DNA of 64,000 bases, taken from positions 558,001-622,000 of the forward strand of contig NZ_CP114280.1 in the NCBI RefSeq assembly GCF_029635795.1. Direction: 5' to 3'. The DNA is from Dickeya lacustris. Lineage in GTDB: Bacteria; Pseudomonadota; Gammaproteobacteria; Enterobacterales; Enterobacteriaceae. Positions 1 through 64,000 of the stretch are shown in pieces. The notes under the pieces are model-generated. The model worked only from the letters and a program-made list of their open reading frames with translations, was not told the DNA's origin and did no database searches. The translations under genes and the position numbers were made by a program. Numbering within the stretch: position 1 is the first letter of the stretch; each line of letters opens with the position of its first letter.

Positions 1-60
1 TTTTCGGTACACGTCATCCACCGTCAGCAGCGCATCGGCGCGGGGTTTACGGTTGGCCAT
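1..60 (-). CDS. Tyrosine recombinase of unit 3, N-terminal 20 codons only
   Basis: Only the start of this gene lies in the window; the rest is beyond base 1. The 20 codons differ from the complete integrase at 6408-7517 by one visible residue (DDVY instead of DEVY). The start codon at 58-60 overlaps or abuts the end of the primase reading frame, as in the other units. It is inferred to be the site-specific recombinase of cassette unit 3; no catalytic residue can be checked here. Confidence 0.8.
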   Translation of the reverse strand, partial: MANRKPRADALLTVDDVYRK

Positions 61-600
61 GTGTCACCTCCGTTTTCCCGGCCACAGGCAGCGGTGCGGA
101 TGGCGATGTTTGTGTTCCCTTTCTTACTGTCTCTGACTCAGCCCCGACCGCTTCCGCCGTCAGCCCTTGTGCCGTCTGGCCCGACGCAGGTTTTTCACGC
201 CCCGACCGGCTGCCGACCACACCCCGACCGGGGGCCGACTGAGCGGCGTCCAGCCCCGACCGGTCGGCATTGCCCTCAGCCTCGCCGTTTTTACTCGCAG
301 GCAGCGGCGCAGATGGCGATGCTGGGTTCCCCCTGATTACTGCGTCTGACTCAGCTCCGACCGGTTCCGCTGTCAGCCCTTTCCCTGTCTGGCATGACGC
401 CGGTTTTTCATGCCCCGACCGGCTGCCGACCACACCCCGACCGGGGGCCGACTGAACGGTATCCAGACCCGACCGGTCAGCATTGCCTTCTGTCTCCGGG
501 GTCGCGTCTTCCACCTCCAGCAGCCCGCACAGGTGCGCCCCGCCGTTGTCGTCACCGTCCCACAGCAGCCCGTATTCATACGTCAGACCGCGCCGGAACC
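47..600 (-). pseudogene. Displaced C-terminal tail of the unit 3 primase, with an internal duplication
   Basis: This frame encodes YEYGLLWDGD...HLCGLLEVED and ends THGQP, matching the C-terminus of the intact primase at 14973-18014, but it is out of frame with the main unit 3 primase ORF that stops at 576. A single-base change near 590-600 would join them. The tail is Ser/Pro/Gly rich and contains two tandem copies of a roughly 70-residue segment starting EGNADRSGLD, which the other two primases lack. The tail is probably a dispensable linker. Whether the frame change is natural or a sequence error cannot be decided here. Confidence 0.6.
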
Positions 601-3290
601 AGCAGCAGGTATTCCATTTCCAGCAGCCTGCCAAGGTGGATTTTCAGTTGCGTGTCACCCCAGCCCAGCGAGGAGCGCACCTCCCGCCGCGTGAACCGTA
701 TCTCGTCCACCTTCACCGCCTGACCCTGCGCACGCGCCTGCACCCAGCCCTTCAGCCACACCAGCAGCTTGCGCGTCTGCGGCGGCATTTCATCCAGCGT
801 CCGGCCCAGCACCTCGTGGGCCAGCTGATTGGCCAGCGCGATATCGCCTTTTTCCACCTCGATATACTCGATAACCTGCCCCCGGTGCTCGACCCGCTTC
901 ACCGCCCGCTGGTACTGGTGCAACAGCGCGATGGCCTGTATCAGCGTCAGGTACTTCATATGGTCGCGCCGGGTGCGGGTCTTGTCCGACAGGAACGTCA
1001 GCCGGTCAGCATACGGATTCACCACCTTCAGCGGGCGCAGCAGCCGCTGCGCGTTCTGGTGCAGCGTCGTCAGGTACTGCTTTTCTGAGGATTGCAGCAG
1101 CCCGGCCAGCGTCTGCCCGTGGCGCTGCATCGCGTGTATCGCCTGCGTCTGCTCCCGTGACTCGTTCACCGTCAACACCAGACAGCGGTTCAGCAGCTCT
1201 TCATCCACGTCGCTGGCCGTGGTGGTCAGCATCAGCATCACCGGTCCCTGTACCTTGTATTCCCGCGTCACCAGTTCGCCGCTCTGCTCGTTCTTGCCGG
1301 TACTGGCGATTTTCAGCTCCCCGTCCGACTGCAACAGCTTGAGCGCATACGCTGCCTGCCTGACCCCTTCTTCTTCCGCGATGGCCAGTATCTTGTGCTG
1401 TAACGAAGTCTCGCCGAGGTAATACAGGCTCTGCCCGGTCATCGCGCTGTACTGGATACGCTCTTCTTCCGGCATCATCCCCAGCACCGCGTCCATCAGC
1501 GAGGATTTCCCCGCCGCCGAGCTGCTCTGTATCAGCACGGCCAGCGGTTTATCCAGCTTGCGCGACGTCGCCGCCAGATACCCGGTCAGCAGATTGGTAC
1601 GTTCCCCCACCACCCCGCAGGCGGCCAGGTCATCCACGATACGGGCGGCAAGGTCCGGGGACTTGAGTAACGCCAGTGCGTCCGCTTCGTCTTGTGCGCT
1701 GACTGTGACCGCCGGAGCGCGTTCGGCCTGCTCTGCCGCCTGCCGCTGACGCGCCTGTTGCTGCTCAAGCCAGAGCAGCACCCGCCCGCACTCGCGCTTG
1801 ATGACTGAAGACTCGCACTCAAGCTCTGCCGCCGCCGCGCTGATATACCCCTGACGATGACGTGAACTGTACATATCCAGACTGTCTACATGGAACGCGC
1901 CCGTGCTCTCGTCCCGCACCTGCACGTTGACCTTCATCACCTCGGCCACGGTGTTTTTCTGCCAGCCCCGCACCCGCCACACCCGCGGGCCGTGGGTCAG
2001 CAGCAGGTCGCCGGACGGGGTTAACTCCCCCGCCACCGTCTGCGCCGGTACGCCCGCCGGGGCGGCTAAGGAAGAAGGCTCACGCTCGCCACTCACCGGC
2101 ATATCACGGGAGAACACCACCCCCGGCCCGCTGCCTTTGCCCATCCATGCCGCCTGCTCCAGTGCCAGCCCTAATGCCGATTCCGGGCTGCCACTGTTCA
2201 GCGCATACGCATTCGCATCCAGCCCCGGCGGGAACCGCACCCGCCACGCCTCGATACCGCACTCCAGCAGCTCCGCCGCCACACTCTCCGCGCCCCGGTC
2301 GCCTGCTGCGTCACGGTCATAGGCTATCTGTACCCGTTTCACGCCGTGGTACTGCAACGCGGCCAGATGGTCAGCAGTGAAGCCGTTGGCCCCGTAGGCC
2401 GTGGTGACGTTGCGGAACCCGGCACACCAGAACGTCATCGCATCGATCAGCGACTCGCACAGGATAAGGTCCGACGACGCCTTCAGCGCTGCCTCGTTCC
2501 ACACCCCGGCCAGCGGCGACGGCAGATACAGGTGCTTCGGCGAGCCTTTGAGGATTTTGTGGTCCGGCTGCACCCGCCGCCCGTACAACTGCATCACCCG
2601 GCCACGCTGCGCCACATTTGCCGACTCTGCCCAGCCGATAACCGGCATCACCACGCAACCCCGGAAGTGGTCCTGCTTCGTGGTCGCCCGCAGCACCCCC
2701 AGCCCGGCCAGTTTCTCGCGCAGCCGTTTTCCCTCGTGGCTCGACGAGGACGGCAACAGCCCCGCGCTGCCGCCGATGCCGTGGTGACCGGCGAACCCCA
2801 GCCGGAAGTGACTCACCAGTTCAGGATGATCCAGCCCGCGACTGACCAGCCACTGCTGCGCCTCCGGGCTGTCGAGCAGGCTCTGGTGGTAGAAGTGGAT
2901 AACCTGATTCAGCAGCGCCTGGCCGTCATCATCCAGGTCGGCGAGTCTGGTACGGGCCACCGCTGGCGAGGCGGGGACAGGAACGGCGGCTAAAGAAGGG
3001 GCGGTCCCGGCCAGCTCCCGCAGCCGCAACAGGGTTTGCGGGTAGGTCAGCCGCTCGGTGTGTTGCAGCCAGTCCAGCACCGACCCCGACGCCCCGCAGC
3101 CGAAGCAGTGGTACAGGTTTTTTGACGGTGTGATGACGCAGGACGGCGTGTTTTCCTGATGGAACGGGCACCGGCACACAACACTGTCCGCACCCTGCTT
3201 TTTAAGCCGATGCCCCTGAGACTGCGCCACGGCCCGCAGCGACACCCCGCGTTTCAGTTGCTCCAGCTCTGCCGGTGTCAGTCGTCCCAT
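576..3290 (-). CDS. CHC2 zinc-finger / TOPRIM / P-loop primase-helicase, unit 3
   Basis: Domains run in the order zinc finger (CxCPFH...CFGC, first 70 residues), TOPRIM-type catalytic region (ESLIDAM and the acidic YDRDAAGDRG motif) and a P-loop ATPase (SSSAAGKSS, then AIAEEEG as a likely Walker B). This combination is typical of plasmid, phage or satellite primase-helicases that start replication of a mobile element. The start at 3290 (MGRLTP) is chosen because AGGAG lies 8 bases upstream; a longer frame to 3308 exists. It differs from the unit 1/2 primases at many positions. The reading frame ends early in VPARSDV because of a frame change near 600, and the tail continues at 47-600. The recombinase gene follows immediately. 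Confidence 0.8.
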   Translation of the reverse strand: MGRLTPAELEQLKRGVSLRAVAQSQGHRLKKQGADSVVCRCPFHQENTPSCVITPSKNLYHCFGCGASGSVLDWLQHTERLTYPQTLLRLRELAGTAPSLAAVPVPASPAVARTRLADLDDDGQALLNQVIHFYHQSLLDSPEAQQWLVSRGLDHPELVSHFRLGFAGHHGIGGSAGLLPSSSSHEGKRLREKLAGLGVLRATTKQDHFRGCVVMPVIGWAESANVAQRGRVMQLYGRRVQPDHKILKGSPKHLYLPSPLAGVWNEAALKASSDLILCESLIDAMTFWCAGFRNVTTAYGANGFTADHLAALQYHGVKRVQIAYDRDAAGDRGAESVAAELLECGIEAWRVRFPPGLDANAYALNSGSPESALGLALEQAAWMGKGSGPGVVFSRDMPVSGEREPSSLAAPAGVPAQTVAGELTPSGDLLLTHGPRVWRVRGWQKNTVAEVMKVNVQVRDESTGAFHVDSLDMYSSRHRQGYISAAAAELECESSVIKRECGRVLLWLEQQQARQRQAAEQAERAPAVTVSAQDEADALALLKSPDLAARIVDDLAACGVVGERTNLLTGYLAATSRKLDKPLAVLIQSSSAAGKSSLMDAVLGMMPEEERIQYSAMTGQSLYYLGETSLQHKILAIAEEEGVRQAAYALKLLQSDGELKIASTGKNEQSGELVTREYKVQGPVMLMLTTTASDVDEELLNRCLVLTVNESREQTQAIHAMQRHGQTLAGLLQSSEKQYLTTLHQNAQRLLRPLKVVNPYADRLTFLSDKTRTRRDHMKYLTLIQAIALLHQYQRAVKRVEHRGQVIEYIEVEKGDIALANQLAHEVLGRTLDEMPPQTRKLLVWLKGWVQARAQGQAVKVDEIRFTRREVRSSLGWGDTQLKIHLGRLLEMEYLLLVPARSDV

Positions 3291-3393
3291 TTCCGCTGCT
3301 CCTGTCAAAAACCCGTCAATAACCGTTTAATGTTTTAATTAGATACCTTATACTGTGTATATGTCAAACAGTATTAGAGGGACAGGTTACAGT

Positions 3394-3762
3394 ATGGCTA
3401 CGTCAACTTTGTGGTTCTTACCGATGAACTTTCCTGCTCGTCTGATACAACTGCGCAAGGCCGCCGACCTGACTCAACAGGCGTTAGCCGACAGCGCCTC
3501 CATTCATGTCAACCAGATACGCCGTTATGAGGCGGGGTCGGCGCAACCCACCTTAGACGCCCTGATTCGGCTGGCTAAGGTGCTGCGTGTCTCGCTGGAT
3601 GGGCTGGTGTTTGATGACCACGAGCGTGGCCCGTCTGATGATTTGGCGTTGCAGTTTGAGGCCGTCAGCGGGATGCCCGAAGAAGAGCGCCGGATTATCA
3701 AGGCGTTACTGGATGGGATGATACTGAAGTACCAGGCTAAACAGATTACTGAGCGCGGTTAG
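3394..3762 (+). CDS. XRE-family helix-turn-helix regulator, unit 3
   Basis: A protein of about 122 residues with a Cro/CI-type HTH (LRKAADLTQQALADSASIHV, then RRYEAGSAQPTLDALIRLAKVL) and a short acidic C-terminal region. It is divergent from the primase and sits just before symE on the same strand, so it probably represses the shared primase/xre promoter region and perhaps symE. The ATG at 3394 follows a purine-rich stretch; a frame opening at 3355 is less likely. It is clearly different in sequence from the regulators of units 1 and 2, in keeping with a separately acquired cassette. Confidence 0.75.
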   Translation: MATSTLWFLPMNFPARLIQLRKAADLTQQALADSASIHVNQIRRYEAGSAQPTLDALIRLAKVLRVSLDGLVFDDHERGPSDDLALQFEAVSGMPEEERRIIKALLDGMILKYQAKQITERG

Positions 3763-3798
3763 AACAGGCGGCTACCTGCTCCAACCGCTCACCACTGG

Positions 3799-3822
3799 CA
3801 ACTAAACGAGGTAGTTACTATG
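3799..3822 (+). promoter_or_regulatory. Conserved hairpin with ribosome site before symE (unit 3)
   Basis: AACTA-aacgagg-TAGTT followed by ACTATGGCT. The GAGG ribosome site is the loop of a 5-bp stem. The same bases occur before the unrelated-length symE copies of units 1 and 2 although the flanking genes differ, which suggests selection for the leader. Confidence 0.45.
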
Positions 3823-4044
3823 GCTGGACGCGATTCTAAGGCAGAACCCCGCGCAACTGAAGTAAAAGAACCCCAACGGCATTACACCGTCGGCTACGCC
3901 CCCAACGGCATGAAGGGCAACCCGCCGCCGCAACTCACGCTGAAGGGCCGCTGGCTGGAAGATCTCGGCTTTAACACCGGCCAGCCGGTTATCGTCACCG
4001 TTGAGCGCGGGCGGCTGGTGATTGAAGCGGAGATTAGGATCTGA
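3820..4044 (+). CDS. SymE-like toxin-family protein, unit 3
   Basis: 74 residues matching the SymE pattern: YTVGYAPNG near the start, then PQLTLKGRWLEDLGF, and an AbrB-like strand region (GQPVIVTVERGRLVIEAEI). SymE is known in E. coli as an SOS-induced, RNA- or nucleoid-associated type I toxin. SymE-like proteins are also common hitchhikers beside CDI and Rhs toxin ends. The gene starts downstream of a short conserved hairpin that holds its ribosome site (3799-3815). Its role here is not known. Confidence 0.8.
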   Translation: MAGRDSKAEPRATEVKEPQRHYTVGYAPNGMKGNPPPQLTLKGRWLEDLGFNTGQPVIVTVERGRLVIEAEIRI

Positions 4045-4049
4045 CTGGT

Positions 4050-4082
4050 AAAAATGACGATCCCGGCGCGAAGGCCGGGATC
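4050..4082 (-). terminator. Terminator after the unit 3 immunity gene
   Basis: Stem GATCCCGGC (4059-4067) with GCCGGGATC (4074-4082), followed on the minus strand by GTCATTTTT. It lies just past the immunity stop codon and also between the convergent symE and immunity genes. Confidence 0.75.
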
Positions 4083-4086
4083 GGTA

Positions 4087-4452
4087 TCAGAGTGGCATTT
4101 TTTCCAGCAGAGCTTTTATCCTTGCTTCATCTTCAGGATGCTTTTGCAGATATTTTTCACAAGCCAGACGAACATATTTAAAACACGTTTCTTCGCTAAC
4201 AATGACCGTATCTGCTTCAGAGGGAGGATAGCCAACGGCAAACTCCACACCATCAAAATGCTCACTCTCATCGTAACTATTCATGTCAGGAAAATTACAA
4301 TACGCCCCATCAGTACTAAATCCTATTTTTTTTATAATATATTCAATGACTTCAAAAAAATCTTTATCAGAAGACATTATATTAAAATAGCCTACTATGA
4401 CCTCATTTAGCCCTGAATGTACGTCTGACATTTCAAATAAATTTTTATTCAT
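4087..4452 (-). CDS. cdiI: CdiI-type immunity protein for the EndoU-like toxin
   Basis: 121 residues, acidic, AT-rich DNA. It starts with ATG 18 bases after the stop of the toxin tail at 4471-5502, the standard CDI toxin-immunity order. The sequence ([17 protein letters not shown]..., [20 protein letters not shown]) resembles proteins annotated as ribonuclease toxin immunity protein CdiI, which accompany EndoU-type CdiA-CTs; this family call is from memory. It is inferred to bind and block the toxin in the cytoplasm. It is unrelated in sequence to the Imm8-like protein of units 1 and 2. Confidence 0.65.
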
Positions 4453-4470
4453 ATCAACTTACCCAGTAAA

Positions 4471-5502
4471 TTAATTCGGATGGAAGTTCCTTACTGTCCC
4501 TGTGGACTTATCAACATATATCCTGAAGCTAATACCGCCAGCGGTAACATTGGCAGTTCCATTCGGGCTACTCATTGCTTCCTTATAGCCATTGGCTGCT
4601 GCCTGTTGCCCAAGTTCTAATATTTTCTGATCGGAGAATATTTTAGGATCATAAATAGTCTTTGTTTCAGGTGTTGCTTTGTAATCTCCGGTAAGGTTCC
4701 CAGCCCGATCTTTAGTAGGTATCAGATACTTCACTTCGGTGATGCCATTCACTCCACTTGGTGTTTCACTAACGATTTTTACATTGTATTCCTTAGCTGC
4801 ATCATAAAAAGCATTAGCATTATGACCCCCTGAAATTCCATTTTTCTGTGTGAATCCGTCTACTGTTGACAGATGTTTTGGCTGATCAATTCTGAAGCTA
4901 ATCCCATCAGGATAAGTAACTGTTGCTACGTCCCCTTTGGTCGTCACAGTGACTTTTTCACCAGAAGCCAGCCGGACAACAGCAGTCTCACCAGCAACGG
5001 AACCTATTCCTTTCATCCCGGCCAGAGCACTGACAATCCCATGTAACTGCATCGCCGTATCATACTGCGATGCCACCTCATCCCAGCCTTTTCCGGTGGC
5101 TTTGGCGATGGCGGTGATGGCCGCATCGCGGGTGATGCTGCCTTCATCCAGCCCTTTCAGGATGGCGCTCACATTGGCTGCGTCCTGCGGGTACAGGTCT
5201 TTGTAAATCAGACGATAGCTCGCCGCACTTTCACCATAACTGTTTAACGCCTGCTGCGCCTGAGCCACCAGTGCCGAGCACGCCCCGCCTGACTTGTTGC
5301 CCTGCGTACAGATATCGTGGATGGCCTGGTCACGGTCTTTGTCCAGTTTGCGGGTATCAGCCAGCTCTTTGGCTTCGTCCGCTGTCAGTGTCCCGTCTTT
5401 TTCCCTGCGCTCCAGCACCGCTTTCTTTGCGGCTTCCGTTGCACTCAGATAGTTATTCTCCACAACAACGTCATCCGTTGCGAAGTCAGCCGCCGAACCC
5501 AC
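4471..5502 (-). CDS. Orphan CdiA-CT: VENN pretoxin plus EndoU-like nuclease domain (unit 3)
   Basis: 343 codons, opening with MGSAADFATDDVV and the VENNYLS motif, then a pretoxin/entry region (about residues 20-190), then a C-terminal domain containing GISGGHNANAFYDAA, EVKYLIPT and a GGISFRIYVD-type ending. The GGHN...F pattern and the terminal GISFR strand are typical of the bacterial EndoU RNase family, so an RNA- or tRNA-cleaving toxin is inferred. There is no TPS or FHA region: it is a detached toxin end. A GTG at 5500-5502 with AGGGA just upstream could allow weak independent translation. From VENN onward it is in the same phase as hecA, so loss of DNA between cores would fuse it to the hecA stalk. 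Confidence 0.7.
   Translation of the reverse strand: MGSAADFATDDVVVENNYLSATEAAKKAVLERREKDGTLTADEAKELADTRKLDKDRDQAIHDICTQGNKSGGACSALVAQAQQALNSYGESAASYRLIYKDLYPQDAANVSAILKGLDEGSITRDAAITAIAKATGKGWDEVASQYDTAMQLHGIVSALAGMKGIGSVAGETAVVRLASGEKVTVTTKGDVATVTYPDGISFRIDQPKHLSTVDGFTQKNGISGGHNANAFYDAAKEYNVKIVSETPSGVNGITEVKYLIPTKDRAGNLTGDYKATPETKTIYDPKIFSDQKILELGQQAAANGYKEAMSSPNGTANVTAGGISFRIYVDKSTGTVRNFHPN
5444..5463 (-). other. VENN-coding core, junction of units 2 and 3
   Basis: GTGGAGAATAACTATCTGAG on the minus strand, identical to the cores at 12911-12930 and 20377-20396. Upstream sequence is shared with the unit 2 core; downstream sequence is unique to the EndoU tail. It marks the exact point where sequence relationships change and is a candidate recombination core. 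Confidence 0.65.
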
Positions 5503-6407
5503 TTTTTCCCTGTGCAGTCAGCCGGTTACAGCCGGTTTTCCCTGAGGCGTTTTGATACCCGGACACCGACGCCCCGATACGCGGTTTTGGCCCCCGACAC
5601 GCTACCGCCCTGCCGGGGCTTTCGCCTGCAACCCACGCATCATAGCAGCGGCGGCAGCCGCTGCCATCCGGTGTTGGGGGTTCGGTTTGGGGTTTCATCG
5701 CAACCCGTGACGGGGCCACAGCTTGCCTGTGGCACCGGCGCGGGGGTCTGCCGGTGCGGACGGCACAGAGTCCGCAAGCGACGCCCTGCGGCGCTCTGTG
5801 GCTCCGACGGTTAAGGTGAAGAGGCACCTGCATGACCACGCCACACCGGGGCGGGGGCGAAGGCTGGCCGGCACGGGAACGAGCAAGGAGCCTGCGACTG
5901 CGAGCCGTGACGGACAGATGCAGCGGGCGGGCATGAAGCCCTTCAGCGGAGGCCCGACGGGCCGACTTCTTCTTTGGGGTGGATGTTGAGGATAACGCGA
6001 GGGGGGAGACCTGATGACATCTGGACTCGATGCTGACGCCGGTGTCTCCGGCAACACAAGGCGGCCAGGAAGCCGAAGAACGCACACCACCGCCGACAGC
6101 GGAAGGCAGCGCCTTGCGCGCCGCGCCTCACCCGCGATGCCGATGGCGGGGGCGCAAGACATAATGCGGATTATACGATACGAGCCGCACCTCGCAGCGG
6201 GAACGGGCGCTGTCGTTACCCGGCGAGCTTCGTATAATCCCCCGCATTATGTTGAACGGCTGACCGGCCAGCCGCCGGGGTGACACGGAGCACCGCCGCA
6301 CAACGCGGGCCGGGCGGACGTTTACCCCCGCCCGCGATGCCGCCTGACGGCAGTCAGCCCGCCGGGCTGTCTGCCGAACCCGCTCCGCCGCACTCGACCG
6401 GAGAGCG
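5503..6407. other. Noncoding tail of unit 2, GC-rich and highly foldable
   Basis: About 900 bp without a convincing gene; ORFs here have atypical composition. It is repeated at 12970-13875. It contains closely packed hairpins: GCCACAG/CTGTGGC (5715-5733), CACCGGC/GCCGGTG (5733-5756) and GCGGAC/GTCCGC nearby with an alternative CACAGAG/CTCTGTG pairing. It also contains the long inverted repeat at 6160-6251. It could be a replication origin for the primase, a recombination site region, or a structured RNA; the sequence does not choose between these. Confidence 0.5.
6160..6251. repeat. Long inverted repeat in unit 2
   Basis: Left arm 6160-6178 (CATAATGCGGATTATACGA) pairs with right arm 6230-6251 apart from a 3-base CCC bulge, enclosing 51 bases. 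It lies beyond the recombinase stop codon. It is a candidate recombinase or origin site. The arms are AT-rich in a GC-rich setting. Confidence 0.75.
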
Positions 6408-7517
6408 CTAACTTTTGGGGCTGTCCGGCCACACGGGCGTGTCGTCCGGCTCCGGGGTGTCCGGCTGCTCCGCCGCTATCAGGTCGGCCAGCAGCCCGGT
6501 TTCATCACTGTCCGACTGCTCCGCCGGATGCGTCGAGGCATGAACCGCCTGCAACGCCCGGATGCTCACCTGCGTGTAGATTTGCGTGCTCTCCACGCTC
6601 GCATGGCCCAGCATCGCCTGTATCCACCGCAGGTCCGCCCCGTTCTCCAGCATTTGCGTGGCCATCGCGTGCCGGAACAGGTGGCAGCTTCCCCATTTCG
6701 CTATCCCCGATGCCCTGATGTAGTGACTCACCAGATTGGTGATGCCGTTCGGCGTCAGTCCCTCGACACCATCCAGGGCCACGAACAGTGCCGGGCAGTG
6801 CGGGTTCACCAGCAGTTGCGGCCTCACCGCCTGCACGTAATACGTCAGCCAGCGCAGCGCCCGCTGCCCGACCGGGATAACCCGGTCTTTCTTCCCCTTG
6901 CCCTGCACGATGGTCACGATATGGCGGCTCGCGTCCACGCTGTACACCTCCAGCATCGCCACTTCACCCCGCCGTATCCCGGTTGACCACAGCAGCTCCA
7001 TCAGCGCCCGGTCGCGGATGCCCTGCAACGTGGTCAGGTCCGGCAACGCCAGTACCTGCTCCACGTCCGCCACGCTCAGGATATGGCGCGGCAGCCGCTT
7101 TTCCAGTCGCGGCAACACCAGACCCGACGCCGGGTCGGCCAGCAGCAGATGATGCCGCGTCATCCAGCCGAACCACACCACCAGTGGCCCCAGCTGGCTG
7201 CGCTGCGTCCGGGTGCTCAGTGGCTCCCCGTTCGGCTTGCGGTACTGGTACAGATGGCGCTGGTAGTGCTCCAGTATCGGTAAGGTGATGTCCCGGCCAT
7301 AGTGCAGCCCGCGCTCCGCCGCCCACAGGATGAACCGGTACTGATGATGGGTTTGCGTCTTCAGCGTCGTCTCCGACCAGTTCCGCTCCCGACGCCATGC
7401 CACGAACCTCAGCAGCAGCGCGTACAGGCTTTTCGGGTCGCTGGCCGGGCCGATGGGTTTTCGGTACACCTCATCCACCGTCAGCAGCGCATCGGCACGC
7501 GGTTTACGGTTGGCCAT
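6408..7517 (-). CDS. Tyrosine recombinase (phage integrase family), unit 2, intact
   Basis: 369 residues with an N-terminal SAM-like DNA-binding region and a catalytic domain holding all the expected residues: Arg in STGIRRGE, Lys in GKGKKDRV, His-x-x-Arg in HLFRHAMAT, His in LGHAS and the tyrosine nucleophile in TQIYTQV. The length and motifs are XerD-like, with a Pro/Asp/Glu-rich C-terminal tail. The start overlaps the 3' end of the primase by 14 bases, so the two are likely translated together. It is inferred to move or resolve the cassette at the VENN cores or at the inverted repeat. This is the only full-length recombinase in the window; the unit 1 copy has a frame change. Confidence 0.9.
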   Translation of the reverse strand: MANRKPRADALLTVDEVYRKPIGPASDPKSLYALLLRFVAWRRERNWSETTLKTQTHHQYRFILWAAERGLHYGRDITLPILEHYQRHLYQYRKPNGEPLSTRTQRSQLGPLVVWFGWMTRHHLLLADPASGLVLPRLEKRLPRHILSVADVEQVLALPDLTTLQGIRDRALMELLWSTGIRRGEVAMLEVYSVDASRHIVTIVQGKGKKDRVIPVGQRALRWLTYYVQAVRPQLLVNPHCPALFVALDGVEGLTPNGITNLVSHYIRASGIAKWGSCHLFRHAMATQMLENGADLRWIQAMLGHASVESTQIYTQVSIRALQAVHASTHPAEQSDSDETGLLADLIAAEQPDTPEPDDTPVWPDSPKS

Positions 7518-10500
7518 GCGTCACCCCCGCGCTCTCAACCGGCGTATCGCCGACCGCAGGCAGCGGCACGACAGGCGATATTTGTGTTCCCTTTCTTACT
7601 GCGTCTGACCCGGCCCCGACCACATCCGCCGTCAACCCTTGCCTTGTCTGGCCTGACGCCGGTTTTTCCACGTCAGACTTGCCCCGGACTTGAGGCAGAC
7701 TTAAGCCGGACTTTTCCGCCTCCGGGCCAGACTTGCGCTCACTGCCTTCAGGCTCGTCCACCTCCAGCAGCCCGCACAGGTGCGGGTCATCGCCGGTGTT
7801 GCCATCCCACAGCAGCTCATACTGCAACAGGTGCCCCCGGCTGCCGCCGTGCAGCAGCAGGTATTCCATTTCAGCCAGCCGCAGACAGTGGTTCTTGAGC
7901 TGGCTGTCGCTCCAGTTGGTCCATGCCCGGATATCCCGCCGCGTGAACCGCACCTCACCGGGCTGGCAGCCCTGACGCTGCGCCTGTTCGCCCACCATCG
8001 CCTGTATCAGCAGCAACAGTTTCCTCGTCTGTGGCGGCATTTCATCCAGCGTCCGGCCCAGCACCTCGTGGGCCAGCTGATTGGCCAGCGCGATATCGCT
8101 TTTCTCCACCTCGATATACTCGATAACCTGCCCCCGGTGCGTTACCCGCTTCACCTCACGCAGGTATTGATGCAACAGCGCGATGGCCTGGATTAACGTC
8201 AGGTACTTCATATGGTCGCGCCGGGTGCGGGTTTTATCACTCAGGAACGTCAGCCGGTCGGCATACGGATTCACCACCTTCAGCGGGCGCAGCAGCCGCT
8301 GTGCGTTCTGGTGTAGCCGGGTCAGGTACTGTTTTTCTGATGACTGAAGCAGCCCGGCCAGCGTCTGACCGTGGCGTTGCATCGCGTGGATGGCCTGCGT
8401 CTGCTCTCTGGATTCGTTCACGGTGAGAACAAGGCAACGGTTCAGCAGCTCTTCATCCACGTCGCTGGCCGTGGTGGTCAGCATCAGCATCACCGGCCCC
8501 TGCACCTTGTATTCCCGCGTCACCAGCTCGCCGCTCTGCTCGTTCTTGCCGGTACTGGCGATTTTCAGCTCCCCGTCCGACTGCAACAGCTTGAGCGCAT
8601 ACGCCGCCTGCCTGACCCCTTCTTCTTCGGCTATCGCCAGTATCTTGTGCTGTAACGAGGGTTCACCAAGGTAATACAGGCTCTGCCCGGTCATCGCACT
8701 GTACTGGATACGCTCTTCTTCCGGCATCATCCCCAGCACCGCGTCCATCAGCGAAGATTTCCCCGCCGCCGAACTGCTCTGTATCAGCACGGCCAGCGGT
8801 TTATCCAGCTTGCGCGACGTCGCCGCCAGATACCCGGTCAGCAGATTGGTACTTTCCCCCACCACCCCGCAGGCCGCGAGGTCATTGATGATACGTTCAG
8901 CCAGATGGGGGGATTTCAGCAGTTCCAGTGCCGCCGCCTCGTCTTCCGCACTCACCGTGACCGCAGCGGTCGCGTCGGCCTGCTCCGACGCCTGCCGCTG
9001 ACACTCCTGTTGCTGCTCCAGCATCAGCAGCACCCGGCCGCACTCGCGCTTGATGACCGACGCGTCACAGCCCAGCTCCGCCGCCGCCGCGCTCACATAC
9101 CCCCTGACGCTGCCGCGAACTGTACAGGTCCAGCGAGTCCACATGCAGCGCGCCGGTTGACTCGTCCCGCACCTGCACGTTCACCTTCATCACCTCCTGT
9201 ACGGTGTTTTTCTGCCAGCCGCGCACCCGCCAGACTCGCGGGCCGTGGGTCAGCAGCAGGTCGCCGGATGGGGTTAACTCGCCCGCCACCGTCGGTGCCG
9301 GTACGCCCGCCGGGGCGGCTAAGGAAGAAGGTTCACGCTCGCCACTCACCGGCATGTCACGGGAGAACACCACCCCCGGCCCGCTGCCCTGGCCCATCCA
9401 TGCCGACTGCTCCAGTGCCAGCCCTAACGCGCTTTCCGGGTTGCCGCTGTTCAGTGCATAGGCATTCGCATCCAGCCCGGCGGGAACCGCACCCGCCATG
9501 CTTCGATACCGCACTCCAGCAGGTCCGCCGCCACCGACGCCGCGCCCCGGTCGCCTGCCTCGTCCCGGTCATAGGCTATCTGCACCCGCTTCACGCCGTG
9601 ATACTGCAACGCCGCCAGATGGTCAGCGGTAAAGCCGTTGGCCCCGTACGCCGTGGTCACGTTGCGATAGCCCGCACACCAGAACGTCATCGCGTCGATC
9701 AGCGACTCGCACAGGATAAGGTCTGACGACGCCTTCAGCGCTTCCTCGTTCCACACCCCGGCCAGTGGCGACGGCAGATACAGGTGCTTCGGCGAGCCTT
9801 TGAGGATTTTGTGGTCCGGCTGCACCCGACGACCGTACAACTGCATCACCCGGCCTCGCTGGGCCACGCTCGCCGACTCCGACCAGCCGATAACCGGCAT
9901 CACCACGCAGCCCCGGAAGTGGTCCTGCTTCGTGGCCGCGCGTAGCACCCCCAGCCCGGCCAGTTTCTCACGCAGCCGCTTTCCTTCCTGACTCGACGAA
10001 GACGGCAGCAGCCCCGCGCTGCCGCCGATACCGTGATGACCGGCGAACCCCAGCCGGAAGTGGCTCACCAGTTCAGGATGAGCCAGACCGCGACTGACCA
10101 GCCACTGCTGCGCCTCCGCGCTCGCCAGCAGGCTCTGGTGGTAGAACTGGATAACCTGATTCAGCAGCGCCTGACCGTCATCATCCAGGTCGGCGAGTTT
10201 GGTACGGGCCACCGCTGGCGAGGCGGGAACAGGGGCGGCGGCTAAAAAAGACGGATTACCGGCCAGCTCCCGCAACCGCAGCAGGGTTTGCGGATACGTC
10301 AGCCGCTCGGTGTGTTGCAGCCAGTCCAGCACCGACCCCGACGCCCCGCAGCCGAAGCAGTGGTACAGGTTCTTCGACGGCGTGATGACACAGGACGGCG
10401 TGTTCTCCTGATGGAACGGACAGCCGGCACACAACACTGTCCGCCCCCTGCTTTTTCAGTTGATGGCCCTGAGACTGCGCGACGGCCCGCAGCGACACCC

Positions 10501-10543
10501 CGCGTTTCAGTTGCTCCAGGCTCTGCCGGTGTCATCGTCCCAT
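7504..10543 (-). pseudogene. Primase-helicase of unit 2, interrupted by frame changes
   Basis: Nearly identical to the intact primase at 14973-18011 but broken relative to it. There is an extra base near 10422 (CACCGG to CAGCCGG), a lost C near 9477 and an extra C near 9105, plus a compensating pair near 10520-10535. The largest open pieces are 9451-10437, 9065-9514 and 7504-9144. Zinc-finger, TOPRIM and P-loop motifs all survive within pieces. Most indels fall in C runs, which points towards consensus error in a repeat as much as towards real decay. Confidence 0.8.
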
Positions 10544-10576
10544 CACACCCTCCTGTAAAAAACCTGTCAATAGACA

Positions 10577-10605
10577 TTGTAGTGTTTTAATATAGGGACT
10601 ATAAT
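10577..10605 (+). promoter_or_regulatory. Sigma-70 promoter for the unit 2 xre gene
   Basis: TTGTAG at 10577-10582, 17-base spacer, perfect TATAAT at 10600-10605, about 40 bases before the ATG at 10645. It lies between the divergent primase and xre genes, so it is a natural target for autoregulation. Confidence 0.7.
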
Positions 10606-10644
10606 GTGGTCAATAAGTCAAGCAGCTAAAAAGGGAGGCTTACA

Positions 10645-11031
10645 ATGCAGATATCACTGTCACGCTGGTTCTGTGAGGAAGATATGCAACAGTTTGCTGC
10701 CCGACTGAAGGAGGCCAGAGAGGCCCGTAAGATGACGCAGGCCAGACTGGCCGAGCTGCTGGAAGTTGACCGCCGCGTTTATAACCGCTGGGAACGCGGT
10801 GCATCCGTTCCCCAGCTTGACGCCGTGGTCAGGATTGCACAGGTGTTGCAGACCAGCCTTGATTCACTGGTCGGGCTGGAGCCCATGACGCCGCCGCAAA
10901 TCCACAACCCGCGTTTACAGGCACTGGTCACACAGATGGATTCGTTATCGGATGAAGAGAAGCAGGCGCTGATCGTCCTGATGGACAGCCTGCTTAAACG
11001 CTCGAAGATGACGCAGTTACTGACGTCGTAG
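10645..11031 (+). CDS. XRE-family regulator, unit 2
   Basis: 128 residues. The HTH spans about residues 18-75 (ARLKEAREARKMTQARLAELL, with YNRWERGASVPQLDAVVRIAQVL); the C-terminal tail is rich in charged and hydrophobic residues. The start is supported by GGGAGG upstream. It differs from the unit 1 copy by one substitution region (EEKQ versus EDQQ near residue 110). It is likely the repressor of the cassette genes. The symE gene follows about 100 bases later on the same strand. Confidence 0.8.
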   Translation: MQISLSRWFCEEDMQQFAARLKEAREARKMTQARLAELLEVDRRVYNRWERGASVPQLDAVVRIAQVLQTSLDSLVGLEPMTPPQIHNPRLQALVTQMDSLSDEEKQALIVLMDSLLKRSKMTQLLTS

Positions 11032-11104
11032 AAGGGATTTGCTACAGAAGAGTCGATTTTTACCAGCGCAGAGCTACCGGGCTGCCACCCGATAACCCTG
11101 CTAA

Positions 11105-11135
11105 CCACAAGCAACTAAACGAGGTAGTTACTATG
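11105..11135 (+). promoter_or_regulatory. Conserved ribosome-site hairpin before symE (unit 2)
   Basis: Same AACTA-aacgagg-TAGTT stem-loop and ATGGCT start as before the unit 3 and unit 1 symE genes. Confidence 0.45.
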
Positions 11136-11420
11136 GCTGTACGCGATGATAAGGCAATACAACGCATTTCCCAAGCCGAACGCTATGCACGCGCCCGCTT
11201 TCAGGCGGTGCCCCTGCAAGGGGCCTGGCTTACCGAAGCCGGCTTTACCGACGGGATGCCGTTAAAAATACGGGTCATGCCCGGCCGCATGGTCATCACC
11301 ACCCAGAACACCCGCGAGCTGTGGCACTGTCTGGAAGGTCTCAGCATTGAACCCTTTGACCCGGACGCGGCGGCCAACTGGATCAAGCATTACCCCGGCG
11401 GCCTTAAGTTCGCCGAGTAA
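11133..11420 (+). CDS. SymE-like protein, unit 2
   Basis: 95 residues. The SymE core ARFQAVPLQGAWLTEAGFTDGMPLKIRVMPGRMVIT is followed by an extension (ELWHCLEGLSIEPFD...) that the unit 3 protein lacks. It differs from the unit 1 copy at one residue (PGRM versus PGCM). A rho-independent terminator follows directly. The family includes the E. coli SOS-regulated toxin SymE; whether this protein is toxic, regulatory or an accessory to the cassette is unknown. Confidence 0.75.
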   Translation: MAVRDDKAIQRISQAERYARARFQAVPLQGAWLTEAGFTDGMPLKIRVMPGRMVITTQNTRELWHCLEGLSIEPFDPDAAANWIKHYPGGLKFAE

Positions 11421-11430
11421 CCACTCTCAC

Positions 11431-11458
11431 CCCCGGCCCGCGCCGGGGTTTTTGTTTT
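11431..11458 (+). terminator. Terminator after symE, unit 2
   Basis: CCCCGGC-ccgc-GCCGGGG followed by TTTTTGTTTT. Confidence 0.9.
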
Positions 11459-11494
11459 AACTCGGGGGTGTCGGGGCGTGGCCCTGACCGGATG

Positions 11495-11532
11495 GTTTTG
11501 TCATTCCGTCGGCATGACGGTAATGACAAAAC
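11495..11532. repeat. Long hairpin between symE and imm2
   Basis: GTTTTGTCATTCCGTC (11495-11510), loop GGCAT, and a 17-base complement with one bulged base (11516-11532). It is repeated in unit 1 at 18963-19000 and absent from unit 3. It could be a REP-like element or part of a small RNA. Confidence 0.7.
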
Positions 11533-11661
11533 ATTTCCTGTCCGGGTGGTTGAAGCTTTTTCGGGCAACCTCGCCGATCAGGTTCAAGGGCGACGGGGAT
11601 GAAGGCGTAACTCAAAAGCTGACTGGTAAAAATGACTAATCCGGCAGGGCCGGGATCTTGC

Positions 11662-12018
11662 TCAAGGCTGGTAATCTTCATATTCCCAGGCAAAGACGCG
11701 GGAAAAATCTTCTGTGAGATCTCCATCCAGTCGTTACCTTCGCTCTGATCGTTATAGTCTGTGATGGTCTTTTTAATCTCATCCATATCGTATTTACGAA
11801 CCAGCAACGTGTGCCGCATCAGTTCCGGCAACCATCGGTGCTTGCAGAGCCATTCAGGAGTACAGATAAGTAGCTGATAATCGCTGTCCACCTTCCTGAG
11901 CGGTCAGGGCCAATACATAAGTTAATCCACAGGCCAAAACAATCACCTTCTTCAGGCTTATAAGTTTCAGGGCTAAACTCCGCTGAGTTAACCCCAAGTT
12001 TTTAAGTATTCCTTTCAC
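11662..12018 (-). pseudogene. Imm8-like immunity gene of unit 2, frame-shifted
   Basis: Copy of the immunity gene at 19132-19485. Relative to it there are indels near 11700 (GGGAAAAATC versus GGGAAAGC), near 11885-11910 (extra bases around CGCTGTCC and GAGCGGTC) and near 11995 (one C fewer). The best surviving piece encodes LLICTPEWLCKHRWLPELMRH. In this assembly it cannot make a complete protein; the intact twin would protect the cell. Confidence 0.75.
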
Positions 12019-12969
12019 TGAGTAATCCCCATGTGACCATTACTAACTCTTTTACCATCTTTCAGCGTTTCGAAATTTGCCTGTACACCAGTTGGATTCA
12101 AATCTTGCGGTGTATTTGGCTTGGATGCAGGGAAGCGATATACCCTTGTGCCAGGTTTCAGCACTAACCCAACCTTTACCATCAGTAAGCAATCTGGAAC
12201 CATCGCCAACCCATATTTGGCCTAATCTATCCGCCTCCTCCGCAGTTCCCATTCCTACAGAGAAGTTCGGGTTTGTTGTACCGCTACCTTAACAACTTCT
12301 GCCAGTCTCGGATCCTGCTTCGCAATATTGTTCAGGTTCTGTTGAACCAAATCATCTTTTAGACTCGAAGAAGCTGCCACGTTCTCCGCACCGCTCGACG
12401 GTTTACCTTCTGTCTGCGTGCTGCCTGCTCCCGGTTTTTCTGACGGTGCCGATGGTTTCACTCCCGGCGTTAATCCTTCATCCGCCGCTTTACCCGCTCC
12501 GATTCCGGCCAGACCACCGGCGATATACATCGCCCCATCTGGTAGCCCACCGCCGATTTCGCCGCCTCTTCACTCATCCCGGTGCGCATATACGCCGCAA
12601 CCATACCGTTGAACAGTTCCGCGTCTGTTTCGCTTCCTCGCCGGTGCTCACCAGTAACTGCTGTATCTGCTGATAACCGTCCTGCGTTTCCTTCGGATTC
12701 TGATAGCCCAGATTTTGATAGGTCGCCTGTTTCTCCAGCGCATCCTGGCGGGCGGCGCTACAGGCTGAAGCACTGCCATCCATACAGGCTGCAACCAGTT
12801 CCTTACTGGTTTGCGCATCCTTACGATTCAGCGCATCACGCTCCTGTTTTTCCTGCTCGGTCAGGTTTTCTTTGTGATTGAGATACGTCTGGCGGCTCTT
12901 GTCCGTGCTGCTCAGATAGTTATTCTCCACAACAACGTCATCCGTTGCGAAGTCAGCCGCCGAACCCAC
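12015..12969 (-). pseudogene. Orphan CdiA-CT of unit 2, same toxin as hecA, frame-shifted
   Basis: It starts like the unit 3 orphan (GTG, GSAADFATDDVVVENNYLS) and then follows the hecA toxin tail (SSTDKSRQTYLNHKENL...). Single-base losses near 12620, 12535, 12290 and 12150 break it into pieces 12574-12969, 12255-12530 and 12052-12252. The toxin specificity equals that of unit 1, so this unit is a duplication rather than a new specificity. Indel density is high here. Confidence 0.8.
12911..12930 (-). other. VENN-coding core, junction of units 1 and 2
   Basis: GTGGAGAATAACTATCTGAG. Its downstream flank equals that of the hecA core (20377-20396) and its upstream flank equals that of the 5444-5463 core, as expected for a recombination junction. 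Confidence 0.65.
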
Positions 12970-13875
12970 TTTTTCCCTGTGCAGTCAGCCGGTTACAGCC
13001 GGTTTTCCCTGAGGCGTTTTGATACCCGGACACCGACGCCCCGATACGCGGTTTTGGCCCCCGACACGCTACCGCCCTGCCGGGGCTTTCGCCTGCAACC
13101 CCACGCATCATAGCAGCGGCGGCAGCCGCTGCCATCCGGTGTTGGGGGTTCGGTTTGGGGTTTCATCGCAACCCGTGACGGGGCCACAGCTTGCCTGTGG
13201 CACCGGCGCGGGGTCTGCCGGTGCGGACGGCACAGAGTCCGCAAGCGACGCCCTGCGGCGCTCTGTGGCTCCGACGGTTAAGGTGAAGAGGCACCTGCAT
13301 GACCACGCCACACCGGGGCGGGGGCGAAGGCTGGCCGGCACGGGAACGAGCAAGGAGCCTGCGACTGCGAGCCGTGACGGACAGATGCAGCGGGCGGGCA
13401 TGAAGCCCTTCAGCGGAGGCCCGACGGGCCGACTTCTTCTTTGGGGTGGATGTTGAGGATAACGCGAGGGGGGAGACCTGATGACATCTGGACTCGATGC
13501 TGACGCCGGTGTCTCCGGCAACACAAGGCGGCCAGGAAGCCGAAGAACGCACACCACCGCCGACAGCGGAAGGCAGCGCCTTGCGCGCCGCGCCTCACCC
13601 GCGATGCCGATGGCGGGGGCGCAAGACATAATGCGGATTATACGATACGAGCCGCACCTCGCAGCGGGAACGGGCGCTGTCGTTACCCGGCGAGCTTCGT
13701 ATAATCCCCCGCATTATGTTGAACGGCTGACCGGCCAGCCGCCGGGGTGACACGGAGCACCGCCGCACAACGCGGGCCGGGCGGACGTTTACCCCCGCCC
13801 GCGATGCCGCCTGACGGCAGTCAGCCCGCCGGGCTGTCTGCCGAACCCGCTCCCGCCGCACTCAACCGGAGAGCG
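12970..13875. other. Noncoding tail of unit 1
   Basis: Second copy of the 5503-6407 region, nearly base-identical, with the same clustered hairpins and the inverted repeat at 13627-13718. No convincing gene is seen. One extra C at about 13100 and one missing G near 13212 distinguish it from the unit 2 copy. Confidence 0.5.
13627..13718. repeat. Long inverted repeat in unit 1
   Basis: Arms 13627-13645 and 13697-13718, identical to the unit 2 inverted repeat and exactly 7467 bp from it. Confidence 0.75.
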
Positions 13876-14986
13876 CTAACTTTTGGGGCTGTCCGGCCAC
13901 ACGGGCGTGTCGTCCGGCTCCGGGGTGTCCGGCTGCTCCGCCGCTATCAGGTCGGCCAGCAGCCCGGTTTCATCACTGTCCGACTGCTCCGCCGGATGCG
14001 TCGTGTTATTATAATAATGCAACGCCCGGATGCTCACCTGCGTGTAGATTTGCGTGCTCACCACGCTCGCATGGCCCAGCATCGCCTGTATCCACCGCAG
14101 GTCCGCCCCGGTCTCCAGCATTTGCGTGGCCATCGCGTGCCGGAACAGGTGGCAGCTTCCCCATTTCGCTATCCCCGATGCCCTGATGTAGTGACTCACC
14201 AGATTGGTGATGCCGTTCGGCGTCAGTCCCTCGACACCATCCAGGGCCACGAACAGTGCCGGGCAGTGCGGGTTCACCAGCAGTTGCGGCCTCACCGCCT
14301 GCACGTAATACGTCAGCCAGCGCAGCGCCCGCTGCCCGACCGGGATAACCCGGTCTTTCTTCCCCCTTGCCCTGCACGATGGTCACGATATGGCGGCTCG
14401 CGTCCACGCTGTACACCTCCAGCATCGCCACTTCACCCCGCCGTATCCCGGTTGACCACAGCAGCTCCATCAGCGCCCGGTCGCGGATGCCCTGCAACGT
14501 GGTCAGGTCCGGCAACGCCAGTACCTGCTCCACGTCCGCCACGCTCAGGATATGGCGCGGCAGCCGCTTTTCCAGTCGCGGCAACACCAGACCCGACGCC
14601 GGGTCGGCCAGCAGCAGATGATGCCGCGTCATCCAGCCGAACCACACCACCAGTGGCCCCAGCTGGCTGCGCTGCGTCCGGGTGCTCAGTGGCTCCCCGT
14701 TCGGCTTGCGGTACTGGTACAGATGGCGCTGGTAGTGCTCCAGTATCGGTAAGGTGATGTCCCGGCCATAGTGCAGCCCGCGCTCCGCCGCCCACAGGAT
14801 GAACCGGTACTGATGATGGGTTTGCGTCTTCAGCGTCGTCTCCGACCAGTTCCGCTCCCGACGCCATGCCACGAACCTCAGCAGCAGCGCGTACAGGCTT
14901 TTCGGGTCGCTGGCCGGGCCGATGGGTTTTCGGTACACCTCATCCACCGTCAGCAGCGCATCGGCACGCGGTTTACGGTTGGCCAT
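13876..14986 (-). pseudogene. Tyrosine recombinase of unit 1, one frame change
   Basis: Identical over long stretches to the intact recombinase at 6408-7517, but five Cs at 14362-14366 replace four, shifting the frame in the GKGKKDR segment. The two pieces are 14009-14986 and 13876-14304. A second difference is a local replacement near 14005-14022 (VHASTHP versus HYYNNTTHP) downstream of the catalytic tyrosine. If the extra C is an error the protein would be active, since all catalytic residues are encoded. Confidence 0.85.
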
Positions 14987-17900
14987 GCGTCACCCCCGCG
15001 CTCTCAACCGGCGTATCGCCGACCGCAGGCAGCGGCACGACAGGCGATATTTGTGTTCCCTTTCTTACTGCGTCTGACCCGGCCCCGACCACATCCGCCG
15101 TCAACCCTTGCCTTGTCTGGCCTGACGCCGGTTTTTCCACGTCAGACTTGCCCCGGACTTGAGGCAGACTTAAGCCGGACTTTTCCGCCTCCGGGCCAGA
15201 CTTGCGCTCACTGCCTTCAGGCTCGTCCACCTCCAGCAGCCCGCACAGGTGCGGGTCATCGCCGGTGTTGCCATCCCACAGCAGCTCATACTGCAACAGG
15301 TGCCCCCGGCTGCCGCCGTGCAGCAGCAGGTATTCCATTTCAGCCAGCCGCAGACAGTGGTTCTTGAGCTGGCTGTCGCTCCAGTTGGTCCATGCCCGGA
15401 TATCCCGCCGCGTGAACCGCACCTCACCGGGCTGGCAGCCCTGACGCTGCGCCTGTTCGCCCACCATCGCCTGTATCAGCAGCAACAGTTTCCTCGTCTG
15501 TGGCGGCATTTCATCCAGCGTCCGGCCCAGCACCTCGTGGGCCAGCTGATTGGCCAGCGCGATATCCGACCGCTCGACCTCGATGTATTCGATAACCTGC
15601 GCCCGGTGCGTTACCCGCTTCACCTCGCGCAGGTATTGATGCAACAGCGCGATGGCCTGGATTAACGTCAGGTACTTCATATGGTCGCGCCGGGTGCGGG
15701 TTTTATCACTCAGGAACGTCAGCCGGTCGGCATACGGATTCACCACCTTCAGCGGGCGCAGCAGCCGCTGTGCGTTCTGGTGTAGCCGGGTCAGGTACTG
15801 TTTTTCTGATGACTGAAGCAGCCCGGCCAGCGTCTGACCGTGGCGTTGCATCGCGTGGATGGCCTGCGTCTGCTCTCTGGATTCGTTCACGGTGAGAACA
15901 AGGCAACGGTTCAGCAGCTCTTCATCCACGTCGCTGGCCGTGGTGGTCAGCATCAGCATCACCGGCCCCTGCACCTTGTATTCCCGCGTCACCAGCTCGC
16001 CGCTCTGCTCGTTCTTGCCGGTACTGGCGATTTTCAGCTCCCCGTCCGACTGCAACAGCTTGAGCGCATACGCCGCCTGCCTGACCCCTTCTTCTTCGGC
16101 TATCGCCAGTATCTTGTGCTGTAACGAGGTTTCACCAAGGTAATACAGGCTCTGCCCGGTCATCGCACTGTACTGGATACGCTCTTCTTCCGGCATCATC
16201 CCCAGCACCGCGTCCATCAGCGAAGATTTCCCCGCCGCCGAACTGCTCTGTATCAGCACGGCCAGCGGTTTATCCAGCTTGCGCGACGTCGCCGCCAGAT
16301 ACCCGGTCAGCAGATTGGTACTTTCCCCCACCACCCCGCAGGCCGCGAGGTCATTGATGATACGTTCAGCCAGATGGGGGGATTTCAGCAGTTCCAGTGC
16401 CGCCGCCTCGTCTTCCGCACTCACCGTGACCGCAGCGGTCGCGTCGGCCTGCTCCGACGCCTGCCGCTGACACTCCTGTTGCTGCTCCAGCATCAGCAGC
16501 ACCCGGCCGCACTCGCGCTTGATGACCGACGCGTCACAGCCCAGCTCCGCCGCCGCCGCGCTCACATACCCCTGACGCTGCCGCGAACTGTACAGGTCCA
16601 GCGAGTCCACATGCAGCGCGCCGGTTGACTCGTCCCGCACCTGCACGTTCACCTTCATCACCTCCTGTACGGTGTTTTTCTGCCAGCCGCGCACCCGCCA
16701 GACTCGCGGGCCGTGGGTCAGCAGCAGGTCGCCGGATGGGGTTAACTCGCCCGCCACCGTCGGTGCCGGTACGCCCGCCGGGGCGGCTAAGGAAGAAGGT
16801 TCACGCTCGCCACTCACCGGCATGTCACGGGAGAACACCACCCCCGGCCCGCTGCCCTGGCCCATCCATGCCGACTGCTCCAGTGCCAGCCCTAACGCGC
16901 TTTCCGGGTTGCCGCTGTTCAGTGCATAGGCATTCGCATCCAGCCCCGGCGGGAACCGCACCCGCCATGCTTCGATACCGCACTCCAGCAGGTCCGCCGC
17001 CACCGACGCCGCGCCCCGGTCGCCTGCCTCGTCCCGGTCATAGGCTATCTGCACCCGCTTCACGCCGTGATACTGCAACGCCGCCAGATGGTCAGCGGTA
17101 AAGCCGTTGGCCCCGTACGCCGTGGTCACGTTGCGATAGCCCGCACACCAGAACGTCATCGCGTCGATCAGCGACTCGCACAGGATAAGGTCTGACGACG
17201 CCTTCAGCGCTTCCTCGTTCCACACCCCGGCCAGTGGCGACGGCAGATACAGGTGCTTCGGCGAGCCTTTGAGGATTTTGTGGTCCGGCTGCACCCGACG
17301 ACCGTACAACTGCATCACCCGGCCTCGCTGGGCCACGCTCGCCGACTCCGACCAGCCGATAACCGGCATCACCACGCAGCCCCGGAAGTGGTCCTGCTTC
17401 GTGGCCGCGCGTAGCACCCCCAGCCCGGCCAGTTTCTCACGCAGCCGCTTTCCTTCCTGACTCGACGAAGACGGCAGCAGCCCCGCGCTGCCGCCGATAC
17501 CGTGATGACCGGCGAACCCCAGCCGGAAGTGGCTCACCAGTTCAGGATGAGCCAGACCGCGACTGACCAGCCACTGCTGCGCCTCCGCGCTCGCCAGCAG
17601 GCTCTGGTGGTAGAACTGGATAACCTGATTCAGCAGCGCCTGACCGTCATCATCCAGGTCGGCGAGTTTGGTACGGGCCACCGCTGGCGAGGCGGGAACA
17701 GGGGCGGCGGCTAAAAAAGACGGATTACCGGCCAGCTCCCGCAACCGCAGCAGGGTTTGCGGATACGTCAGCCGCTCGGTGTGTTGCAGCCAGTCCAGCA
17801 CCGACCCCGACGCCCCGCAGCCGAAGCAGTGGTACAGGTTCTTCGACGGCGTGATGACACAGGACGGCGTGTTCTCCTGATGGAACGGACACCGGCACAC

Positions 17901-18011
17901 AACACTGTCCGCCCCCTGCTTTTTCAGTTGATGGCCCTGAGACTGCGCCACGGCCCGCAGCGACACCCCGCGTTTCAGTTGCTCCAGCTCTGCCGGTGTC
18001 ATTCGTCCCAT
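14973..18011 (-). CDS. CHC2 / TOPRIM / P-loop primase-helicase, unit 1, intact
   Basis: About 1012 residues. A CHC2-type zinc finger lies at about residues 40-67 (CRCPFH...HCFGC). The TOPRIM region has ESLIDAM near 283 and YDRDEAGDRG near 325. A P-loop NTPase has SSSAAGKSS near 590 and an acidic AIAEEEG box. The C-terminal region looks like a winged-helix or linker segment and a variable Ser/Pro-rich tail ends THGQP. The ATG at 18011 is preferred over the GTG at 18014 because GGAGG lies 5 bases upstream. The recombinase start overlaps its end. It probably primes and unwinds a circular or single-stranded form of the cassette; this is inference from domain makeup. Confidence 0.85.
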   Translation of the reverse strand: MGRMTPAELEQLKRGVSLRAVAQSQGHQLKKQGADSVVCRCPFHQENTPSCVITPSKNLYHCFGCGASGSVLDWLQHTERLTYPQTLLRLRELAGNPSFLAAAPVPASPAVARTKLADLDDDGQALLNQVIQFYHQSLLASAEAQQWLVSRGLAHPELVSHFRLGFAGHHGIGGSAGLLPSSSSQEGKRLREKLAGLGVLRAATKQDHFRGCVVMPVIGWSESASVAQRGRVMQLYGRRVQPDHKILKGSPKHLYLPSPLAGVWNEEALKASSDLILCESLIDAMTFWCAGYRNVTTAYGANGFTADHLAALQYHGVKRVQIAYDRDEAGDRGAASVAADLLECGIEAWRVRFPPGLDANAYALNSGNPESALGLALEQSAWMGQGSGPGVVFSRDMPVSGEREPSSLAAPAGVPAPTVAGELTPSGDLLLTHGPRVWRVRGWQKNTVQEVMKVNVQVRDESTGALHVDSLDLYSSRQRQGYVSAAAAELGCDASVIKRECGRVLLMLEQQQECQRQASEQADATAAVTVSAEDEAAALELLKSPHLAERIINDLAACGVVGESTNLLTGYLAATSRKLDKPLAVLIQSSSAAGKSSLMDAVLGMMPEEERIQYSAMTGQSLYYLGETSLQHKILAIAEEEGVRQAAYALKLLQSDGELKIASTGKNEQSGELVTREYKVQGPVMLMLTTTASDVDEELLNRCLVLTVNESREQTQAIHAMQRHGQTLAGLLQSSEKQYLTRLHQNAQRLLRPLKVVNPYADRLTFLSDKTRTRRDHMKYLTLIQAIALLHQYLREVKRVTHRAQVIEYIEVERSDIALANQLAHEVLGRTLDEMPPQTRKLLLLIQAMVGEQAQRQGCQPGEVRFTRRDIRAWTNWSDSQLKNHCLRLAEMEYLLLHGGSRGHLLQYELLWDGNTGDDPHLCGLLEVDEPEGSERKSGPEAEKSGLSLPQVRGKSDVEKPASGQTRQGLTADVVGAGSDAVRKGTQISPVVPLPAVGDTPVESAGVTHGQP

Positions 18012-18045
18012 CACACCCTCCTGTAAAAAAACCTGTCAATAGACA

Positions 18046-18074
18046 TTGTAGTAGCATATATAGGGGACTATAAT
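18046..18074 (+). promoter_or_regulatory. Sigma-70 promoter for the unit 1 xre gene
   Basis: TTGTAG at 18046-18051, 17-base spacer, TATAAT at 18069-18074. The spacer differs locally from unit 2 (AGCATATATAGGGG versus GTTTTAATATAGGG) but keeps its length. Confidence 0.7.
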
Positions 18075-18113
18075 GTGGTCAATAAGTCAAGCAGCTAAAA
18101 AGGGAGGCTTACA

Positions 18114-18500
18114 ATGCAGATATCACTGTCACGCTGGTTCTGTGAGGAAGATATGCAACAGTTTGCTGCCCGACTGAAGGAGGCCAGAGAGGCCCGTAAG
18201 ATGACGCAGGCCAGACTGGCCGAGCTGCTGGAAGTTGACCGCCGCGTTTATAACCGCTGGGAACGCGGTGCATCCGTTCCCCAGCTTGACGCCGTGGTCA
18301 GGATTGCACAGGTGTTGCAGACCAGCCTTGATTCACTGGTCGGGCTGGAGCCCATGACGCCGCCGCAGATCCACAACCCGCGTTTACAGGCACTGGTCAC
18401 ACAGATGGATTCGTTATCGGATGAAGATCAGCAGGCGCTGATCGTCCTGATGGACAGCCTGCTTAAACGCTCGAAGATGACGCAGTTACTGACGTCGTAG
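18114..18500 (+). CDS. XRE-family regulator, unit 1
   Basis: 128 residues, twin of the unit 2 regulator, with EDQQ in place of EEKQ near residue 110. It has a Cro/CI-type HTH in the first 75 residues. It is transcribed away from the primase and towards symE, with a strong ribosome site (GGGAGG) and the promoter at 18046-18074. A role as cassette repressor is inferred from position and fold. Confidence 0.8.
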   Translation: MQISLSRWFCEEDMQQFAARLKEAREARKMTQARLAELLEVDRRVYNRWERGASVPQLDAVVRIAQVLQTSLDSLVGLEPMTPPQIHNPRLQALVTQMDSLSDEDQQALIVLMDSLLKRSKMTQLLTS

Positions 18501-18573
18501 AAGGGATTTGCTACAGAAGAGTCGATTTTTACCAGCGCAGAGCTACCGGGCTGCCACCCGATAACCCTGCTAA

Positions 18574-18604
18574 CCACAAGCAACTAAACGAGGTAGTTAC
18601 TATG
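18574..18604 (+). promoter_or_regulatory. Conserved ribosome-site hairpin before symE (unit 1)
   Basis: Same AACTA-aacgagg-TAGTT leader as in units 2 and 3. Confidence 0.45.
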
Positions 18605-18889
18605 GCTGTACGCGATGATAAGGCAATACAACGCATTTCCCAAGCCGAACGCTATGCACGCGCCCGCTTTCAGGCGGTGCCCCTGCAAGGGGCCTGGCTT
18701 ACCGAAGCCGGCTTTACCGACGGGATGCCGTTAAAAATACGGGTCATGCCCGGCTGCATGGTCATCACCACCCAGAACACCCGCGAGCTGTGGCACTGTC
18801 TGGAAGGTCTCAGCATTGAACCCTTTGACCCGGACGCGGCGGCCAACTGGATCAAGCATTACCCCGGCGGCCTTAAGTTCGCCGAGTAA
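18602..18889 (+). CDS. SymE-like protein, unit 1
   Basis: 95 residues, same as the unit 2 protein except Cys for Arg in the VMPGCMVIT strand. The SymE core (GAWLTEAGFTDGMPLKIRV) plus a C-terminal extension ending GGLKFAE. It lies between the immunity gene and xre, facing the immunity gene. Its presence in every cassette unit suggests a function tied to cassette upkeep, but none can be assigned. Confidence 0.75.
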   Translation: MAVRDDKAIQRISQAERYARARFQAVPLQGAWLTEAGFTDGMPLKIRVMPGCMVITTQNTRELWHCLEGLSIEPFDPDAAANWIKHYPGGLKFAE

Positions 18890-18899
18890 CCACTCTCAC

Positions 18900-18927
18900 C
18901 CCCGGCCCGCGCCGGGGTTTTTGTTTT
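18900..18927 (+). terminator. Terminator after symE, unit 1
   Basis: CCCCGGC-ccgc-GCCGGGG followed by TTTTTGTTTT. Confidence 0.9.
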
Positions 18928-18962
18928 AACTCGGGGGTGTCGGGCGTGGCCCTGACCGGATG

Positions 18963-19000
18963 GTTTTGTCATTCCGTCGGCATGACGGTAATGACAAAAC
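18963..19000. repeat. Long hairpin between symE and imm1
   Basis: GTTTTGTCATTCCGTC with its near-perfect complement GACGG-t-AATGACAAAAC around a GGCAT loop; outer CCGGA/TCCGG bases may extend it. The unit 2 copy is at 11495-11532. Confidence 0.7.
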
Positions 19001-19094
19001 ATTTCCTGTCCGGGTGGTTGAAGCTTTTTCGGGCAACCTCGCCGATCAGGTTCAAGGGCGACGGGGATGAAGGCGTAACTCAAAAGCTGACTGG

Positions 19095-19127
19095 TAAAAA
19101 TGACGATCCCGGCGCGGGGCCGGGATC
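19095..19127 (-). terminator. Terminator after the unit 1 immunity gene
   Basis: GATCCCGGC (19105-19113) pairs with GCCGGGATC (19119-19127), followed on the minus strand by GTCATTTTT. It ends the hecB-hecA-immunity transcript. Confidence 0.75.
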
Positions 19128-19131
19128 TTGC

Positions 19132-19485
19132 TCAAGGCTGGTAATCTTCATATTCCCAGGCAAAGACGCGGGAAAGCTTCTGTGCGATCTCCATCCAGTC
19201 GTTACCTTCGCACTGATCGATATAGTCTGTGATGGTCTTTTTAATCTCATCCAGATCGTATTTACGAACCAGCAACGTGTGCCGCATCAGTTCCGGCAAC
19301 CATCGGTGCTTGCAGAGCCATTCAGGAGTACAGATAAGTAGCTGATAATCGTGTCCACCTTCCTGATCGTCAGGGCCAATACATAAGTTAATCCACAGGC
19401 CAAAACAATCACCTTCTTCAGGCTTATAAGTTTCAGGGCTAAACTCCGCTGAGTTAACCCCCAAGTTTTTAAGTATTCCTTTCAC
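19132..19485 (-). CDS. cdiI: Imm8-family CDI immunity protein, intact
   Basis: 117 residues, acidic. The pattern matches Imm8: an N-terminal strand, GDCFGLWINLCIGP, LLICTPEWL, a basic RHTLLVRKYD segment, ITDYIDQCEGNDWMEIAQKL and a terminal WEYEDYQ. The start is GTG at 19485, overlapping the hecA stop as GTGA, so toxin and immunity are translationally coupled. It is inferred to neutralise the hecA toxin end in siblings. The unit 2 copy is broken, so this is the only intact gene of its kind in the window. Confidence 0.85.
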   Translation of the reverse strand: MKGILKNLGVNSAEFSPETYKPEEGDCFGLWINLCIGPDDQEGGHDYQLLICTPEWLCKHRWLPELMRHTLLVRKYDLDEIKKTITDYIDQCEGNDWMEIAQKLSRVFAWEYEDYQP

Positions 19486-22400
19486 TGAGTAATCCCCATG
19501 TGACCATTACTAACTCTTTTACCATCTTTCAGCGTTTCGAAATTTGCCTGTACACCAGTTGGATTCAGATCTTGCGGTGTATTTGGCTTGGATGCAGGGA
19601 AGCGATATACCCTTGTGCCATCAGCACTAACCCAACCTTTACCATCAGTAAGCAATCTGGAACCATCGCCAACCCATATTTGGCCTAATCTATCCGCCTC
19701 CTCCGCAGTTCCCATTCCTACAGAGAAGTTCGGGTTTGTTGTACCGCTACCTTTAACAACTTCTGCCAGTCTCGGATCCTGCTTCGCAATATTGTTCAGG
19801 TTCTGTTGAACCAAATCATCTTTTAGACTCGAATAAGCTGCCACGTTCTCCGCACCGCTCGACGGTTTACCTTCTGTCTGCGTGCTGCCTGCTCCCGGTT
19901 TTTCTGACGGTGCCGATGGTTTCACTCCCGGCGTTAATCCTTCATCCGCCGCTTTACCCGCTCCGATTCCGGCCAGACCACCGGCGATATACATCGCCCC
20001 CATCTGGTAGCCCACCGCCGATTTCGCCGCCTCTTCACTCATCCCGGTGCGCATATACGCCGCAACCATACCGTTGAACAGTTCCCGCGTCTGTTTCGCT
20101 TCCTCGCCGGTGCTCACCAGTAACTGCTGTATCTGCTGATAACCGTCCTGCGTTTCCTTCGGATTCTGATAGCCCAGATTTTGATAGGTCGCCTGTTTCT
20201 CCAGCGCATCCTGGCGGGCGGCACTACAGGCTGAAGCACTGCCATCCATACAGGCTGCAACCAGTTCCTTACTGGTTTGCGCATCCTTACGATTCAGCGC
20301 ATCACGCTCCTGTTTTTCCTGCTCGGTCAGGTTTTCTTTGTGATTGAGATACGTCTGGCGGCTCTTGTCCGTGCTGCTCAGATAGTTATTCTCCACCGCA
20401 TTGCGACCGGCCTGCGCGCCGCTGGCGGCCGCGTCCACATTCCCGGAGACGATCCCCGCTGCCAGCCCCGCCGCCACCGAAGCCAGCGCGCTGACCGACT
20501 GTTTCTCCGTTTCCGTCAGCGTGTTGCCGTCACGACCCGGGTACAGCGCCTGCATGATAAGCAGCCGCGCCGCCAGTTCGCCGCCCGCCGCGCCCACAGC
20601 CCCTGCCGCTGCATCCTTGCCCGACACCTGCGCCACCACCGCCCCCACCAGCGCATGGCCCATCGCATTCGCCGCAATGTCCGAGGCCGTGGCGTTCTTC
20701 TCGTCCACTGGCATCGTCGCCTTTTTCACCAGTTGCGCCAGATACGGCGCCGACGCCCCTGCCAGCGCCTGTTGCAGGTTGCCGCCACCCGCCAGTGCCT
20801 GCAACGCCGCCGTCGCCGCCTGCAGCCCGCGCTGCACGTCGCTGCCCGTGCCGTACGACGCCATCACCGCCTTGTACGCCGGCGTCTCCGCCAGGTCTTT
20901 CCGGTATTTATCCCACGCGGCCTCGGAGGCGGTATCCGGCAGGCGATCCACCTTGCCACTGGCTTCTGCCGCCTGTGTCGCCCGGATATCCCCCGCCGTG
21001 CGCACCACCTCCATCACCTGCCCGCCCAGCGCCCCCACCGACTGCGCCAGCTGCAAGCGCTGCTGCTCCTTCTCCTTGTCAAACAGCGGACTCAGCCCGT
21101 TCGCCGCGTGCGCCGCATCCCGGCTCAGGCCCGCCACGTCCTGCTGCTGACCGCCCGGGTTGCGGATAATCAGCGCCCCCTCGCTCACCGCCGCGTACGT
21201 GGTGCTGGCAGCATTGCCGCCCCGCCCCAGTGACATCAGCGCCGACGGCGTGGTCATCGCCGCCGTTTTCAGCGCATCCATCAGCCCCGGCGCCGTGCTC
21301 AGGCTTATCCCGCCGCCGCTGTGCGACACCGAAAACTCGGCCCGGTTGTCAATATTGCCAAAGCCCAGCGTGCCCGTCTCCAGCCGGTTCTTCTCCGCGC
21401 TGGCCGTCGAGCCTATCACCGCGCCATCCAGCTGGGTGTGGTTGCCGACATGAATGTCGTAGCCCCCCTGACCGGCAAACAGCCCGGTCTGCTGCTGCAC
21501 GCTGTCAAAACGGCTGCGCAGCTTGTCCCGGCTGGCCCCCAGATAGGCGCTGCCGGTCATGCTGCCAACGGTCAGGCTGCCGCCCGCCGACACGCTGGTC
21601 TGCGTCGAGTCATAGCGGTTGCTGTCCTGCTGGCTCGCCAGCCGCAGGTCGCCGCCCACGTTCGCCACAATGCGCTCGCCGCTCACCTGTGCCCCGGTCA
21701 GCCGCGTATCGCCGCCGCTGGTCAGGCTCACCTGATGCCCCGCATCCACCGTGGTCTCCGACCAGCTGTTGCCGCTGCCGAGCTCACGGCCGCTGGCCGC
21801 ATTGCCGTTGGCAAACACGCTGAACCCGGCCCCGCCATTGCTCAGGCCGACGCTGACACCGATATTCCCGCCGCTGCTGTGGTTGCTGCCGCTCATCGAC
21901 TCGGTGTTGCGCGCCGACAGCAGGTTAATCGCCCGCGACGCGTTCAGCGCCACATTGTTGGCCGCCTTCATCTGGCTACCGACGGCGGTGATATCCCCCT
22001 CGCGCGCCACCACGCTGATATCATGGCCCGCGTTCAGCGTCGAGGCAAAACTCTGCCACTGCTCGTGGGTCTGGCTGCTCGCCGCGCGCTGCGACCCCAG
22101 CGACACGCTGATGCCAACAAACGACGAGGCCCCCAGATTATTGGTATCCAGCTGCGTGCCCTGATATGCCTGATACCCCGACAGCGCTGCCTTCATCCCT
22201 TCCAGCGCCCGCAGCCGGCTGTCGCTCTGCGTCCGCGCCGCCTGCACCGCCTGCACCCCGGCGTTGATGGCCGCGCCCACCACGCCTGACAGCGCCACCG
22301 TCAGGCCCGCCGTCTTCTGCTCGAGGCGCTGTGTCTGGCTGTGCTGGTCGTGGCCCGGGTCCAGGGTGACGCGTTCACCCGTCACCTGAATGTCCCGCGC

Positions 22401-22646
22401 CGCCATCACGTCGGTGGCCGTCAGGCTCACCTGCTGCCCCGCACTCAGGCGCACCGTGCCTCCGGTGCTGCCCAGCGTGCTCACGCTCTGGCTCTGCGTC
22501 ACCCCCGCCGCGTCCAGCGTCTGGCGCAGCGACGTGCTGCCTATCGTGAACCCGAGGCCGCCGCCGCTGAATATCCCGCTCTTTTTGCGGCTCACCTCTT
22601 CAACACTGCCGGTACGTCTCGGTGCCCGCCGAGGTGGTGAGGTCAC
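19482..22646 (-). CDS. hecA: hecA/cdiA C-terminal part: FHA-2, VENN pretoxin, toxin
   Basis: 1054 codons, the last of four collinear pieces of one gene. True continuity begins at about EEVSRKKSGIFSGGG near 22606; the residues before it are out of frame. It contains FHA-2-type repeats (to about 21300), a helical Ala-rich pretoxin region ending GRNAVENNYLS (20377-20396), an entry-domain segment and a C-terminal toxin with IWVGDGSRLLTDGKGWVSA and NGHMGITQ. The toxin type is not recognised; its partner is Imm8-like. The junction with the preceding piece (TETYRQC then stop) needs one or two bases to restore the frame. Confidence 0.85.
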   Translation of the reverse strand: MTSPPRRAPRRTGSVEEVSRKKSGIFSGGGLGFTIGSTSLRQTLDAAGVTQSQSVSTLGSTGGTVRLSAGQQVSLTATDVMAARDIQVTGERVTLDPGHDQHSQTQRLEQKTAGLTVALSGVVGAAINAGVQAVQAARTQSDSRLRALEGMKAALSGYQAYQGTQLDTNNLGASSFVGISVSLGSQRAASSQTHEQWQSFASTLNAGHDISVVAREGDITAVGSQMKAANNVALNASRAINLLSARNTESMSGSNHSSGGNIGVSVGLSNGGAGFSVFANGNAASGRELGSGNSWSETTVDAGHQVSLTSGGDTRLTGAQVSGERIVANVGGDLRLASQQDSNRYDSTQTSVSAGGSLTVGSMTGSAYLGASRDKLRSRFDSVQQQTGLFAGQGGYDIHVGNHTQLDGAVIGSTASAEKNRLETGTLGFGNIDNRAEFSVSHSGGGISLSTAPGLMDALKTAAMTTPSALMSLGRGGNAASTTYAAVSEGALIIRNPGGQQQDVAGLSRDAAHAANGLSPLFDKEKEQQRLQLAQSVGALGGQVMEVVRTAGDIRATQAAEASGKVDRLPDTASEAAWDKYRKDLAETPAYKAVMASYGTGSDVQRGLQAATAALQALAGGGNLQQALAGASAPYLAQLVKKATMPVDEKNATASDIAANAMGHALVGAVVAQVSGKDAAAGAVGAAGGELAARLLIMQALYPGRDGNTLTETEKQSVSALASVAAGLAAGIVSGNVDAAASGAQAGRNAVENNYLSSTDKSRQTYLNHKENLTEQEKQERDALNRKDAQTSKELVAACMDGSASACSAARQDALEKQATYQNLGYQNPKETQDGYQQIQQLLVSTGEEAKQTRELFNGMVAAYMRTGMSEEAAKSAVGYQMGAMYIAGGLAGIGAGKAADEGLTPGVKPSAPSEKPGAGSTQTEGKPSSGAENVAAYSSLKDDLVQQNLNNIAKQDPRLAEVVKGSGTTNPNFSVGMGTAEEADRLGQIWVGDGSRLLTDGKGWVSADGTRVYRFPASKPNTPQDLNPTGVQANFETLKDGKRVSNGHMGITQ
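20377..20396 (-). other. VENN-coding core inside hecA
   Basis: GTGGAGAATAACTATCTGAG encoding VENNYLS. The upstream flank (GGCCGGTCGCAATGCG) is native hecA; the downstream flank equals that of unit 2. It is the point where toxin ends can be exchanged without changing the frame. Confidence 0.65.
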
Positions 22647-25600
22647 GCCCCGCCGCCAGCGTCAGGTCGCCGTCCGCCGCCACCGCCGAGCCCTGCACCC
22701 CGATGTCCCGTCCCGCCAGCAGCGACACACTGCCCGCCGACAGCAGCGTCCCCTTCTCGGTGCTCTGCTCGGTGTCGCGCACCGTGTGCGTCACGGTCTT
22801 CGAGAACGCCTTCTTCTTCACCGTGGTTTCTTCAAAAAAGTCGTGCTGACGTTCCGTTGCCGACAGCAGGCTCAGGTCACGCCCCGCCAGCGCCGTCAGC
22901 GCCCCGCCCGCCTGCAGCGACGAGCCCTGCACCCGGATGTCCTGACCGGCCTGCAGACTCAGCCCCGTGCCCGCCGTCAGCACCGTGCTCTGCTGCGTCT
23001 GCGTCTGCTGCCAGTCCAGATGCCGGTTCCACGCATTCTGGCTGAACTGCGATTCGCTGCCCGACAGCAGGCTCAGGTCACGCCCTGCCGACAGCGCCAT
23101 CGCCCCGCCGGCGGACAGCGCCGCCGCCGTAGCGCGGATATCCTGCCCGGCCTGCAGGCTCAGGCTGCCGCCGCTGGCCAGCTGGCTCTGCAACAGCCCC
23201 TGCTCGCGGCGCTCGTGCGTGTCGCCGCCCTGCACGTTCACCGTCCCGCGCTCGGTGGTCAGCGCCGTCAGCCGGAGGTCACGCCCCGCCGACAGCGCCA
23301 TCGCCCCGCCGGAGGCCAGCTGTGCGCCCGCCAGCTCCAGGTCGCGCCCGGCCTGCAGCGTCAGCCCGTCGCGCGCCTGAATCAACCCCGCCTGCCCCAC
23401 GTCGGTACGCAGCAGCGACCCGGTGCCGCGCCCGTCCTTCGCCGCCGTCTGCCAGGTGTTCAGCGTGGTGCGGTTGAGGATGTCCCCGGTGACGCTCGCC
23501 AGCGACACCTGCCCGCCCGTCACCGTCGCACTGATATTGGTCAGGTTGCCGAACGCCACCACGTTCAGGCTGCCGTCCGCCGACAGCAGCCCGCCCTCCC
23601 GGTTGCTCACCGTGCCGCCGCTGTGCAGCGCCAGTTGCTGGCCGCCCTGCATCGTGCTGCCCCGGTTGTCGATATCGCCGCCGGCGCTCAGGCTGACGCT
23701 GTTCGCCACGATGCGGCTGCCCTGCAGGTTGGTTTTATCCGCCTGCGCCAGATACAGCTTCGGCGCCAGCACCGTCTGCCCGCCCACGCTGACCGACTCC
23801 CACCACAGGATACTGTGGCTCAGGCCCGCCACCTGCGCCGGGCTCAGGCTCACCCCCAGTTGCAGGTTCAGCGCCGTTTTCGCCGCCACCGCGTTGTCCA
23901 TCAGCCACTGCATCTGCGCCAGCTCCGAGCCCAGCCCGCCCAGATAGCGCTGCCCGGTCTGGCTCAGTACCGCATTGCTGATATAGCGCGTGTCAAAGGC
24001 CGCATCGCCGAGAAAGCGGTAGTCGTGCTCCGCATCCAGATTGAGCTTGCCCAGCAGGTAGTCCGACCCCAGTATCTGCGTGCGGTCGGTCAGCAGCGGA
24101 CGCGTCTCCACCGGCACCGTGGTGGCCGGCGTCTGCCCCAGCAGCCCCTGCAGGTCGGCAAACAGGCCGTTATCCACCTGGCCGAGCCGGGTCAGCATCG
24201 GGTTGCTGCGTATCAGGTAACGGCTGTCGCTGGCGGTGTCCGCCACGAACAGGCCGTTCTGCGAGGCCGGCAGCGGGTAGTCGGTCAGCGTCGGGCCGGA
24301 TACCGGCGCCAGCGCCTGGGTCATGGCCTGCTGCGCCTGGCCGGGCGTCAGCCCCGCCAGCGGGGAAACCGTCCCGCCCGTTACCGGGCGTGTGCCGTCT
24401 ACCGGCCCGCTGCTCAGGCTGCCGGGTGTCACCGCCCCCGGCAGGTTCACCGTCGCCCCTGTCACCGGGCGCGTGCCGTCCACCGGCCCGCTGCTCAGGC
24501 CGCCGGTTGCCACCGCCCCCGGCAGGTTCACCGTAGCCCCCGTTACCGGGCGCGTGCCGTCCACCGGCCCGCCGCTCAGGCCGCCGGGTGCCACTGCCCC
24601 CGGCAGGCTCACCGTCGCCCCTGTCACCGGGCGCGTGCCGTCCACCGGCCCGCCGCTCAGTCCACCGGTTGCCACCGCCCCCGGCAGGCTCACCGTCGCC
24701 CCCGTCACCGGGCGCGTGCCGTCCACCGGCCCGCTGCTCAGGCCGCCGGGTGCCACTGCCCCCGGCAGGCTCACCGTCGCCCCCGTTACCGGGCGTGTAC
24801 TGTCCACCGGCCCGCTGCTCAGGCCGACCGCTGTCTGCCCCGGCAGGGCACTGCCGCCACCACCCGGCACCCCGCCGCTGCGCGCCACGTTACTGTAACC
24901 GCTGTTCAGCCCGGCACCGCCACCCGCCAGCGCCACGCCGCCGGTGCCGCCCACGGCGGTCGTACTGATGCCGCCCGCCGCACCCGACAGCCCCCGGTCA
25001 GACTGGGCCGTTTCGGTACTCAGCGCCGCCACGCCGCCCAGCGACGGCGCCGACAGGGACGGCATAAACCCGCCGCTGCCCGGTTGCAGGCTGGTGTTGC
25101 TGATATTTTGCGAGAAACTGGCGTTAATCGAACCACCTGCCTGAATGGTGGCGGTATAGGACTGGCCGGGAACAAATTCACTTATAGGGTCTCTGCTTGA
25201 AAGAGAGTAATAGATATATGGTTCTAAATTGATATGCTGAGAACGAATAAAATCCTCTTTGATACCAATGTTTGGCGTAACACTTTGCTTATATTCATAG
25301 ATTAAATAACTCTCCCTACTTCCTGACTGATAGCTAAAATTATTTAAATCATTGCCAATCATGTAAATATCATTATTAGCACTTAAAAGAGAAGAAATGT
25401 TCGATAACTTACTGGCATTAATAGATATATTTCTTCCAGAGTTTATTTTCCCAACACCACCTTGGGAATACACGCCAACAGTTTCCTTACTTATAGTGAC
25501 CTTTTTTATAAAGTATTCTTTATATGGTGCATAGTCAGCCCATATATCAGTTATATCGTTAGCAATTCGAGATGGATGATAATAAATACCTATCTCACCC

Positions 25601-27096
25601 TCACCAAACCAACTCACCGGGATCGCGACCCTTGTACCGCCCGCCCAGTCCGGTATCTCTGCCGCCGTGCTGCCGCTCTCCGTTACCGTCAGCCCCTCGC
25701 GCTGGTTGGTCAGCGTGCCGGTACGCACCGTGATATCCCCGCGCTGCGTCTCTATCGTCCCCGAACTGTTCAGCACGCTGCCGCTGGCGTTCCCCGCCTC
25801 GTCACGCTGTATCCACAGGCTGTTGCCCGCCAGAATGTTACCCAACCGGTTCACCAGCGCGTCTGACAGCAGCAGCACGTTGCCCGCGCCATACAGCAGG
25901 CTGCCGTTCTCTATCCGCCCCGCCGCCCGCAGCAGCAGGTCGCCCGCCGTGCCGATAAAGCCCCGGTTCACCAGGTCACTGCCCGAGACCAGACTCAGCG
26001 GCCCGCCCGCCTGTATCGTGCCCGTCTCCTCCTGCACCAGCGACGCCGCCGTCAGCCGGCTCTCGCCCCCGCCCGCCACAATGCGCCCCTGCTGCGTCAG
26101 CCTGCCGGTGCTCGTCACCGTCACGCCATTACCCTGTAACGTGCCCGCCTGCACCAGGTCGCCCGCCACGTTCAGCGTCAGCTGCCCGCCCGCCGCCAGC
26201 GTGCGCGTGAACATCATCGGGCTGCCGATGTCCGCCCGCAGGTCGCCCAGCGCCACCAGTTGCCCGTCCTGCGCCAGCGAACCGGTACTCAGCTGCAGCC
26301 CGCCCGCACTGTACAGCCGCCCCGTGGCGGTGTTGTTGAGGGCCGCCGCCTGCAACGCCAGCTGCGTCAGCCCCAGCAGCGTGCCCCGGTTCTCCAGCGC
26401 CCCGTCGGTTATCACCGTCAGCCGGTCGGCCTGCACCCGTCCGGTATTCGTCCACTGCGGCAGGTGCAGCGTCAGCGACTGCCCCGCCTGCAGCGCGCCG
26501 CTGTTCTCCAGTTGCCCCACCGACAGCGACACCGCCGGGCCCTGCAACCAACCGGTGTTGGTCAGCTGCGAACCCGACAGCGACAGCGTGCCGCCGCTCA
26601 CCAGCTCGCCCGGGTTGTTCACCATCCCCCGGCTGACCACCCCCAGCTCGCGCTGCCCTTCCAGACGGCCCGCATTCCACACCGTTCCGGCGTCCAGCGT
26701 CAGCCCGCCGCCGCGTATCAGCGCCCCCGACAGGTTCTCCAGCGCCCCGTCCAGCGTCGCCGTCAGCTGGCCCGTGCCCGTCAGCCCACCCTGATTGCGC
26801 AACGCGCCCGCGCGCAGCGTCACCGTCTGCCCCTGCACCTGCCCGGCGTTGTCCACCCCGGAGGCCGTCAGCCCCAGCGCCCCGTTACTCAGCAGCTCGC
26901 TGCCCGCCAGCCCGCTATAGCGCCCCGCCAGCGTCAGCGTCGCGCCGTCCACCCCCAGCAGCGTGCCGCCGTTCACCAGCGACCCGGCCGTCAGCTCCAG
27001 CTGCGAGGACTGCCACAGCCCCCGGTTGTCCAGCGTCCCGGTCGTCAGCGCGCCGCGCCCGCCACTGAGCAGCCGCCCGCCCGCGCCGTTGCTCAC
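22600..27096 (-). CDS. hecA: hecA/cdiA middle part: late FHA-1, possible receptor-binding island, 81-bp repeats, YP-like and start of FHA-2
   Basis: 1498 codons in frame. From its N-terminal side: FHA-1-type glycine- and asparagine-rich repeats (to about 25620), an AT-rich insert with normal globular composition (25140-25620, for example GEIGIYYHPSRIANDITDIWADY), a Ser/Gly linker, the six-copy GPVDGTRPVTGATV array (24377-24860), then a conserved block with ILWWESVSVGGQTVLAPKLYLAQ typical of the region before FHA-2 in TpsA/CdiA proteins, and FHA-2 repeats. It ends TETYRQC where the frame is lost. The frame from the preceding piece is lost near 27105. Confidence 0.8.
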   Translation of the reverse strand: MSNGAGGRLLSGGRGALTTGTLDNRGLWQSSQLELTAGSLVNGGTLLGVDGATLTLAGRYSGLAGSELLSNGALGLTASGVDNAGQVQGQTVTLRAGALRNQGGLTGTGQLTATLDGALENLSGALIRGGGLTLDAGTVWNAGRLEGQRELGVVSRGMVNNPGELVSGGTLSLSGSQLTNTGWLQGPAVSLSVGQLENSGALQAGQSLTLHLPQWTNTGRVQADRLTVITDGALENRGTLLGLTQLALQAAALNNTATGRLYSAGGLQLSTGSLAQDGQLVALGDLRADIGSPMMFTRTLAAGGQLTLNVAGDLVQAGTLQGNGVTVTSTGRLTQQGRIVAGGGESRLTAASLVQEETGTIQAGGPLSLVSGSDLVNRGFIGTAGDLLLRAAGRIENGSLLYGAGNVLLLSDALVNRLGNILAGNSLWIQRDEAGNASGSVLNSSGTIETQRGDITVRTGTLTNQREGLTVTESGSTAAEIPDWAGGTRVAIPVSWFGEGEIGIYYHPSRIANDITDIWADYAPYKEYFIKKVTISKETVGVYSQGGVGKINSGRNISINASKLSNISSLLSANNDIYMIGNDLNNFSYQSGSRESYLIYEYKQSVTPNIGIKEDFIRSQHINLEPYIYYSLSSRDPISEFVPGQSYTATIQAGGSINASFSQNISNTSLQPGSGGFMPSLSAPSLGGVAALSTETAQSDRGLSGAAGGISTTAVGGTGGVALAGGGAGLNSGYSNVARSGGVPGGGGSALPGQTAVGLSSGPVDSTRPVTGATVSLPGAVAPGGLSSGPVDGTRPVTGATVSLPGAVATGGLSGGPVDGTRPVTGATVSLPGAVAPGGLSGGPVDGTRPVTGATVNLPGAVATGGLSSGPVDGTRPVTGATVNLPGAVTPGSLSSGPVDGTRPVTGGTVSPLAGLTPGQAQQAMTQALAPVSGPTLTDYPLPASQNGLFVADTASDSRYLIRSNPMLTRLGQVDNGLFADLQGLLGQTPATTVPVETRPLLTDRTQILGSDYLLGKLNLDAEHDYRFLGDAAFDTRYISNAVLSQTGQRYLGGLGSELAQMQWLMDNAVAAKTALNLQLGVSLSPAQVAGLSHSILWWESVSVGGQTVLAPKLYLAQADKTNLQGSRIVANSVSLSAGGDIDNRGSTMQGGQQLALHSGGTVSNREGGLLSADGSLNVVAFGNLTNISATVTGGQVSLASVTGDILNRTTLNTWQTAAKDGRGTGSLLRTDVGQAGLIQARDGLTLQAGRDLELAGAQLASGGAMALSAGRDLRLTALTTERGTVNVQGGDTHERREQGLLQSQLASGGSLSLQAGQDIRATAAALSAGGAMALSAGRDLSLLSGSESQFSQNAWNRHLDWQQTQTQQSTVLTAGTGLSLQAGQDIRVQGSSLQAGGALTALAGRDLSLLSATERQHDFFEETTVKKKAFSKTVTHTVRDTEQSTEKGTLLSAGSVSLLAGRDIGVQGSAVAADGDLTLAAGRDLTTSAGTETYRQC
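24377..24860 (-). repeat. 81-bp tandem repeats (27 residues) in hecA
   Basis: Six near-identical copies of GLSSGPVDGTRPVTGATVSLPGAVxPG. Unit length is exactly 81 bp, so copy number can change without altering the frame. Confidence 0.9.
25140..25620 (-). other. AT-rich island in hecA, candidate receptor-binding segment
   Basis: About 480 bp of clearly AT-rich coding DNA inside a very GC-rich gene. The encoded segment is rich in Tyr, Ile, Asn and Lys and lacks the FHA repeat pattern. Its place between FHA-1 and the YP/FHA-2 part equals the receptor-binding domain position of E. coli CdiA. The function is inferred from position and composition. Confidence 0.55.
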
Positions 27097-30000
27097 CCGC
27101 TCGCCGGTAGTCCGCCGTCAGCCCGCCCTGCGCCAGCAGCGTGCCGCTGTTCTCAAAGACCGCCCCGGTCAGCGTGGTCTGCGCGCCGCCCTGTATCTGC
27201 CCGGCGTTGGTCAGCTGCTTCACCCCGAGACGCAGGCGCTCCAGCCCCGAGACCGTGCCCCGGTTGATGAGCGTATCGCCGTCCAGCGACAGCGACCGCG
27301 CCTGCCAGCCCCCGGCGTTGTCCGCCACGCCCGCCGTCAGCGTCGCCGCGCCGTCACTCAGCAGCAGGCTGCCCGCCGTGCCGTCATAACGCGACAGCCC
27401 GCTCAGGGTCAGCGCCGACGTCCCCTGCAGCCGGCCCCGGTTCGTCACCTGGCCGCCCTGCAGCGTCAGCGTGTCGCCCTGCAGCACGCCGCCATTGTCC
27501 AGCGCCGCCGCGCTCACGTTCACCGCGCCGTTCCCCAGCACGCTGCCTGCGTTATCCAGCTGTCCCCGGCTGGCGACATCCAGCTGCGACAGCCCCACCA
27601 GCCGCCCGCCGTTGCTCAGGCTCCCGGCCGTCAGCCACAGCTGGCCGCCGCCGATATCGCCCTGCTGCCACAGCGTGCCGGTCTCAAGCGCCACCCGGCC
27701 ATTGCTGCGCACCTCGCTGCCCGCCTCGCCCCGGTAGTCCTGCGCCAGCGTCAGCGACACCCCCGAGACCCCGAGCAGCGCGCCCCAGTTGAACAGCTGC
27801 TGTGCCGACAGCGTCAGGTGGCTGCCCTGCCAGCCGCCCTGATGCACCACCGTGCCGGCCTGTACCTGCCAGTCACCGTTACTGAGCAGCGCACTCGCCG
27901 CCCCGGTCTCCAGCCGGTCGCTCAGAAACAGCCCGCCGCCCTGCTCGGCCAGCAGGCTCCCCCGGTTGGTCAGCCGCTCGCCGGTCAGCGTCAGCCAGCC
28001 GCTCTCCAGTCGTCCATCGTTTTCCAGTTGCCCGGCCGTCACGGTCATCGCGCCGTCGGCCAGCAGCCGCCCGGTGTTGCTGACCTGCCCGGCCGTGACC
28101 GACAGCGTGCCCGCCGCCAGTGCCCCGCCATTCACCAGCTGGCTGACCTGAAGCTGGCCGTCGCCGCGCGCCACCAGCGTGCCGGTGTTGACCAGCGCCC
28201 CACGGCCCGTCGCGTCACTGGCGAGTGTCACCTCCAGCGCGCCGTCGCTCTGAAGCTGGCCGGCGTTGTGCATCTCGCCGCCATGAATAAGTAAACGACC
28301 CGCCTGCCACACCCCGTCACTGGTCAGGCTGGCGGCACGCAGCCACGCCGTGCCCGCACTCAGCAGCTGACTGTCGTGCCCGGTAGTCAGGGTGGTGGCC
28401 TCCAGCGTCAGCCCGTTCAGGCCAAGCAGTCGGCCACGGTTGGTGAGATCAACGGCCGAGAGCGTCACTGTGTCGCCCTGCATCTCACCGGCGTTGTCCA
28501 GCGTGGCGGCGGTGACGCCCAGCGCCCCGCCACTCAGCCACTGCCCGCCTGCACCGTTGTTCGCCGCCCCGGTGATGGCCAGCGTCAGCGCGTCCACCCC
28601 CAGCAGCGTGCCGCTGCCGGACAGCGAAGCCGCATTGACCGCCAGCCGCTGCCCTTCCAGCCGCCCGGTATTGCGCAGTGTGCCCGGTGCAGGAGCAAGG
28701 GAAACAGTATTTGAAGCATTACTTAAGGTATTAAAAGAAGAAGCAGTGTCAGCCGACGGCAGCGTCACCGTCAGCCCGTTACGGCCACTGAGCAGCCCGC
28801 TGTTGTCAAGCATCCCGGCCCGCAGCGTCGTGACGCCACCCGCCAGCGTGCCGCCGTTGGTCAGCCCGTCCGCCAGTGTCAGCGTCAGTGCCCCGGCCGC
28901 ATTCACCTGCCCGGCATTGATGAGGGTGTCGCCCGTCAGCGTCAGGCTGTCTGCCTGCCAGCGCCCCCCCGTGCCAATCTGTGTGTTGCCGGTGAGCGAC
29001 AGCGCCGCGTCACTGTACAGACGGCCTGCGCCCTGATAGTCGCCGGTCAGCGACAGCGGCCCGCCGGCAGCCAGTGTGCCGTCGTTAGTGAACGACAGCG
29101 CCTGCGCCGTCAGCGCCCCGCGTACCGACACCTCACCGCTGTTGGCAAGGGTGGCCGCCTGCCACTGCGCCGCGCCGTTGGCGCGCAGGGCGCCGCTGTT
29201 GCCGAGGCCCCCGGTCAGCGTAATGTCCAGCGCGCCGTCACTCTCCAGCTGCCCGGCGTTGTGCATCTCGCCGCCACGGATAAGCAGGCGACCGGCCTGC
29301 CACACCCCGTCACTGGTCAGGCTGGCCGCACGCAGCCACGCCGTGCCCGCACTCAGCAGCTGGCTGTCGCGCCCGGTGGTCAGGGTGGTGGCCTCCAGCG
29401 TCAGCCCGTTCAGGCCAAGCAGTCGGCCACGGTTAGTCAGGTCAACGGCCGAGAGCGTCAGCGTGTCGCCCTGCACCTCACCGGCGTTCTCCAGCGTGGC
29501 GGCGGTGACGCCCAATGCCCCACCACTCAGCCACTGACCGCCCGTGCTGTTAACTGCCGCCCCGGTGATGGCCAGCGTCAGCGCGTCCACCCCCAGCAGC
29601 GTGCCGCTGCCGGACAGCGAAGCGGCATTGACCGCCAGCCGCTGACCTTCCAGCCGCCCGCTGTTACGCAGCGCGCCCGGTGCCGCCGCAGAAGGAGAGG
29701 ATGACAACAAAGAAAGAAGAGACGTGCCCGACGGCAGCGTCACCGTCAGCCCGTTGCGGCCACTGAGCAGCCCGCTGTTGTCCAGCCACCCGGCCCGCAG
29801 CGCCGTGATGCCGCCCGCCAGCGTGCCGCCGTTGGTCAGCCCGTCCGTCAGTGTCAGCGTCAGCGCCCCCGCCGCATTCACCTGCCCGGCATTGATGAGG
29901 GTGTCGCCGATCAGCGTCAGGCTGTCCGCCTGCCAGCGGCCCCCGGCCCCGATAGTGGTGTTGCCGGTGAGCGACAGCACCCCGTCACTGTACAGACGGC

Positions 30001-33000
30001 CTGTGCCCTGATAGTCGCCGGTCAGCGACAGTGGCCCACCGGCGGCCAGTGTGCCGTCGTTGCTGAACGACAGCACCTGCGCCGTCAGCGCCCCGCGTAC
30101 CGACACCTCACCGCTGTTGCTCAGGGTTGCCGCCTGCCACTGCGCCGCGCCGTTGGCACGCAGCGCGCCGCTGTTGCCGAGGCTCCCGGTCAGCGTGATA
30201 TCCAGCGCACCGTCACTCTCCAGCTGCCCGGCGTTGTGCATCTCGCCGCCACGGATAAGCAGGCGACCCGCCTGCCACACCCCGTCACTGGTCAGGCTGG
30301 CCGCGCGAAGCAGCGCCGTGCCCGCACTCAGCAGTTGGCTGTCGCGCCCGCTGGTCAGGGTGGTGGCCTCCAGCGTCAGCCCGTTCAGGCCAAGCAGTCG
30401 GCCACGGTTGGTGAGGTCAACGGCCGAGAGCGTCAGCGTGTCGCCCTGCACCTCGCCCGCGTTGTCCAGCGTGGCAGCGGTGACGCCCAGCGCCCCGCCA
30501 CTCAGCCACTGCCCGCCCGTGCCGTTGTTCGCCGCCCCGGTGATGGCCAGCGTCAGCGCATCCACCCCCAGCAGCGTGCCGCCACTGGACAGCGAAGCCG
30601 CATTGACCGCCAGCCGCTGCCCTTCCAGCCGCCCGCTGTTGCGCAGCGTGCCCGGTGCAGGGGAAACGGTATTATTGTTGAGCAGCGTGACCGCCGTAGC
30701 AGTGTTGAGTCCCGTCGCGTTATCGCCAGCGGCGCCCATCGAAGAGGGCGTGTGACTGGCCGACAGCGCGGCATGACTATTAACAGAAGCAGTGTCAGCC
30801 GACGGCAGCGTCACCGTCAGCCCGTTGCGGCCACTGAGCAGCCCGCTGTTGTCCAGCCACCCGGCCCGCAGCGCCGTGATGCCGCCCGCCAGCGTGCCGC
30901 TGTTGGTCAGCCCGTCCGTCAGTGTCAGCGTCAGCGCCCCCGCCGCATTCACCTGCCCGGCATTGATGAGGGTGTCGCCGATCAGCGTCAGGCTGTCCGC
31001 CTGCCAGCGGCCCCCGGCCCCGATAGTGGTGTTGCCGGTGAGCGACAGCACCCCGTCACTGTACAGACGGCCTGTGCCCTGATAGTCGCCGGTCAGCGAC
31101 AGTGGCCCACCGGCGGCCAGTGTGCCGTCGTTGCTGAACGACAGCACCTGCGCCGTCAGCGCCCCGCGTACCGACACCTCACCGCTGTTGCTCAGGGTTG
31201 CCGCCTGCCACTGCGCCGCGCCGTTGGCACGCAGCGCGCCGCTGTTGCCGAGGCTCCCGGTCAGCGTGATATCCAGCGCACCGTCACTCTCCAGCTGCCC
31301 GGCATTGTGCATCTCGCCGCCACGGATAAGCAGGCGACCCGCCTGCCACACCCCGTCACTGGTCAGGCTGGCCGCGCGAAGCAGCGCCGTGCCCGCACTC
31401 AGCAGTTGGCTGTCGCGCCCGCTGGTCAGGGTGGAAGCGTCCAGCGTCAGCCCGTTCAGGCCAAGCAGTCGGCCACGGTTGGTGAGGTCAACGGCCGAGA
31501 GCGTCAGCGTGTCGCCCTGCACCTCACCGGCGTTCTCCAGCGAGGCGGCAGTGACGCCCAGCGCCCCGCCACTCAGCCACTGACCGCCCGTGCCGTTAAC
31601 TGCCGCCCCGGTAATGGCCAGCGTCAGCGCATCCACCCCCAGCAGCGTGCCGCTGCCGGACAGCGAAGCGGCATTGACTGTCAGCCGTTGCCCCTCCAGC
31701 CGCCCACTGTTGCGCAGTGTGCCCGGTGCCGCCGCAGAAGAAGAGGATGACAACAAGGAAAGAAGAGACGTGCCCGACGGCAGCGTCACCGTCAGCCCGT
31801 TGCGGCCACTGAGCAGCCCGCTGTTGTCAAGCATCCCGGCCCGCAGCGTCGTGATGCCACCCGCCAGCGTGCCGCCGTTGGTCAGCCCGTCCGCCAGTGT
31901 CAGCGTCAGCGCCCCCGCCGCATTCACCTGCCCGGCATTGATGAGGGTGTCGCCGATCAGCGTCAGGCTGTCCGCCTGCCAGCGGCCCCCGGCCCCGATA
32001 GTGGTGTTGCCGGTGAGCGACAGCACCCCGTCACTGTACAGACGGCCTGTGCCCTGATAGTCGCCGGTCAGCGACAGTGGCCCACCGGCGGCCAGTGTGC
32101 CGTCGTTGCTGAACGACAGCACCTGCGCCGTCAGCGCCCCGCGTACCGACACCTCACCGCTGTTGCTCAGGGTTGCCGCCTGCCACTGCGCCGCGCCGTT
32201 GGCACGCAGCGCGCCGCTGTTGCCGAGGCCCCCGGTCAGCGTAATGTCCAGCGCACCGTCACTCTCCAGCTGGCCGGCATTGTGCATCTCGCCGCCACGG
32301 ATAAGCAGGCGACCCGCCTGCCACACCCCGTCACTGGTCAGGCTGGCCGCGCGAAGCAGCGCCGTGCCCGCACTCAGCAGCTGGCTGTCGTGCCCGCTGG
32401 TCAGCGTGGAAGCCTCCAGCGTCAGCCCGTTCAGGCCAAGCAGTCGGCCACGGCTGGTGAGGTCAACGGCCGAGAGCGTCAGCGTGTCGCCCTGCACCTC
32501 GCCCGCGTTGTCCAGCGAGGCGGCGGTGACGCCCAGCGCCCCGCCACTCAGCCACTGACCGCCCGTGCCGTTCGTCGCCGCCCCGGTGATGGCCAGCGTC
32601 AGCGCATCCACCCCCAGCAGCATGCCGCTGCCGGACAGCGAAGCGGCATTGACCGCCAGCCGCTGACCCTCCAGCCGCCCGCTGTTGCGCAGCGCGCCCG
32701 GTGCCGCCGCAGAAGGAGAGGATGACAACAAAGAAAGAAGAGACGTGCCCGACGGCAGCATCACCGTCAGCCCGTTACGGCCACTGATCAGCCCGCTGTT
32801 GTCCAGCCACCCGGCCTGCAGCGTCGTAATGCCACCCGCCAGCGTGCCGCCGTTGGTCAGCCCGTCCGTCAGTGTCAGCGTCAGCGCCCCGGCCGCATTC
32901 ACCTGCCCGGCACTGGTCAGGCTGCCGCCCGTCACCGTGACGTCCTGTGCCTGCCAGCGCCCGCCCGTGCCAATCTGTGTGTTGCCGGTGAGCGACAGTG

Positions 33001-33620
33001 CCGCGTCACTGTAAAGTCGGCCTGTGCCCTGATAGTCGCCGGTCAGCGACAGTGGCCCGCCGGCGGCCAGCGTACCGTCGTTGCTGAACGACAGCGCTTG
33101 CGCCGTCAGCGTGATATCCAGCGCACCGTCACTCTCCAGCTGCCCGGCGTTGTGCATCTCGCCGCCACGGATCAGCAAACGACCCGCCTGCCACACCCCG
33201 TCACTGGTCAGGCTGGCGGCACGCAGCCACGCCGTGCCCGCACTCAGCAGCTGACTGTCGTGCCCGGTAGTCAGGGTGGTGGCCTCCAGCGTCAGCCCGT
33301 TCAGGCCAAGCAGTCGGCCACGGTTGGTGAGATCAACGGCCGAGAGCGTCACTGTGTCGCCCTGCATCTCACCGGCGTTGTCCAGCGTGGCGGCGGTGAC
33401 GCCCAGCGCCCCGCCACTCAGCCACTGCCCGCCTGCACCGTTGTTCGCCGCCCCGGTGATGGCCAGCGTCAGCGCATCCACCCCCAGCAGCGTGCCGCTG
33501 CCGGACAGCGAAGCCGCATTGACCGCCAGCCGCTGCCCTTCCAGCCGCCCGGTATTGCGCAGTGTGCCCGGTGCAGGAGCAAGGGAAACAGTATTTGAAG
33601 CATTACTTAAGGTATTAAAG
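26915..33620 (-). CDS. hecA: hecA/cdiA FHA-1 part with giant repeats
   Basis: About 2200 codons, continuing the N-terminal piece after a one-base loss in an A run near 33615 (AAA where repeat copies have AAAA). It is almost wholly made of beta-helix repeats with motifs such as LEGQRLAVNAASLSGSGTLLGVDALTL, GNTTIGAGGRWQADSLTLIGDTL and LSGRNGLTVTLPS. The frame is lost near 27105 after GGLTAD; residues read beyond that point (Arg/Ala-rich) are artefactual. The region forms the long surface filament that presents the toxin end. Its repeat content is a hazard for assembly. Confidence 0.8.
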
Positions 33621-34950
33621 AAGAAGCAGTGTCAGCCGACGGCAGCGTCACCGTCAGCCCGTTACGGCCACTGAGCAGCCCGCTGTTGTCAAGCATCCCG
33701 GCCCGCAGCGTCGTGACGCCACCCGCCAGCGTGCCGCCGTTGGTCAGCCCGTCCGCCAGTGTCAGCGTCAGTGCCCCGGCCGCATTCACCTGCCCGGCAT
33801 TGATGAGGGTGTCGCCCGTCAGCGTCAGGCTGTCTGCCTGCCAGCGCCCCCCCGTGCCAATCTGTGTGTTGCCGGTGAGCGACAGCGCCGCGTCACTGTA
33901 CAGACGGCCTGCGCCCTGATAGTCGCCGGTCAGCGACAGCGGCCCGCCGGCAGCCAGTGTGCCGTCGTTAGTGAACGACAGCGCCTGCGCCGTCAGCGCC
34001 CCGCGTACCGACACCTCACCGCTGTTGGCAAGGGTGGCCGCCTGCCACTGCGCCGCGCCGTTGGCGCGCAGGGCGCCGCTGTTGCCGAGGCCCCCGGTCA
34101 GCGTAATGTCCAGCGCGCCGTCACTCTCCAGCTGCCCGGCGTTGTGCATCTCGCCGCCACGGATAAGCAGGCGACCGGCCTGCCACACCCCGTCACTGGT
34201 CAGGCTGGCCGCACGCAGCCACGCCGTGCCCGCACTCAGCAGCTGGCTGTCGCGCCCGGTGGTCAGGGTGGTGGCCTCCAGCGTCAGCCCGTTCAGGCCA
34301 AGCAGTCGGCCACGGTTAGTCAGGTCAACGGCCGAGAGCGTCAGCGTGTCGCCCTGCATCTCACCGGCGTTGTCCAGCGTGGCGGCGGTGACGCCCAGCG
34401 CCCCGCCACTCAGCCACTGCCCGCCTGCACCGTTGTTCGCCGCCCCGGTGATGGCCAGCGTCAGCGCATCCACCCCCAGCAGCGTGCCGCTGCCGGACAG
34501 CGAAGCCGCATTGACCGCCAGCCGCTGCCCTTCCAGCCGCCCGGTATTGCGCAGTGTGCCCGGTGCAGGAGCAAGGGAAACAGTATTTGAAGCATTACTT
34601 AAGGTATTAAAAGAAGAAGCAGTGTCAGCCGACGGCAGCGTCACCGTCAGCCCGTTACGGCCACTGAGCAGCCCGCTGTTGTCAAGCATCCCGGCCCGCA
34701 GCGTCGTTACGCCACCCGCCAGCGTGCCGCCGTTGGTCAGCCCGTCCGCCAGTGTCAGCGTCAGTGCCCCGGCCGCATTCACCTGCCCGGCATTGATGAG
34801 GGTGTCGCCCGTCAGCGTCAGGCTGTCTGCCTGCCAGCGCCCCCCCGTGCCAATCTGTGTGTTGCCAGTGAGCGACAGCGCCGCGTCACTGGTCAGCAGG
34901 CCTGCGCCCTGATAGTCGCCGGTCAGCGACAGCGGCCCGCCGGCAAACAC
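28260..34950 (-). repeat. Seven large repeats (about 0.9-1.07 kb) in hecA
   Basis: Anchor sequence coding for NDG(T/A)LAAGGPLSLTGDYQG recurs near 29076, 30051, 31122, 32097, 33075 and 33959. Spacings are 975, 1071, 975, about 977 and 885. The LEGQRL...DALTLAITGAA block occurs seven times. The copy between 32690 and 33550 is shortened. The blocks around 28290-28740 and 33140-33620 are practically identical. Confidence 0.9.
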
Positions 34951-36918
34951 CGCCCCGTCGTTAAAGAGCGACGTCACCGCCAGCCGGCCGTCTTCCGTCA
35001 CGCTCAGGCTGCCGCTGTGCTGCCACACGCCCGTCGTCAGCGCCATCCGCCGCGCCTGCGTCGTCCCGGCGTCCGACAGCGACCCGCCCGATACCTGCAA
35101 CAGCCCGCCGCTGCTCAGGCGGCCCGATGCGCCCTGATTCAGCGCCCCCGTCACCGTCAGCTGCACCTGCTCGCGGCCCTGCACCGTCCCCTGACTCTCC
35201 AGCGACGACCCGCTGACCGTCACCGTCCCGCCCGACACCGTGCCCCGGTTCGAGACCGCCCCGCCGCTCACCGTCAGCGCGCCCCCCGCCAGCAGCTGAC
35301 CGCCGTTCTCCACCCCGTCCGCCGTCACCGTCAGTGACGTATCCGCCGCCAGCGTGCCGCCATTTTGCAGCCGGCCCGCCTGCACCGTCACCTGCCGGCC
35401 GCTCACCGTCCCCCGGTTGGTCAGCGCCGGCGTCGTCAGCCTCAGCTCGCCCCCCGCCAGCGTGCCCCGGTTCTCCAGCGACTGCGCCGTCACCGTCAGT
35501 GGCCCGCCTGCCAGCAGCTCGCCGTCCCAGCCCGCCTGCGTAAAGCCCTGCGCCGTCAGCGCCCCCGATGCCTGCCAGCGCCCGCGCCCGTCCAGCGTCG
35601 TACCGCTCAGGCTCAGGCTCTGCGCCCCGGCTTCGCCGTCCAGACTCAGCGCGCCGCCGCTCACCGTCAGTCCGCTGTCGGCACGCCACGCCCCACCCGA
35701 CGCCTGACTCACCCCGCCGTCCGACCGCAGCGATAACCGGTCGCCGCTCAGGTGGCTCTGCCCCAGCCCCAGCGAGGCCCCCGACAGCGTCACCCCGTAG
35801 CCCGGCATCACCTGACCCGCCGCCGTCACCCCCGCACTCAGCTGCGCCGCCGTTGCCGTCACCGCGCCGCCGCTCTCCACCGTCAGCCCGCCGCCCGCAC
35901 GCACCCCGCTCGTCGTCAGCGCCACGCCCTGCCCGCCCCGCAGCCGGATATCGCCCTCCGCCTGCTGCTGCCCCGTCAGTGTCAGCGTCCGGCCCTGTGC
36001 CGTCAGCGCCCCCTGCGCCACCGCCGTCCCGACCTGAAGATGCCCGTCCGCCGTCAGCGTGATGTCACCCTGCCGCGCCCCCAGCCCCGACGTGTTCACC
36101 CCCACGCCCTGACCCGTCGAGACCAGCCGGATACGGTTGGCGTACATGCCCCCCAGCGCCCCGGTGTCCAGCGCCAGCGACGGCCCGCCCGCCGGTGACG
36201 CCTGCGCGCTCACCTCGCCGTCCGCCCCGACCCGGTTCGTCCCCAGCACCACCTGGGCCTCGCCACCGGCATTCAGCCCCGCCTGCAGGCTGGCCGTGTG
36301 CGCTATCAGCGCAAAATAGTCGCTCCGGCTCGCATCCAGCCCCGCCCCCGTCACCAGAATGTCGCCGCCGCGCACATCCAGCCCCGACAGGCCGCCCGCC
36401 GCGTTCACCTGCGGCACCCCCGTCGTCAGCGTGATGCGCGGCGTGTTGATAAACCCGCAGCCGTTACAGGTGATGCCATACGGGTTCGCCACCACAACCG
36501 ACGCCGCCGGCCCCGCCACCTCCAGATAGCCCGACAGCTCGCTGCGGGTCGGCGACACCACCTCGTTGAGTATCGCCCCCGCCGGGCGGCCTCCCGCCAC
36601 CAGATTCGGGTTGTTCTGGATAAGCCCGCCCAGCTGTGTCGCCGTCAGCGCCGCCGTGCCGTTGTTCAGGATGAGCCCGCGTCCGTCCACGCTGAATGAC
36701 TGGTAGCGGTTGTGCGACAGCCCCGTGGCATCCGGTGCGGCAATGTTCACCACCGGCACCCCGTTGCCCGCCACGTCCACCGTCGTCGGCCCCGTGGCCA
36801 CCGTCACCCCGGCCGCCCGCGCGCTCAGTACCGGCTGCATCCCCGTCAGCCAGACCAGCCCCCACACCAGCGCCCGCTGCCACACCGCCACCGTCTTCGT
36901 CCCTGACCCCTGATTCAT
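33607..36918 (-). CDS. hecA: hecA/cdiA N-terminal part: signal sequence, TPS domain, start of FHA-1
   Basis: 1103 codons. A long signal-type N-terminus (basic, then VLVGL-like hydrophobic stretch ending ARA) precedes the TPS secretion domain, with the family motifs NPNLVAGG, ILNEVVSP and NPYGITCNGCGFINTP in the first 160 residues. The TPS domain is recognised by HecB in the periplasm and starts export. FHA-1 beta-helix repeats follow. It starts 86 bases after the hecB stop, so the pair is an operon. The frame closes early in SADTASSLIP because of a missing A near 33615; the other copies of this repeat read on. HecA proteins are known as adhesins in Dickeya; the VENN/toxin end makes this one CdiA-like. 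Confidence 0.9.
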   Translation of the reverse strand: MNQGSGTKTVAVWQRALVWGLVWLTGMQPVLSARAAGVTVATGPTTVDVAGNGVPVVNIAAPDATGLSHNRYQSFSVDGRGLILNNGTAALTATQLGGLIQNNPNLVAGGRPAGAILNEVVSPTRSELSGYLEVAGPAASVVVANPYGITCNGCGFINTPRITLTTGVPQVNAAGGLSGLDVRGGDILVTGAGLDASRSDYFALIAHTASLQAGLNAGGEAQVVLGTNRVGADGEVSAQASPAGGPSLALDTGALGGMYANRIRLVSTGQGVGVNTSGLGARQGDITLTADGHLQVGTAVAQGALTAQGRTLTLTGQQQAEGDIRLRGGQGVALTTSGVRAGGGLTVESGGAVTATAAQLSAGVTAAGQVMPGYGVTLSGASLGLGQSHLSGDRLSLRSDGGVSQASGGAWRADSGLTVSGGALSLDGEAGAQSLSLSGTTLDGRGRWQASGALTAQGFTQAGWDGELLAGGPLTVTAQSLENRGTLAGGELRLTTPALTNRGTVSGRQVTVQAGRLQNGGTLAADTSLTVTADGVENGGQLLAGGALTVSGGAVSNRGTVSGGTVTVSGSSLESQGTVQGREQVQLTVTGALNQGASGRLSSGGLLQVSGGSLSDAGTTQARRMALTTGVWQHSGSLSVTEDGRLAVTSLFNDGAVFAGGPLSLTGDYQGAGLLTSDAALSLTGNTQIGTGGRWQADSLTLTGDTLINAGQVNAAGALTLTLADGLTNGGTLAGGVTTLRAGMLDNSGLLSGRNGLTVTLPSADTASSFNTLSNASNTVSLAPAPGTLRNTGRLEGQRLAVNAASLSGSGTLLGVDALTLAITGAANNGAGGQWLSGGALGVTAATLDNAGEMQGDTLTLSAVDLTNRGRLLGLNGLTLEATTLTTGRDSQLLSAGTAWLRAASLTSDGVWQAGRLLIRGGEMHNAGQLESDGALDITLTGGLGNSGALRANGAAQWQAATLANSGEVSVRGALTAQALSFTNDGTLAAGGPLSLTGDYQGAGRLYSDAALSLTGNTQIGTGGRWQADSLTLTGDTLINAGQVNAAGALTLTLADGLTNGGTLAGGVTTLRAGMLDNSGLLSGRNGLTVTLPSADTASSLIP

Positions 36919-37004
36919 CGCCTCACCCGTACCCGTCTGTTCACTCTGTTCACTGCGTCTGTCTGTTCACGGCGTCAGGCTGTTCCCGTGCGCCGGTGCG
37001 CCCG

Positions 37005-38705
37005 CTAGAACGCCACGCCCACCCGGTAACTCACCACCACCCGGTCCGGTGCCAGCCACGCCGGGTATGCCAGCGGCCAGCCCACCGTCACCTGATGACT
37101 GAGCGCGCCGCCCGAGGCCGTCAGCCCCACCGCCCCGCCCCACAGCGACGCCGCCGTCTCCGTGTCCTGACGGTGGTTGTAAAGCTGACCGCCGTCCAGC
37201 GCCGCCAGCACCCCTATCGCCCCCAGCCCCGGCAGTTGACCCGCCTGCCAGGTCATCTCATTGCGCCAGTACAGCCCCCGGTTGCCCGCCGTGTACTGCT
37301 CCTGAAAGCCCCGCACCGACGACTCGCCCCCCAGCGTCAGCTGCTCGCCGCCGTACAGCCGTGACGCCGCATACTGCCCGTACAGGCTGCCCAGGTAGCT
37401 CAGGCGCTCGCCCAGCGGATGGTAGTAGCTCGCCGACAGCGTCCACTTGTTGAACTCCGCGCGCGGCGTCTGCGCCTGCGCGTCACTGTCCGTGCTGGCC
37501 CCCAGCCACCGCACCCCGCGACTGTAAGCCGGGTTCACCGTCGCCAGACCGCCCCACAGCTTCTGACTGTGCCCCAGCCCCAGCGACACGCTGCTGAACC
37601 GCTGGCTCGACGGCAGCGACGTGCCGTTCAGCCGGTGCAGGCCGCTGCGCTGGCTGAACGTCGCCGACAGCGCCGTCTTCATGCGCGCATCCCGGTACAC
37701 CACCCGCGACAGCGACAGCCGGTGCGTGTCGCTCGCCCCCGTGGACGTCCACGGGTAGCCCCGGTTGATAAAAATGTTGCGGTAGTGACTCTGCGAATAA
37801 CTGTACCCCAGCGTCCAGTACCCCCACGGCACCGACATCCCCGCCTGCAGGCTGCGCGCATCGTGGCTGGTGGCGAAGCCGCTGCTGTGCCCCGGGTTGA
37901 TAAACCACTGGTCTGCCACCCCCAGCACGTTATCCACCACCAGACTCCCCGACAGTTGCCACACCCCGGTACTGCGCTGGCCGCTGTTGTCCAGCGTCAC
38001 GCTGCCGCTCACCGGCCCGCGCGCCGCCCGCGTCAGGTTCACCCGCGAGTACCCCGCCTCGCGGCCCGGCGCTATCTCCACCGTCACCTGCTGTGACGGC
38101 AGCCGGTTCATCTGCTCCATGCCCTGCTCGATGTCGCGCAGGTTCAGCACCTGCCCCTCCAGGCCCGCAAACGCCGCCCGCGTCAGGCCCGCCGCCGACT
38201 GGTTGACCGTGATGGCCTCCACCCGCCCTTCCAGGATCTCCAGTTGCAGCTCGCCGCCCGACAAATCCTGCTCGCGTAAAAAAGCCCGGCTGGTGACATA
38301 GCCCCGCTCGATGTACCAGTTGCTGACGTCATGCACCAGCTGGTTTATCTGCGCCAGCCGGACGCACTGCCCGACATAGGGCGCACCGAGCCGCACCCGG
38401 TCGCCAGCGTCCAGCAGGGTGCTGTGATGAAAATGAATGCGATGAAGGGGAAAACAGGGGCCGGCGTCCGCCGCGTCCGGGGCAGGCAGCGGCGCGGCTG
38501 AGACCGCCGTGAGCCGTTGCAGCGCCGCGCGCTGGCCGCGCGCCTGCTCGATAAGCGCCGACTGCTGCTGCTCACTCTCGTGACGCTCGGCCGGCGTCAG
38601 TGGGGCGGCCTGCGCGACCGGACCGAACGCGACCGGGCCGAAATAGAGGGCCATGCCCCACAGCAGGGCTGTCGCCCTGACCATCATCCTGATGCTGACT
38701 GCCAT
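37005..38705 (-). CDS. hecB: HecB, TpsB-family outer-membrane transporter
   Basis: 566 residues. A signal peptide (ends FGPVAQAA) is followed by an Ala/Gln-rich helix, POTRA modules at about 70-220 (CFPLHRIHFH..., GELQLEILEGRVEAI) and a 16-strand barrel with the FhaC/ShlB/HecB-type PVSGSVTLDNSGQRSTG and SSVRGFQEQY motifs, ending in a terminal phenylalanine. It exports and, by family precedent, may activate HecA. It is first in the hecB-hecA-immunity operon and reads away from hrpN. Confidence 0.92.
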   Translation of the reverse strand: MAVSIRMMVRATALLWGMALYFGPVAFGPVAQAAPLTPAERHESEQQQSALIEQARGQRAALQRLTAVSAAPLPAPDAADAGPCFPLHRIHFHHSTLLDAGDRVRLGAPYVGQCVRLAQINQLVHDVSNWYIERGYVTSRAFLREQDLSGGELQLEILEGRVEAITVNQSAAGLTRAAFAGLEGQVLNLRDIEQGMEQMNRLPSQQVTVEIAPGREAGYSRVNLTRAARGPVSGSVTLDNSGQRSTGVWQLSGSLVVDNVLGVADQWFINPGHSSGFATSHDARSLQAGMSVPWGYWTLGYSYSQSHYRNIFINRGYPWTSTGASDTHRLSLSRVVYRDARMKTALSATFSQRSGLHRLNGTSLPSSQRFSSVSLGLGHSQKLWGGLATVNPAYSRGVRWLGASTDSDAQAQTPRAEFNKWTLSASYYHPLGERLSYLGSLYGQYAASRLYGGEQLTLGGESSVRGFQEQYTAGNRGLYWRNEMTWQAGQLPGLGAIGVLAALDGGQLYNHRQDTETAASLWGGAVGLTASGGALSHQVTVGWPLAYPAWLAPDRVVVSYRVGVAF

Positions 38706-38945
38706 TGTTGTGTCCCTGATAAACCGGCCCTGCGGAAAAAAGTGGCAGGATAGTAATGCGGTATATTTTCAAAAACAATACAAATATTTACAAAAACACC
38801 CCTAATAATTTTTTGTTATGTCGGGATGTAAACCGGCCTAACAATAAGCCTAACAGCCGCCCTAACAACAGGCCTAACGCGCGGGCGTCACGCCGCTATC
38901 AGCACATCACCGGGTAAATAACGGGCAAAAAGGTAAATAACAGGC
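38706..38945. other. Spacer between hecB and hrpN with short tandem repeats
   Basis: AT-rich promoter-like DNA directly before hecB. It also holds loose repeats of a CCTAACAA-type unit (38834-38880) and two 19-bp copies of GGTAAATAACRGGCAAAAA (38913-38950). No gene is seen. Confidence 0.5.
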
Positions 38946-38974
38946 AAAAAAAGAGACGGGGGTTGCCGTCTCTT
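38946..38974 (-). terminator. Terminator of hrpN
   Basis: AAGAGACGG (38951-38959) pairs with CCGTCTCTT (38966-38974); the minus strand continues with a run of seven Ts. It lies 25 bases past the hrpN stop. Confidence 0.92.
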
Positions 38975-38998
38975 GGTTGATTCAGATGATGATGCGAA

Positions 38999-40003
38999 TC
39001 AGGAAGCCAGTTTCCCCAATGCCAGACTGGCGATTTTATCACCAGCCACCGCAGCGTCGATTCCCAGGGATGCGCCGCCCGCGCCGCGCAGGTTCAGGTT
39101 GCTGTTGCCGGTATCACCGGCGACGGCGCTTTTCACCATTCCCAATGCCTGGCGGAATTTATCCATGCTGGCACCGGTCATGCCGTCATCATCAGGCTTA
39201 CTTAACGCATTCGCCCAGGATTTATCATCCGTTTTCGGTGAGCTCCAGCCATCTTTTTGGTATTGCGGTTTGCCAAATACTTCGGGGTATTGATCCATAA
39301 GCTGGCCGACTTCTTTTGCCAGCGCACGGTCTTCTTTGTCCACAAAGTGGCGGTTATTGCCATCAACATGGGTGCTGACGTTGCTTAATGCATGCAGCGC
39401 CGAGTTCTGCCCCACGCCCATGCCAATAGCGTTACCCAGTTGGTTAAATGCGCCTGCGCCATTCAGCCCCTGAAGGCCACCCGCCCCCAGCGACAACGGA
39501 GAAAATCCGCCCATGGCCTGGCTCAGGCCGTTGCCCAAAATCGACGACAGCGCATTATTCAGGCCGCCGCCAAACGCATTCATGTTGCCCTGGGTCATCT
39601 GGCTGGCATTCAGCAGGCTGTTTGCCAACTGGTTGGATTGATTCGTTAATTTTGTCACGGTGTCGTGGCCGAGCAGGTCATCAAGCGCTTTATCAAACAG
39701 GGTTGACAGCGCATCCGTACCGGATTTCGGCGCTGATAACAGGTTACTGCCGCCTGCGGCATTGCCCAGTGGACTCAATGATGAAGCCAGCGCATTTTTC
39801 CCAGACTGCGCCCCCCCCATGCCACCGCCAAACATCAGCGATGTCAGTGTAGACGTCAGTTTATCGAGCGTACCACTGAGCTTATCCAGACTTGAGCCCA
39901 GAGAAGAAGCGGCACTACCCAGCCCTTTCAGCCCCTGATTGCCCAGCCCCAATCCCGCAACGCCCAGATCGGCGCCGATGTGCGCTTTGATAGTAATTTG
40001 CAT
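38999..40003 (-). CDS. hrpN: HrpN harpin
   Basis: 334 residues, glycine-, leucine- and asparagine-rich, no cysteine. It starts [10 protein letters not shown] and contains [19 protein letters not shown] and the conserved C-terminal half ([45 protein letters not shown]), closely matching Dickeya HrpN. Harpins are secreted through the Hrp pathway, are heat-stable and elicit plant hypersensitive responses; they may aid effector translocation. It is a single-gene transcription unit with an hrp box upstream and a strong terminator. Confidence 0.97.
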
Positions 40004-40101
40004 GATGTTATTTCCTTTTTGTGTCAGGTATTGGCGTAAATATCTGCAACGGATGCCTGCGCCATGTCTGATGCAGGCATCCAGCTGGATACTTGATAAA
40101 T

Positions 40102-40128
40102 GAGTGATAACAGCGGCAAAACGGTTCC
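40102..40128 (-). promoter_or_regulatory. hrp box of hrpN
   Basis: GGAACC, 15 bases, then TCACTCA; the HrpL consensus GGAACC-N15/16-CCACNNA is missed by one base. It lies about 100 bases before the hrpN start. Confidence 0.75.
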
Positions 40129-40135
40129 AGATATT

Positions 40136-40192
40136 GTGTTTATTAACGTAAATCGTGTTTATTACCGTAAATTGCGTTTATTAGCGTAAATC
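40136..40192. repeat. Three 19-bp repeats upstream of the hrpN promoter
   Basis: GTGTTTATTAACGTAAATC and two variants, exactly 19 bp apart (40136, 40155, 40174), ending 7 bases before the hrp box. Helically phased copies at nearly two turns suggest a protein-binding array, but slippage-born repeats are also common in this cluster. Confidence 0.75.
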
Positions 40193-40239
40193 GCACCGTT
40201 ACCCGTCAGCGGTTTGGCCGTGTGCTATCAGCTGTCGCA

Positions 40240-40638
40240 TCAACAGTGTCTGGCATCGGCCACGGTGGTTTGGGGTGCGGGCGCATCCGCCGCCGTCAGC
40301 GAGACCCCGGCAAGCGCCGACAACGACTCGATAATCCGTGGGGATGCCTCGGGTTCATCAGGCAACGGCCACCAGATAATCAATACGTTATGACCATTCA
40401 GGCAGAGATGGCTGCCCTCATACTGTTCGGCGTACTGATGGCGGCGGCTCAATACGGCGCGTAACAGGCCGGGTGTCTGCCGCGAGGGTTGAATCTCCGC
40501 CATCACCACCCACCCGGTGCCGCTATGCTGGTGTATCAGCTCGATTCCCGGTTGGGCAAACCAACGCCCAGGCTGATGCCGGGTAACAGCCGCCAGCCAA
40601 CTGGCAGCGCTGCCATATGACGGGATGGCGTCATTCAT
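40240..40638 (-). CDS. hrpV: HrpV regulator
   Basis: 132 residues. It has the size and position of HrpV, the last gene of the hrpF-hrpG-hrcC-hrpT-hrpV operon. In Pseudomonas HrpV binds HrpS and dampens hrp expression; in Erwinia its role is less clear. The motif VVMAEIQPSRQTPGLLRAVL and a C-terminal Ala/Asp-rich tail can be seen. Its ATG overlaps the hrpT stop (ATGA). Confidence 0.8.
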   Translation of the reverse strand: MNDAIPSYGSAASWLAAVTRHQPGRWFAQPGIELIHQHSGTGWVVMAEIQPSRQTPGLLRAVLSRRHQYAEQYEGSHLCLNGHNVLIIWWPLPDEPEASPRIIESLSALAGVSLTAADAPAPQTTVADARHC

Positions 40639-40826
40639 GGCACGGCCACTTGTGTAAAATCAGCTATGCCGGGGCGCAGGTCGGCTTGCCACCAAATCAC
40701 CAGTTGCCGTGGTTGTGGTTCAGGGCGACAACTGGCGCTACTGCAAACCGACGATGAGGGCGCGCGCGTGCTACAGGCGCTGAGGAGCAAGGTGGCGCAT
40801 AGCAGCGCCAGGCATGGATACCGCAT
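40635..40826 (-). CDS. hrpT: HrpT, small outer-membrane lipoprotein
   Basis: 63 residues with a type II signal peptide and lipobox LLLSAC near residue 18, followed by a short Ser/Cys-rich mature part. HrpT-type pilotins help the secretin HrcC reach or assemble in the outer membrane. It lies 90 bases after hrcC and overlaps hrpV. Confidence 0.85.
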   Translation of the reverse strand: MRYPCLALLCATLLLSACSTRAPSSSVCSSASCRPEPQPRQLVIWWQADLRPGIADFTQVAVP

Positions 40827-40916
40827 AGGTTTTTCTCCCAGAATAAGCTGAAAGTCACACCCGGATACCGGCGCATACGTTGATGCGCCATGAAGGTTCG
40901 CCGGGTTTATCGAGCA

Positions 40917-42980
40917 TTACGGATTCAGTAGCGAAGCGCGCACAGGCGGCGCGTTTTTCGCCGGTAAGAGCGCCAGATACACTTCGGTGGATTCACCGGG
41001 CGCCAGCGTGGTTTTCGGCCAGGCGGCGACCGCCAGCGTGCGGTTACTGGCGCAACTGGCCTCATCAAAGCGTTGCGGTTGATGCCCGGTATTTTTCACT
41101 ACGCCAACGGCCAGGCTGATAGAGAGATTGCTGTACCACTGATGGCGGCCCGGTTGATAACTCAGCGACGGGGCAGTGCGGCAGATTTCGGATAAGCGCG
41201 CACCGCTGCTATCGATGGTAAATCCGGCTGGCGTTTGGCCGCTGGCCAGATCGCGCAGCGCGCTTTCGACCATGCCAAACAGGTTGGTTTTACTGTTACG
41301 CTCGGCAACGCGCCCCATGGCATCATTGAGTTGGCGGCGGTTATCGGCTGAGACAAAGCGCGTCGGATCGTTCTGATCGCCAATCAGGTGCGGCGTGAGG
41401 ATAAAGAGCCGCTCGCGTCGGGAAACTTCATGCTGGCGTGAGGTAAACAGTTTACCGATCCACGGGATGTCGCCCAGCAGCGGGACACGTTTATCGCGAT
41501 CGCCGCTCTCTTCAACGTGAAAGCCACCCAGCACCAGCGCGCGGTTTTCGCCAATCAATGCCTGCGTGCTGACGGTGCCGCGCTTCACGCCGGACGCCGT
41601 GCCTTCAGTGTTGGTTTCGACCTGGCCGTCTTCTATATCGATGACCAGTTGGATACTGCTCAGGCTGCCACGCCCGACCACGCGTGGCGTCACCTGAAGG
41701 CTGGTGCCAGCGGTAACGGGCTGCACATTGGCAACGCGCTCGCCTGTGGCGGTAATAAATGCCGTGCGGCTGAAATCAATCACGGCAGGTTGGTTCTCCA
41801 GCGTCAGGACTGACGGATTGGCGACAATCGATGCCGTGCCTTCCCCTTCCAGCGCCTGGATATCTGCAAAAAAGCGTTTGAAATCGCTGACAAATAACGT
41901 ACTGGAGCCAGACATCATATTGGCACCGCCGGTCACAGCGCCCAGTTTCCCTTGCCAGTTCGCCTCCAGTCTTGAGAGCGCGGTGCGATCCACATCCAGA
42001 ATAATGGCATCGATATTCACCAGGTTTTGCGGCACATCGATTTTGTCGATCAATTGCTGGTATTCATCGCGGCGTTTTTCATCATCACGTACCAGCAGGG
42101 CATTGTTGCGCACATCCGCCGACACTTTACCGTTGAGCTGATCTTTCTTGCTGCGCCCGGCGCTCGCGCCCCCGCCACTGTTACGGGTAGCCAGTCTGGC
42201 TAACATGCCGCGCGCATTCATTTCGATGGCCTGATTCGCCTCCGTACCGGTGCTGCCTGCCGCCGCCATGCTGTTATCGCCACTGCCGCCGCTGCTTGCG
42301 CCAACGGGGTTGCTGCGGTTTCCATCCATCAACTCATTTAAGATGGTCGCTACGCCGGGGATAACCAGCCGCTGATCGCGATATTGGATGGTGCGATCGG
42401 AAACGGAGGCATAACGCAGCGGGAAGATCATCACTTTGCGGCGGTCGTCTTTGGTTTCTCGCTGTTGACTAAAATTGCGGATCAGGTTGACGTATTCCGC
42501 CGGGCCGGTGACTAACACCACCCCCTCTTCGGGCAGCTCGCCCCAGCCGAAGCGTGAATCCAGCAGCCCAATGCCGGTCAGCGCCTGTTTCATGTCCGGG
42601 GCGGCATCTTGCGAGACTTCAATACGCACGGAGGTTTGTGCGTCCTGCGGGCTGACATACAGCACGTTGTTATACACAAACCACTGAAAGCGGTGTTCCA
42701 GCGCCAGACGGTCAAGAAACGCCACCGCGTTATCCGCACGAATTTTGGCGTCGATATTGACATCATCGATGTTGCCAAGCACCAGATCCACGCCATGACT
42801 GTTGGCGAAATCCTGCAAAATCACCGACAGCGGCGTTTGTTCAGCGGAATAGGCGTAAGCGCCTTTACTCCAGTCCGGTGGCGTTAGCGCATGCGCCATC
42901 GGTATCATGCCCAGCAACAGCACGCACCAGCAGAACAAGCGGTAAAGAGTCAATAAAAATGCATACAGCGCATTACGCAT
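40917..42980 (-). CDS. hrcC: HrcC, type III secretin
   Basis: 687 residues. Signal peptide (first 31), N-domains (WSKGAYAYSAEQTPLSVILQDFA, SRFGWGELPEEGVVLVTGP), a Ser/Gly-rich insert at about 215-260, and the secretin barrel region (GTSLQVTPRVVG, VPLLGDIPWIGKLF, RRERLFILTPHLI). It forms the outer-membrane ring of the Hrp injectisome. It overlaps the hrpG stop by a few bases. Confidence 0.97.
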   Translation of the reverse strand: MRNALYAFLLTLYRLFCWCVLLLGMIPMAHALTPPDWSKGAYAYSAEQTPLSVILQDFANSHGVDLVLGNIDDVNIDAKIRADNAVAFLDRLALEHRFQWFVYNNVLYVSPQDAQTSVRIEVSQDAAPDMKQALTGIGLLDSRFGWGELPEEGVVLVTGPAEYVNLIRNFSQQRETKDDRRKVMIFPLRYASVSDRTIQYRDQRLVIPGVATILNELMDGNRSNPVGASSGGSGDNSMAAAGSTGTEANQAIEMNARGMLARLATRNSGGGASAGRSKKDQLNGKVSADVRNNALLVRDDEKRRDEYQQLIDKIDVPQNLVNIDAIILDVDRTALSRLEANWQGKLGAVTGGANMMSGSSTLFVSDFKRFFADIQALEGEGTASIVANPSVLTLENQPAVIDFSRTAFITATGERVANVQPVTAGTSLQVTPRVVGRGSLSSIQLVIDIEDGQVETNTEGTASGVKRGTVSTQALIGENRALVLGGFHVEESGDRDKRVPLLGDIPWIGKLFTSRQHEVSRRERLFILTPHLIGDQNDPTRFVSADNRRQLNDAMGRVAERNSKTNLFGMVESALRDLASGQTPAGFTIDSSGARLSEICRTAPSLSYQPGRHQWYSNLSISLAVGVVKNTGHQPQRFDEASCASNRTLAVAAWPKTTLAPGESTEVYLALLPAKNAPPVRASLLNP

Positions 42981-43404
42981 GCTGATCTCCTTGCAAAAAA
43001 GCCAGTGTTTTCAGATTCAGCGGCGACAACGATGCTGACCGCGTCACCGGCGCCAGCAATCCTTGCCACGCATCCCGCTGATTAACCAGCGCTTCCAATG
43101 TTCGGCACAGCAGTACCGCATCGTCCGGTTCATGCCGCGTCAATAACCATAATTTCCCGTCAACCGACAAACTGAGCGAGGCCGCCTCTGTGCCAAGACG
43201 CAACACTGCCGCGCAGGAGTAACGCAACGCCGTTTGTAGCGTGCGCTCATCGACGCGGTACGGCAGAGCAATCATCGCGGCCGCGCCGATGCCGTTATGA
43301 CGACGGGCCAACAGCACCTCGCCGCCATCAATCTCAAGCCGCATCTGGCCCGTTGCACTGTTCAGCCAACGCTCAATCAGCGTGACCAACTCAGTTGAAG
43401 TCAT
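42973..43404 (-). CDS. hrpG: HrpG, T3SS chaperone-like protein
   Basis: 143 residues from the chosen ATG at 43404 (MTSTELVTLIERWLN), which overlaps the hrpF end by 14 bases and has GAAGG upstream; a longer frame to 43437 would sit deep inside hrpF. It is expected to be a small cytoplasmic partner of HrpF/HrpA pilus components or a chaperone-type regulator; in Pseudomonas HrpG counters HrpV. Confidence 0.8.
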   Translation of the reverse strand: MTSTELVTLIERWLNSATGQMRLEIDGGEVLLARRHNGIGAAAMIALPYRVDERTLQTALRYSCAAVLRLGTEAASLSLSVDGKLWLLTRHEPDDAVLLCRTLEALVNQRDAWQGLLAPVTRSASLSPLNLKTLAFLQGDQHA

Positions 43405-43618
43405 TGATGATGGCCTTCGCCAGCCCGTGTTTGACACTCAGCATCTGGCCTGCCGCCCAGTTAGCGTTCGAGTAATCCATGCTGGCTTCATAGAAGGCAT
43501 AGCTATCTGACAGGCTGACATCCCCTTGCGACACGCTCAGGGCAATGTCGTCAAGCCGGGACTGCGCATCAACAAACGCGCTGTCCAGCCGACGTTGAAT
43601 CGGTGAAGGTGAAGACAT
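43391..43618 (-). CDS. hrpF: HrpF, small pilus co-chaperone type protein
   Basis: 75 residues, helical, acidic (RRLDSAFVDAQSRLDDIALSVSQGDVSLSD). It is the first gene of the hrpF-hrcC operon. Related small proteins stabilise the pilin or needle subunit before export. The start is 45 bases after the hrp box. Confidence 0.85.
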   Translation of the reverse strand: MSSPSPIQRRLDSAFVDAQSRLDDIALSVSQGDVSLSDSYAFYEASMDYSNANWAAGQMLSVKHGLAKAIINDFN

Positions 43619-43662
43619 AATCGCGAACTCCCGTGACGTTAACCGGCCAAATGACCTGTTGT

Positions 43663-43690
43663 TATGTGGCAGGCGGGATACGGCAGTTCC
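43663..43690 (-). promoter_or_regulatory. hrp box of the hrpF-hrpG-hrcC-hrpT-hrpV operon
   Basis: GGAACT, 15 bases, CCACATA; one mismatch to the HrpL consensus in the -35 half. Confidence 0.8.
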
Positions 43691-43875
43691 CTTAAAGGCA
43701 AAAAAAGCGCCTCACACCGTCAGCATCATGACGGGAGACGAACCCATAACGGGAAACGAGCCGCAGCGGGAATAGCAGCAACAGGAAATAGCGAGAAGAC
43801 GGGGAAAAAACGCATAGCGGTCATCATAAACAGGCTGCGGCAGACGCGCGCAGCCTGTGGGGTTATATCACGCGA

Positions 43876-44925
43876 TTAAAACGGCGTGCGGCCATATTGG
43901 TAGCGGTAGAAACGGCGGTATTCTGGTTTCTGCGGATTATCCGAGGCCAGCGTTTTTTGCAGCGATTTGCCGCCAATCAAACCCGTGATGCCGTAGGACA
44001 ACAGACTGGTTTGTTTATCAAGCTGGTTGATAAGGTCACTTTTGTTGCCTGCGGCAAGTAAATCAAGATAACTGTTTTCCAGTTGACTCAACTGCCGGGC
44101 AGATGCCTCCCAGTTAGGGTCAAACGACACCAGTTGCTGCAAGAACGCAATCGGCGCGACCCCTTTTCCCTGATACAACGCCGAGATTTCATCCTCTTTG
44201 CTGACCGGCGCTGAGTGACGGAACCCTGCCATCACCAGTTTGGCGCGTTTGGCTGGCCCTGCGACTTTGCCCATCTGTTCAGTGATGAAGTGATACCAGC
44301 GGTAGTCAAACGCAAAGCTTGAGCGCGCATCATAGCGGGCGCTGTAGACGAAAGTCTCAAACACTTCACGCCCACCGAACCACTTGCTTTCCAGCTCGGC
44401 CAAAATCTGCGCCAGCGTTTTGTTTTTCAGGATAGCGTTAAAGGCATTGGTGTCTTTATCAGAATCCTGCTGCCCTTGCACCGGGTCTACCACCACCAGA
44501 CGCAGGGTTTTCGCCTTGGCCCAGACGCCCGGCGCCTGGTTCAACGTCGCCAGCTGATAGAGTTCAGCCAGAAACTCGGTCAAGCCGACGGCTGCACCCC
44601 GGCTATGGCCACCCACCACCAGTTGGTACTCCTTGAGCGTTTGCAGGTAATCGACCAGCGGGAACAGGCTGTTGAGCGTCACCACATCGGCACGATCATC
44701 ATAGCCGTTGACCTGATCGTAGAGCACACCCAGTTTTTCGCTGAGATCGGCAAAGCTGCCGGTCCAGGTCTCGCGCTTTGCCAGCGCCTGGGTTTTGGTC
44801 AGCATCGCTGCCGTGCCGATGCCGTCAATCGCCACAACGGCACTAAACCCGCTGATGTCAACATTGGCCAGAAAGTCCTGTTGGGTGGTGCCAGTTCCGC
44901 AGAACCAGATAAGCACTTTTTCCAT
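43876..44925 (-). CDS. plcA: PlcA, phospholipase-like alpha/beta hydrolase
   Basis: 349 residues, no signal peptide. A GHSRG nucleophile elbow lies near residue 107, preceded by a Rossmann-like start (VLIWFCGTGTT) and followed by VVVDPVQGQQD. A plcA gene flanks the hrpC operon in Erwinia chrysanthemi EC16, which supports the name. No hrp box is seen directly upstream. Export by the T3SS and the substrate are not shown by the sequence. Confidence 0.8.
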   Translation of the reverse strand: MEKVLIWFCGTGTTQQDFLANVDISGFSAVVAIDGIGTAAMLTKTQALAKRETWTGSFADLSEKLGVLYDQVNGYDDRADVVTLNSLFPLVDYLQTLKEYQLVVGGHSRGAAVGLTEFLAELYQLATLNQAPGVWAKAKTLRLVVVDPVQGQQDSDKDTNAFNAILKNKTLAQILAELESKWFGGREVFETFVYSARYDARSSFAFDYRWYHFITEQMGKVAGPAKRAKLVMAGFRHSAPVSKEDEISALYQGKGVAPIAFLQQLVSFDPNWEASARQLSQLENSYLDLLAAGNKSDLINQLDKQTSLLSYGITGLIGGKSLQKTLASDNPQKPEYRRFYRYQYGRTPF

Positions 44926-45347
44926 GATTAACCTCGTTATAGTAACAATACAGTGACAATACGAAAGGTGTTCGTCAGGGCAATGAACCGGTATAAGGTA
45001 GCGAACGCGTCGGCGGGCTGGCCTGGAAGAAATTACGCCATTTCAGGCGGCAATGCGTGAACGGTATAGCCCATCAAGCCATGGTGGTACAAACCATAGT
45101 GGTAAAAACCATGACGGTAAAAACCATGATGATAACAGCATGATATGCCGATACCGGTGTGTCAAAAGCCGTCCGTTGCCGATGTATTACGCCGTCAAGC
45201 CGCAATCATTGCGATAACGCGTCAGCGCCGTCGGGTTATCCAACCCCCCGTCAGCAATTGCTGTGGCGCTGTGCAATAACCTTACCGAATTAGCCTGCGA
45301 AATTAACGTCATGGATGTTGTCTGGCGGCGGATACACCTGATTGCCA
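44926..45347. other. Spacer before plcA with 15-bp repeats
   Basis: 422 bp between hrpE and plcA. It contains 15-bp repeats CCATGGTGGTACAAA / CCATAGTGGTAAAAA / CCATGACGGTAAAAA and a partial fourth copy (45079-45137). The plcA promoter should lie here but no clear match was found. No convincing gene. Confidence 0.5.
45079..45137. repeat. 15-bp repeats upstream of plcA
   Basis: CCATGGTGGTACAAA, CCATAGTGGTAAAAA, CCATGACGGTAAAAA and a partial fourth copy. Confidence 0.8.
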
Positions 45348-45953
45348 TCAGGGTTCGGCATTTTCAGGCTGGGGAAGCGGCAGTAAACTGGCCACGGCTT
45401 GCTGCCAGCTTAGGGTCATCACCCCCTGCGGCGTCATCAGTTTCAGCGTATCGTGCGCTAATGACTCATCGCCACTGAGCACCCACCCCAGGTGGTTGTG
45501 CTCAGAAAGCCAGGCCGATACGTCCGATTGTTTCTCCGGGTGGCAATAGAGCCGCCCATGTCCACCACCGCCCTGAGTCCGTAATAATTGTCGCAACAGC
45601 GCCGGGTAACGCTCGGCGTCCGGTAGCGTGGTTAGCAGTTGCAGCATCGCCTCATTGAGCAGTTGACCGCACTGCGACACCATCCACGTCTCCATTTGCT
45701 CGCGCTCTTGCTGCCAGCCCTGCAAGATATCATTTGCCTGATGCCAGAACTGCTGTTCTGCCTGACTGGTCGCATGCGCAATCGCCTCCTGCGCCTGCTG
45801 CCGGGCCTGCTCAAGCAAGGCATTGGCTTGCTGATGGGCCACGTCGATTACCGCCAGTCCCTGCTGATGCTGCTGTAACTGCCCGGCGGAAATCACCGGC
45901 GAGTCATCGATATCCGTACCTGCAACTAACGTTAACCGCCTCTTCGTCAACAT
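45348..45953 (-). CDS. hrpE: HrpE, type III ATPase stator (HrcL/SctL family)
   Basis: 201 residues from the ATG at 45953 (MLTKRRLTLV), which has GGGAG upstream; the open frame extends to 46085 but that extension looks untranslated. It has a long Gln/Ala-rich coiled coil (LQQHQQGLAVIDVAHQQANALLEQARQQAQEAI). It is the last gene of the hrpA operon. The family links the ATPase HrcN to the cytoplasmic ring. Confidence 0.88.
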   Translation of the reverse strand: MLTKRRLTLVAGTDIDDSPVISAGQLQQHQQGLAVIDVAHQQANALLEQARQQAQEAIAHATSQAEQQFWHQANDILQGWQQEREQMETWMVSQCGQLLNEAMLQLLTTLPDAERYPALLRQLLRTQGGGGHGRLYCHPEKQSDVSAWLSEHNHLGWVLSGDESLAHDTLKLMTPQGVMTLSWQQAVASLLPLPQPENAEP

Positions 45954-46032
45954 AACTCCACTCCCTGATGTTGATGACATCAGAGCGCGCGACACAGGCA
46001 CCACCCCGCCATGCCGTGGCTGCGCACTCCGT

Positions 46033-46074
46033 TCAACGTACTCATCTCGACGTACTGAATTCGACGTACTGAGT
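46033..46074. repeat. 14-bp repeats between hrpE and hrpD
   Basis: Three 14-bp units, two of them TCGACGTACTGA(A/G)T. Confidence 0.75.
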
Positions 46075-46191
46075 TCAAGCCGCATAATAAGTTTTTCGAA
46101 AATAATTTACCAACTAAACTATTCGATACAGAACAGAACACTGTCGTACTGTATGCCAAACCGGGTTGTGTCTCACCGCAGCGGTGCCCCG

Positions 46192-46953
46192 CTATGCTTC
46201 ACCTTGTCTATCAAGGTGTTGAGTATCACGGTGTTGTGTATCAAGGTCTTGTCTATCAAGATGTTGAGTATCAAGGTCTTGTCTATCAAGATGTTGAGTA
46301 TCAAGGTGCGGTGTCTTACCGGCAAACGCCGCTTCGTCCGCCGCCTTCCAGATAATGGCATCGCAGAGCGCCGAGACCCGGCCCAGCGGCACGCTATCAC
46401 GCCATGAAGCCATGTCAGGCTGTTGCGCTTCGCGTGGATATCCCATTTCACATGGATAGAGCAATTGCAGGCGCGACCCACAGATCTCCGGGAAACGGCA
46501 AGACAGGATTGCCAGCGCAGCCTGCCGTGGCAAGGGGGTGACATTCAGCGCGGCAGGCAGCCACATCCCGGGGCGCAGCGCTTTGGCTAACCGCCGACAC
46601 CACAACGTGAGCGCCTCTGGCAGCGGATAAACGCTCTCGCGGCAAACGCTGGCTATCAATATCAGAACGCGCTCACGCTGCCGTGCATTCAACTGCGCCA
46701 GTTGCAACAGGGCCGGTTGCGGTGCCGGTGGCAACGTGGCTGGCAGGTTGAGGCGACGACACAGCGCCGCATGCTGTAACGCCGCCAGCGCCATGTCACG
46801 CTCTGCTATGCGCCCGTCACACCAGCTTTTGTCAGCCTGCTGCAAACAGCCATAACACCACCAGCGACTCCAGACGAGCCGCGCGTTTGCCTCGGCATCA
46901 TCCAACGCACTGCCGTTATCCCGTGTGTGATTGACTTCGCTGTCGTTGTGCAT
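46192..46953 (-). CDS. hrpD: HrpD (SctK-type) with a repetitive C-terminus
   Basis: 253 residues. The central part matches the HrpD place and size class of Hrp1 systems; it is expected to bind the sorting platform. The C-terminal 40 residues are a pentapeptide array (LDTQH/LDRQD) coded by 15-bp and 30-bp repeats at 46204-46310. This makes the protein longer than Pseudomonas relatives (about 180-190 residues, from memory). The N-terminus has a Cys/Trp-rich segment (WSRWWCYGCLQQADKSWCDG). Confidence 0.82.
   Translation of the reverse strand: MHNDSEVNHTRDNGSALDDAEANARLVWSRWWCYGCLQQADKSWCDGRIAERDMALAALQHAALCRRLNLPATLPPAPQPALLQLAQLNARQRERVLILIASVCRESVYPLPEALTLWCRRLAKALRPGMWLPAALNVTPLPRQAALAILSCRFPEICGSRLQLLYPCEMGYPREAQQPDMASWRDSVPLGRVSALCDAIIWKAADEAAFAGKTPHLDTQHLDRQDLDTQHLDRQDLDTQHRDTQHLDRQGEA
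46204..46310 (-). repeat. 15/30-bp tandem repeats coding the HrpD tail
   Basis: Multiple copies of CTTGTCTATCAAGATGTTGA-type units; periods of 15 and 30 bp preserve the frame. Confidence 0.85.
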
Positions 46954-46956
46954 TCA

Positions 46957-47742
46957 TCAGGCTCCGGCATCCGGTTGCACGGTTTTTTTCCGCGCCTGAA
47001 ACTGCACCCACCACGGTTTCCCAAAACGCCACCCCAGCACCCCGGCAAGCGTCAGCGCCAGCAATGCCGCCAGCCACTGCAATTGGCCCATCGCCTGCGG
47101 TGTGAGCTGAAATGGCCCCAGCGACACTTTGGGAATATGGTCTTTATACGGTTCCGCCGGAACGAACACGATAGCCAAATCTTTCTCATTTTTTCCGGCA
47201 AGCCCCGGAATACTGCTGGCCACCATACGTCGGATACGCGGTTCAATGCTGTCGGGCTCAAGCTCCGGGCGGTACTTAATGAACACCGCCGCCGAAGCCG
47301 GTTGAATCGGCTCCCCGGGTGCGATTCGCTCAGGCAACACCACATGTACACGCGCCACCAGCACGCCATCAATTTGCGTCAGGGTGGCTTCGACTTCCTG
47401 AGACAAGGCATAAATATAACGGGCGCGTTCTTCCAGCGGTGTCGAGATAACCCCGGTTTTCTGGAAGACCTGCCCCAGATTGGTTCGGGCCTGACGGGGT
47501 AATCCGGCGGCATTAAGAATATTGACGGCCCGTTCAATGTCTTTTACGTCAATCAGAATCGTTACACCGTTTTTGTCCGTGCGTTTTTCCGCCGCAATGC
47601 GATAACCGCCAAGGGCGGCAATCACTTCGTTGGCATCGTTTTCCGTCAAACCACGGTGCAATTCAACGCGATCGCCGCAGGCCGCCAGCAAAAAAACCAG
47701 CCATAACAAGAGGAGTCGGTGCAGAACGAATTTATTCATCAT
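46957..47742 (-). CDS. hrcJ: HrcJ, inner-membrane ring lipoprotein
   Basis: 261 residues. Lipoprotein signal (LLAAC near residue 22), the two ring-building motifs of the YscJ/HrcJ family (ENDANEVIAALGGYRI; TLTQIDGVLVARVHVVLPE), a C-terminal transmembrane helix near 215-235 and a basic tail. It sits between hrpB and hrpD and forms the inner ring of the injectisome. Confidence 0.96.
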   Translation of the reverse strand: MMNKFVLHRLLLLWLVFLLAACGDRVELHRGLTENDANEVIAALGGYRIAAEKRTDKNGVTILIDVKDIERAVNILNAAGLPRQARTNLGQVFQKTGVISTPLEERARYIYALSQEVEATLTQIDGVLVARVHVVLPERIAPGEPIQPASAAVFIKYRPELEPDSIEPRIRRMVASSIPGLAGKNEKDLAIVFVPAEPYKDHIPKVSLGPFQLTPQAMGQLQWLAALLALTLAGVLGWRFGKPWWVQFQARKKTVQPDAGA

Positions 47743-47882
47743 GCCGCCATGGGTTGTGTGTTGATAATGACAATGTGTTGATAATTATCCGGTGTTGATA
47801 ATTACCGTGCGATGACCATTGAGGTTGATGGTTATTGCTGGTTAATGACTATTGCAGGTCAATGACTATTACTGGTCAATGA
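47743..47882. repeat. 17-bp tandem repeats between hrpB and hrcJ
   Basis: GGTYAATGACTATTRCW-type units at 47840, 47857 and 47874; the last copy contains the hrpB stop codon (47883-47885). A second family (GTGTTGATAAT) occurs three times at 47758-47800. Confidence 0.8.
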
Positions 47883-48284
47883 CTATTGCAGGTTGGTGAG
47901 CTTTTCCAGGCTCTGGACACTCTTGGCCACCACCTTGGCATTCAGCAGGCTCTCCAGATAGAACGACGATAAGGTGCGGGTCGCATCCATCACATCTTTG
48001 GGGTTATTGCTATTAATGCTTTTGCCAACCTTACGCTCTGCCTTCTGTAACATGTTTTCCAGATTGTCAGATTTTTCCGCCAGCGCGCCCAACAAGGCTT
48101 TGTTGTCGGCCACTGGCGCAGACTGGGCCGCAACAGTAGGGTCAAGGGCAGCGCTGAACCAGGCGACATCCGATTGTGCTGGCAACGATTGTGCAGGCAC
48201 CGATTGCGCAGGCACAGTGGTACTGCGCGCTTCACCATCACCAATCGTTCCCTGAAGTTCGCTGACGCGGTTGATTTTCATCAT
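47883..48284 (-). CDS. hrpB: HrpB, inner rod protein (SctI family)
   Basis: 133 residues. The C-terminal helix (NPKDVMDATRTLSSFYLESLLNAKVV) matches the HrpB rod family. The N-terminal third holds a short SVPAQSLPAQS repeat coded by 15-bp units (48166-48215). It follows hrpA after an intervening terminator, so lower expression than hrpA is expected. Confidence 0.88.
   Translation of the reverse strand: MMKINRVSELQGTIGDGEARSTTVPAQSVPAQSLPAQSDVAWFSAALDPTVAAQSAPVADNKALLGALAEKSDNLENMLQKAERKVGKSINSNNPKDVMDATRTLSSFYLESLLNAKVVAKSVQSLEKLTNLQ
48166..48215 (-). repeat. 15-bp repeats in the 5' part of hrpB
   Basis: GGCAACGATTGTGCA, GGCACCGATTGCGCA and a preceding variant; they code the (S/L)PAQS repeat of HrpB. 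Confidence 0.75.
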
Positions 48285-48317
48285 GAGTCCGTTCCTCTCG
48301 ATGGATGTTGACAGGAT

Positions 48318-48345
48318 AAAAAAAACCGGGGGAGCGTCCCCCCGG
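48318..48345 (-). terminator. Terminator between hrpA and hrpB
   Basis: CCGGGGG (48326-48332) pairs with CCCCCGG (48339-48345), followed on the minus strand by eight Ts. As an intra-operon stop it would make pilin the dominant product. Confidence 0.9.
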
Positions 48346-48366
48346 CAATCGACATTTGGTGGGCAA

Positions 48367-48570
48367 TTAGAACTGGATGGCTTTTGCCGCTTTCTGCCCG
48401 GAGTTCATGGCTTTAGTGGCGGAGTCCATCTGGCCGTCAGTGATTGAACTGATGGCGTCGGTTTTCATTTTCTGTGACTGGGCGGCAGTGGTCATTGCGG
48501 TAGTCTGCGCCATGGTTTTGTCCAGCGTCTGCATTGAAGCCATTGCTGCTGCGTTAGAAAGTCCCATCAT
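48367..48570 (-). CDS. hrpA: HrpA, Hrp pilus subunit
   Basis: 67 residues, Ala/Thr/Met-rich, helical, without cysteine, ending KAAKAIQF. First gene of the hrpA-hrpB-hrcJ-hrpD-hrpE operon and preceded by an hrp box. HrpA forms the long extracellular pilus through the plant cell wall. Size and composition fit; pilins diverge widely in sequence. Confidence 0.9.
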   Translation of the reverse strand: MMGLSNAAAMASMQTLDKTMAQTTAMTTAAQSQKMKTDAISSITDGQMDSATKAMNSGQKAAKAIQF

Positions 48571-48674
48571 GATAGATATCTCCAGTTAATAATTAATTGA
48601 ATGACTTGATTGACTTGATAAAGTGAATTTCGCTACTGAACCTTGCGACTAACACAGTCATCGTGTTCATAAGT

Positions 48675-48702
48675 TAAGTAGGAGATAGCCTGAGGTGGTT
48701 CC
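48675..48702 (-). promoter_or_regulatory. hrp box of the hrpA operon
   Basis: GGAACC, 15 bases, CTACTTA; one mismatch in the -10 half. Confidence 0.75.
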
Positions 48703-48757
48703 GACAGAGATTCACTTTTTTTCCCCTGGTGGTGATAACAGGGTAATGCCCTGAAGA

Positions 48758-49798
48758 TTACACGCCCCGAGCCGCCACATTGAGCAGCTTGATACGGTGA
48801 TACAGCGTGCGTTTGGGGATACCCAATTCGTTCACGACGGTATCAATACAGTGATCGTTACGCTGTAAAGCCTCCTGAATGAGAAAGCGCTCTATGCGCT
48901 GCAAGCGCCCTTTTAACGAGGTACACGACTCACTCTCTGGGGCCGCGTGCGGTGTGCTGCCCATCGGCACCGGTGATAACCCCAGCACCCAGCGTTCGGC
49001 CGCCGCTTTTAACTCGCGCAGGTTGCCCGGCCAGCCGTGCATCAAGAGTTGCTCTTGTATACGCGCCGGAATACCCGGTATCGGGCGTTTAAGACGAGCG
49101 GCGGCATCATGCATAAAACGCTGAAACTGCGGCAGAATAACCTCGGTGCGCGCCCGCAGCGTCGGCAACTGAATTTTTACCGTGTCTAGCCGAAAATAGA
49201 GGTCACGCCGAAAGCGTCCGGCATCAACCAGCTGATGCAGCGGGGTTTGTGTGGCGACGATGACGCGCATGTCCACCGGTTTGAACTGCGTACTGCCCAG
49301 TCGCTCAATGCCGCGACTTTCCAGCACTCGCAACATTTTTGCCTGTAACGTCAAGGGCATGCTGTCGATTTCATCCAGAAACAGAATGCCTTTATCGGCC
49401 GTTTCCAGATACCCGGCGCGGGAACGGTGGGCACCGGTATAGGCACCGGACACCACGCCAAATAATTCGCTCTCCGCCAGCGTTTCCGGCACAGCCGCAC
49501 AGTTCACCGCCACCAGGGGCCCGCTACAACCGGATAACTGATGAATGCGCCGCGCCAGCGTATCTTTGCCGGTGCCGGTTTCCCCTTCCAGCACGATATC
49601 GACATTCAGTGGTGCGATAGTGTGAATCAGTGCCGTCAGCGAACTGTGAATGTCTTCCGCGCCTGAGACACCGTAGGCGTAAGCCCCCGGTGAATAAGAG
49701 CCGGGTGACGTGGATGAGGTTATCCCGGCCGCCACCGTCTGGTGATTCGGCGGTTGCGGGGATGAAGGCACTGCGGGTTTGCTATTCCTGATTATCAT
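48758..49798 (-). CDS. hrpS: HrpS, sigma-54 enhancer-binding protein
   Basis: 346 residues. An AAA+ domain has Walker A GETGTGKD near residue 75, the sigma-54 contact loop as GAYTGA (Tyr in place of the usual Phe), Walker B ILFLDEID, and a C-terminal Fis-type HTH. It has no receiver domain, as in other HrpS proteins. It activates hrpL; the matching sigma-54 promoter is at 53207-53222. The N-terminal 45 residues are Ser/Pro/Gly-rich. Confidence 0.95.
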   Translation of the reverse strand: MIIRNSKPAVPSSPQPPNHQTVAAGITSSTSPGSYSPGAYAYGVSGAEDIHSSLTALIHTIAPLNVDIVLEGETGTGKDTLARRIHQLSGCSGPLVAVNCAAVPETLAESELFGVVSGAYTGAHRSRAGYLETADKGILFLDEIDSMPLTLQAKMLRVLESRGIERLGSTQFKPVDMRVIVATQTPLHQLVDAGRFRRDLYFRLDTVKIQLPTLRARTEVILPQFQRFMHDAAARLKRPIPGIPARIQEQLLMHGWPGNLRELKAAAERWVLGLSPVPMGSTPHAAPESESCTSLKGRLQRIERFLIQEALQRNDHCIDTVVNELGIPKRTLYHRIKLLNVAARGV

Positions 49799-50180
49799 GA
49801 CAACTCCTGTATGTTTGAGCTATTCCATTATCACCCTGCCTGAAAAGCCGGTTACACCACCGGTGATAGGCTTTATCCGGCGACCATCTCGTCATCCTGA
49901 CGATTCCCTGACGATATAAATCGTGAAAAATACGTTTTTTAATCACGCCGTTAACAACGTATTGATGGTCGTTGTAAGCATTACCGGCAATGCATCAACA
50001 AACCATCAGCCGGGGGCTGAAGTTAAGGTAGGAATTCGGGCGCAAAAAGTAGGAATAATCTGACACGCAAGGGGGGCAATCCCCGCGCAACGCCGCTGCA
50101 CTGCGGGCAAACAGGTGCATCATCTGGCCATACCGCCGAACAATGATGCGACCTATTTTATCGATTGATCAATCTTATTA
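49799..50180. other. Regulatory spacer upstream of hrpS
   Basis: 382 bp, partly AT-rich. An inverted repeat ACAACG-N10-CGTTGT (49954-49975) lies about 160 bases before the hrpS start and is a candidate site for the NarL-type regulator HrpY. No gene is seen. Confidence 0.4.
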
Positions 50181-50822
50181 TCAGGCGATTAAACGCTGAC
50201 TCAGGGCGTACTTCACAATATCGGCATTGGTCGTGAACTGCATTTTCTCCATCAGCCGGGATTTGTGGGTACTGACCGTTTTATTGCTGATAGCCAGCGC
50301 CTGCGCAATGGCATTGACGCCCTGCCCTTGCGCCAGCATCACCATTATCTGGTGCTCTCGGGCGGTGAGCAGTTCATGCCGCCCCTCGCCGCGATACTGG
50401 CAATCGGCAAAGACAATCTGTTCGGCAATGCTGTGGTCAATATAGCGAGCGCCCTGGGCCACCCGACGGATTGCCGACAGCAGCGCCTCCGGGTCTTTAT
50501 CCTTGGTGATATAGCCAAGCGCGCCGCTTTTTAGCACCCGGCGCGCAATTTGCGGTTCACTGTACATACTCAGCACCAGAATCGGCAGGCGTGGGTACTG
50601 CGCGACAATGCGGATAATCAGCTCCTCGCCGCAAATACCCGGCATGCTCATATCCAGCAACAGTAAATCGATGTGAACCTCGCGCAGTTGCGTTAATACC
50701 TGCGACCCCGTACCGGCCTCCGCGACAACCTCCAGCGCCTCATCCAGCGCAAAGATCTGTTTTAATCCTTCACGCATGATCACGTGATCATCGGCGATCA
50801 TCAGCTTTATACGTCTGTCCAT
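50181..50822 (-). CDS. hrpY: HrpY response regulator
   Basis: 213 residues, NarL/FixJ family. Receiver domain with the acidic pair ADDH and the phospho-acceptor Asp in LLLLDMSMPG, a Lys in YITKDKD, then a C-terminal LuxR-type HTH (LTAREHQIMVMLAQGQGVNAIAQAL). In Dickeya and Pantoea the HrpX/HrpY pair turns on hrpS. It follows hrpX by 33 bases. Confidence 0.95.
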   Translation of the reverse strand: MDRRIKLMIADDHVIMREGLKQIFALDEALEVVAEAGTGSQVLTQLREVHIDLLLLDMSMPGICGEELIIRIVAQYPRLPILVLSMYSEPQIARRVLKSGALGYITKDKDPEALLSAIRRVAQGARYIDHSIAEQIVFADCQYRGEGRHELLTAREHQIMVMLAQGQGVNAIAQALAISNKTVSTHKSRLMEKMQFTTNADIVKYALSQRLIA

Positions 50823-50855
50823 CAGCTTTATTGTCCTCTTTAGCGAAAACCCATC

Positions 50856-52316
50856 CTACGCACTCTCTTTTGGAAATGTCAGCCTGACCAACGTCCCGGC
50901 GCCGGGCTGACTTTCAATCACCACTTCGCCGCCCAGCATCCGTCCGCGCTCTTTCATGCTCATCAGGCCAAAGGCATGCGGTTTAGGGGTTCTGGCATCA
51001 AATCCTTTGCCGTTATCGCGCACACTCAGCACGATCAAACCCGCGTGATTCTCCAGCGTGATGACGACTCTGGTGGCATCGGCATAGCGCGCAATATTGG
51101 TCAACGATTCTTGCACCACCCGAAAGGCGGCGGTCGCACATTCGTCATTGAGCACCACTTCCGGCTCAGGCGCCAATAACAGGCATGCGCAGTGATACTG
51201 ACGAATAAATTCATCACGCAGCCACTCCAGCGCCGGGGTCAGCCCCATATCCAGCACATTAGGGCGCAAGCGCGTCGCGACGTTTCTCACCACCTGGATG
51301 GTTTTATCGGATAACGACATTAAATTCTGTAATTGCGTCATCATATGAGGGTTGTCGCGGCCAAACTGCATGCGCATCAGCGACAGGCTCATGCGCATAG
51401 ACGTCAGGTGCTGGCCCAGCTCATCGTGAATTTCGCGGGCAATGTGTTTGCGCTCCTCTTCACGCGAAATCTCGCGCTGGCGCGCCAACAGCCGCAATTG
51501 CATATGTGAATGCTCGAGCTTTTTTTCCGCGTAGCGCATCGCGGTAATGTCGCGCCCGACGGTGAGAATCGAGGTCAACCGGCCATTTTGATCGAACTCC
51601 GGCACACAGCGAATATGGTGGATAACCCGATGGCGCTCCTCCGTCATGCCGATGTCCTCTTCCAGCTCGCCTTCAATACTGCTGTGCGTAGCCACGACCT
51701 GTTGAACCAATTGCAGGATGCGTTGGGCACAGCGTGCCTGGGGCAGCAAATCGGTCAACCGTCGCCCGCGCAGTTGCTCGGCGGTAAAATGCAGATGGGC
51801 TAACGTCGCCGGGTTGGCGTATTGGCAATTGAGCTGTGGGTCAAAGCGCACGATCAAGTCTGGGGTATTTTCGACCAACGCGCGAAACTCCTGCTCGCGC
51901 GCATAGGCTAACTGTTCAATACGCTTACGCTCACGAATATCTCTGACGACGCACATACTGTATTTTCGTCCTTTGTGTCTGAAATGATTCACGCTGACTT
52001 CAACCGGAAAAATCACCCCCAGACGGGTTTGATGGCGGGTTTCAAAGGTAAGTCCACGCGTCCAGGCGCGTTGATCACGCCAGTGGCGATGGGTTTCATC
52101 CTTTTCCCAACCGGGGTCGATGTCCCGCATACGCATTCGGCGAAACTCACAGCGGCGGTACCCCAACACCCGGCACGCCTCATCATTGGCATAGCAAAAC
52201 TGTTCAGTATCATTAACAATATAAATGGCATCTTTAATACGACTAAAAGCAAAATCCACCAGGCCCAGCGGCGGGACATCATCGGCAGGCTGGGGTTGTG
52301 GTGCGGTATATAACAT
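50856..52316 (-). CDS. hrpX: HrpX, soluble PAS-containing sensor histidine kinase
   Basis: 486 residues from the chosen ATG at 52316 (MLYTAPQ), which has AAGGAG 6 bases upstream; the longer frame to 52553 begins in repeat-rich DNA and is unlikely. Two PAS domains (about residues 20-140 and 150-270) precede a HisKA_3 dimerisation region (REEERKHIAREIHDELGQHL, His in REIHDE) and an ATPase domain (NGKGFD, GLMSMKERGRMLGG). No transmembrane segment is seen, so a cytoplasmic signal is sensed. Confidence 0.93.
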   Translation of the reverse strand: MLYTAPQPQPADDVPPLGLVDFAFSRIKDAIYIVNDTEQFCYANDEACRVLGYRRCEFRRMRMRDIDPGWEKDETHRHWRDQRAWTRGLTFETRHQTRLGVIFPVEVSVNHFRHKGRKYSMCVVRDIRERKRIEQLAYAREQEFRALVENTPDLIVRFDPQLNCQYANPATLAHLHFTAEQLRGRRLTDLLPQARCAQRILQLVQQVVATHSSIEGELEEDIGMTEERHRVIHHIRCVPEFDQNGRLTSILTVGRDITAMRYAEKKLEHSHMQLRLLARQREISREEERKHIAREIHDELGQHLTSMRMSLSLMRMQFGRDNPHMMTQLQNLMSLSDKTIQVVRNVATRLRPNVLDMGLTPALEWLRDEFIRQYHCACLLLAPEPEVVLNDECATAAFRVVQESLTNIARYADATRVVITLENHAGLIVLSVRDNGKGFDARTPKPHAFGLMSMKERGRMLGGEVVIESQPGAGTLVRLTFPKESA

Positions 52317-52606
52317 TGCCATCTCCTTGCTCGTGCTAAAGCCTGCCGACAGCATGAGCATGGGATGTCGGCAGCAGAAAGGAACAGTCGCAGATGTCGC
52401 CTTCGCAGGCAGATGACCTGCGACCCTGTAAGGCGGCATGCCGCCAAAAACTGACTGACAGGTTGCTGCGCCTGCGCATCCTACGGCGAAGGCACCCTTC
52501 CTGGGCATGGCAATATAAGCGGGCCTGCGTATCGACACGCAATACGCAGACATACGACTTACGCATCGACAGGCTTATTCATCGACAGACTGACTTATCG
52601 ACAGAC
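52317..52606. other. hrpL-hrpX spacer: palindrome and 16-bp repeats
   Basis: Contains the perfect palindrome GGCGGCATGCCGCC (52432-52445), not followed by a T run on either strand, and four 16-bp repeats starting ATCGACAG (52565-52628) that run across the hrpL stop codon. No gene is seen. Confidence 0.5.
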
Positions 52607-52628
52607 TTACGCATCGACGGCCTGACGC
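52565..52628. repeat. Four 16-bp repeats across the hrpL stop codon
   Basis: Units start ATCGACAG at 52565, 52581, 52597 and (as ATCGACGG) 52613. The stop codon (52607-52609) is inside the third unit. Confidence 0.85.
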
Positions 52629-53161
52629 AAATACCCTCGCGCCCGGGAAAGGCGCGAACGAACCGTGCCGATAGGGATGTTGAGCTGCTCGGCAATCTCC
52701 TGATAGCTGACGTCGGCATCCAGCAACATCATCAACATTTTTCGCGTCTCCTCCGGCAAGTGCTTACTGGCATGCAGGGCGCGCTTGAGCGAGTGATCGC
52801 ACTCGGTTATCCGGCTTGGGTCGATATCGGTAGACAACACCTCAGCCACTTCCGGCGCCTCATCGCTGATGTCATGAAAGCGATGACGGGACTGCTTGAA
52901 ATGGTTGCGCACCAGATTCAGGGCAATACCAAACACCCAGGTTTCCGGGCGTGACGCTCCGGCAAATTTTTCACGGTTTTTCAGCACTTCCAGATAGGTC
53001 ATCTGCTGTAAATCTTCCACATCCTCACGGTTCGATACCCGTTTACGGATGAAATTTTGCAGCCGCTTGCCATGCAGGCGGAAAACCTGCTCCCAGTCCA
53101 CGGTATTGACAGGGGTATGAATCTGATACGAATCCATTTGTTTCAGCGCAACAGTGTCCAT
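52607..53161 (-). CDS. hrpL: HrpL, ECF sigma factor
   Basis: 184 residues from ATG 53161 (MDTVALKQ), supported by GGAGA 9 bases upstream; the frame stays open to 53236. Sigma2 region (NREDVEDLQQMTYLEVLKNREKF...TWVFGIALNLVRNHF) and sigma4 region (VSYQEIAEQLNIPIGTVRSRLSRARGYL) are clear. It directs transcription from the four hrp boxes listed here. The last codons overlap a 16-bp tandem repeat array. Confidence 0.95.
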   Translation of the reverse strand: MDTVALKQMDSYQIHTPVNTVDWEQVFRLHGKRLQNFIRKRVSNREDVEDLQQMTYLEVLKNREKFAGASRPETWVFGIALNLVRNHFKQSRHRFHDISDEAPEVAEVLSTDIDPSRITECDHSLKRALHASKHLPEETRKMLMMLLDADVSYQEIAEQLNIPIGTVRSRLSRARGYLRQAVDA

Positions 53162-53206
53162 TTCATTCACTCTCCATCGTGGTGCCCCAATTGGCGCATC
53201 AAGGAG

Positions 53207-53222
53207 AGCAAAGGCTGTGCCA
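53207..53222 (-). promoter_or_regulatory. Sigma-54 promoter of hrpL
   Basis: TGGCAC-N5-TTGCT on the minus strand, a perfect match to TGGCAC-N5-TTGCW, 46 bases before the hrpL ATG. It is the target of HrpS. Confidence 0.9.
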
Positions 53223-53428
53223 GCCGCTGAAAACAAAATAACTACATGTTTTTATAGGTTTTATTTTTTAAGGGGCGCGCATATTACGCCACTTTTTGCC
53301 GTAAAAAAACGGCCCGGATTGCAATCTTTTGCAATTGAGATCCTGCTAATCATTTTCAGCAATCATAGTTGTTAAAGGTTATAAATTATTGAAGGTTATC
53401 GTTTGTTTTCGAGAGGTCTTCTTTGATG

Positions 53429-53456
53429 GGAACCCGCTTCATGGTCTTGCCACATA
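53429..53456 (+). promoter_or_regulatory. hrp box of the hrpJ-hrcU operon
   Basis: GGAACC, 15 bases, CCACATA: a perfect HrpL consensus, 45 bases before the hrpJ start. Confidence 0.92.
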
Positions 53457-53501
53457 ACAGCACACCGTTAAAGCAGAGGCTGCATCAGGCAGGACAGGAT
53501 C

Positions 53502-54668
53502 ATGATCTCTCTCAATACCGTCTCTCCCTTACTCAATACCGGCAGCAGTACAACTGCCAACGACATTGACGAACAAGAACCGACCTCATCGACGGTCAGC
53601 ACCAGCGCGCCCTCCTCTTCTCACGACAAGGCGCTGAATGATGCCATGGAGGAAGTCACCGCCAGTTTCGGTGAACAGATCGAGCGCAAAAGCAAGGCGA
53701 TCAACCGGCGTCAAATCAACCAACCGCAGAGCCGGATGTTGGCCAACATTGAGCGCATTGAAAAACTCACTGAACTGTTTCAGTTACTGGAGAACCCCAA
53801 ACACCCGACGCTCGACCAGCAAATCCGCCACATGCAGGCGATGCTGGGGCAAGCCACACCGCCATCGCTGGAGGCGATTCTCCAGGCGGCGGGCGGTGAT
53901 GCCGCACGCAGCGATATTGTGTTGCGCCATGTGATTCATCAGGCGCAGCAGCAACAAGACACCCAACTGACCCACGCCGCGACGCAGAGCCTGAACCAAT
54001 TACATCAGGAAAAAGGCCCCGATGTGCGCGCGGGCCTGAACACCGCCGAAGCCATTTCGCTGTTTAGCACCGACCCGAACCAGAAGCAGGCGCTGCGTGA
54101 GCTCTACTATCAACGTATTGTTCATCAGCAATCCCCCAGCGCGCTGCTCGATGCGCTGCTAGAACGCTTTGACGCACCGCATTTTGCCGCCGGCCTGCGT
54201 ACCTTACAGCGGGCGCTGGCCGCCGATATCGCCTCGCTGGCACCGTCGATTGCCAAAAGCGCGCTGACGAAAATGCTCACTGGCCTGAATGACTCTCGTC
54301 AACTGAGCCATACGCTCTCGGCCAGCCAGACCTTGCTTTCACGGCTCGCGACAAAAATGCCTGAGTGTACACTCAGCGCCGTGGAGCTGACCCGCCGCTT
54401 GATTGGCCTGAGCGCCAATGGCGCTTATGCCCGTGACCTGCACAATCTGGGGCGTGAAGTGGCCGGGCAGGATGTGCAGCGCCAGCAGTGGTTTTTTAAC
54501 GGCTTGCTGCCCCTGGTCAACGATTTACCGCATCCATTATGGCGTGATGCCAAAAACCGCCTGACCGCGTTACAGCTGATTCGCGGGTTGATTGGCGATC
54601 TCGCGCGTTATGAAAAGCAGCAAGATGCCTCGTCGCCGGTAACGGCGCGCTCGCAGTACGGAGGATGA
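53502..54668 (+). CDS. hrpJ: HrpJ, secretion gatekeeper (YopN/TyeA-type)
   Basis: 388 residues. Ser/Thr-rich secreted N-terminus (first 55), then helical HrpJ/YopN domain (LANIERIEKLTELFQLLENPKHPTL) and a C-terminal TyeA-like part. The family controls the order of export of translocators and effectors. First gene of the long operon; the hrcV start follows by 3 bases. Confidence 0.92.
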   Translation: MISLNTVSPLLNTGSSTTANDIDEQEPTSSTVSTSAPSSSHDKALNDAMEEVTASFGEQIERKSKAINRRQINQPQSRMLANIERIEKLTELFQLLENPKHPTLDQQIRHMQAMLGQATPPSLEAILQAAGGDAARSDIVLRHVIHQAQQQQDTQLTHAATQSLNQLHQEKGPDVRAGLNTAEAISLFSTDPNQKQALRELYYQRIVHQQSPSALLDALLERFDAPHFAAGLRTLQRALAADIASLAPSIAKSALTKMLTGLNDSRQLSHTLSASQTLLSRLATKMPECTLSAVELTRRLIGLSANGAYARDLHNLGREVAGQDVQRQQWFFNGLLPLVNDLPHPLWRDAKNRLTALQLIRGLIGDLARYEKQQDASSPVTARSQYGG

Positions 54669-54671
54669 CCT

Positions 54672-56765
54672 ATGGCCGTGCTGATAGTCTGGCTGAACCG
54701 TTTTGCCATGAGCGCGATGCAACGCTCAGAGGTGGTGGGCGCGGTGATCGTTATGGCGATCGTGTTCATGATGATAATCCCGCTGCCCACCGACCTGATT
54801 GACGTGCTGATCGCCTTTAACATTTGCCTCTCGTCACTGTTGATTGTGCTGGCGATGTACCTGCCCAAACCTCTGGCGTTCTCGACCTTTCCGGCAGTGC
54901 TGTTGCTGACCACCATGTTTCGGCTGGCCTTGTCGATCTCCACCACCCGGCAAATCTTGCTGCAACAAGACGCCGGGCATGTGGTGGAAGCCTTCGGCAA
55001 CTTCGTGGTGGGCGGCAATCTGGCGGTGGGGCTGGTCATCTTCCTGATCCTGACGGTGGTGAACTTTCTGGTTATCACCAAAGGCTCCGAGCGCGTCGCC
55101 GAAGTCGCCGCGCGCTTTACCCTTGATGCCATGCCCGGCAAACAAATGTCTATCGACAGTGACCTGCGCGCCGGGTTGATCGATGCCCAGCAAGCCCGTC
55201 AGCGGCGTGAAAATCTCGCCAAAGAGAGTCAGTTGTTCGGCGCGATGGACGGCGCGATGAAATTCGTCAAAGGCGATGCCATCGCAAGCCTGGTGATCGT
55301 CTTTATCAACATGATAGGCGGCTTCGCCATCGGTGTGCTGCAAAACGGCATGGCTGCCGGTGACGCGATGCACATTTACTCGGTACTGACTATCGGCGAC
55401 GGCCTGATTGCCCAGATCCCGGCGCTGCTGATTTCGCTGACCGCCGGGATGATAATCACCCGTGTCTCCGCCGACGGCCAGAAAATGGATAACAATATTG
55501 GCCGGGAAATTGCCGAGCAATTAACCAGCCAGCCCAAAGCCTGGATAATCTCCTCGGTGGGCATGTTCGGCTTCGCGCTGCTGCCCGGTATGCCTACGCT
55601 GGTGTTTTTGATAATCAGCCTGCTGTCCCTTGGCAGCGGCCTGTTTCAACTGTGGCGCGCCAAACAAACGGGATTACAAGACGCCCTGCTCGATGGCGAC
55701 GGTTTACCCGCCGAACAAAACGGTTATCAGGATCTGCGCCGCTTCAACCCCACCCGCGCCTACCTGTTACAGTTCAATACCCTCTGGCAGAACACCACGC
55801 TCGCCGCCGCGCTGGTACAGGATATCCGCCGTCTGCGCAACCGGCTGGTCTATCACTTCGGTTTCACGCTGCCGTCATTTGATATCGAATTCAGCCCGAC
55901 GGTTCCCGAAGATGAATTCCGCTTTTGCGTTTACGAAATCCCGCAATTGCGCGCCAGTTTCGGCATTGCGATGCAGGCCGTTGCCCGCAGTCAGGTGCCG
56001 CCGGACAGCGCCGACGACGGCCAGATCCCCGGTTTGTCGAGCCGTGACGAGCAGCATTTGCTCTGGCTGACGCCGGAGCACCCGCTCTTGCAGCAAGCGG
56101 AACTGACAACCTGGCAGCCCGATGCGCTCATCCTCGCGCGGATGGAAAACGCCATTCATCGCAGCGGGGCGCAGTTCATCGGCCTACAGGAAACCAAATC
56201 CATTCTTGCCTGGCTTGAAAGCGAGCAACCGGAGCTGGCGCAGGAGCTACAGCGCATTATGCCGCTGTCTCGTTTTGCCAGCGTGTTACAGCGTCTCGCG
56301 TCTGAGCGCGTGCCATTACGTTCCGTGCGCCCCATCGCGGAGGCATTGATAGACGTCGGCCAGCATGAGCGCGACATCAATGCCCTGACTGACTACGTCA
56401 GGCTGGCGCTCAAAGCCCAGATTTGCCACCAGTACACGCAGGACGACAGCCTCACCGTCTGGCTACTGACGCCAGAAACCGAAGAGTTGCTGCGCGATGC
56501 GCTGCGCCAGACACAGAGCGACGTCTTTTTTGCGCTCTCTCAGGAGTATGCCGCCGCCCTGCTCACACAGCTTCGACGCGCGTTCCCGCCCATGACGTCG
56601 CTGCACGCGCTGATGTTGGTGGCGCAAGACCTGCGCAGCCCGCTGCGCATTCTGCTGCAAGATGAGTTCCACCATGTGCCGGTGCTGTCCTTTACCGAAC
56701 TGGAGTCGCATCTGGCGATTAACGTCGCCGGTCGCATTGACCTGCATGACCCCTTTCACGCCTGA
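54672..56765 (+). CDS. hrcV: HrcV, export-gate protein
   Basis: 697 residues, FHIPEP/SctV family. About seven to eight transmembrane segments in the first 330 residues, including the FHIPEP-region (KGSERVAEVAARFTLDAMPGKQMSIDSDLRAG), then a large cytoplasmic ring domain. It forms the nonameric inner-membrane gate. Confidence 0.97.
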   Translation: MAVLIVWLNRFAMSAMQRSEVVGAVIVMAIVFMMIIPLPTDLIDVLIAFNICLSSLLIVLAMYLPKPLAFSTFPAVLLLTTMFRLALSISTTRQILLQQDAGHVVEAFGNFVVGGNLAVGLVIFLILTVVNFLVITKGSERVAEVAARFTLDAMPGKQMSIDSDLRAGLIDAQQARQRRENLAKESQLFGAMDGAMKFVKGDAIASLVIVFINMIGGFAIGVLQNGMAAGDAMHIYSVLTIGDGLIAQIPALLISLTAGMIITRVSADGQKMDNNIGREIAEQLTSQPKAWIISSVGMFGFALLPGMPTLVFLIISLLSLGSGLFQLWRAKQTGLQDALLDGDGLPAEQNGYQDLRRFNPTRAYLLQFNTLWQNTTLAAALVQDIRRLRNRLVYHFGFTLPSFDIEFSPTVPEDEFRFCVYEIPQLRASFGIAMQAVARSQVPPDSADDGQIPGLSSRDEQHLLWLTPEHPLLQQAELTTWQPDALILARMENAIHRSGAQFIGLQETKSILAWLESEQPELAQELQRIMPLSRFASVLQRLASERVPLRSVRPIAEALIDVGQHERDINALTDYVRLALKAQICHQYTQDDSLTVWLLTPETEELLRDALRQTQSDVFFALSQEYAAALLTQLRRAFPPMTSLHALMLVAQDLRSPLRILLQDEFHHVPVLSFTELESHLAINVAGRIDLHDPFHA

Positions 56766-56914
56766 CACGCGAAGCGCATCGCCATGGAAAGCAATATAAA
56801 AACATAGAAAACAAAAAGATAAAAAACAACAAACACAGAAATGACCACACAGAAAACGGCGATGCAAAAAGTTGCACGCCCCCGATACACCGTTAACACA
56901 CAGGATAAAGCAAC
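56766..56914. other. Spacer between hrcV and hrpQ
   Basis: 149 bp, A-rich, no gene and no clear promoter or terminator. It is the largest gap inside the operon. Confidence 0.5.
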
Positions 56915-57859
56915 ATGTTTGAGCTACGTGTTCTGACCGGATTACACCGTGGTGCCGCGCTGCCACTGAGCGGAACGGCATGGCGCATCGGCTGCGCTGA
57001 CGAGGCGGATATGGTGCTGTATGACCCCGGCATCCGCGACCAGCACGGCCTGCTGGAAAAACACGCGCAGGGCTGGCAACTGTCCCCGCTCGATGGTGTC
57101 ATCAGTAATAGCGAAGGGCATACGCTGACCGAGCCGCTGCTGATTCAGCCCGGCACGCCGTTTGCCGCTGGCGGCATCTGGCTGTGCGTGGTCAGTGCCG
57201 ATACCCCGTGGCAGGATGAAGACACCGCCGCCTCCCCGACGGAGACACCGCCGCAGAGCGCGCCTGAACGCCCGGCCGAACCTGATACGCCAAGCCTGGT
57301 TGCGCCGCCATCCCCCGCGCCGTGCCGTGCTAAGGCGCGCCTGCCGCTGTGGGCCAAATTTTGCTACCTGCTATTGGGCATGTTGCTGTTTGTTATTTTT
57401 GGCAGCTGGATGTTGCAGGAAACGGCAGCGATGCCATCCGCGCCCGCGCCGCAGGACAATCGCCTGCCGCTCGGCACCCCGGCGCAATTAAGCAGCACAC
57501 TACAAACCATGCTGGCCGAGCGCGAGCTGGAGCCGCTGGTCAGCGCGCGTCAGGAGCATGACCGGGTGGTATTGAGCGGGGAATTGCCCGCGCTGCAACA
57601 CACCCGGCTGGCGCGCATGCTGGTGCAGTTTCATCAACGCTATGTCACCGCGCTACAAGTCGAGAACCGCACCACGGTAAAAAATGAATCGTTGCCGTTT
57701 CAGATAGTGCAAGTCACCAGCGGGCCGCGCGCTAACGTCGTCACCTCGGACGGGCGGCGCATTTTCGTCGGCGACGAAGTGGACAACCTGCGCCTGGTGA
57801 GCATCAACGACAGCCAGATAGAGTTTCGCGGCAAACAGCAAATCAAGGTGAACTGGTGA
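56915..57859 (+). CDS. hrpQ: HrpQ, inner-membrane ring protein (SctD)
   Basis: 314 residues. N-terminal FHA-like cytoplasmic domain (FELRVLTGLHRGAALPLSG), a Pro/Glu/Ala-rich linker, one transmembrane helix near 148-168 (FCYLLLGMLLFVIFGSWML) and a periplasmic ring-building domain. The stop overlaps the hrcN start. Confidence 0.92.
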   Translation: MFELRVLTGLHRGAALPLSGTAWRIGCADEADMVLYDPGIRDQHGLLEKHAQGWQLSPLDGVISNSEGHTLTEPLLIQPGTPFAAGGIWLCVVSADTPWQDEDTAASPTETPPQSAPERPAEPDTPSLVAPPSPAPCRAKARLPLWAKFCYLLLGMLLFVIFGSWMLQETAAMPSAPAPQDNRLPLGTPAQLSSTLQTMLAERELEPLVSARQEHDRVVLSGELPALQHTRLARMLVQFHQRYVTALQVENRTTVKNESLPFQIVQVTSGPRANVVTSDGRRIFVGDEVDNLRLVSINDSQIEFRGKQQIKVNW

Positions 57860-59239
57860 TGATGACCTCAGCCACTTCAGACGATCGCTATCCGCAACTA
57901 GCGCACTGGCTTGCACAACAGCGGCGGCGGCTGGCCGCTTACTCGCCGGTAACGCGACAGGGGCGCATCGTCGGCATCAGCGGGATTTTACTGGAATCCA
58001 GCCTGCCCAATGCCCGCATTGGCGACCTGTGTCTGGTGTCACGCCATGATGAGGCGCAGGTATTGGCGGAAATTGTCGGGTTTAACCAAGACAACACCTA
58101 TTCTATCCGCGCTCGGGGCGCTTGACGGCATCGCCCAGGGCGCGCTTGTCACCCCGCTTTATCAACCGCACTGCGTACAGGTGTCGGATGCGCTGTTTGG
58201 CAGCGTGCTTGACGGGTTTGGCCGCCCGCTTGAGGCGGGCGGGCAGAGCGCATTTGTTGAGCCAGGCACGCTGGCTGACAACCCGATACCGGTCATTGGC
58301 GATGCGCCGCCGCCCACCGAACGCCCGCGTATTACCCTGCCGTTACCGACCGGCATGCGGGCGATTGACGGTTTATTGACGCTGGGCTGCGGCCAGCGGG
58401 TTGGCGTGTTTGCCGGTGCGGGCTGCGGTAAAACCACACTGCTGGCGGAGCTGGCGCGCAACACGCCGTGCGATGCGATTGTGTTTGGTCTTATTGGCGA
58501 ACGTGGCCGTGAGCTGCGCGAATTTCTCGACCACGAGCTCGATGATGAACTGCGCCAGCGCACCGTTCTGGTGTGTTCAACCTCAGATCGCAGCAGCATG
58601 GAGCGCGCCCGCGCCGCCTTTACCGCCACGGCGATTGCCGAAGCGTTTCGCGCCGCCGGGAAACAGGTGCTGCTGATTATCGACTCCTTGACCCGTTTTG
58701 CCCGCGCCCAGCGCGAAATCGGCCTGGCGCTGGGCGAACCGCAGGGACGGGGCGGCCTGCCGCCCTCTGTCTATACGTTGCTGCCTCGTCTGGTGGAGCG
58801 CGCCGGGCAAACCCGTCAGGGTGCCATTACCGCGCTCTACTCCGTTCTCATCGAGCAGGACTCCATGAACGACCCGGTGGCCGATGAAGTGCGCTCGTTG
58901 ATTGACGGCCACATCGTATTGTCGCGCAGGCTGGCCGAACGTAACCACTACCCGGCCATTGATGTGTTGATGAGCCTGAGCCGCACCATGAGCAGCGTGG
59001 TTGAGCGCGGCCACACCCAGCATGCCAACGCCGTGCGCCGCCTGATGGCCGCCTATAAACAGGTCGAGATGTTAATCCGACTCGGTGAATACCAGCCGGG
59101 GCACGATGCGTTTACCGATGCCGCCGTCCGCGCCAATGACGACATCAACCGTTTCTTACAGCAAGCGATGCGCGAGCCGCAATCGTTCGACCAGATTCAA
59201 TTACAACTGGCCGAGGTGAGTCAGCATGCCAGCCTCTAA
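57856..59239 (+). pseudogene. hrcN: HrcN, type III ATPase, interrupted by one frame change
   Basis: The N-terminal frame (57856-58125) encodes VTRQGRIVGISGILLESSLPNARIGDL and stops at YSIRARGA. The remainder (frame of 58010-59239) encodes LSALGALDGIAQGALVTPLY, Walker A GAGCGKTTLL, Walker B LLIIDSLTRFARA and the full F1-like ATPase core. Removing one base near 58098 (CCTATT) gives NTILSALGALDG, restoring a normal protein of about 460 residues. The ATPase drives effector unfolding and export, so a true frameshift would silence secretion. A sequencing error is the likelier cause given intact neighbours. Confidence 0.88.
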
Positions 59240-59705
59240 TTCCACCCAACCGGTAGTGAACATGGAAGACGAACAGCCCGACAGCCGCGTGCTGGAATTA
59301 CAGCTGGTTGTCAATGCGCTGTTGCCGATTCGCCGCCAGCGTTTAAGCCGCGCTGAACGCCATTGGCGTGAAACCGAGCAACGCCTGCAACACACCGAAG
59401 CGGCGCTGGCGCAGCAACAGGCCCGGTTGACGCAAATGAAAAACGACTGGCAACAGCAGCGGGCGTTTTTTTTACACGAAGCGCTGGGTAAGACACAAAC
59501 GCTGGAGTCGCTCAAAAATCAGCTTGAGCAGGAACAACAGCAGATTCGCCAGATACAGGCGCAAGTGCTGCTGTGTACCGATTGGCAACAACAGTGCCTG
59601 CACTGGCGGCAACAGGCCAGCGACGCGCGCGACGCCGTGCGCGTGTGCCAAAAAGCCGTTGAGAAACTGGAATATCTGTTCACGACTTATCAGGAGGCTA
59701 TATGA
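59226..59705 (+). CDS. hrpO: HrpO, stalk protein (SctO)
   Basis: 159 residues, almost entirely a Gln/Arg/Glu-rich coiled coil (RHWRETEQRLQHTEAALAQQQARLTQMK), as in the YscO/FliJ family that couples ATPase and export gate. Overlaps hrcN and hrpP. Confidence 0.9.
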   Translation: MPASNSTQPVVNMEDEQPDSRVLELQLVVNALLPIRRQRLSRAERHWRETEQRLQHTEAALAQQQARLTQMKNDWQQQRAFFLHEALGKTQTLESLKNQLEQEQQQIRQIQAQVLLCTDWQQQCLHWRQQASDARDAVRVCQKAVEKLEYLFTTYQEAI

Positions 59706-60220
59706 CCCCACCGCTGCCCGCAGCCCAGGATACCGCGCTATCAACCCCGTCCCTGCTGACGCCGGATGAGCCATCCGCATTCGCCGATTACCGTGACGCG
59801 CCGTTCTGGACGCTACTGGACGACACCGACGACATGCCCGCGTTTCCCGATAGCAGTTGGCTGCCGTTCGGCCCGCCGCTGGCGCTGCATCCCCTGTTGC
59901 CTGACGAGGCGTTGTCCGCCGCAGAGCAAGCGGAGCCCGCGCTACCCGCGTGCTGGCCTGCGCTGGCGTCCTCACTGACAGAAATGCCGATGCTGCGCCC
60001 CGGCGAACCGCTCTCTTTTAGCCTGCAATTGCCGCAGTTAGGTCATGTCGATGTCCGCATGTTGACCCGACCGGCCCAAGGCTGGGAGGTATCGCTGCGC
60101 TTTGGCAAACGCGCGTATGAACAGCTGAAAGGCCAGCGTGACGACTGCCGCCGTTCGCTGGCGGGCACCCTGCGCGCCCCGGTTTTGCTGCAATTTGACA
60201 GCCGCGAGGACGACGAATGA
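59702..60220 (+). CDS. hrpP: HrpP, substrate-switch / pilus-length type protein
   Basis: 172 residues, Pro/Ala-rich N-terminus and a C-terminal FliK/YscP-like region (ELPQLGHVDVRMLTRP-type strands). ATGA overlaps at both ends with hrpO and hrcQ. Confidence 0.85.
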   Translation: MTPPLPAAQDTALSTPSLLTPDEPSAFADYRDAPFWTLLDDTDDMPAFPDSSWLPFGPPLALHPLLPDEALSAAEQAEPALPACWPALASSLTEMPMLRPGEPLSFSLQLPQLGHVDVRMLTRPAQGWEVSLRFGKRAYEQLKGQRDDCRRSLAGTLRAPVLLQFDSREDDE

Positions 60221-61344
60221 TGGCTCAGGAAAGCAAACCCTTCACACCGCGCCGGGTCAGCCGCAGTCAGGCTTGCCTGTCTCGTCAACTGGCCATGCCT
60301 CAGCGCTTTGCTTTTCTGCGTGATAACGAACCGGGAGAATTGCACTTACGCTTGCTGCCCCCGCTGCCCCCGCCCGCAGAAGAGACGATCAGCGCCTGGT
60401 CTTGCCAGGCCGGGTTACTCTTTCTGGAGCAGGCCGGGCCGCTGTTATCGATGCTGGGCACTTGCCCGGCCATCGTGCCGTCATCCGCCGCAGAAACGCA
60501 GGACGCGCACGGGTATTGGGCGCTGTATAACCACTATCTCAGCCCACAATTACGCGACTGGCTGGGCGAGATTCGCCCGGCAAGCGGGCACCACTGCGGG
60601 ATACCGGCGAACGCACTGACGCTGTGGTTAACCGTCTCGTGTGGCGGCCAGCATCTCGGCTGCCGCCTGTGGGCCAGTGCCGATACGCTACAACAGTGGC
60701 TGGCTGCCCCCGGCTGGCAACACACTTACGCGCCGCTGCCCGGCCATTTGGCGATACGTTTGCCATTGACGCTGGCAGAGGTGACGTTGTCACACGAAAA
60801 CCTTCAGTCCCTGGAACCGGGTGATGTGATTTGCCCACTCAAAGCGTACTTCTCGGTACACGGCAACGGCAGCATAACGCTGGCTGGCTGGCGACTGAGC
60901 GGGCAGCTCACCCTCGATGGGCTGGCCCCTTACCGGTTTACCGTGACAGCACTGGAGGAATGCCCTGTGACAACCCCATTTGATGACCCATCCGATTTTA
61001 CTGATTTCCCTTCAGCCAGCGCGCCATACGCGATGGCGGACGAGGCCCCCGACGGTTCAAGCCACGCCGCTCACAGCGGATATGTCGCCGCGCTAGCGCC
61101 GCTCTCTTTGGCGTTAACGGTGCGCTGCGGCTACCTGACGCTGACGCTACAGGATTTGCAGCAATTGGCCCCCGGTTCGGTGCTCATACTGCAACAGGCG
61201 CTGCCCGGCGAAGCCGCCTTATACCACGGCGAGCAGCCGCTGGCGCACGGCGAACTGGTCGAGGTGGAAGGCCGTCTCGCACTTCAGATAACACGCAGTC
61301 TCAGCTCGGTGGTCTGCGCCCCTTATCAGGCCCCTGCATCATGA
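60217..61344 (+). CDS. hrcQ: HrcQ, cytoplasmic ring (SctQ)
   Basis: 375 residues as a single polypeptide, not split into HrcQa/HrcQb as in Pseudomonas syringae. The C-terminal SpoA region is clear ([30 protein letters not shown], then [14 protein letters not shown]). Overlaps hrpP and hrcR. Confidence 0.93.
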
Positions 61345-61994
61345 CCGCCGGAGGTTTTGATCCGGTGATGTTTGCCCTGTTTCTGGGCTCGCTGTCGCTG
61401 ATCCCGCTGATGATGATTATCTGCACCTGTTTTTTGAAGATCTCAATGGTGCTGATTATCACCCGTAATGCCATCGGGGTGCAGCAGGTGCCGCCGAATA
61501 TGGCGCTGTATGGCATCGCACTGGCCGCCACACTGTTTGTCATGGCACCGGTGTTTAGCGACATCAAACAGCGCTTTCAGGATAACCCGGTGAATTTCAG
61601 CAATCTGGATGCGCTGGAAAGCAGCGTGAGCAAAGGCATTGAGCCGCTACAGAAATTTATGTCACGCAATACCGACCCGGACATCCTCACCCACTTGCAT
61701 GAGAACAGCCTGCGTATGTGGCCTGCGGCGATGGCGGAGAAAGTCACCACGCAAAACGTGTTGCTGGTGTTGCCTGCCTACGTGCTTTCCGAATTGCAGG
61801 CTGGGTTCAAAATCGGCTTTTTGATTTATATCCCGTTCATCGTTATTGACCTGATTGTCTCAAACGTCCTGTTGGCGCTGGGGATGCAAATGGTCGCACC
61901 CACCACGTTATCACTGCCGCTCAAAATGCTGCTGTTCGTGCTGGTCAACGGCTGGACACGCCTGCTCGATGGGCTGTTCTACAGTTATCTGTGA
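61341..61994 (+). CDS. hrcR: HrcR, export-gate membrane protein
   Basis: 217 residues, FliP/SctR family with four transmembrane segments and the conserved [21 protein letters not shown] and [16 protein letters not shown] motifs. Confidence 0.97.
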
Positions 61995-62001
61995 GGTTGC
62001 C

Positions 62002-62262
62002 ATGGAAACCCTGAGTTTATTTCGACAAGCGATGGTACTGGTGGTGATGCTCTCCGCCCCGCCGCTGCTGGTGGCGGTGATTGTCGGCGTGCTCATCTCG
62101 CTGTTGCAGGCGGTGATGCAGTTACAAGACCAAACGCTGCCCTTTGCCGTGAAACTGGTGGCGGTAGGCCTGGCGCTGGCGATGACCGGGCGCTGGATTG
62201 GCGTGGAACTTATCCAGTTGACCATGCTCGCGTTTAATATGATTGAACAGACCCGGGCGTGA
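62002..62262 (+). CDS. hrcS: HrcS, export-gate membrane protein
   Basis: 86 residues from ATG 62002 (METLSLF) with GAGG upstream; FliQ/SctS family with two transmembrane helices and VGVLISLLQAVMQLQDQTL. The longer open frame from 61855 overlaps hrcR and is not used. Confidence 0.95.
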   Translation: METLSLFRQAMVLVVMLSAPPLLVAVIVGVLISLLQAVMQLQDQTLPFAVKLVAVGLALAMTGRWIGVELIQLTMLAFNMIEQTRA

Positions 62263-62268
62263 CTCAGC

Positions 62269-63078
62269 ATGCTTTCTCTGGCCAGCATCCAGCAACTGTA
62301 TGATTTTATTTATGCCATGACCCTGGGGGTGGCGCGGCTGTACCCGTGCCTGTTTCTGGTGCCGCTGTTTTCGTTCTCCATTCTTAAAGGCATGCTGCGC
62401 AATGCGGTGGTATTGGCGCTGGCGCTGGTGCCCGCCAGCGCCATTCAGCAACAGTTGTTAACCACCCCGCTCACCTGGCCGATGCTGCCCGCGCTGCTGC
62501 TTAAAGAAGCGTTGATCGGCCTGCTGCTGGGCGTGGTGCTGGCGATGCCGTTTTGGTTGTTCGAATCCGTCGGCGCACTGTTTGATAACCAGCGCGGCGC
62601 GCTGACCGGCGGCCAGCTTAATCCGGCGCTCGGCAGCGATGCCACGCCGCTCGGTCACATGCTAAAAGAGCTGTTTATGATGATGCTGGTGATGACCATC
62701 GGCTTTTCCGGCATGACCCAACTGGTGTGGGACAGCTACCAGCTCTGGCCAGCGCTGACCTGGTTGCCGCCGTTATCCGAGCTGGGTTTTCATACTTACC
62801 TTGACCTGCTCAAAGGCACCTTTCGCCACATGATTGTCTATGCCGGGCCGTTAGTGGCGCTGCTGTTACTGCTGGAGTTCAGTATTGCCATTCTCAGTCT
62901 CTACAGCCCGCAATTACAGGTTTATGTGTTATCCACACCCGCTAAGTGCCTGGCGGGTATGGCCTTCTTTGTGCTTTACATGCCGGTATTACAGTTTCTT
63001 GGCGAAGGTCGCCTAAAGGCGCTGGCCGACCTAAAACCACTGTTCGCGCTGTTTTTCCAGACCGCCCCATCCCCCTGA
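62269..63078 (+). CDS. hrcT: HrcT, export-gate membrane protein
   Basis: 269 residues, FliR/SctT family with about six transmembrane helices and the motifs ESVGALFDNQRGAL and SIAILSLYSPQLQVY. It follows hrcS by 6 bases. Confidence 0.96.
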   Translation: MLSLASIQQLYDFIYAMTLGVARLYPCLFLVPLFSFSILKGMLRNAVVLALALVPASAIQQQLLTTPLTWPMLPALLLKEALIGLLLGVVLAMPFWLFESVGALFDNQRGALTGGQLNPALGSDATPLGHMLKELFMMMLVMTIGFSGMTQLVWDSYQLWPALTWLPPLSELGFHTYLDLLKGTFRHMIVYAGPLVALLLLLEFSIAILSLYSPQLQVYVLSTPAKCLAGMAFFVLYMPVLQFLGEGRLKALADLKPLFALFFQTAPSP

Positions 63079-63102
63079 GTTGCCAACCGTGAGGGTACGC
63101 CC

Positions 63103-64000
63103 GTGAGCGAAAAAACCGAAAAACCGACGCCGAAAAAATTGCAGGATGCGCGTAAAAAAGGGGAAGTCGGGCAGAGTCAGGACGTGCCGAAACTGCTGAT
63201 AAGTTTCGCCCTGCTGGAGATGATCATCGCATTAAGCGAGAGCGGAATGAGCAAGTTGCAGGCGTTGATGCAACTGCCCCTGAGCCGCATCAGCGACCCC
63301 TTCGGTCATGCCGCCGATGAGGTGTTCAGCGCTGCGCTGACACTGCTGGCCACCTTTTGTCTGCTGACCATCAGCCTCGCGCTGTTGATGCGTATCGTCG
63401 GCGGCTGGATTCAGTACGGCCCGCTGTTCGCCGTCGATGCGCTCCAGCTTGACTTTAACCGTTTAAACCCGGTCAACCAGATAAAGCAAATGTTCAGTAT
63501 GCGTAAGCTGACCGATATGTTGACCAATCTGCTCAAGGCCTCCGCTATCGGCGTGGTGTTCTGGCTGGTGGTGGTGCCACAGTTGGAATGGTTGGTGGAG
63601 TTGGCGTATGGCGATTTGAATGCGTTTTGGCAAGGTGTGGAAACGGTGTTTAAAAGCGTCTCTCGCACCACGCTTGGCGCGCTGCTGGCGCTGGGGGTGC
63701 TCGATTTTGGCTTGCAGAAATACTATTTCCTCAAACAGCAACGCATGAGCCATGAAGATATTCGCAACGAATACAAGAACTCGGAAGGCGACCCGCACAT
63801 GAAAGGCCACCGCAAAGCGCTGGCGCAGGAAATTCTCAATGAACCGGCCAGCCCGCGTAAAGCCCGCGTAGACGAGGCCGATTTACTGCTGGTTAACCCA
63901 ACGCACTACGCCGTGGCGCTGTTCTACCGCCCCGGCAAAACGCCGCTGCCGCGCATCCTGCTAAAAGGCGAAGACGAACAGGCAAAAGCCCTTATCGCGC
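63103..64000 (+). CDS. hrcU: HrcU, export-switch protein, cut by the window end
   Basis: The first 299 residues, from GTG 63103 with GAGGG upstream (SEKTEKPTPKKLQDARKKGEV). FlhB/SctU family, four transmembrane segments and the intact self-cleavage motif NPTH near residue 265. The last part of the cytoplasmic domain lies outside the window. Confidence 0.96.
   Translation, partial: MSEKTEKPTPKKLQDARKKGEVGQSQDVPKLLISFALLEMIIALSESGMSKLQALMQLPLSRISDPFGHAADEVFSAALTLLATFCLLTISLALLMRIVGGWIQYGPLFAVDALQLDFNRLNPVNQIKQMFSMRKLTDMLTNLLKASAIGVVFWLVVVPQLEWLVELAYGDLNAFWQGVETVFKSVSRTTLGALLALGVLDFGLQKYYFLKQQRMSHEDIRNEYKNSEGDPHMKGHRKALAQEILNEPASPRKARVDEADLLLVNPTHYAVALFYRPGKTPLPRILLKGEDEQAKALIA

Follow-up and report, generated by a model that had tools for sequence, protein, structure and literature searches.

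Frequent change of the toxin end in CdiA and Rhs proteins is largely put down to homologous recombination. Among the closest described systems are the orphan cdiA-CT/cdiI modules (Poole 2011, PMC3150448; Ruhe 2016, PMC4927057), in which, as in the locus studied here, displaced toxin-antidote pairs lie in tandem behind cdiA, but which the available text of the latter paper presents without a defined element, a core or dyad, a primase or a mechanism common with rhs. The available text of Ruhe 2016 (PMC4927057) places integrase and transposase genes between the orphan modules, suggests site-specific recombination, and proposes that new modules integrate into cdiA, displacing the old one; the route of orphan activation discussed there is homologous recombination. 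When orphan Rhs toxins are switched in Salmonella (Koskiniemi 2014, PMC3967940), a new toxin end is fused to the rhs carrier as well, but the explanation given there is duplication plus homologous recombination across 522 bp, and, as far as the accessible text goes, the system has no recombinase of its own. A tyrosine recombinase also adjoins the interbacterial-defence gene arrays of Bacteroidales called rAID arrays (PMC12247911, preprint), but these consist of orphan immunity genes, and the accessible part of the preprint describes neither toxin ends nor a primase nor a target within a toxin gene. Similarly, XerC/D recombinases adjoin the immunity-gene clusters of polyimmunity loci (Zhang 2012, PMC3482391), but the portion available mentions neither a primase nor an integrase, nor an element edged at toxin boundaries. 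No account of an element such as the one described below was found in the searchable literature, outside which many subscription papers and preprints lie. The claim of the earlier note that the system is undescribed holds to this extent, but integrases among orphan modules had already been noted (PMC4927057, in the text available).

In the chromosome of Dickeya lacustris, cdiA is followed by five units in tandem, as revealed by a core search over the whole 4.37-Mb chromosome. The sequence GTGGAGAATAAC, i.e., the first 12 bp of a 20-bp string present in the window (the whole 64,000-nucleotide stretch of DNA that was analysed), gave six matches, all in one array (C1:544605-578396), which therefore comprises five units. 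These units are probably integrative mobile elements that use their own Xer-type recombinase to insert at the VENN codons of cdiA, thereby supplying an in-frame toxin end together with its predicted antidote. Four of them measure 7.3-7.5 kb and the last one 4.2 kb. The recombinase-primase backbone is common to units 1-4, and in the last, 4.2-kb unit a recombinase and a primase were searched for and not found. The idea that each unit is packed with its own recombinase and primase is therefore correct for four units out of five, but several of the copies are broken in this assembly.

The carrier gene cdiA (20397..33481, minus strand), which has a PT-VENN domain at its end, is read, in this assembly, in three overlapping frames (26915-33481; 22600-27096, with Fil_haemagg and Fil_haemagg_2 matches; 19482-22646, with Fil_haemagg_2 and PT-VENN matches). 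The PT-VENN match (65 bits), the DUF6862 domain behind it and the differing toxin ends that follow are as expected of a class I CdiA. Unit 1 (12931..20396, minus) runs from the core through toxin end, immunity gene, divergent symE/xre genes, primase and recombinase to the tail. Its toxin end (19482..20396, minus), in frame with the core codons, consists of DUF6862 and a C-terminus without family match. A symE-like gene (18602..18889, plus; PF08845) and an xre-type repressor gene (18114..18500, plus) are followed by an intact primase of 1013 aa (14973..18014, minus) with a Zn ribbon, a Toprim domain and a P-loop domain that is tentatively MCM-like, by a frameshifted recombinase (13876..14986, minus) and by a tail (12931..13875, minus), whose final bases, GTTGTT, adjoin the core.

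Unit 2 (5464..12930, minus) is 99.0% identical to unit 1 and carries the same toxin; therefore, the two represent a duplication and not two different cassettes, which corrects the earlier note. Its toxin is adjoined by a predicted immunity gene of the Imm8 family (11457..11891, minus; PF15586). Further along are a symE-like gene (11133..11420, plus), an xre-type repressor gene (10645..11031, plus), a primase split into two parts (9451-10437 and 7504-9144, spanning 7504..10437, minus), an intact tyrosine recombinase of 369 aa (6408..7517, minus) and a 944-bp tail (5464..6407, minus). Unit 3 occupies 1..5463 (minus) and extends to the left of the window up to C1:556036; the greater part of its recombinase lies outside the window on that side. 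It contains a toxin end made of DUF6862 and an EndoU nuclease (4471..5463, minus), an xre-type repressor gene (3355..3762, plus) and a primase with a 910-aa reading frame (576..3308, minus), in a region having 88% DNA identity to units 1 and 2. The payloads of units 3, 4 and 5 differ from that of units 1 and 2. Between units 3 and 4, identity amounts to 94.8% starting at base 1375, and no blastn match is obtained ahead of that base: in these two units the payload varies on a common backbone. In this assembly, frameshifts or splits affect three of the four recombinases (units 1, 3 and 4) and the primase of unit 2, one of four. Homopolymer indels are present between units 1 and 2, and partly resemble sequencing error.

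The 20-bp string is located at 5444-5463, 12911-12930 and 20377-20396, always on the minus strand, and was not found elsewhere in the window with up to three mismatches allowed (0 expected). The window and whole-chromosome matches rule out that the cores arose by chance or belong to a local repeat. The same 20 bp had been regarded in the earlier note as the core of the three junctions. The string is indeed present at all three, but only 13 bp, made up of the 12 bp plus a T, recur at all six Dickeya junctions, which rules out a 20-bp core and sets the shared core at 12-13 bp. The core appears longer in the window because the three toxins found there agree in the codons that follow (Y-L-S); elsewhere in the array the residues behind the core are NFLS and NFMA. 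Between genera, the 12-bp core is kept, with codon variants. At the junction between cdiA and unit 1, the core lies at 20385..20396 (minus) and its gene-side left flank is AATGCG. In every unit the VENN codons come first and are read in frame with the toxin end, and the conserved tail in which units 1-4 end lies directly against the VENN core that follows. In Dickeya relatives, cdiA homology stops at the core from one side and tail homology from the other. The 12-bp core is the only sequence common to cdiA and the tail; about 14 bp are common to rhs and the tail.

At this edge, the last 6 bp of the tail and core bases 7-12 form inverted arms around the 6-bp spacer GTGGAG, which corresponds to the V-E codons. 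The left arm is missing from the target gene. The proposed recombination sites are at 12919..12936 (minus) between units 1 and 2, where the sequence is GTTGTT-GTGGAG-AATAAC, and at 5452..5469 (minus) between units 2 and 3, again with inverted arms and a 6-bp spacer. An inverted repeat with such a spacer is as expected of Xer-type recombination, and the dyad has the features of a predicted Xer site, i.e., inverted arms (compared over 6 bp) on either side of a central region that measures about 6 bp. Among spacers of 2-12 the dyad score was best at 6 for both the VENN-type (4.79/6, 28 unique sites) and the rhs-type (4.52/6, 21 unique sites), as compared to 1.36 and 1.17 at the respective gene-side junctions, some of which are mis-assigned; the counted sites were chosen with a search pattern in which the left arm is fixed and, within one clade, are related by descent. 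The two clades in which this dyad occurs at the edge have unrelated sequences. The spacers at both ends of a unit agreed in 9 cases out of 15 (shuffled mean 3.9, top shuffle 10), weakly above chance, and in 10 out of 17 in a second set (shuffled mean 9.0), which is uninformative, several left ends in this comparison being mis-assigned by the search pattern.

The recombinase scores 586.8 bits against the NCBIfam PRK01287 'XerC' subfamily (cut-off 371) and is thus an Xer-like tyrosine recombinase; the six catalytic residues (RKHRHY), all present in the intact enzyme of unit 2, are invariant in 88 of 88 recombinases. It corresponds neither to the housekeeping XerC and XerD (205.9 vs. 335.15 and 205.0 vs. 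329.6 bits, with respect to the equivalog cut-offs), nor to the integron IntI (93.5 bits vs. a cut-off of 265), nor to GmtY of the Gamma-mobile-trio (GMT) islands (22.5 vs. 340). Xer-at-dif integrative elements, such as the CTX phage, borrow the host XerCD. The units resemble them in the Xer-type recombination, in the short central region and perhaps in the repressor (that of unit 2 scores 80.0 bits against the RstR family, equal to the cut-off of 80), but encode their own recombinase and target a toxin gene. Assignment to IMEX, which use host XerCD at dif, was discarded because the edges are at VENN or DPxGL codons instead of dif. Relaxase and conjugation genes were absent among the scanned unit genes and annotated units (a subset of the ORFs). 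In the structure model of the primase (mean pLDDT 66, with much of residues 579-704 below 50), residues 529-841 can tentatively be assigned to an MCM-like domain. The pair does not consist of ordinary phage genes, since the 36 phage records that matched at E up to 1e-20 were all below 60% identity. Matching plasmid records were 172, 142 of which from Salmonella; the 25 Salmonella plasmid rows listed below the top five matches cover about 70% of the recombinase with 75% identity.

Relatives of the recombinase almost always adjoin the same primase (39/43 in the VENN group, 43/44 in the rhs group and 13/15 in a third group, with four further copies set aside as too near the contig start). One recombinase clade ends at VENN of cdiA; its sister clade ends at the DPxGL codons in rhs. 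The third group is mostly found behind DUF637 or RHS-repeat carriers. The target changes twice among the three labels along the recombinase lineage, which is the minimum possible (59 labelled rows; 29 left out), and edge type, as read from the sequences, follows this lineage. Tail ends were called in 74 of 106 copies (the remaining copies offered insufficient sequence, lacked a recognised tail or belonged to the third group) with profiles built from motif-bearing copies, which makes the following edge count partly circular: of 37 tails placed in the VENN clade, 22 abut an exact VENN and 10 a near-VENN, with 1 at a contig end and 4 rows (3 loci) at other sequence, while in the rhs clade the 37 tails abut DPxGL (29), near-DPxGL (3: L059, L068 and L116), a contig end (2) or other sequence (3). 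The right-end exceptions are Rosenbergiella L040, Xenorhabdus L048, the Providencia plasmid L115, and P. thracensis L074, L075 and L077. A profile-free scan was carried out on those copies in which the sequence continues for 1600 bp or more behind the recombinase (n = 36 per clade). It gave a strict VENN 200-1600 bp downstream in 20/36, as compared to 0/36 on the other strand and 1/36 upstream, and DPxGL in 30/36, with 1 and 0 in the same two controls, respectively. DUF637-type cores were resolved in L118 and L120 only, and not in Trinickia L049. A site-specific element with its edges at VENN codons, as first proposed from the window, is well supported across genera, but this description is too narrow, given the rhs, DUF637 and RHS-repeat targets. 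The earlier note had named a pair found mostly away from cdiA as a refutation; this is literally the case for the sister groups, yet the majority sit at a toxin boundary of a different kind. Clear exceptions are a distant pair on a Leptospira plasmid and an element behind an invasin-like gene on a Providencia plasmid.

From these sequences we infer excision, circles and toxin exchange. The recombinase, with its complete catalytic set, would cut the unit out as a circle with the tail-core dyad as its site. This circle may be replicated by the primase, which has a P-loop domain that is tentatively MCM-like, and the repressor and symE may regulate and stabilise it. The circle would then recombine with the spacer and right arm already present in VENN-coding genes, so that the incoming toxin would fuse to the carrier and the previous one would be displaced downstream. 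Repeated displacement would give rise to arrays of spare toxin-antidote pairs, and sister elements would carry out the same process at the rhs DPxGL codons (spacer GACCCG) and within DUF637-type exoproteins. Phages and islands of the kind of e14 in icd also insert inside a gene and exchange its 3' end for a substitute, as proposed for the units. In their case the product is unchanged, whereas a unit would turn it into another toxin and bring along the antidote to it.

It is possible, if somewhat doubtful, that the units are instead selfish plasmids or satellites, for which the toxin codons are only a landing site, the toxin-antidote pair addicts the host and the exchange of weapons is a side effect. 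The P-loop primase, the repressor and symE, accompanied in some cases by a RelE/DinJ-type pair, resemble replication and stability genes. Moreover, a distant recombinase-primase pair lies beside parAB on a Leptospira plasmid, with no CDI/Rhs-type toxin annotated nearby, and a Providencia plasmid carries the element behind an invasin-like gene. However, the left end is in frame with the carrier and brings a toxin end and its predicted antidote, so that insertion would give a full weapon; the mechanism is the same as for elements that serve toxin exchange, the difference being who benefits.

Signs of movement of the integrative elements were observed in several genomes. In the complete chromosome of Photorhabdus thracensis, a 7,377-bp element occurs at two loci whose flanks differ; the copies are 100% identical, and the left edge is exactly DPIGL. 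In E. coli, one rhs locus is found both with and without the array (strains D6 and WP2-S18-ESBL-07). Identity between the two strains is unbroken through GACCCGATAGGGCTG and is lost directly past the core, and the toxin region of WP2-S18-ESBL-07 is found again 19 kb downstream in D6, where the displaced toxin is without its first 66 bp and ISEc1 confounds the right end. Six contigs of P. luminescens carry near-identical backbones that stop at the core, with five kinds of sequence beyond it. Three units of Dickeya G003 are 100% identical over the compared stretch. Two small circular plasmid records (11,289 and 8,758 bp) are built of such units; both may be tandem arrays that were assembled wrongly, and the 8,758-bp one is colinear with E. 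coli chromosomal arrays.

It seems unlikely that the array is only the record of old insertions, left by elements that are now immobile. The broken recombinases and primase of the window array, and the broken copies found outside it, fit with dead remnants, but the identical copies in P. thracensis and in G003 suggest recent events, full-length copies are present in many genomes, and the indels between units 1 and 2 may in part be due to sequencing error. We regard as very improbable that homologous recombination or unequal crossing-over via shared flanks acted alone, as for orphan Rhs modules, with recombinase and primase as passengers: tandem duplication fits units 1 and 2 and the three G003 units, displaced cdiA fragments are present in Dickeya arrays, and orphan activation in Salmonella is ascribed, in the text available, to 522 bp at 95% identity (PMC3967940), but the 12 bp shared by cdiA and tail, or the 14 bp or so shared by rhs and tail, are too short for the ordinary route, the edge dyad with its 6-bp spacer is found in two clades of unrelated sequence, and the edge type tracks the recombinase lineage.

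With its own recombinase, its edges at the toxin boundary and a toxin with a predicted antidote, an integrative element of this kind would provide a direct and testable route for exchange between carriers that share a dozen bases. It would explain the orphan arrays and the joint travel of toxin and antidote, and perhaps the DNA-level conservation of the VENN and DPxGL codons, and it could mark new toxin-antidote pairs for discovery. More broadly, we lean towards the view that a widespread, self-replicating Xer-primase superfamily drives the diversification of polymorphic toxins, each lineage having evolved to cut at a few conserved boundary codons, with those of VENN (CdiA), DPxGL (Rhs) and DUF637 (other exoproteins) doubling as attachment sites and bacteria re-arming themselves via circular cassettes.

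Among 398 genomes of the phylum, 6 contained a match to NF002331 above the cut-off, and among 394 genomes of the order 13 did (own genome counted). A follow-up sample comprised 25 copies in 20 regions, 19 of which came from the phylum and order lists and one (G003) was chosen; G458:C38 and some others repeat records already used. The primase was near in 23 copies. Within 2.5 kb downstream, VENN was present in 4 copies, DPxGL in 8 (that of L187 being away from any recognisable tail end) and neither motif in 13. Three of these 13 have less than 1 kb of sequence, and four (L188, L189, L191 and L195) have DUF637 or RHS carriers nearby.

The window occupies positions 558001-622000 of the 4.37-Mb Dickeya lacustris chromosome, assembled as one contig, and carries on the minus strand a cdiA gene encoding a PT-VENN domain, followed by an array of five toxin-end units, unit 1 lying next to cdiA. 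The core GTGGAGAATAAC has six copies chromosome-wide, every one inside this array, and the V-E-N-N codons open each unit in frame with its toxin end. Units 1-4 contain a large primase, a tyrosine recombinase and a noncoding tail of about 0.95 kb, which finishes in GTTGTT, immediately 5' of the next core. On the opposite strand, where scanned, a repressor is present in units 1-3 and a symE gene in units 1 and 2. Neither recombinase nor primase was found in unit 5 (4.2 kb), which terminates at a displaced cdiA fragment. The primase of unit 1 (14973-18014) matches PADLOC models of DnaG-like proteins from reverse-transcriptase defence systems. The cdiA gene (19482-33481) appears in the assembly as three overlapping reading frames, and its internal 81-bp tandem repeat (24259-24906) comprises six overlapping copies of 243 nt that match the reference copy at 70-88% identity.

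From base 1375 to their ends, units 3 and 4 share 94.8% identity; the part before it, which holds the toxin end, gave no blastn match. Most of the backbone is also common to units 1 and 3 (79-96% identity across its pieces), while the payload is not. The earlier note had proposed self-contained toxin cassettes bounded by VENN cores; this picture is right, although units 1 and 2 hold the same toxin, being 99.0% identical over their whole length. The differences between these two units (paired sites 6536-6549 and 14004-14017, 8098-8107 and 15567-15576, 10584-10594 and 18053-18063) are homopolymer indels and short clustered block substitutions, which resemble errors of sequencing or assembly no less than decay.

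A scan of the genome collection confirmed 247 relatives, and the best 80 were retained, representing 71 loci; adding records from plasmids and E. coli brought the recombinase copies examined to 106. The first group (about 61-96% identity to the recombinase of the window) ends at VENN codons, and the second (about 42-50%, one fragment excepted) at the DPxGL codons of rhs genes. In the third group, 5 of the 13 loci with a scanned neighbouring gene adjoin DUF637 (L049, L118, L120, L188, L189) and 5 an RHS-repeat gene (L119, L190, L191, L195, L199); no carrier was seen among the genes scanned at the other three (L196, L197, L201). The primase adjoins the recombinase in 39/43, 43/44 and 13/15 copies of the VENN, rhs and third groups, respectively, leaving out 4 copies too near a contig start. 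Nine Photorhabdus rhs-type recombinases (L059, L061, L065, L066, L069, L071, L073, L076, L077) have predicted lengths of about 470 aa, exceeding the rest by some 100 residues.

In a tree of 88 recombinases, the labels VENN (22), Rhs (31) and DUF637 (6), assigned per locus and for DUF637 mostly from the neighbouring gene, need two changes, the minimum for three labels, 29 rows with none or another label being left out; the midpoint root is weak and has Rhs labels to either side. Since both target types occur within Photorhabdus, Xenorhabdus and Pectobacterium, the target follows the recombinase and not the host.

Among Dickeya relatives the VENN junctions are, with few exceptions, of two kinds, in which either cdiA homology or tail homology stops at the core. 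One genome (G007) has the near-VENN sequence ACCGAGAATAAC directly after one tail, and another (G002) has a VENN-bearing cdiA whose following 11.7 kb yielded neither recombinase nor primase. The right end abuts something else at three distinct loci of the VENN group (Rosenbergiella L040, Xenorhabdus L048 and the Providencia plasmid L115) and at three of the rhs group (L074, L075, L077). The L115 element (positions 4059 and about 10338) follows an invasin-like gene and is bounded by a VENN core and, at its right end, by TTGAAATATAAC, which is perhaps a secondary site.

In the VENN and rhs groups alike, the tail's final 6 bp and core bases 7-12 form inverted arms, as in GTTGTT-GTGGAG-AATAAC (VENN type, one mismatch) and CCCTAT-GACCCG-ATAGGG (rhs type). 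Mean arm matches were 4.79/6 (VENN, 28 unique sites) and 4.52/6 (rhs, 21) at sites chosen with the left arm fixed by the search pattern, and 1.36 (11 sites) and 1.17 (12 sites) at gene-side junctions, some of them mis-assigned. A spacer of 6 scored best among spacers 2 to 12 in both groups, which count as two observations because the sites of any one group share descent. The central region of Xer sites is about 6 bp in size. The full site thus seems to come with the element, the gene contributing only the spacer and right arm.

Signs of movement were found in other genomes. Two loci of the complete P. thracensis chromosome (777418-798689 and 2689955-2711226) share 7,377 bp at 100% identity, and their flanks differ; on its left this repeat starts with the first base of DPIGL, and on its right it runs two bases into the core. 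Among 5426 complete E. coli genomes, 53 encode a close recombinase relative, at 186 places in all (median 4 per carrier genome), every one chromosomal. E. coli D6 has an array within rhs, and WP2-S18-ESBL-07, BS90R-A and L725 have the same rhs locus with no recombinase annotated there. The left flanks of D6 and WP2-S18-ESBL-07 (99.7% identity) align unbroken through GACCCGATAGGGCTG, with identity dropping beyond it; the right flank resumes in D6 19 kb on, at a second DPxGL, with the same immunity protein (WP_000635646.1) as in WP2-S18-ESBL-07. This right edge is not clean, since ISEc1 is present there and the displaced toxin is without its first 66 bp.

Two circular plasmid records (L116, L117) consist mainly of such units: Lonsdalea populi NZ_CP072857 (11,289 bp) and Shigella flexneri NZ_CP055112 (8,758 bp), the latter also with ISEc1 and an rhs fragment. 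In neither was a replicon typed or another replication gene listed. They are candidates for an excised, possibly replicating form of the element, but an assembler can turn a tandem array into such circles.

The searched portion of the literature, including papers on CdiA with xerC, yielded no description of the element family, core or dyad. Ruhe et al. (2016; PMC4927057) note integrase and transposase genes among orphan toxin modules, suggest site-specific recombination, and propose that an incoming module integrates into cdiA and displaces the resident one. Poole (2011; PMC3150448) lacks the words integrase, recombinase, primase, site-specific and transposase. The only two papers found to mention both CdiA and xerC are Zhang (2012; PMC3482391), where XerC/D adjoins polyimmunity loci, and a gonococcal genome study. 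The existence of an Xer-primase family of integrative elements whose edges lie at the boundary codons of polymorphic toxins is well supported, and we infer that these elements may excise, replicate and exchange toxins.

A distant primase-recombinase pair adjoins parAB on a Leptospira plasmid (L121). The 14.8 kb covered have annotated addiction genes of RelE and HicA type but no annotated CDI or Rhs-type toxin, one long hypothetical edge gene lying outside the scan. This pair is possibly close to a plasmid ancestor of the module. L113, L114, L116 and L118 have an additional toxin-antitoxin pair, a RelE/ParE-type toxin and its antitoxin, between recombinase and tail.
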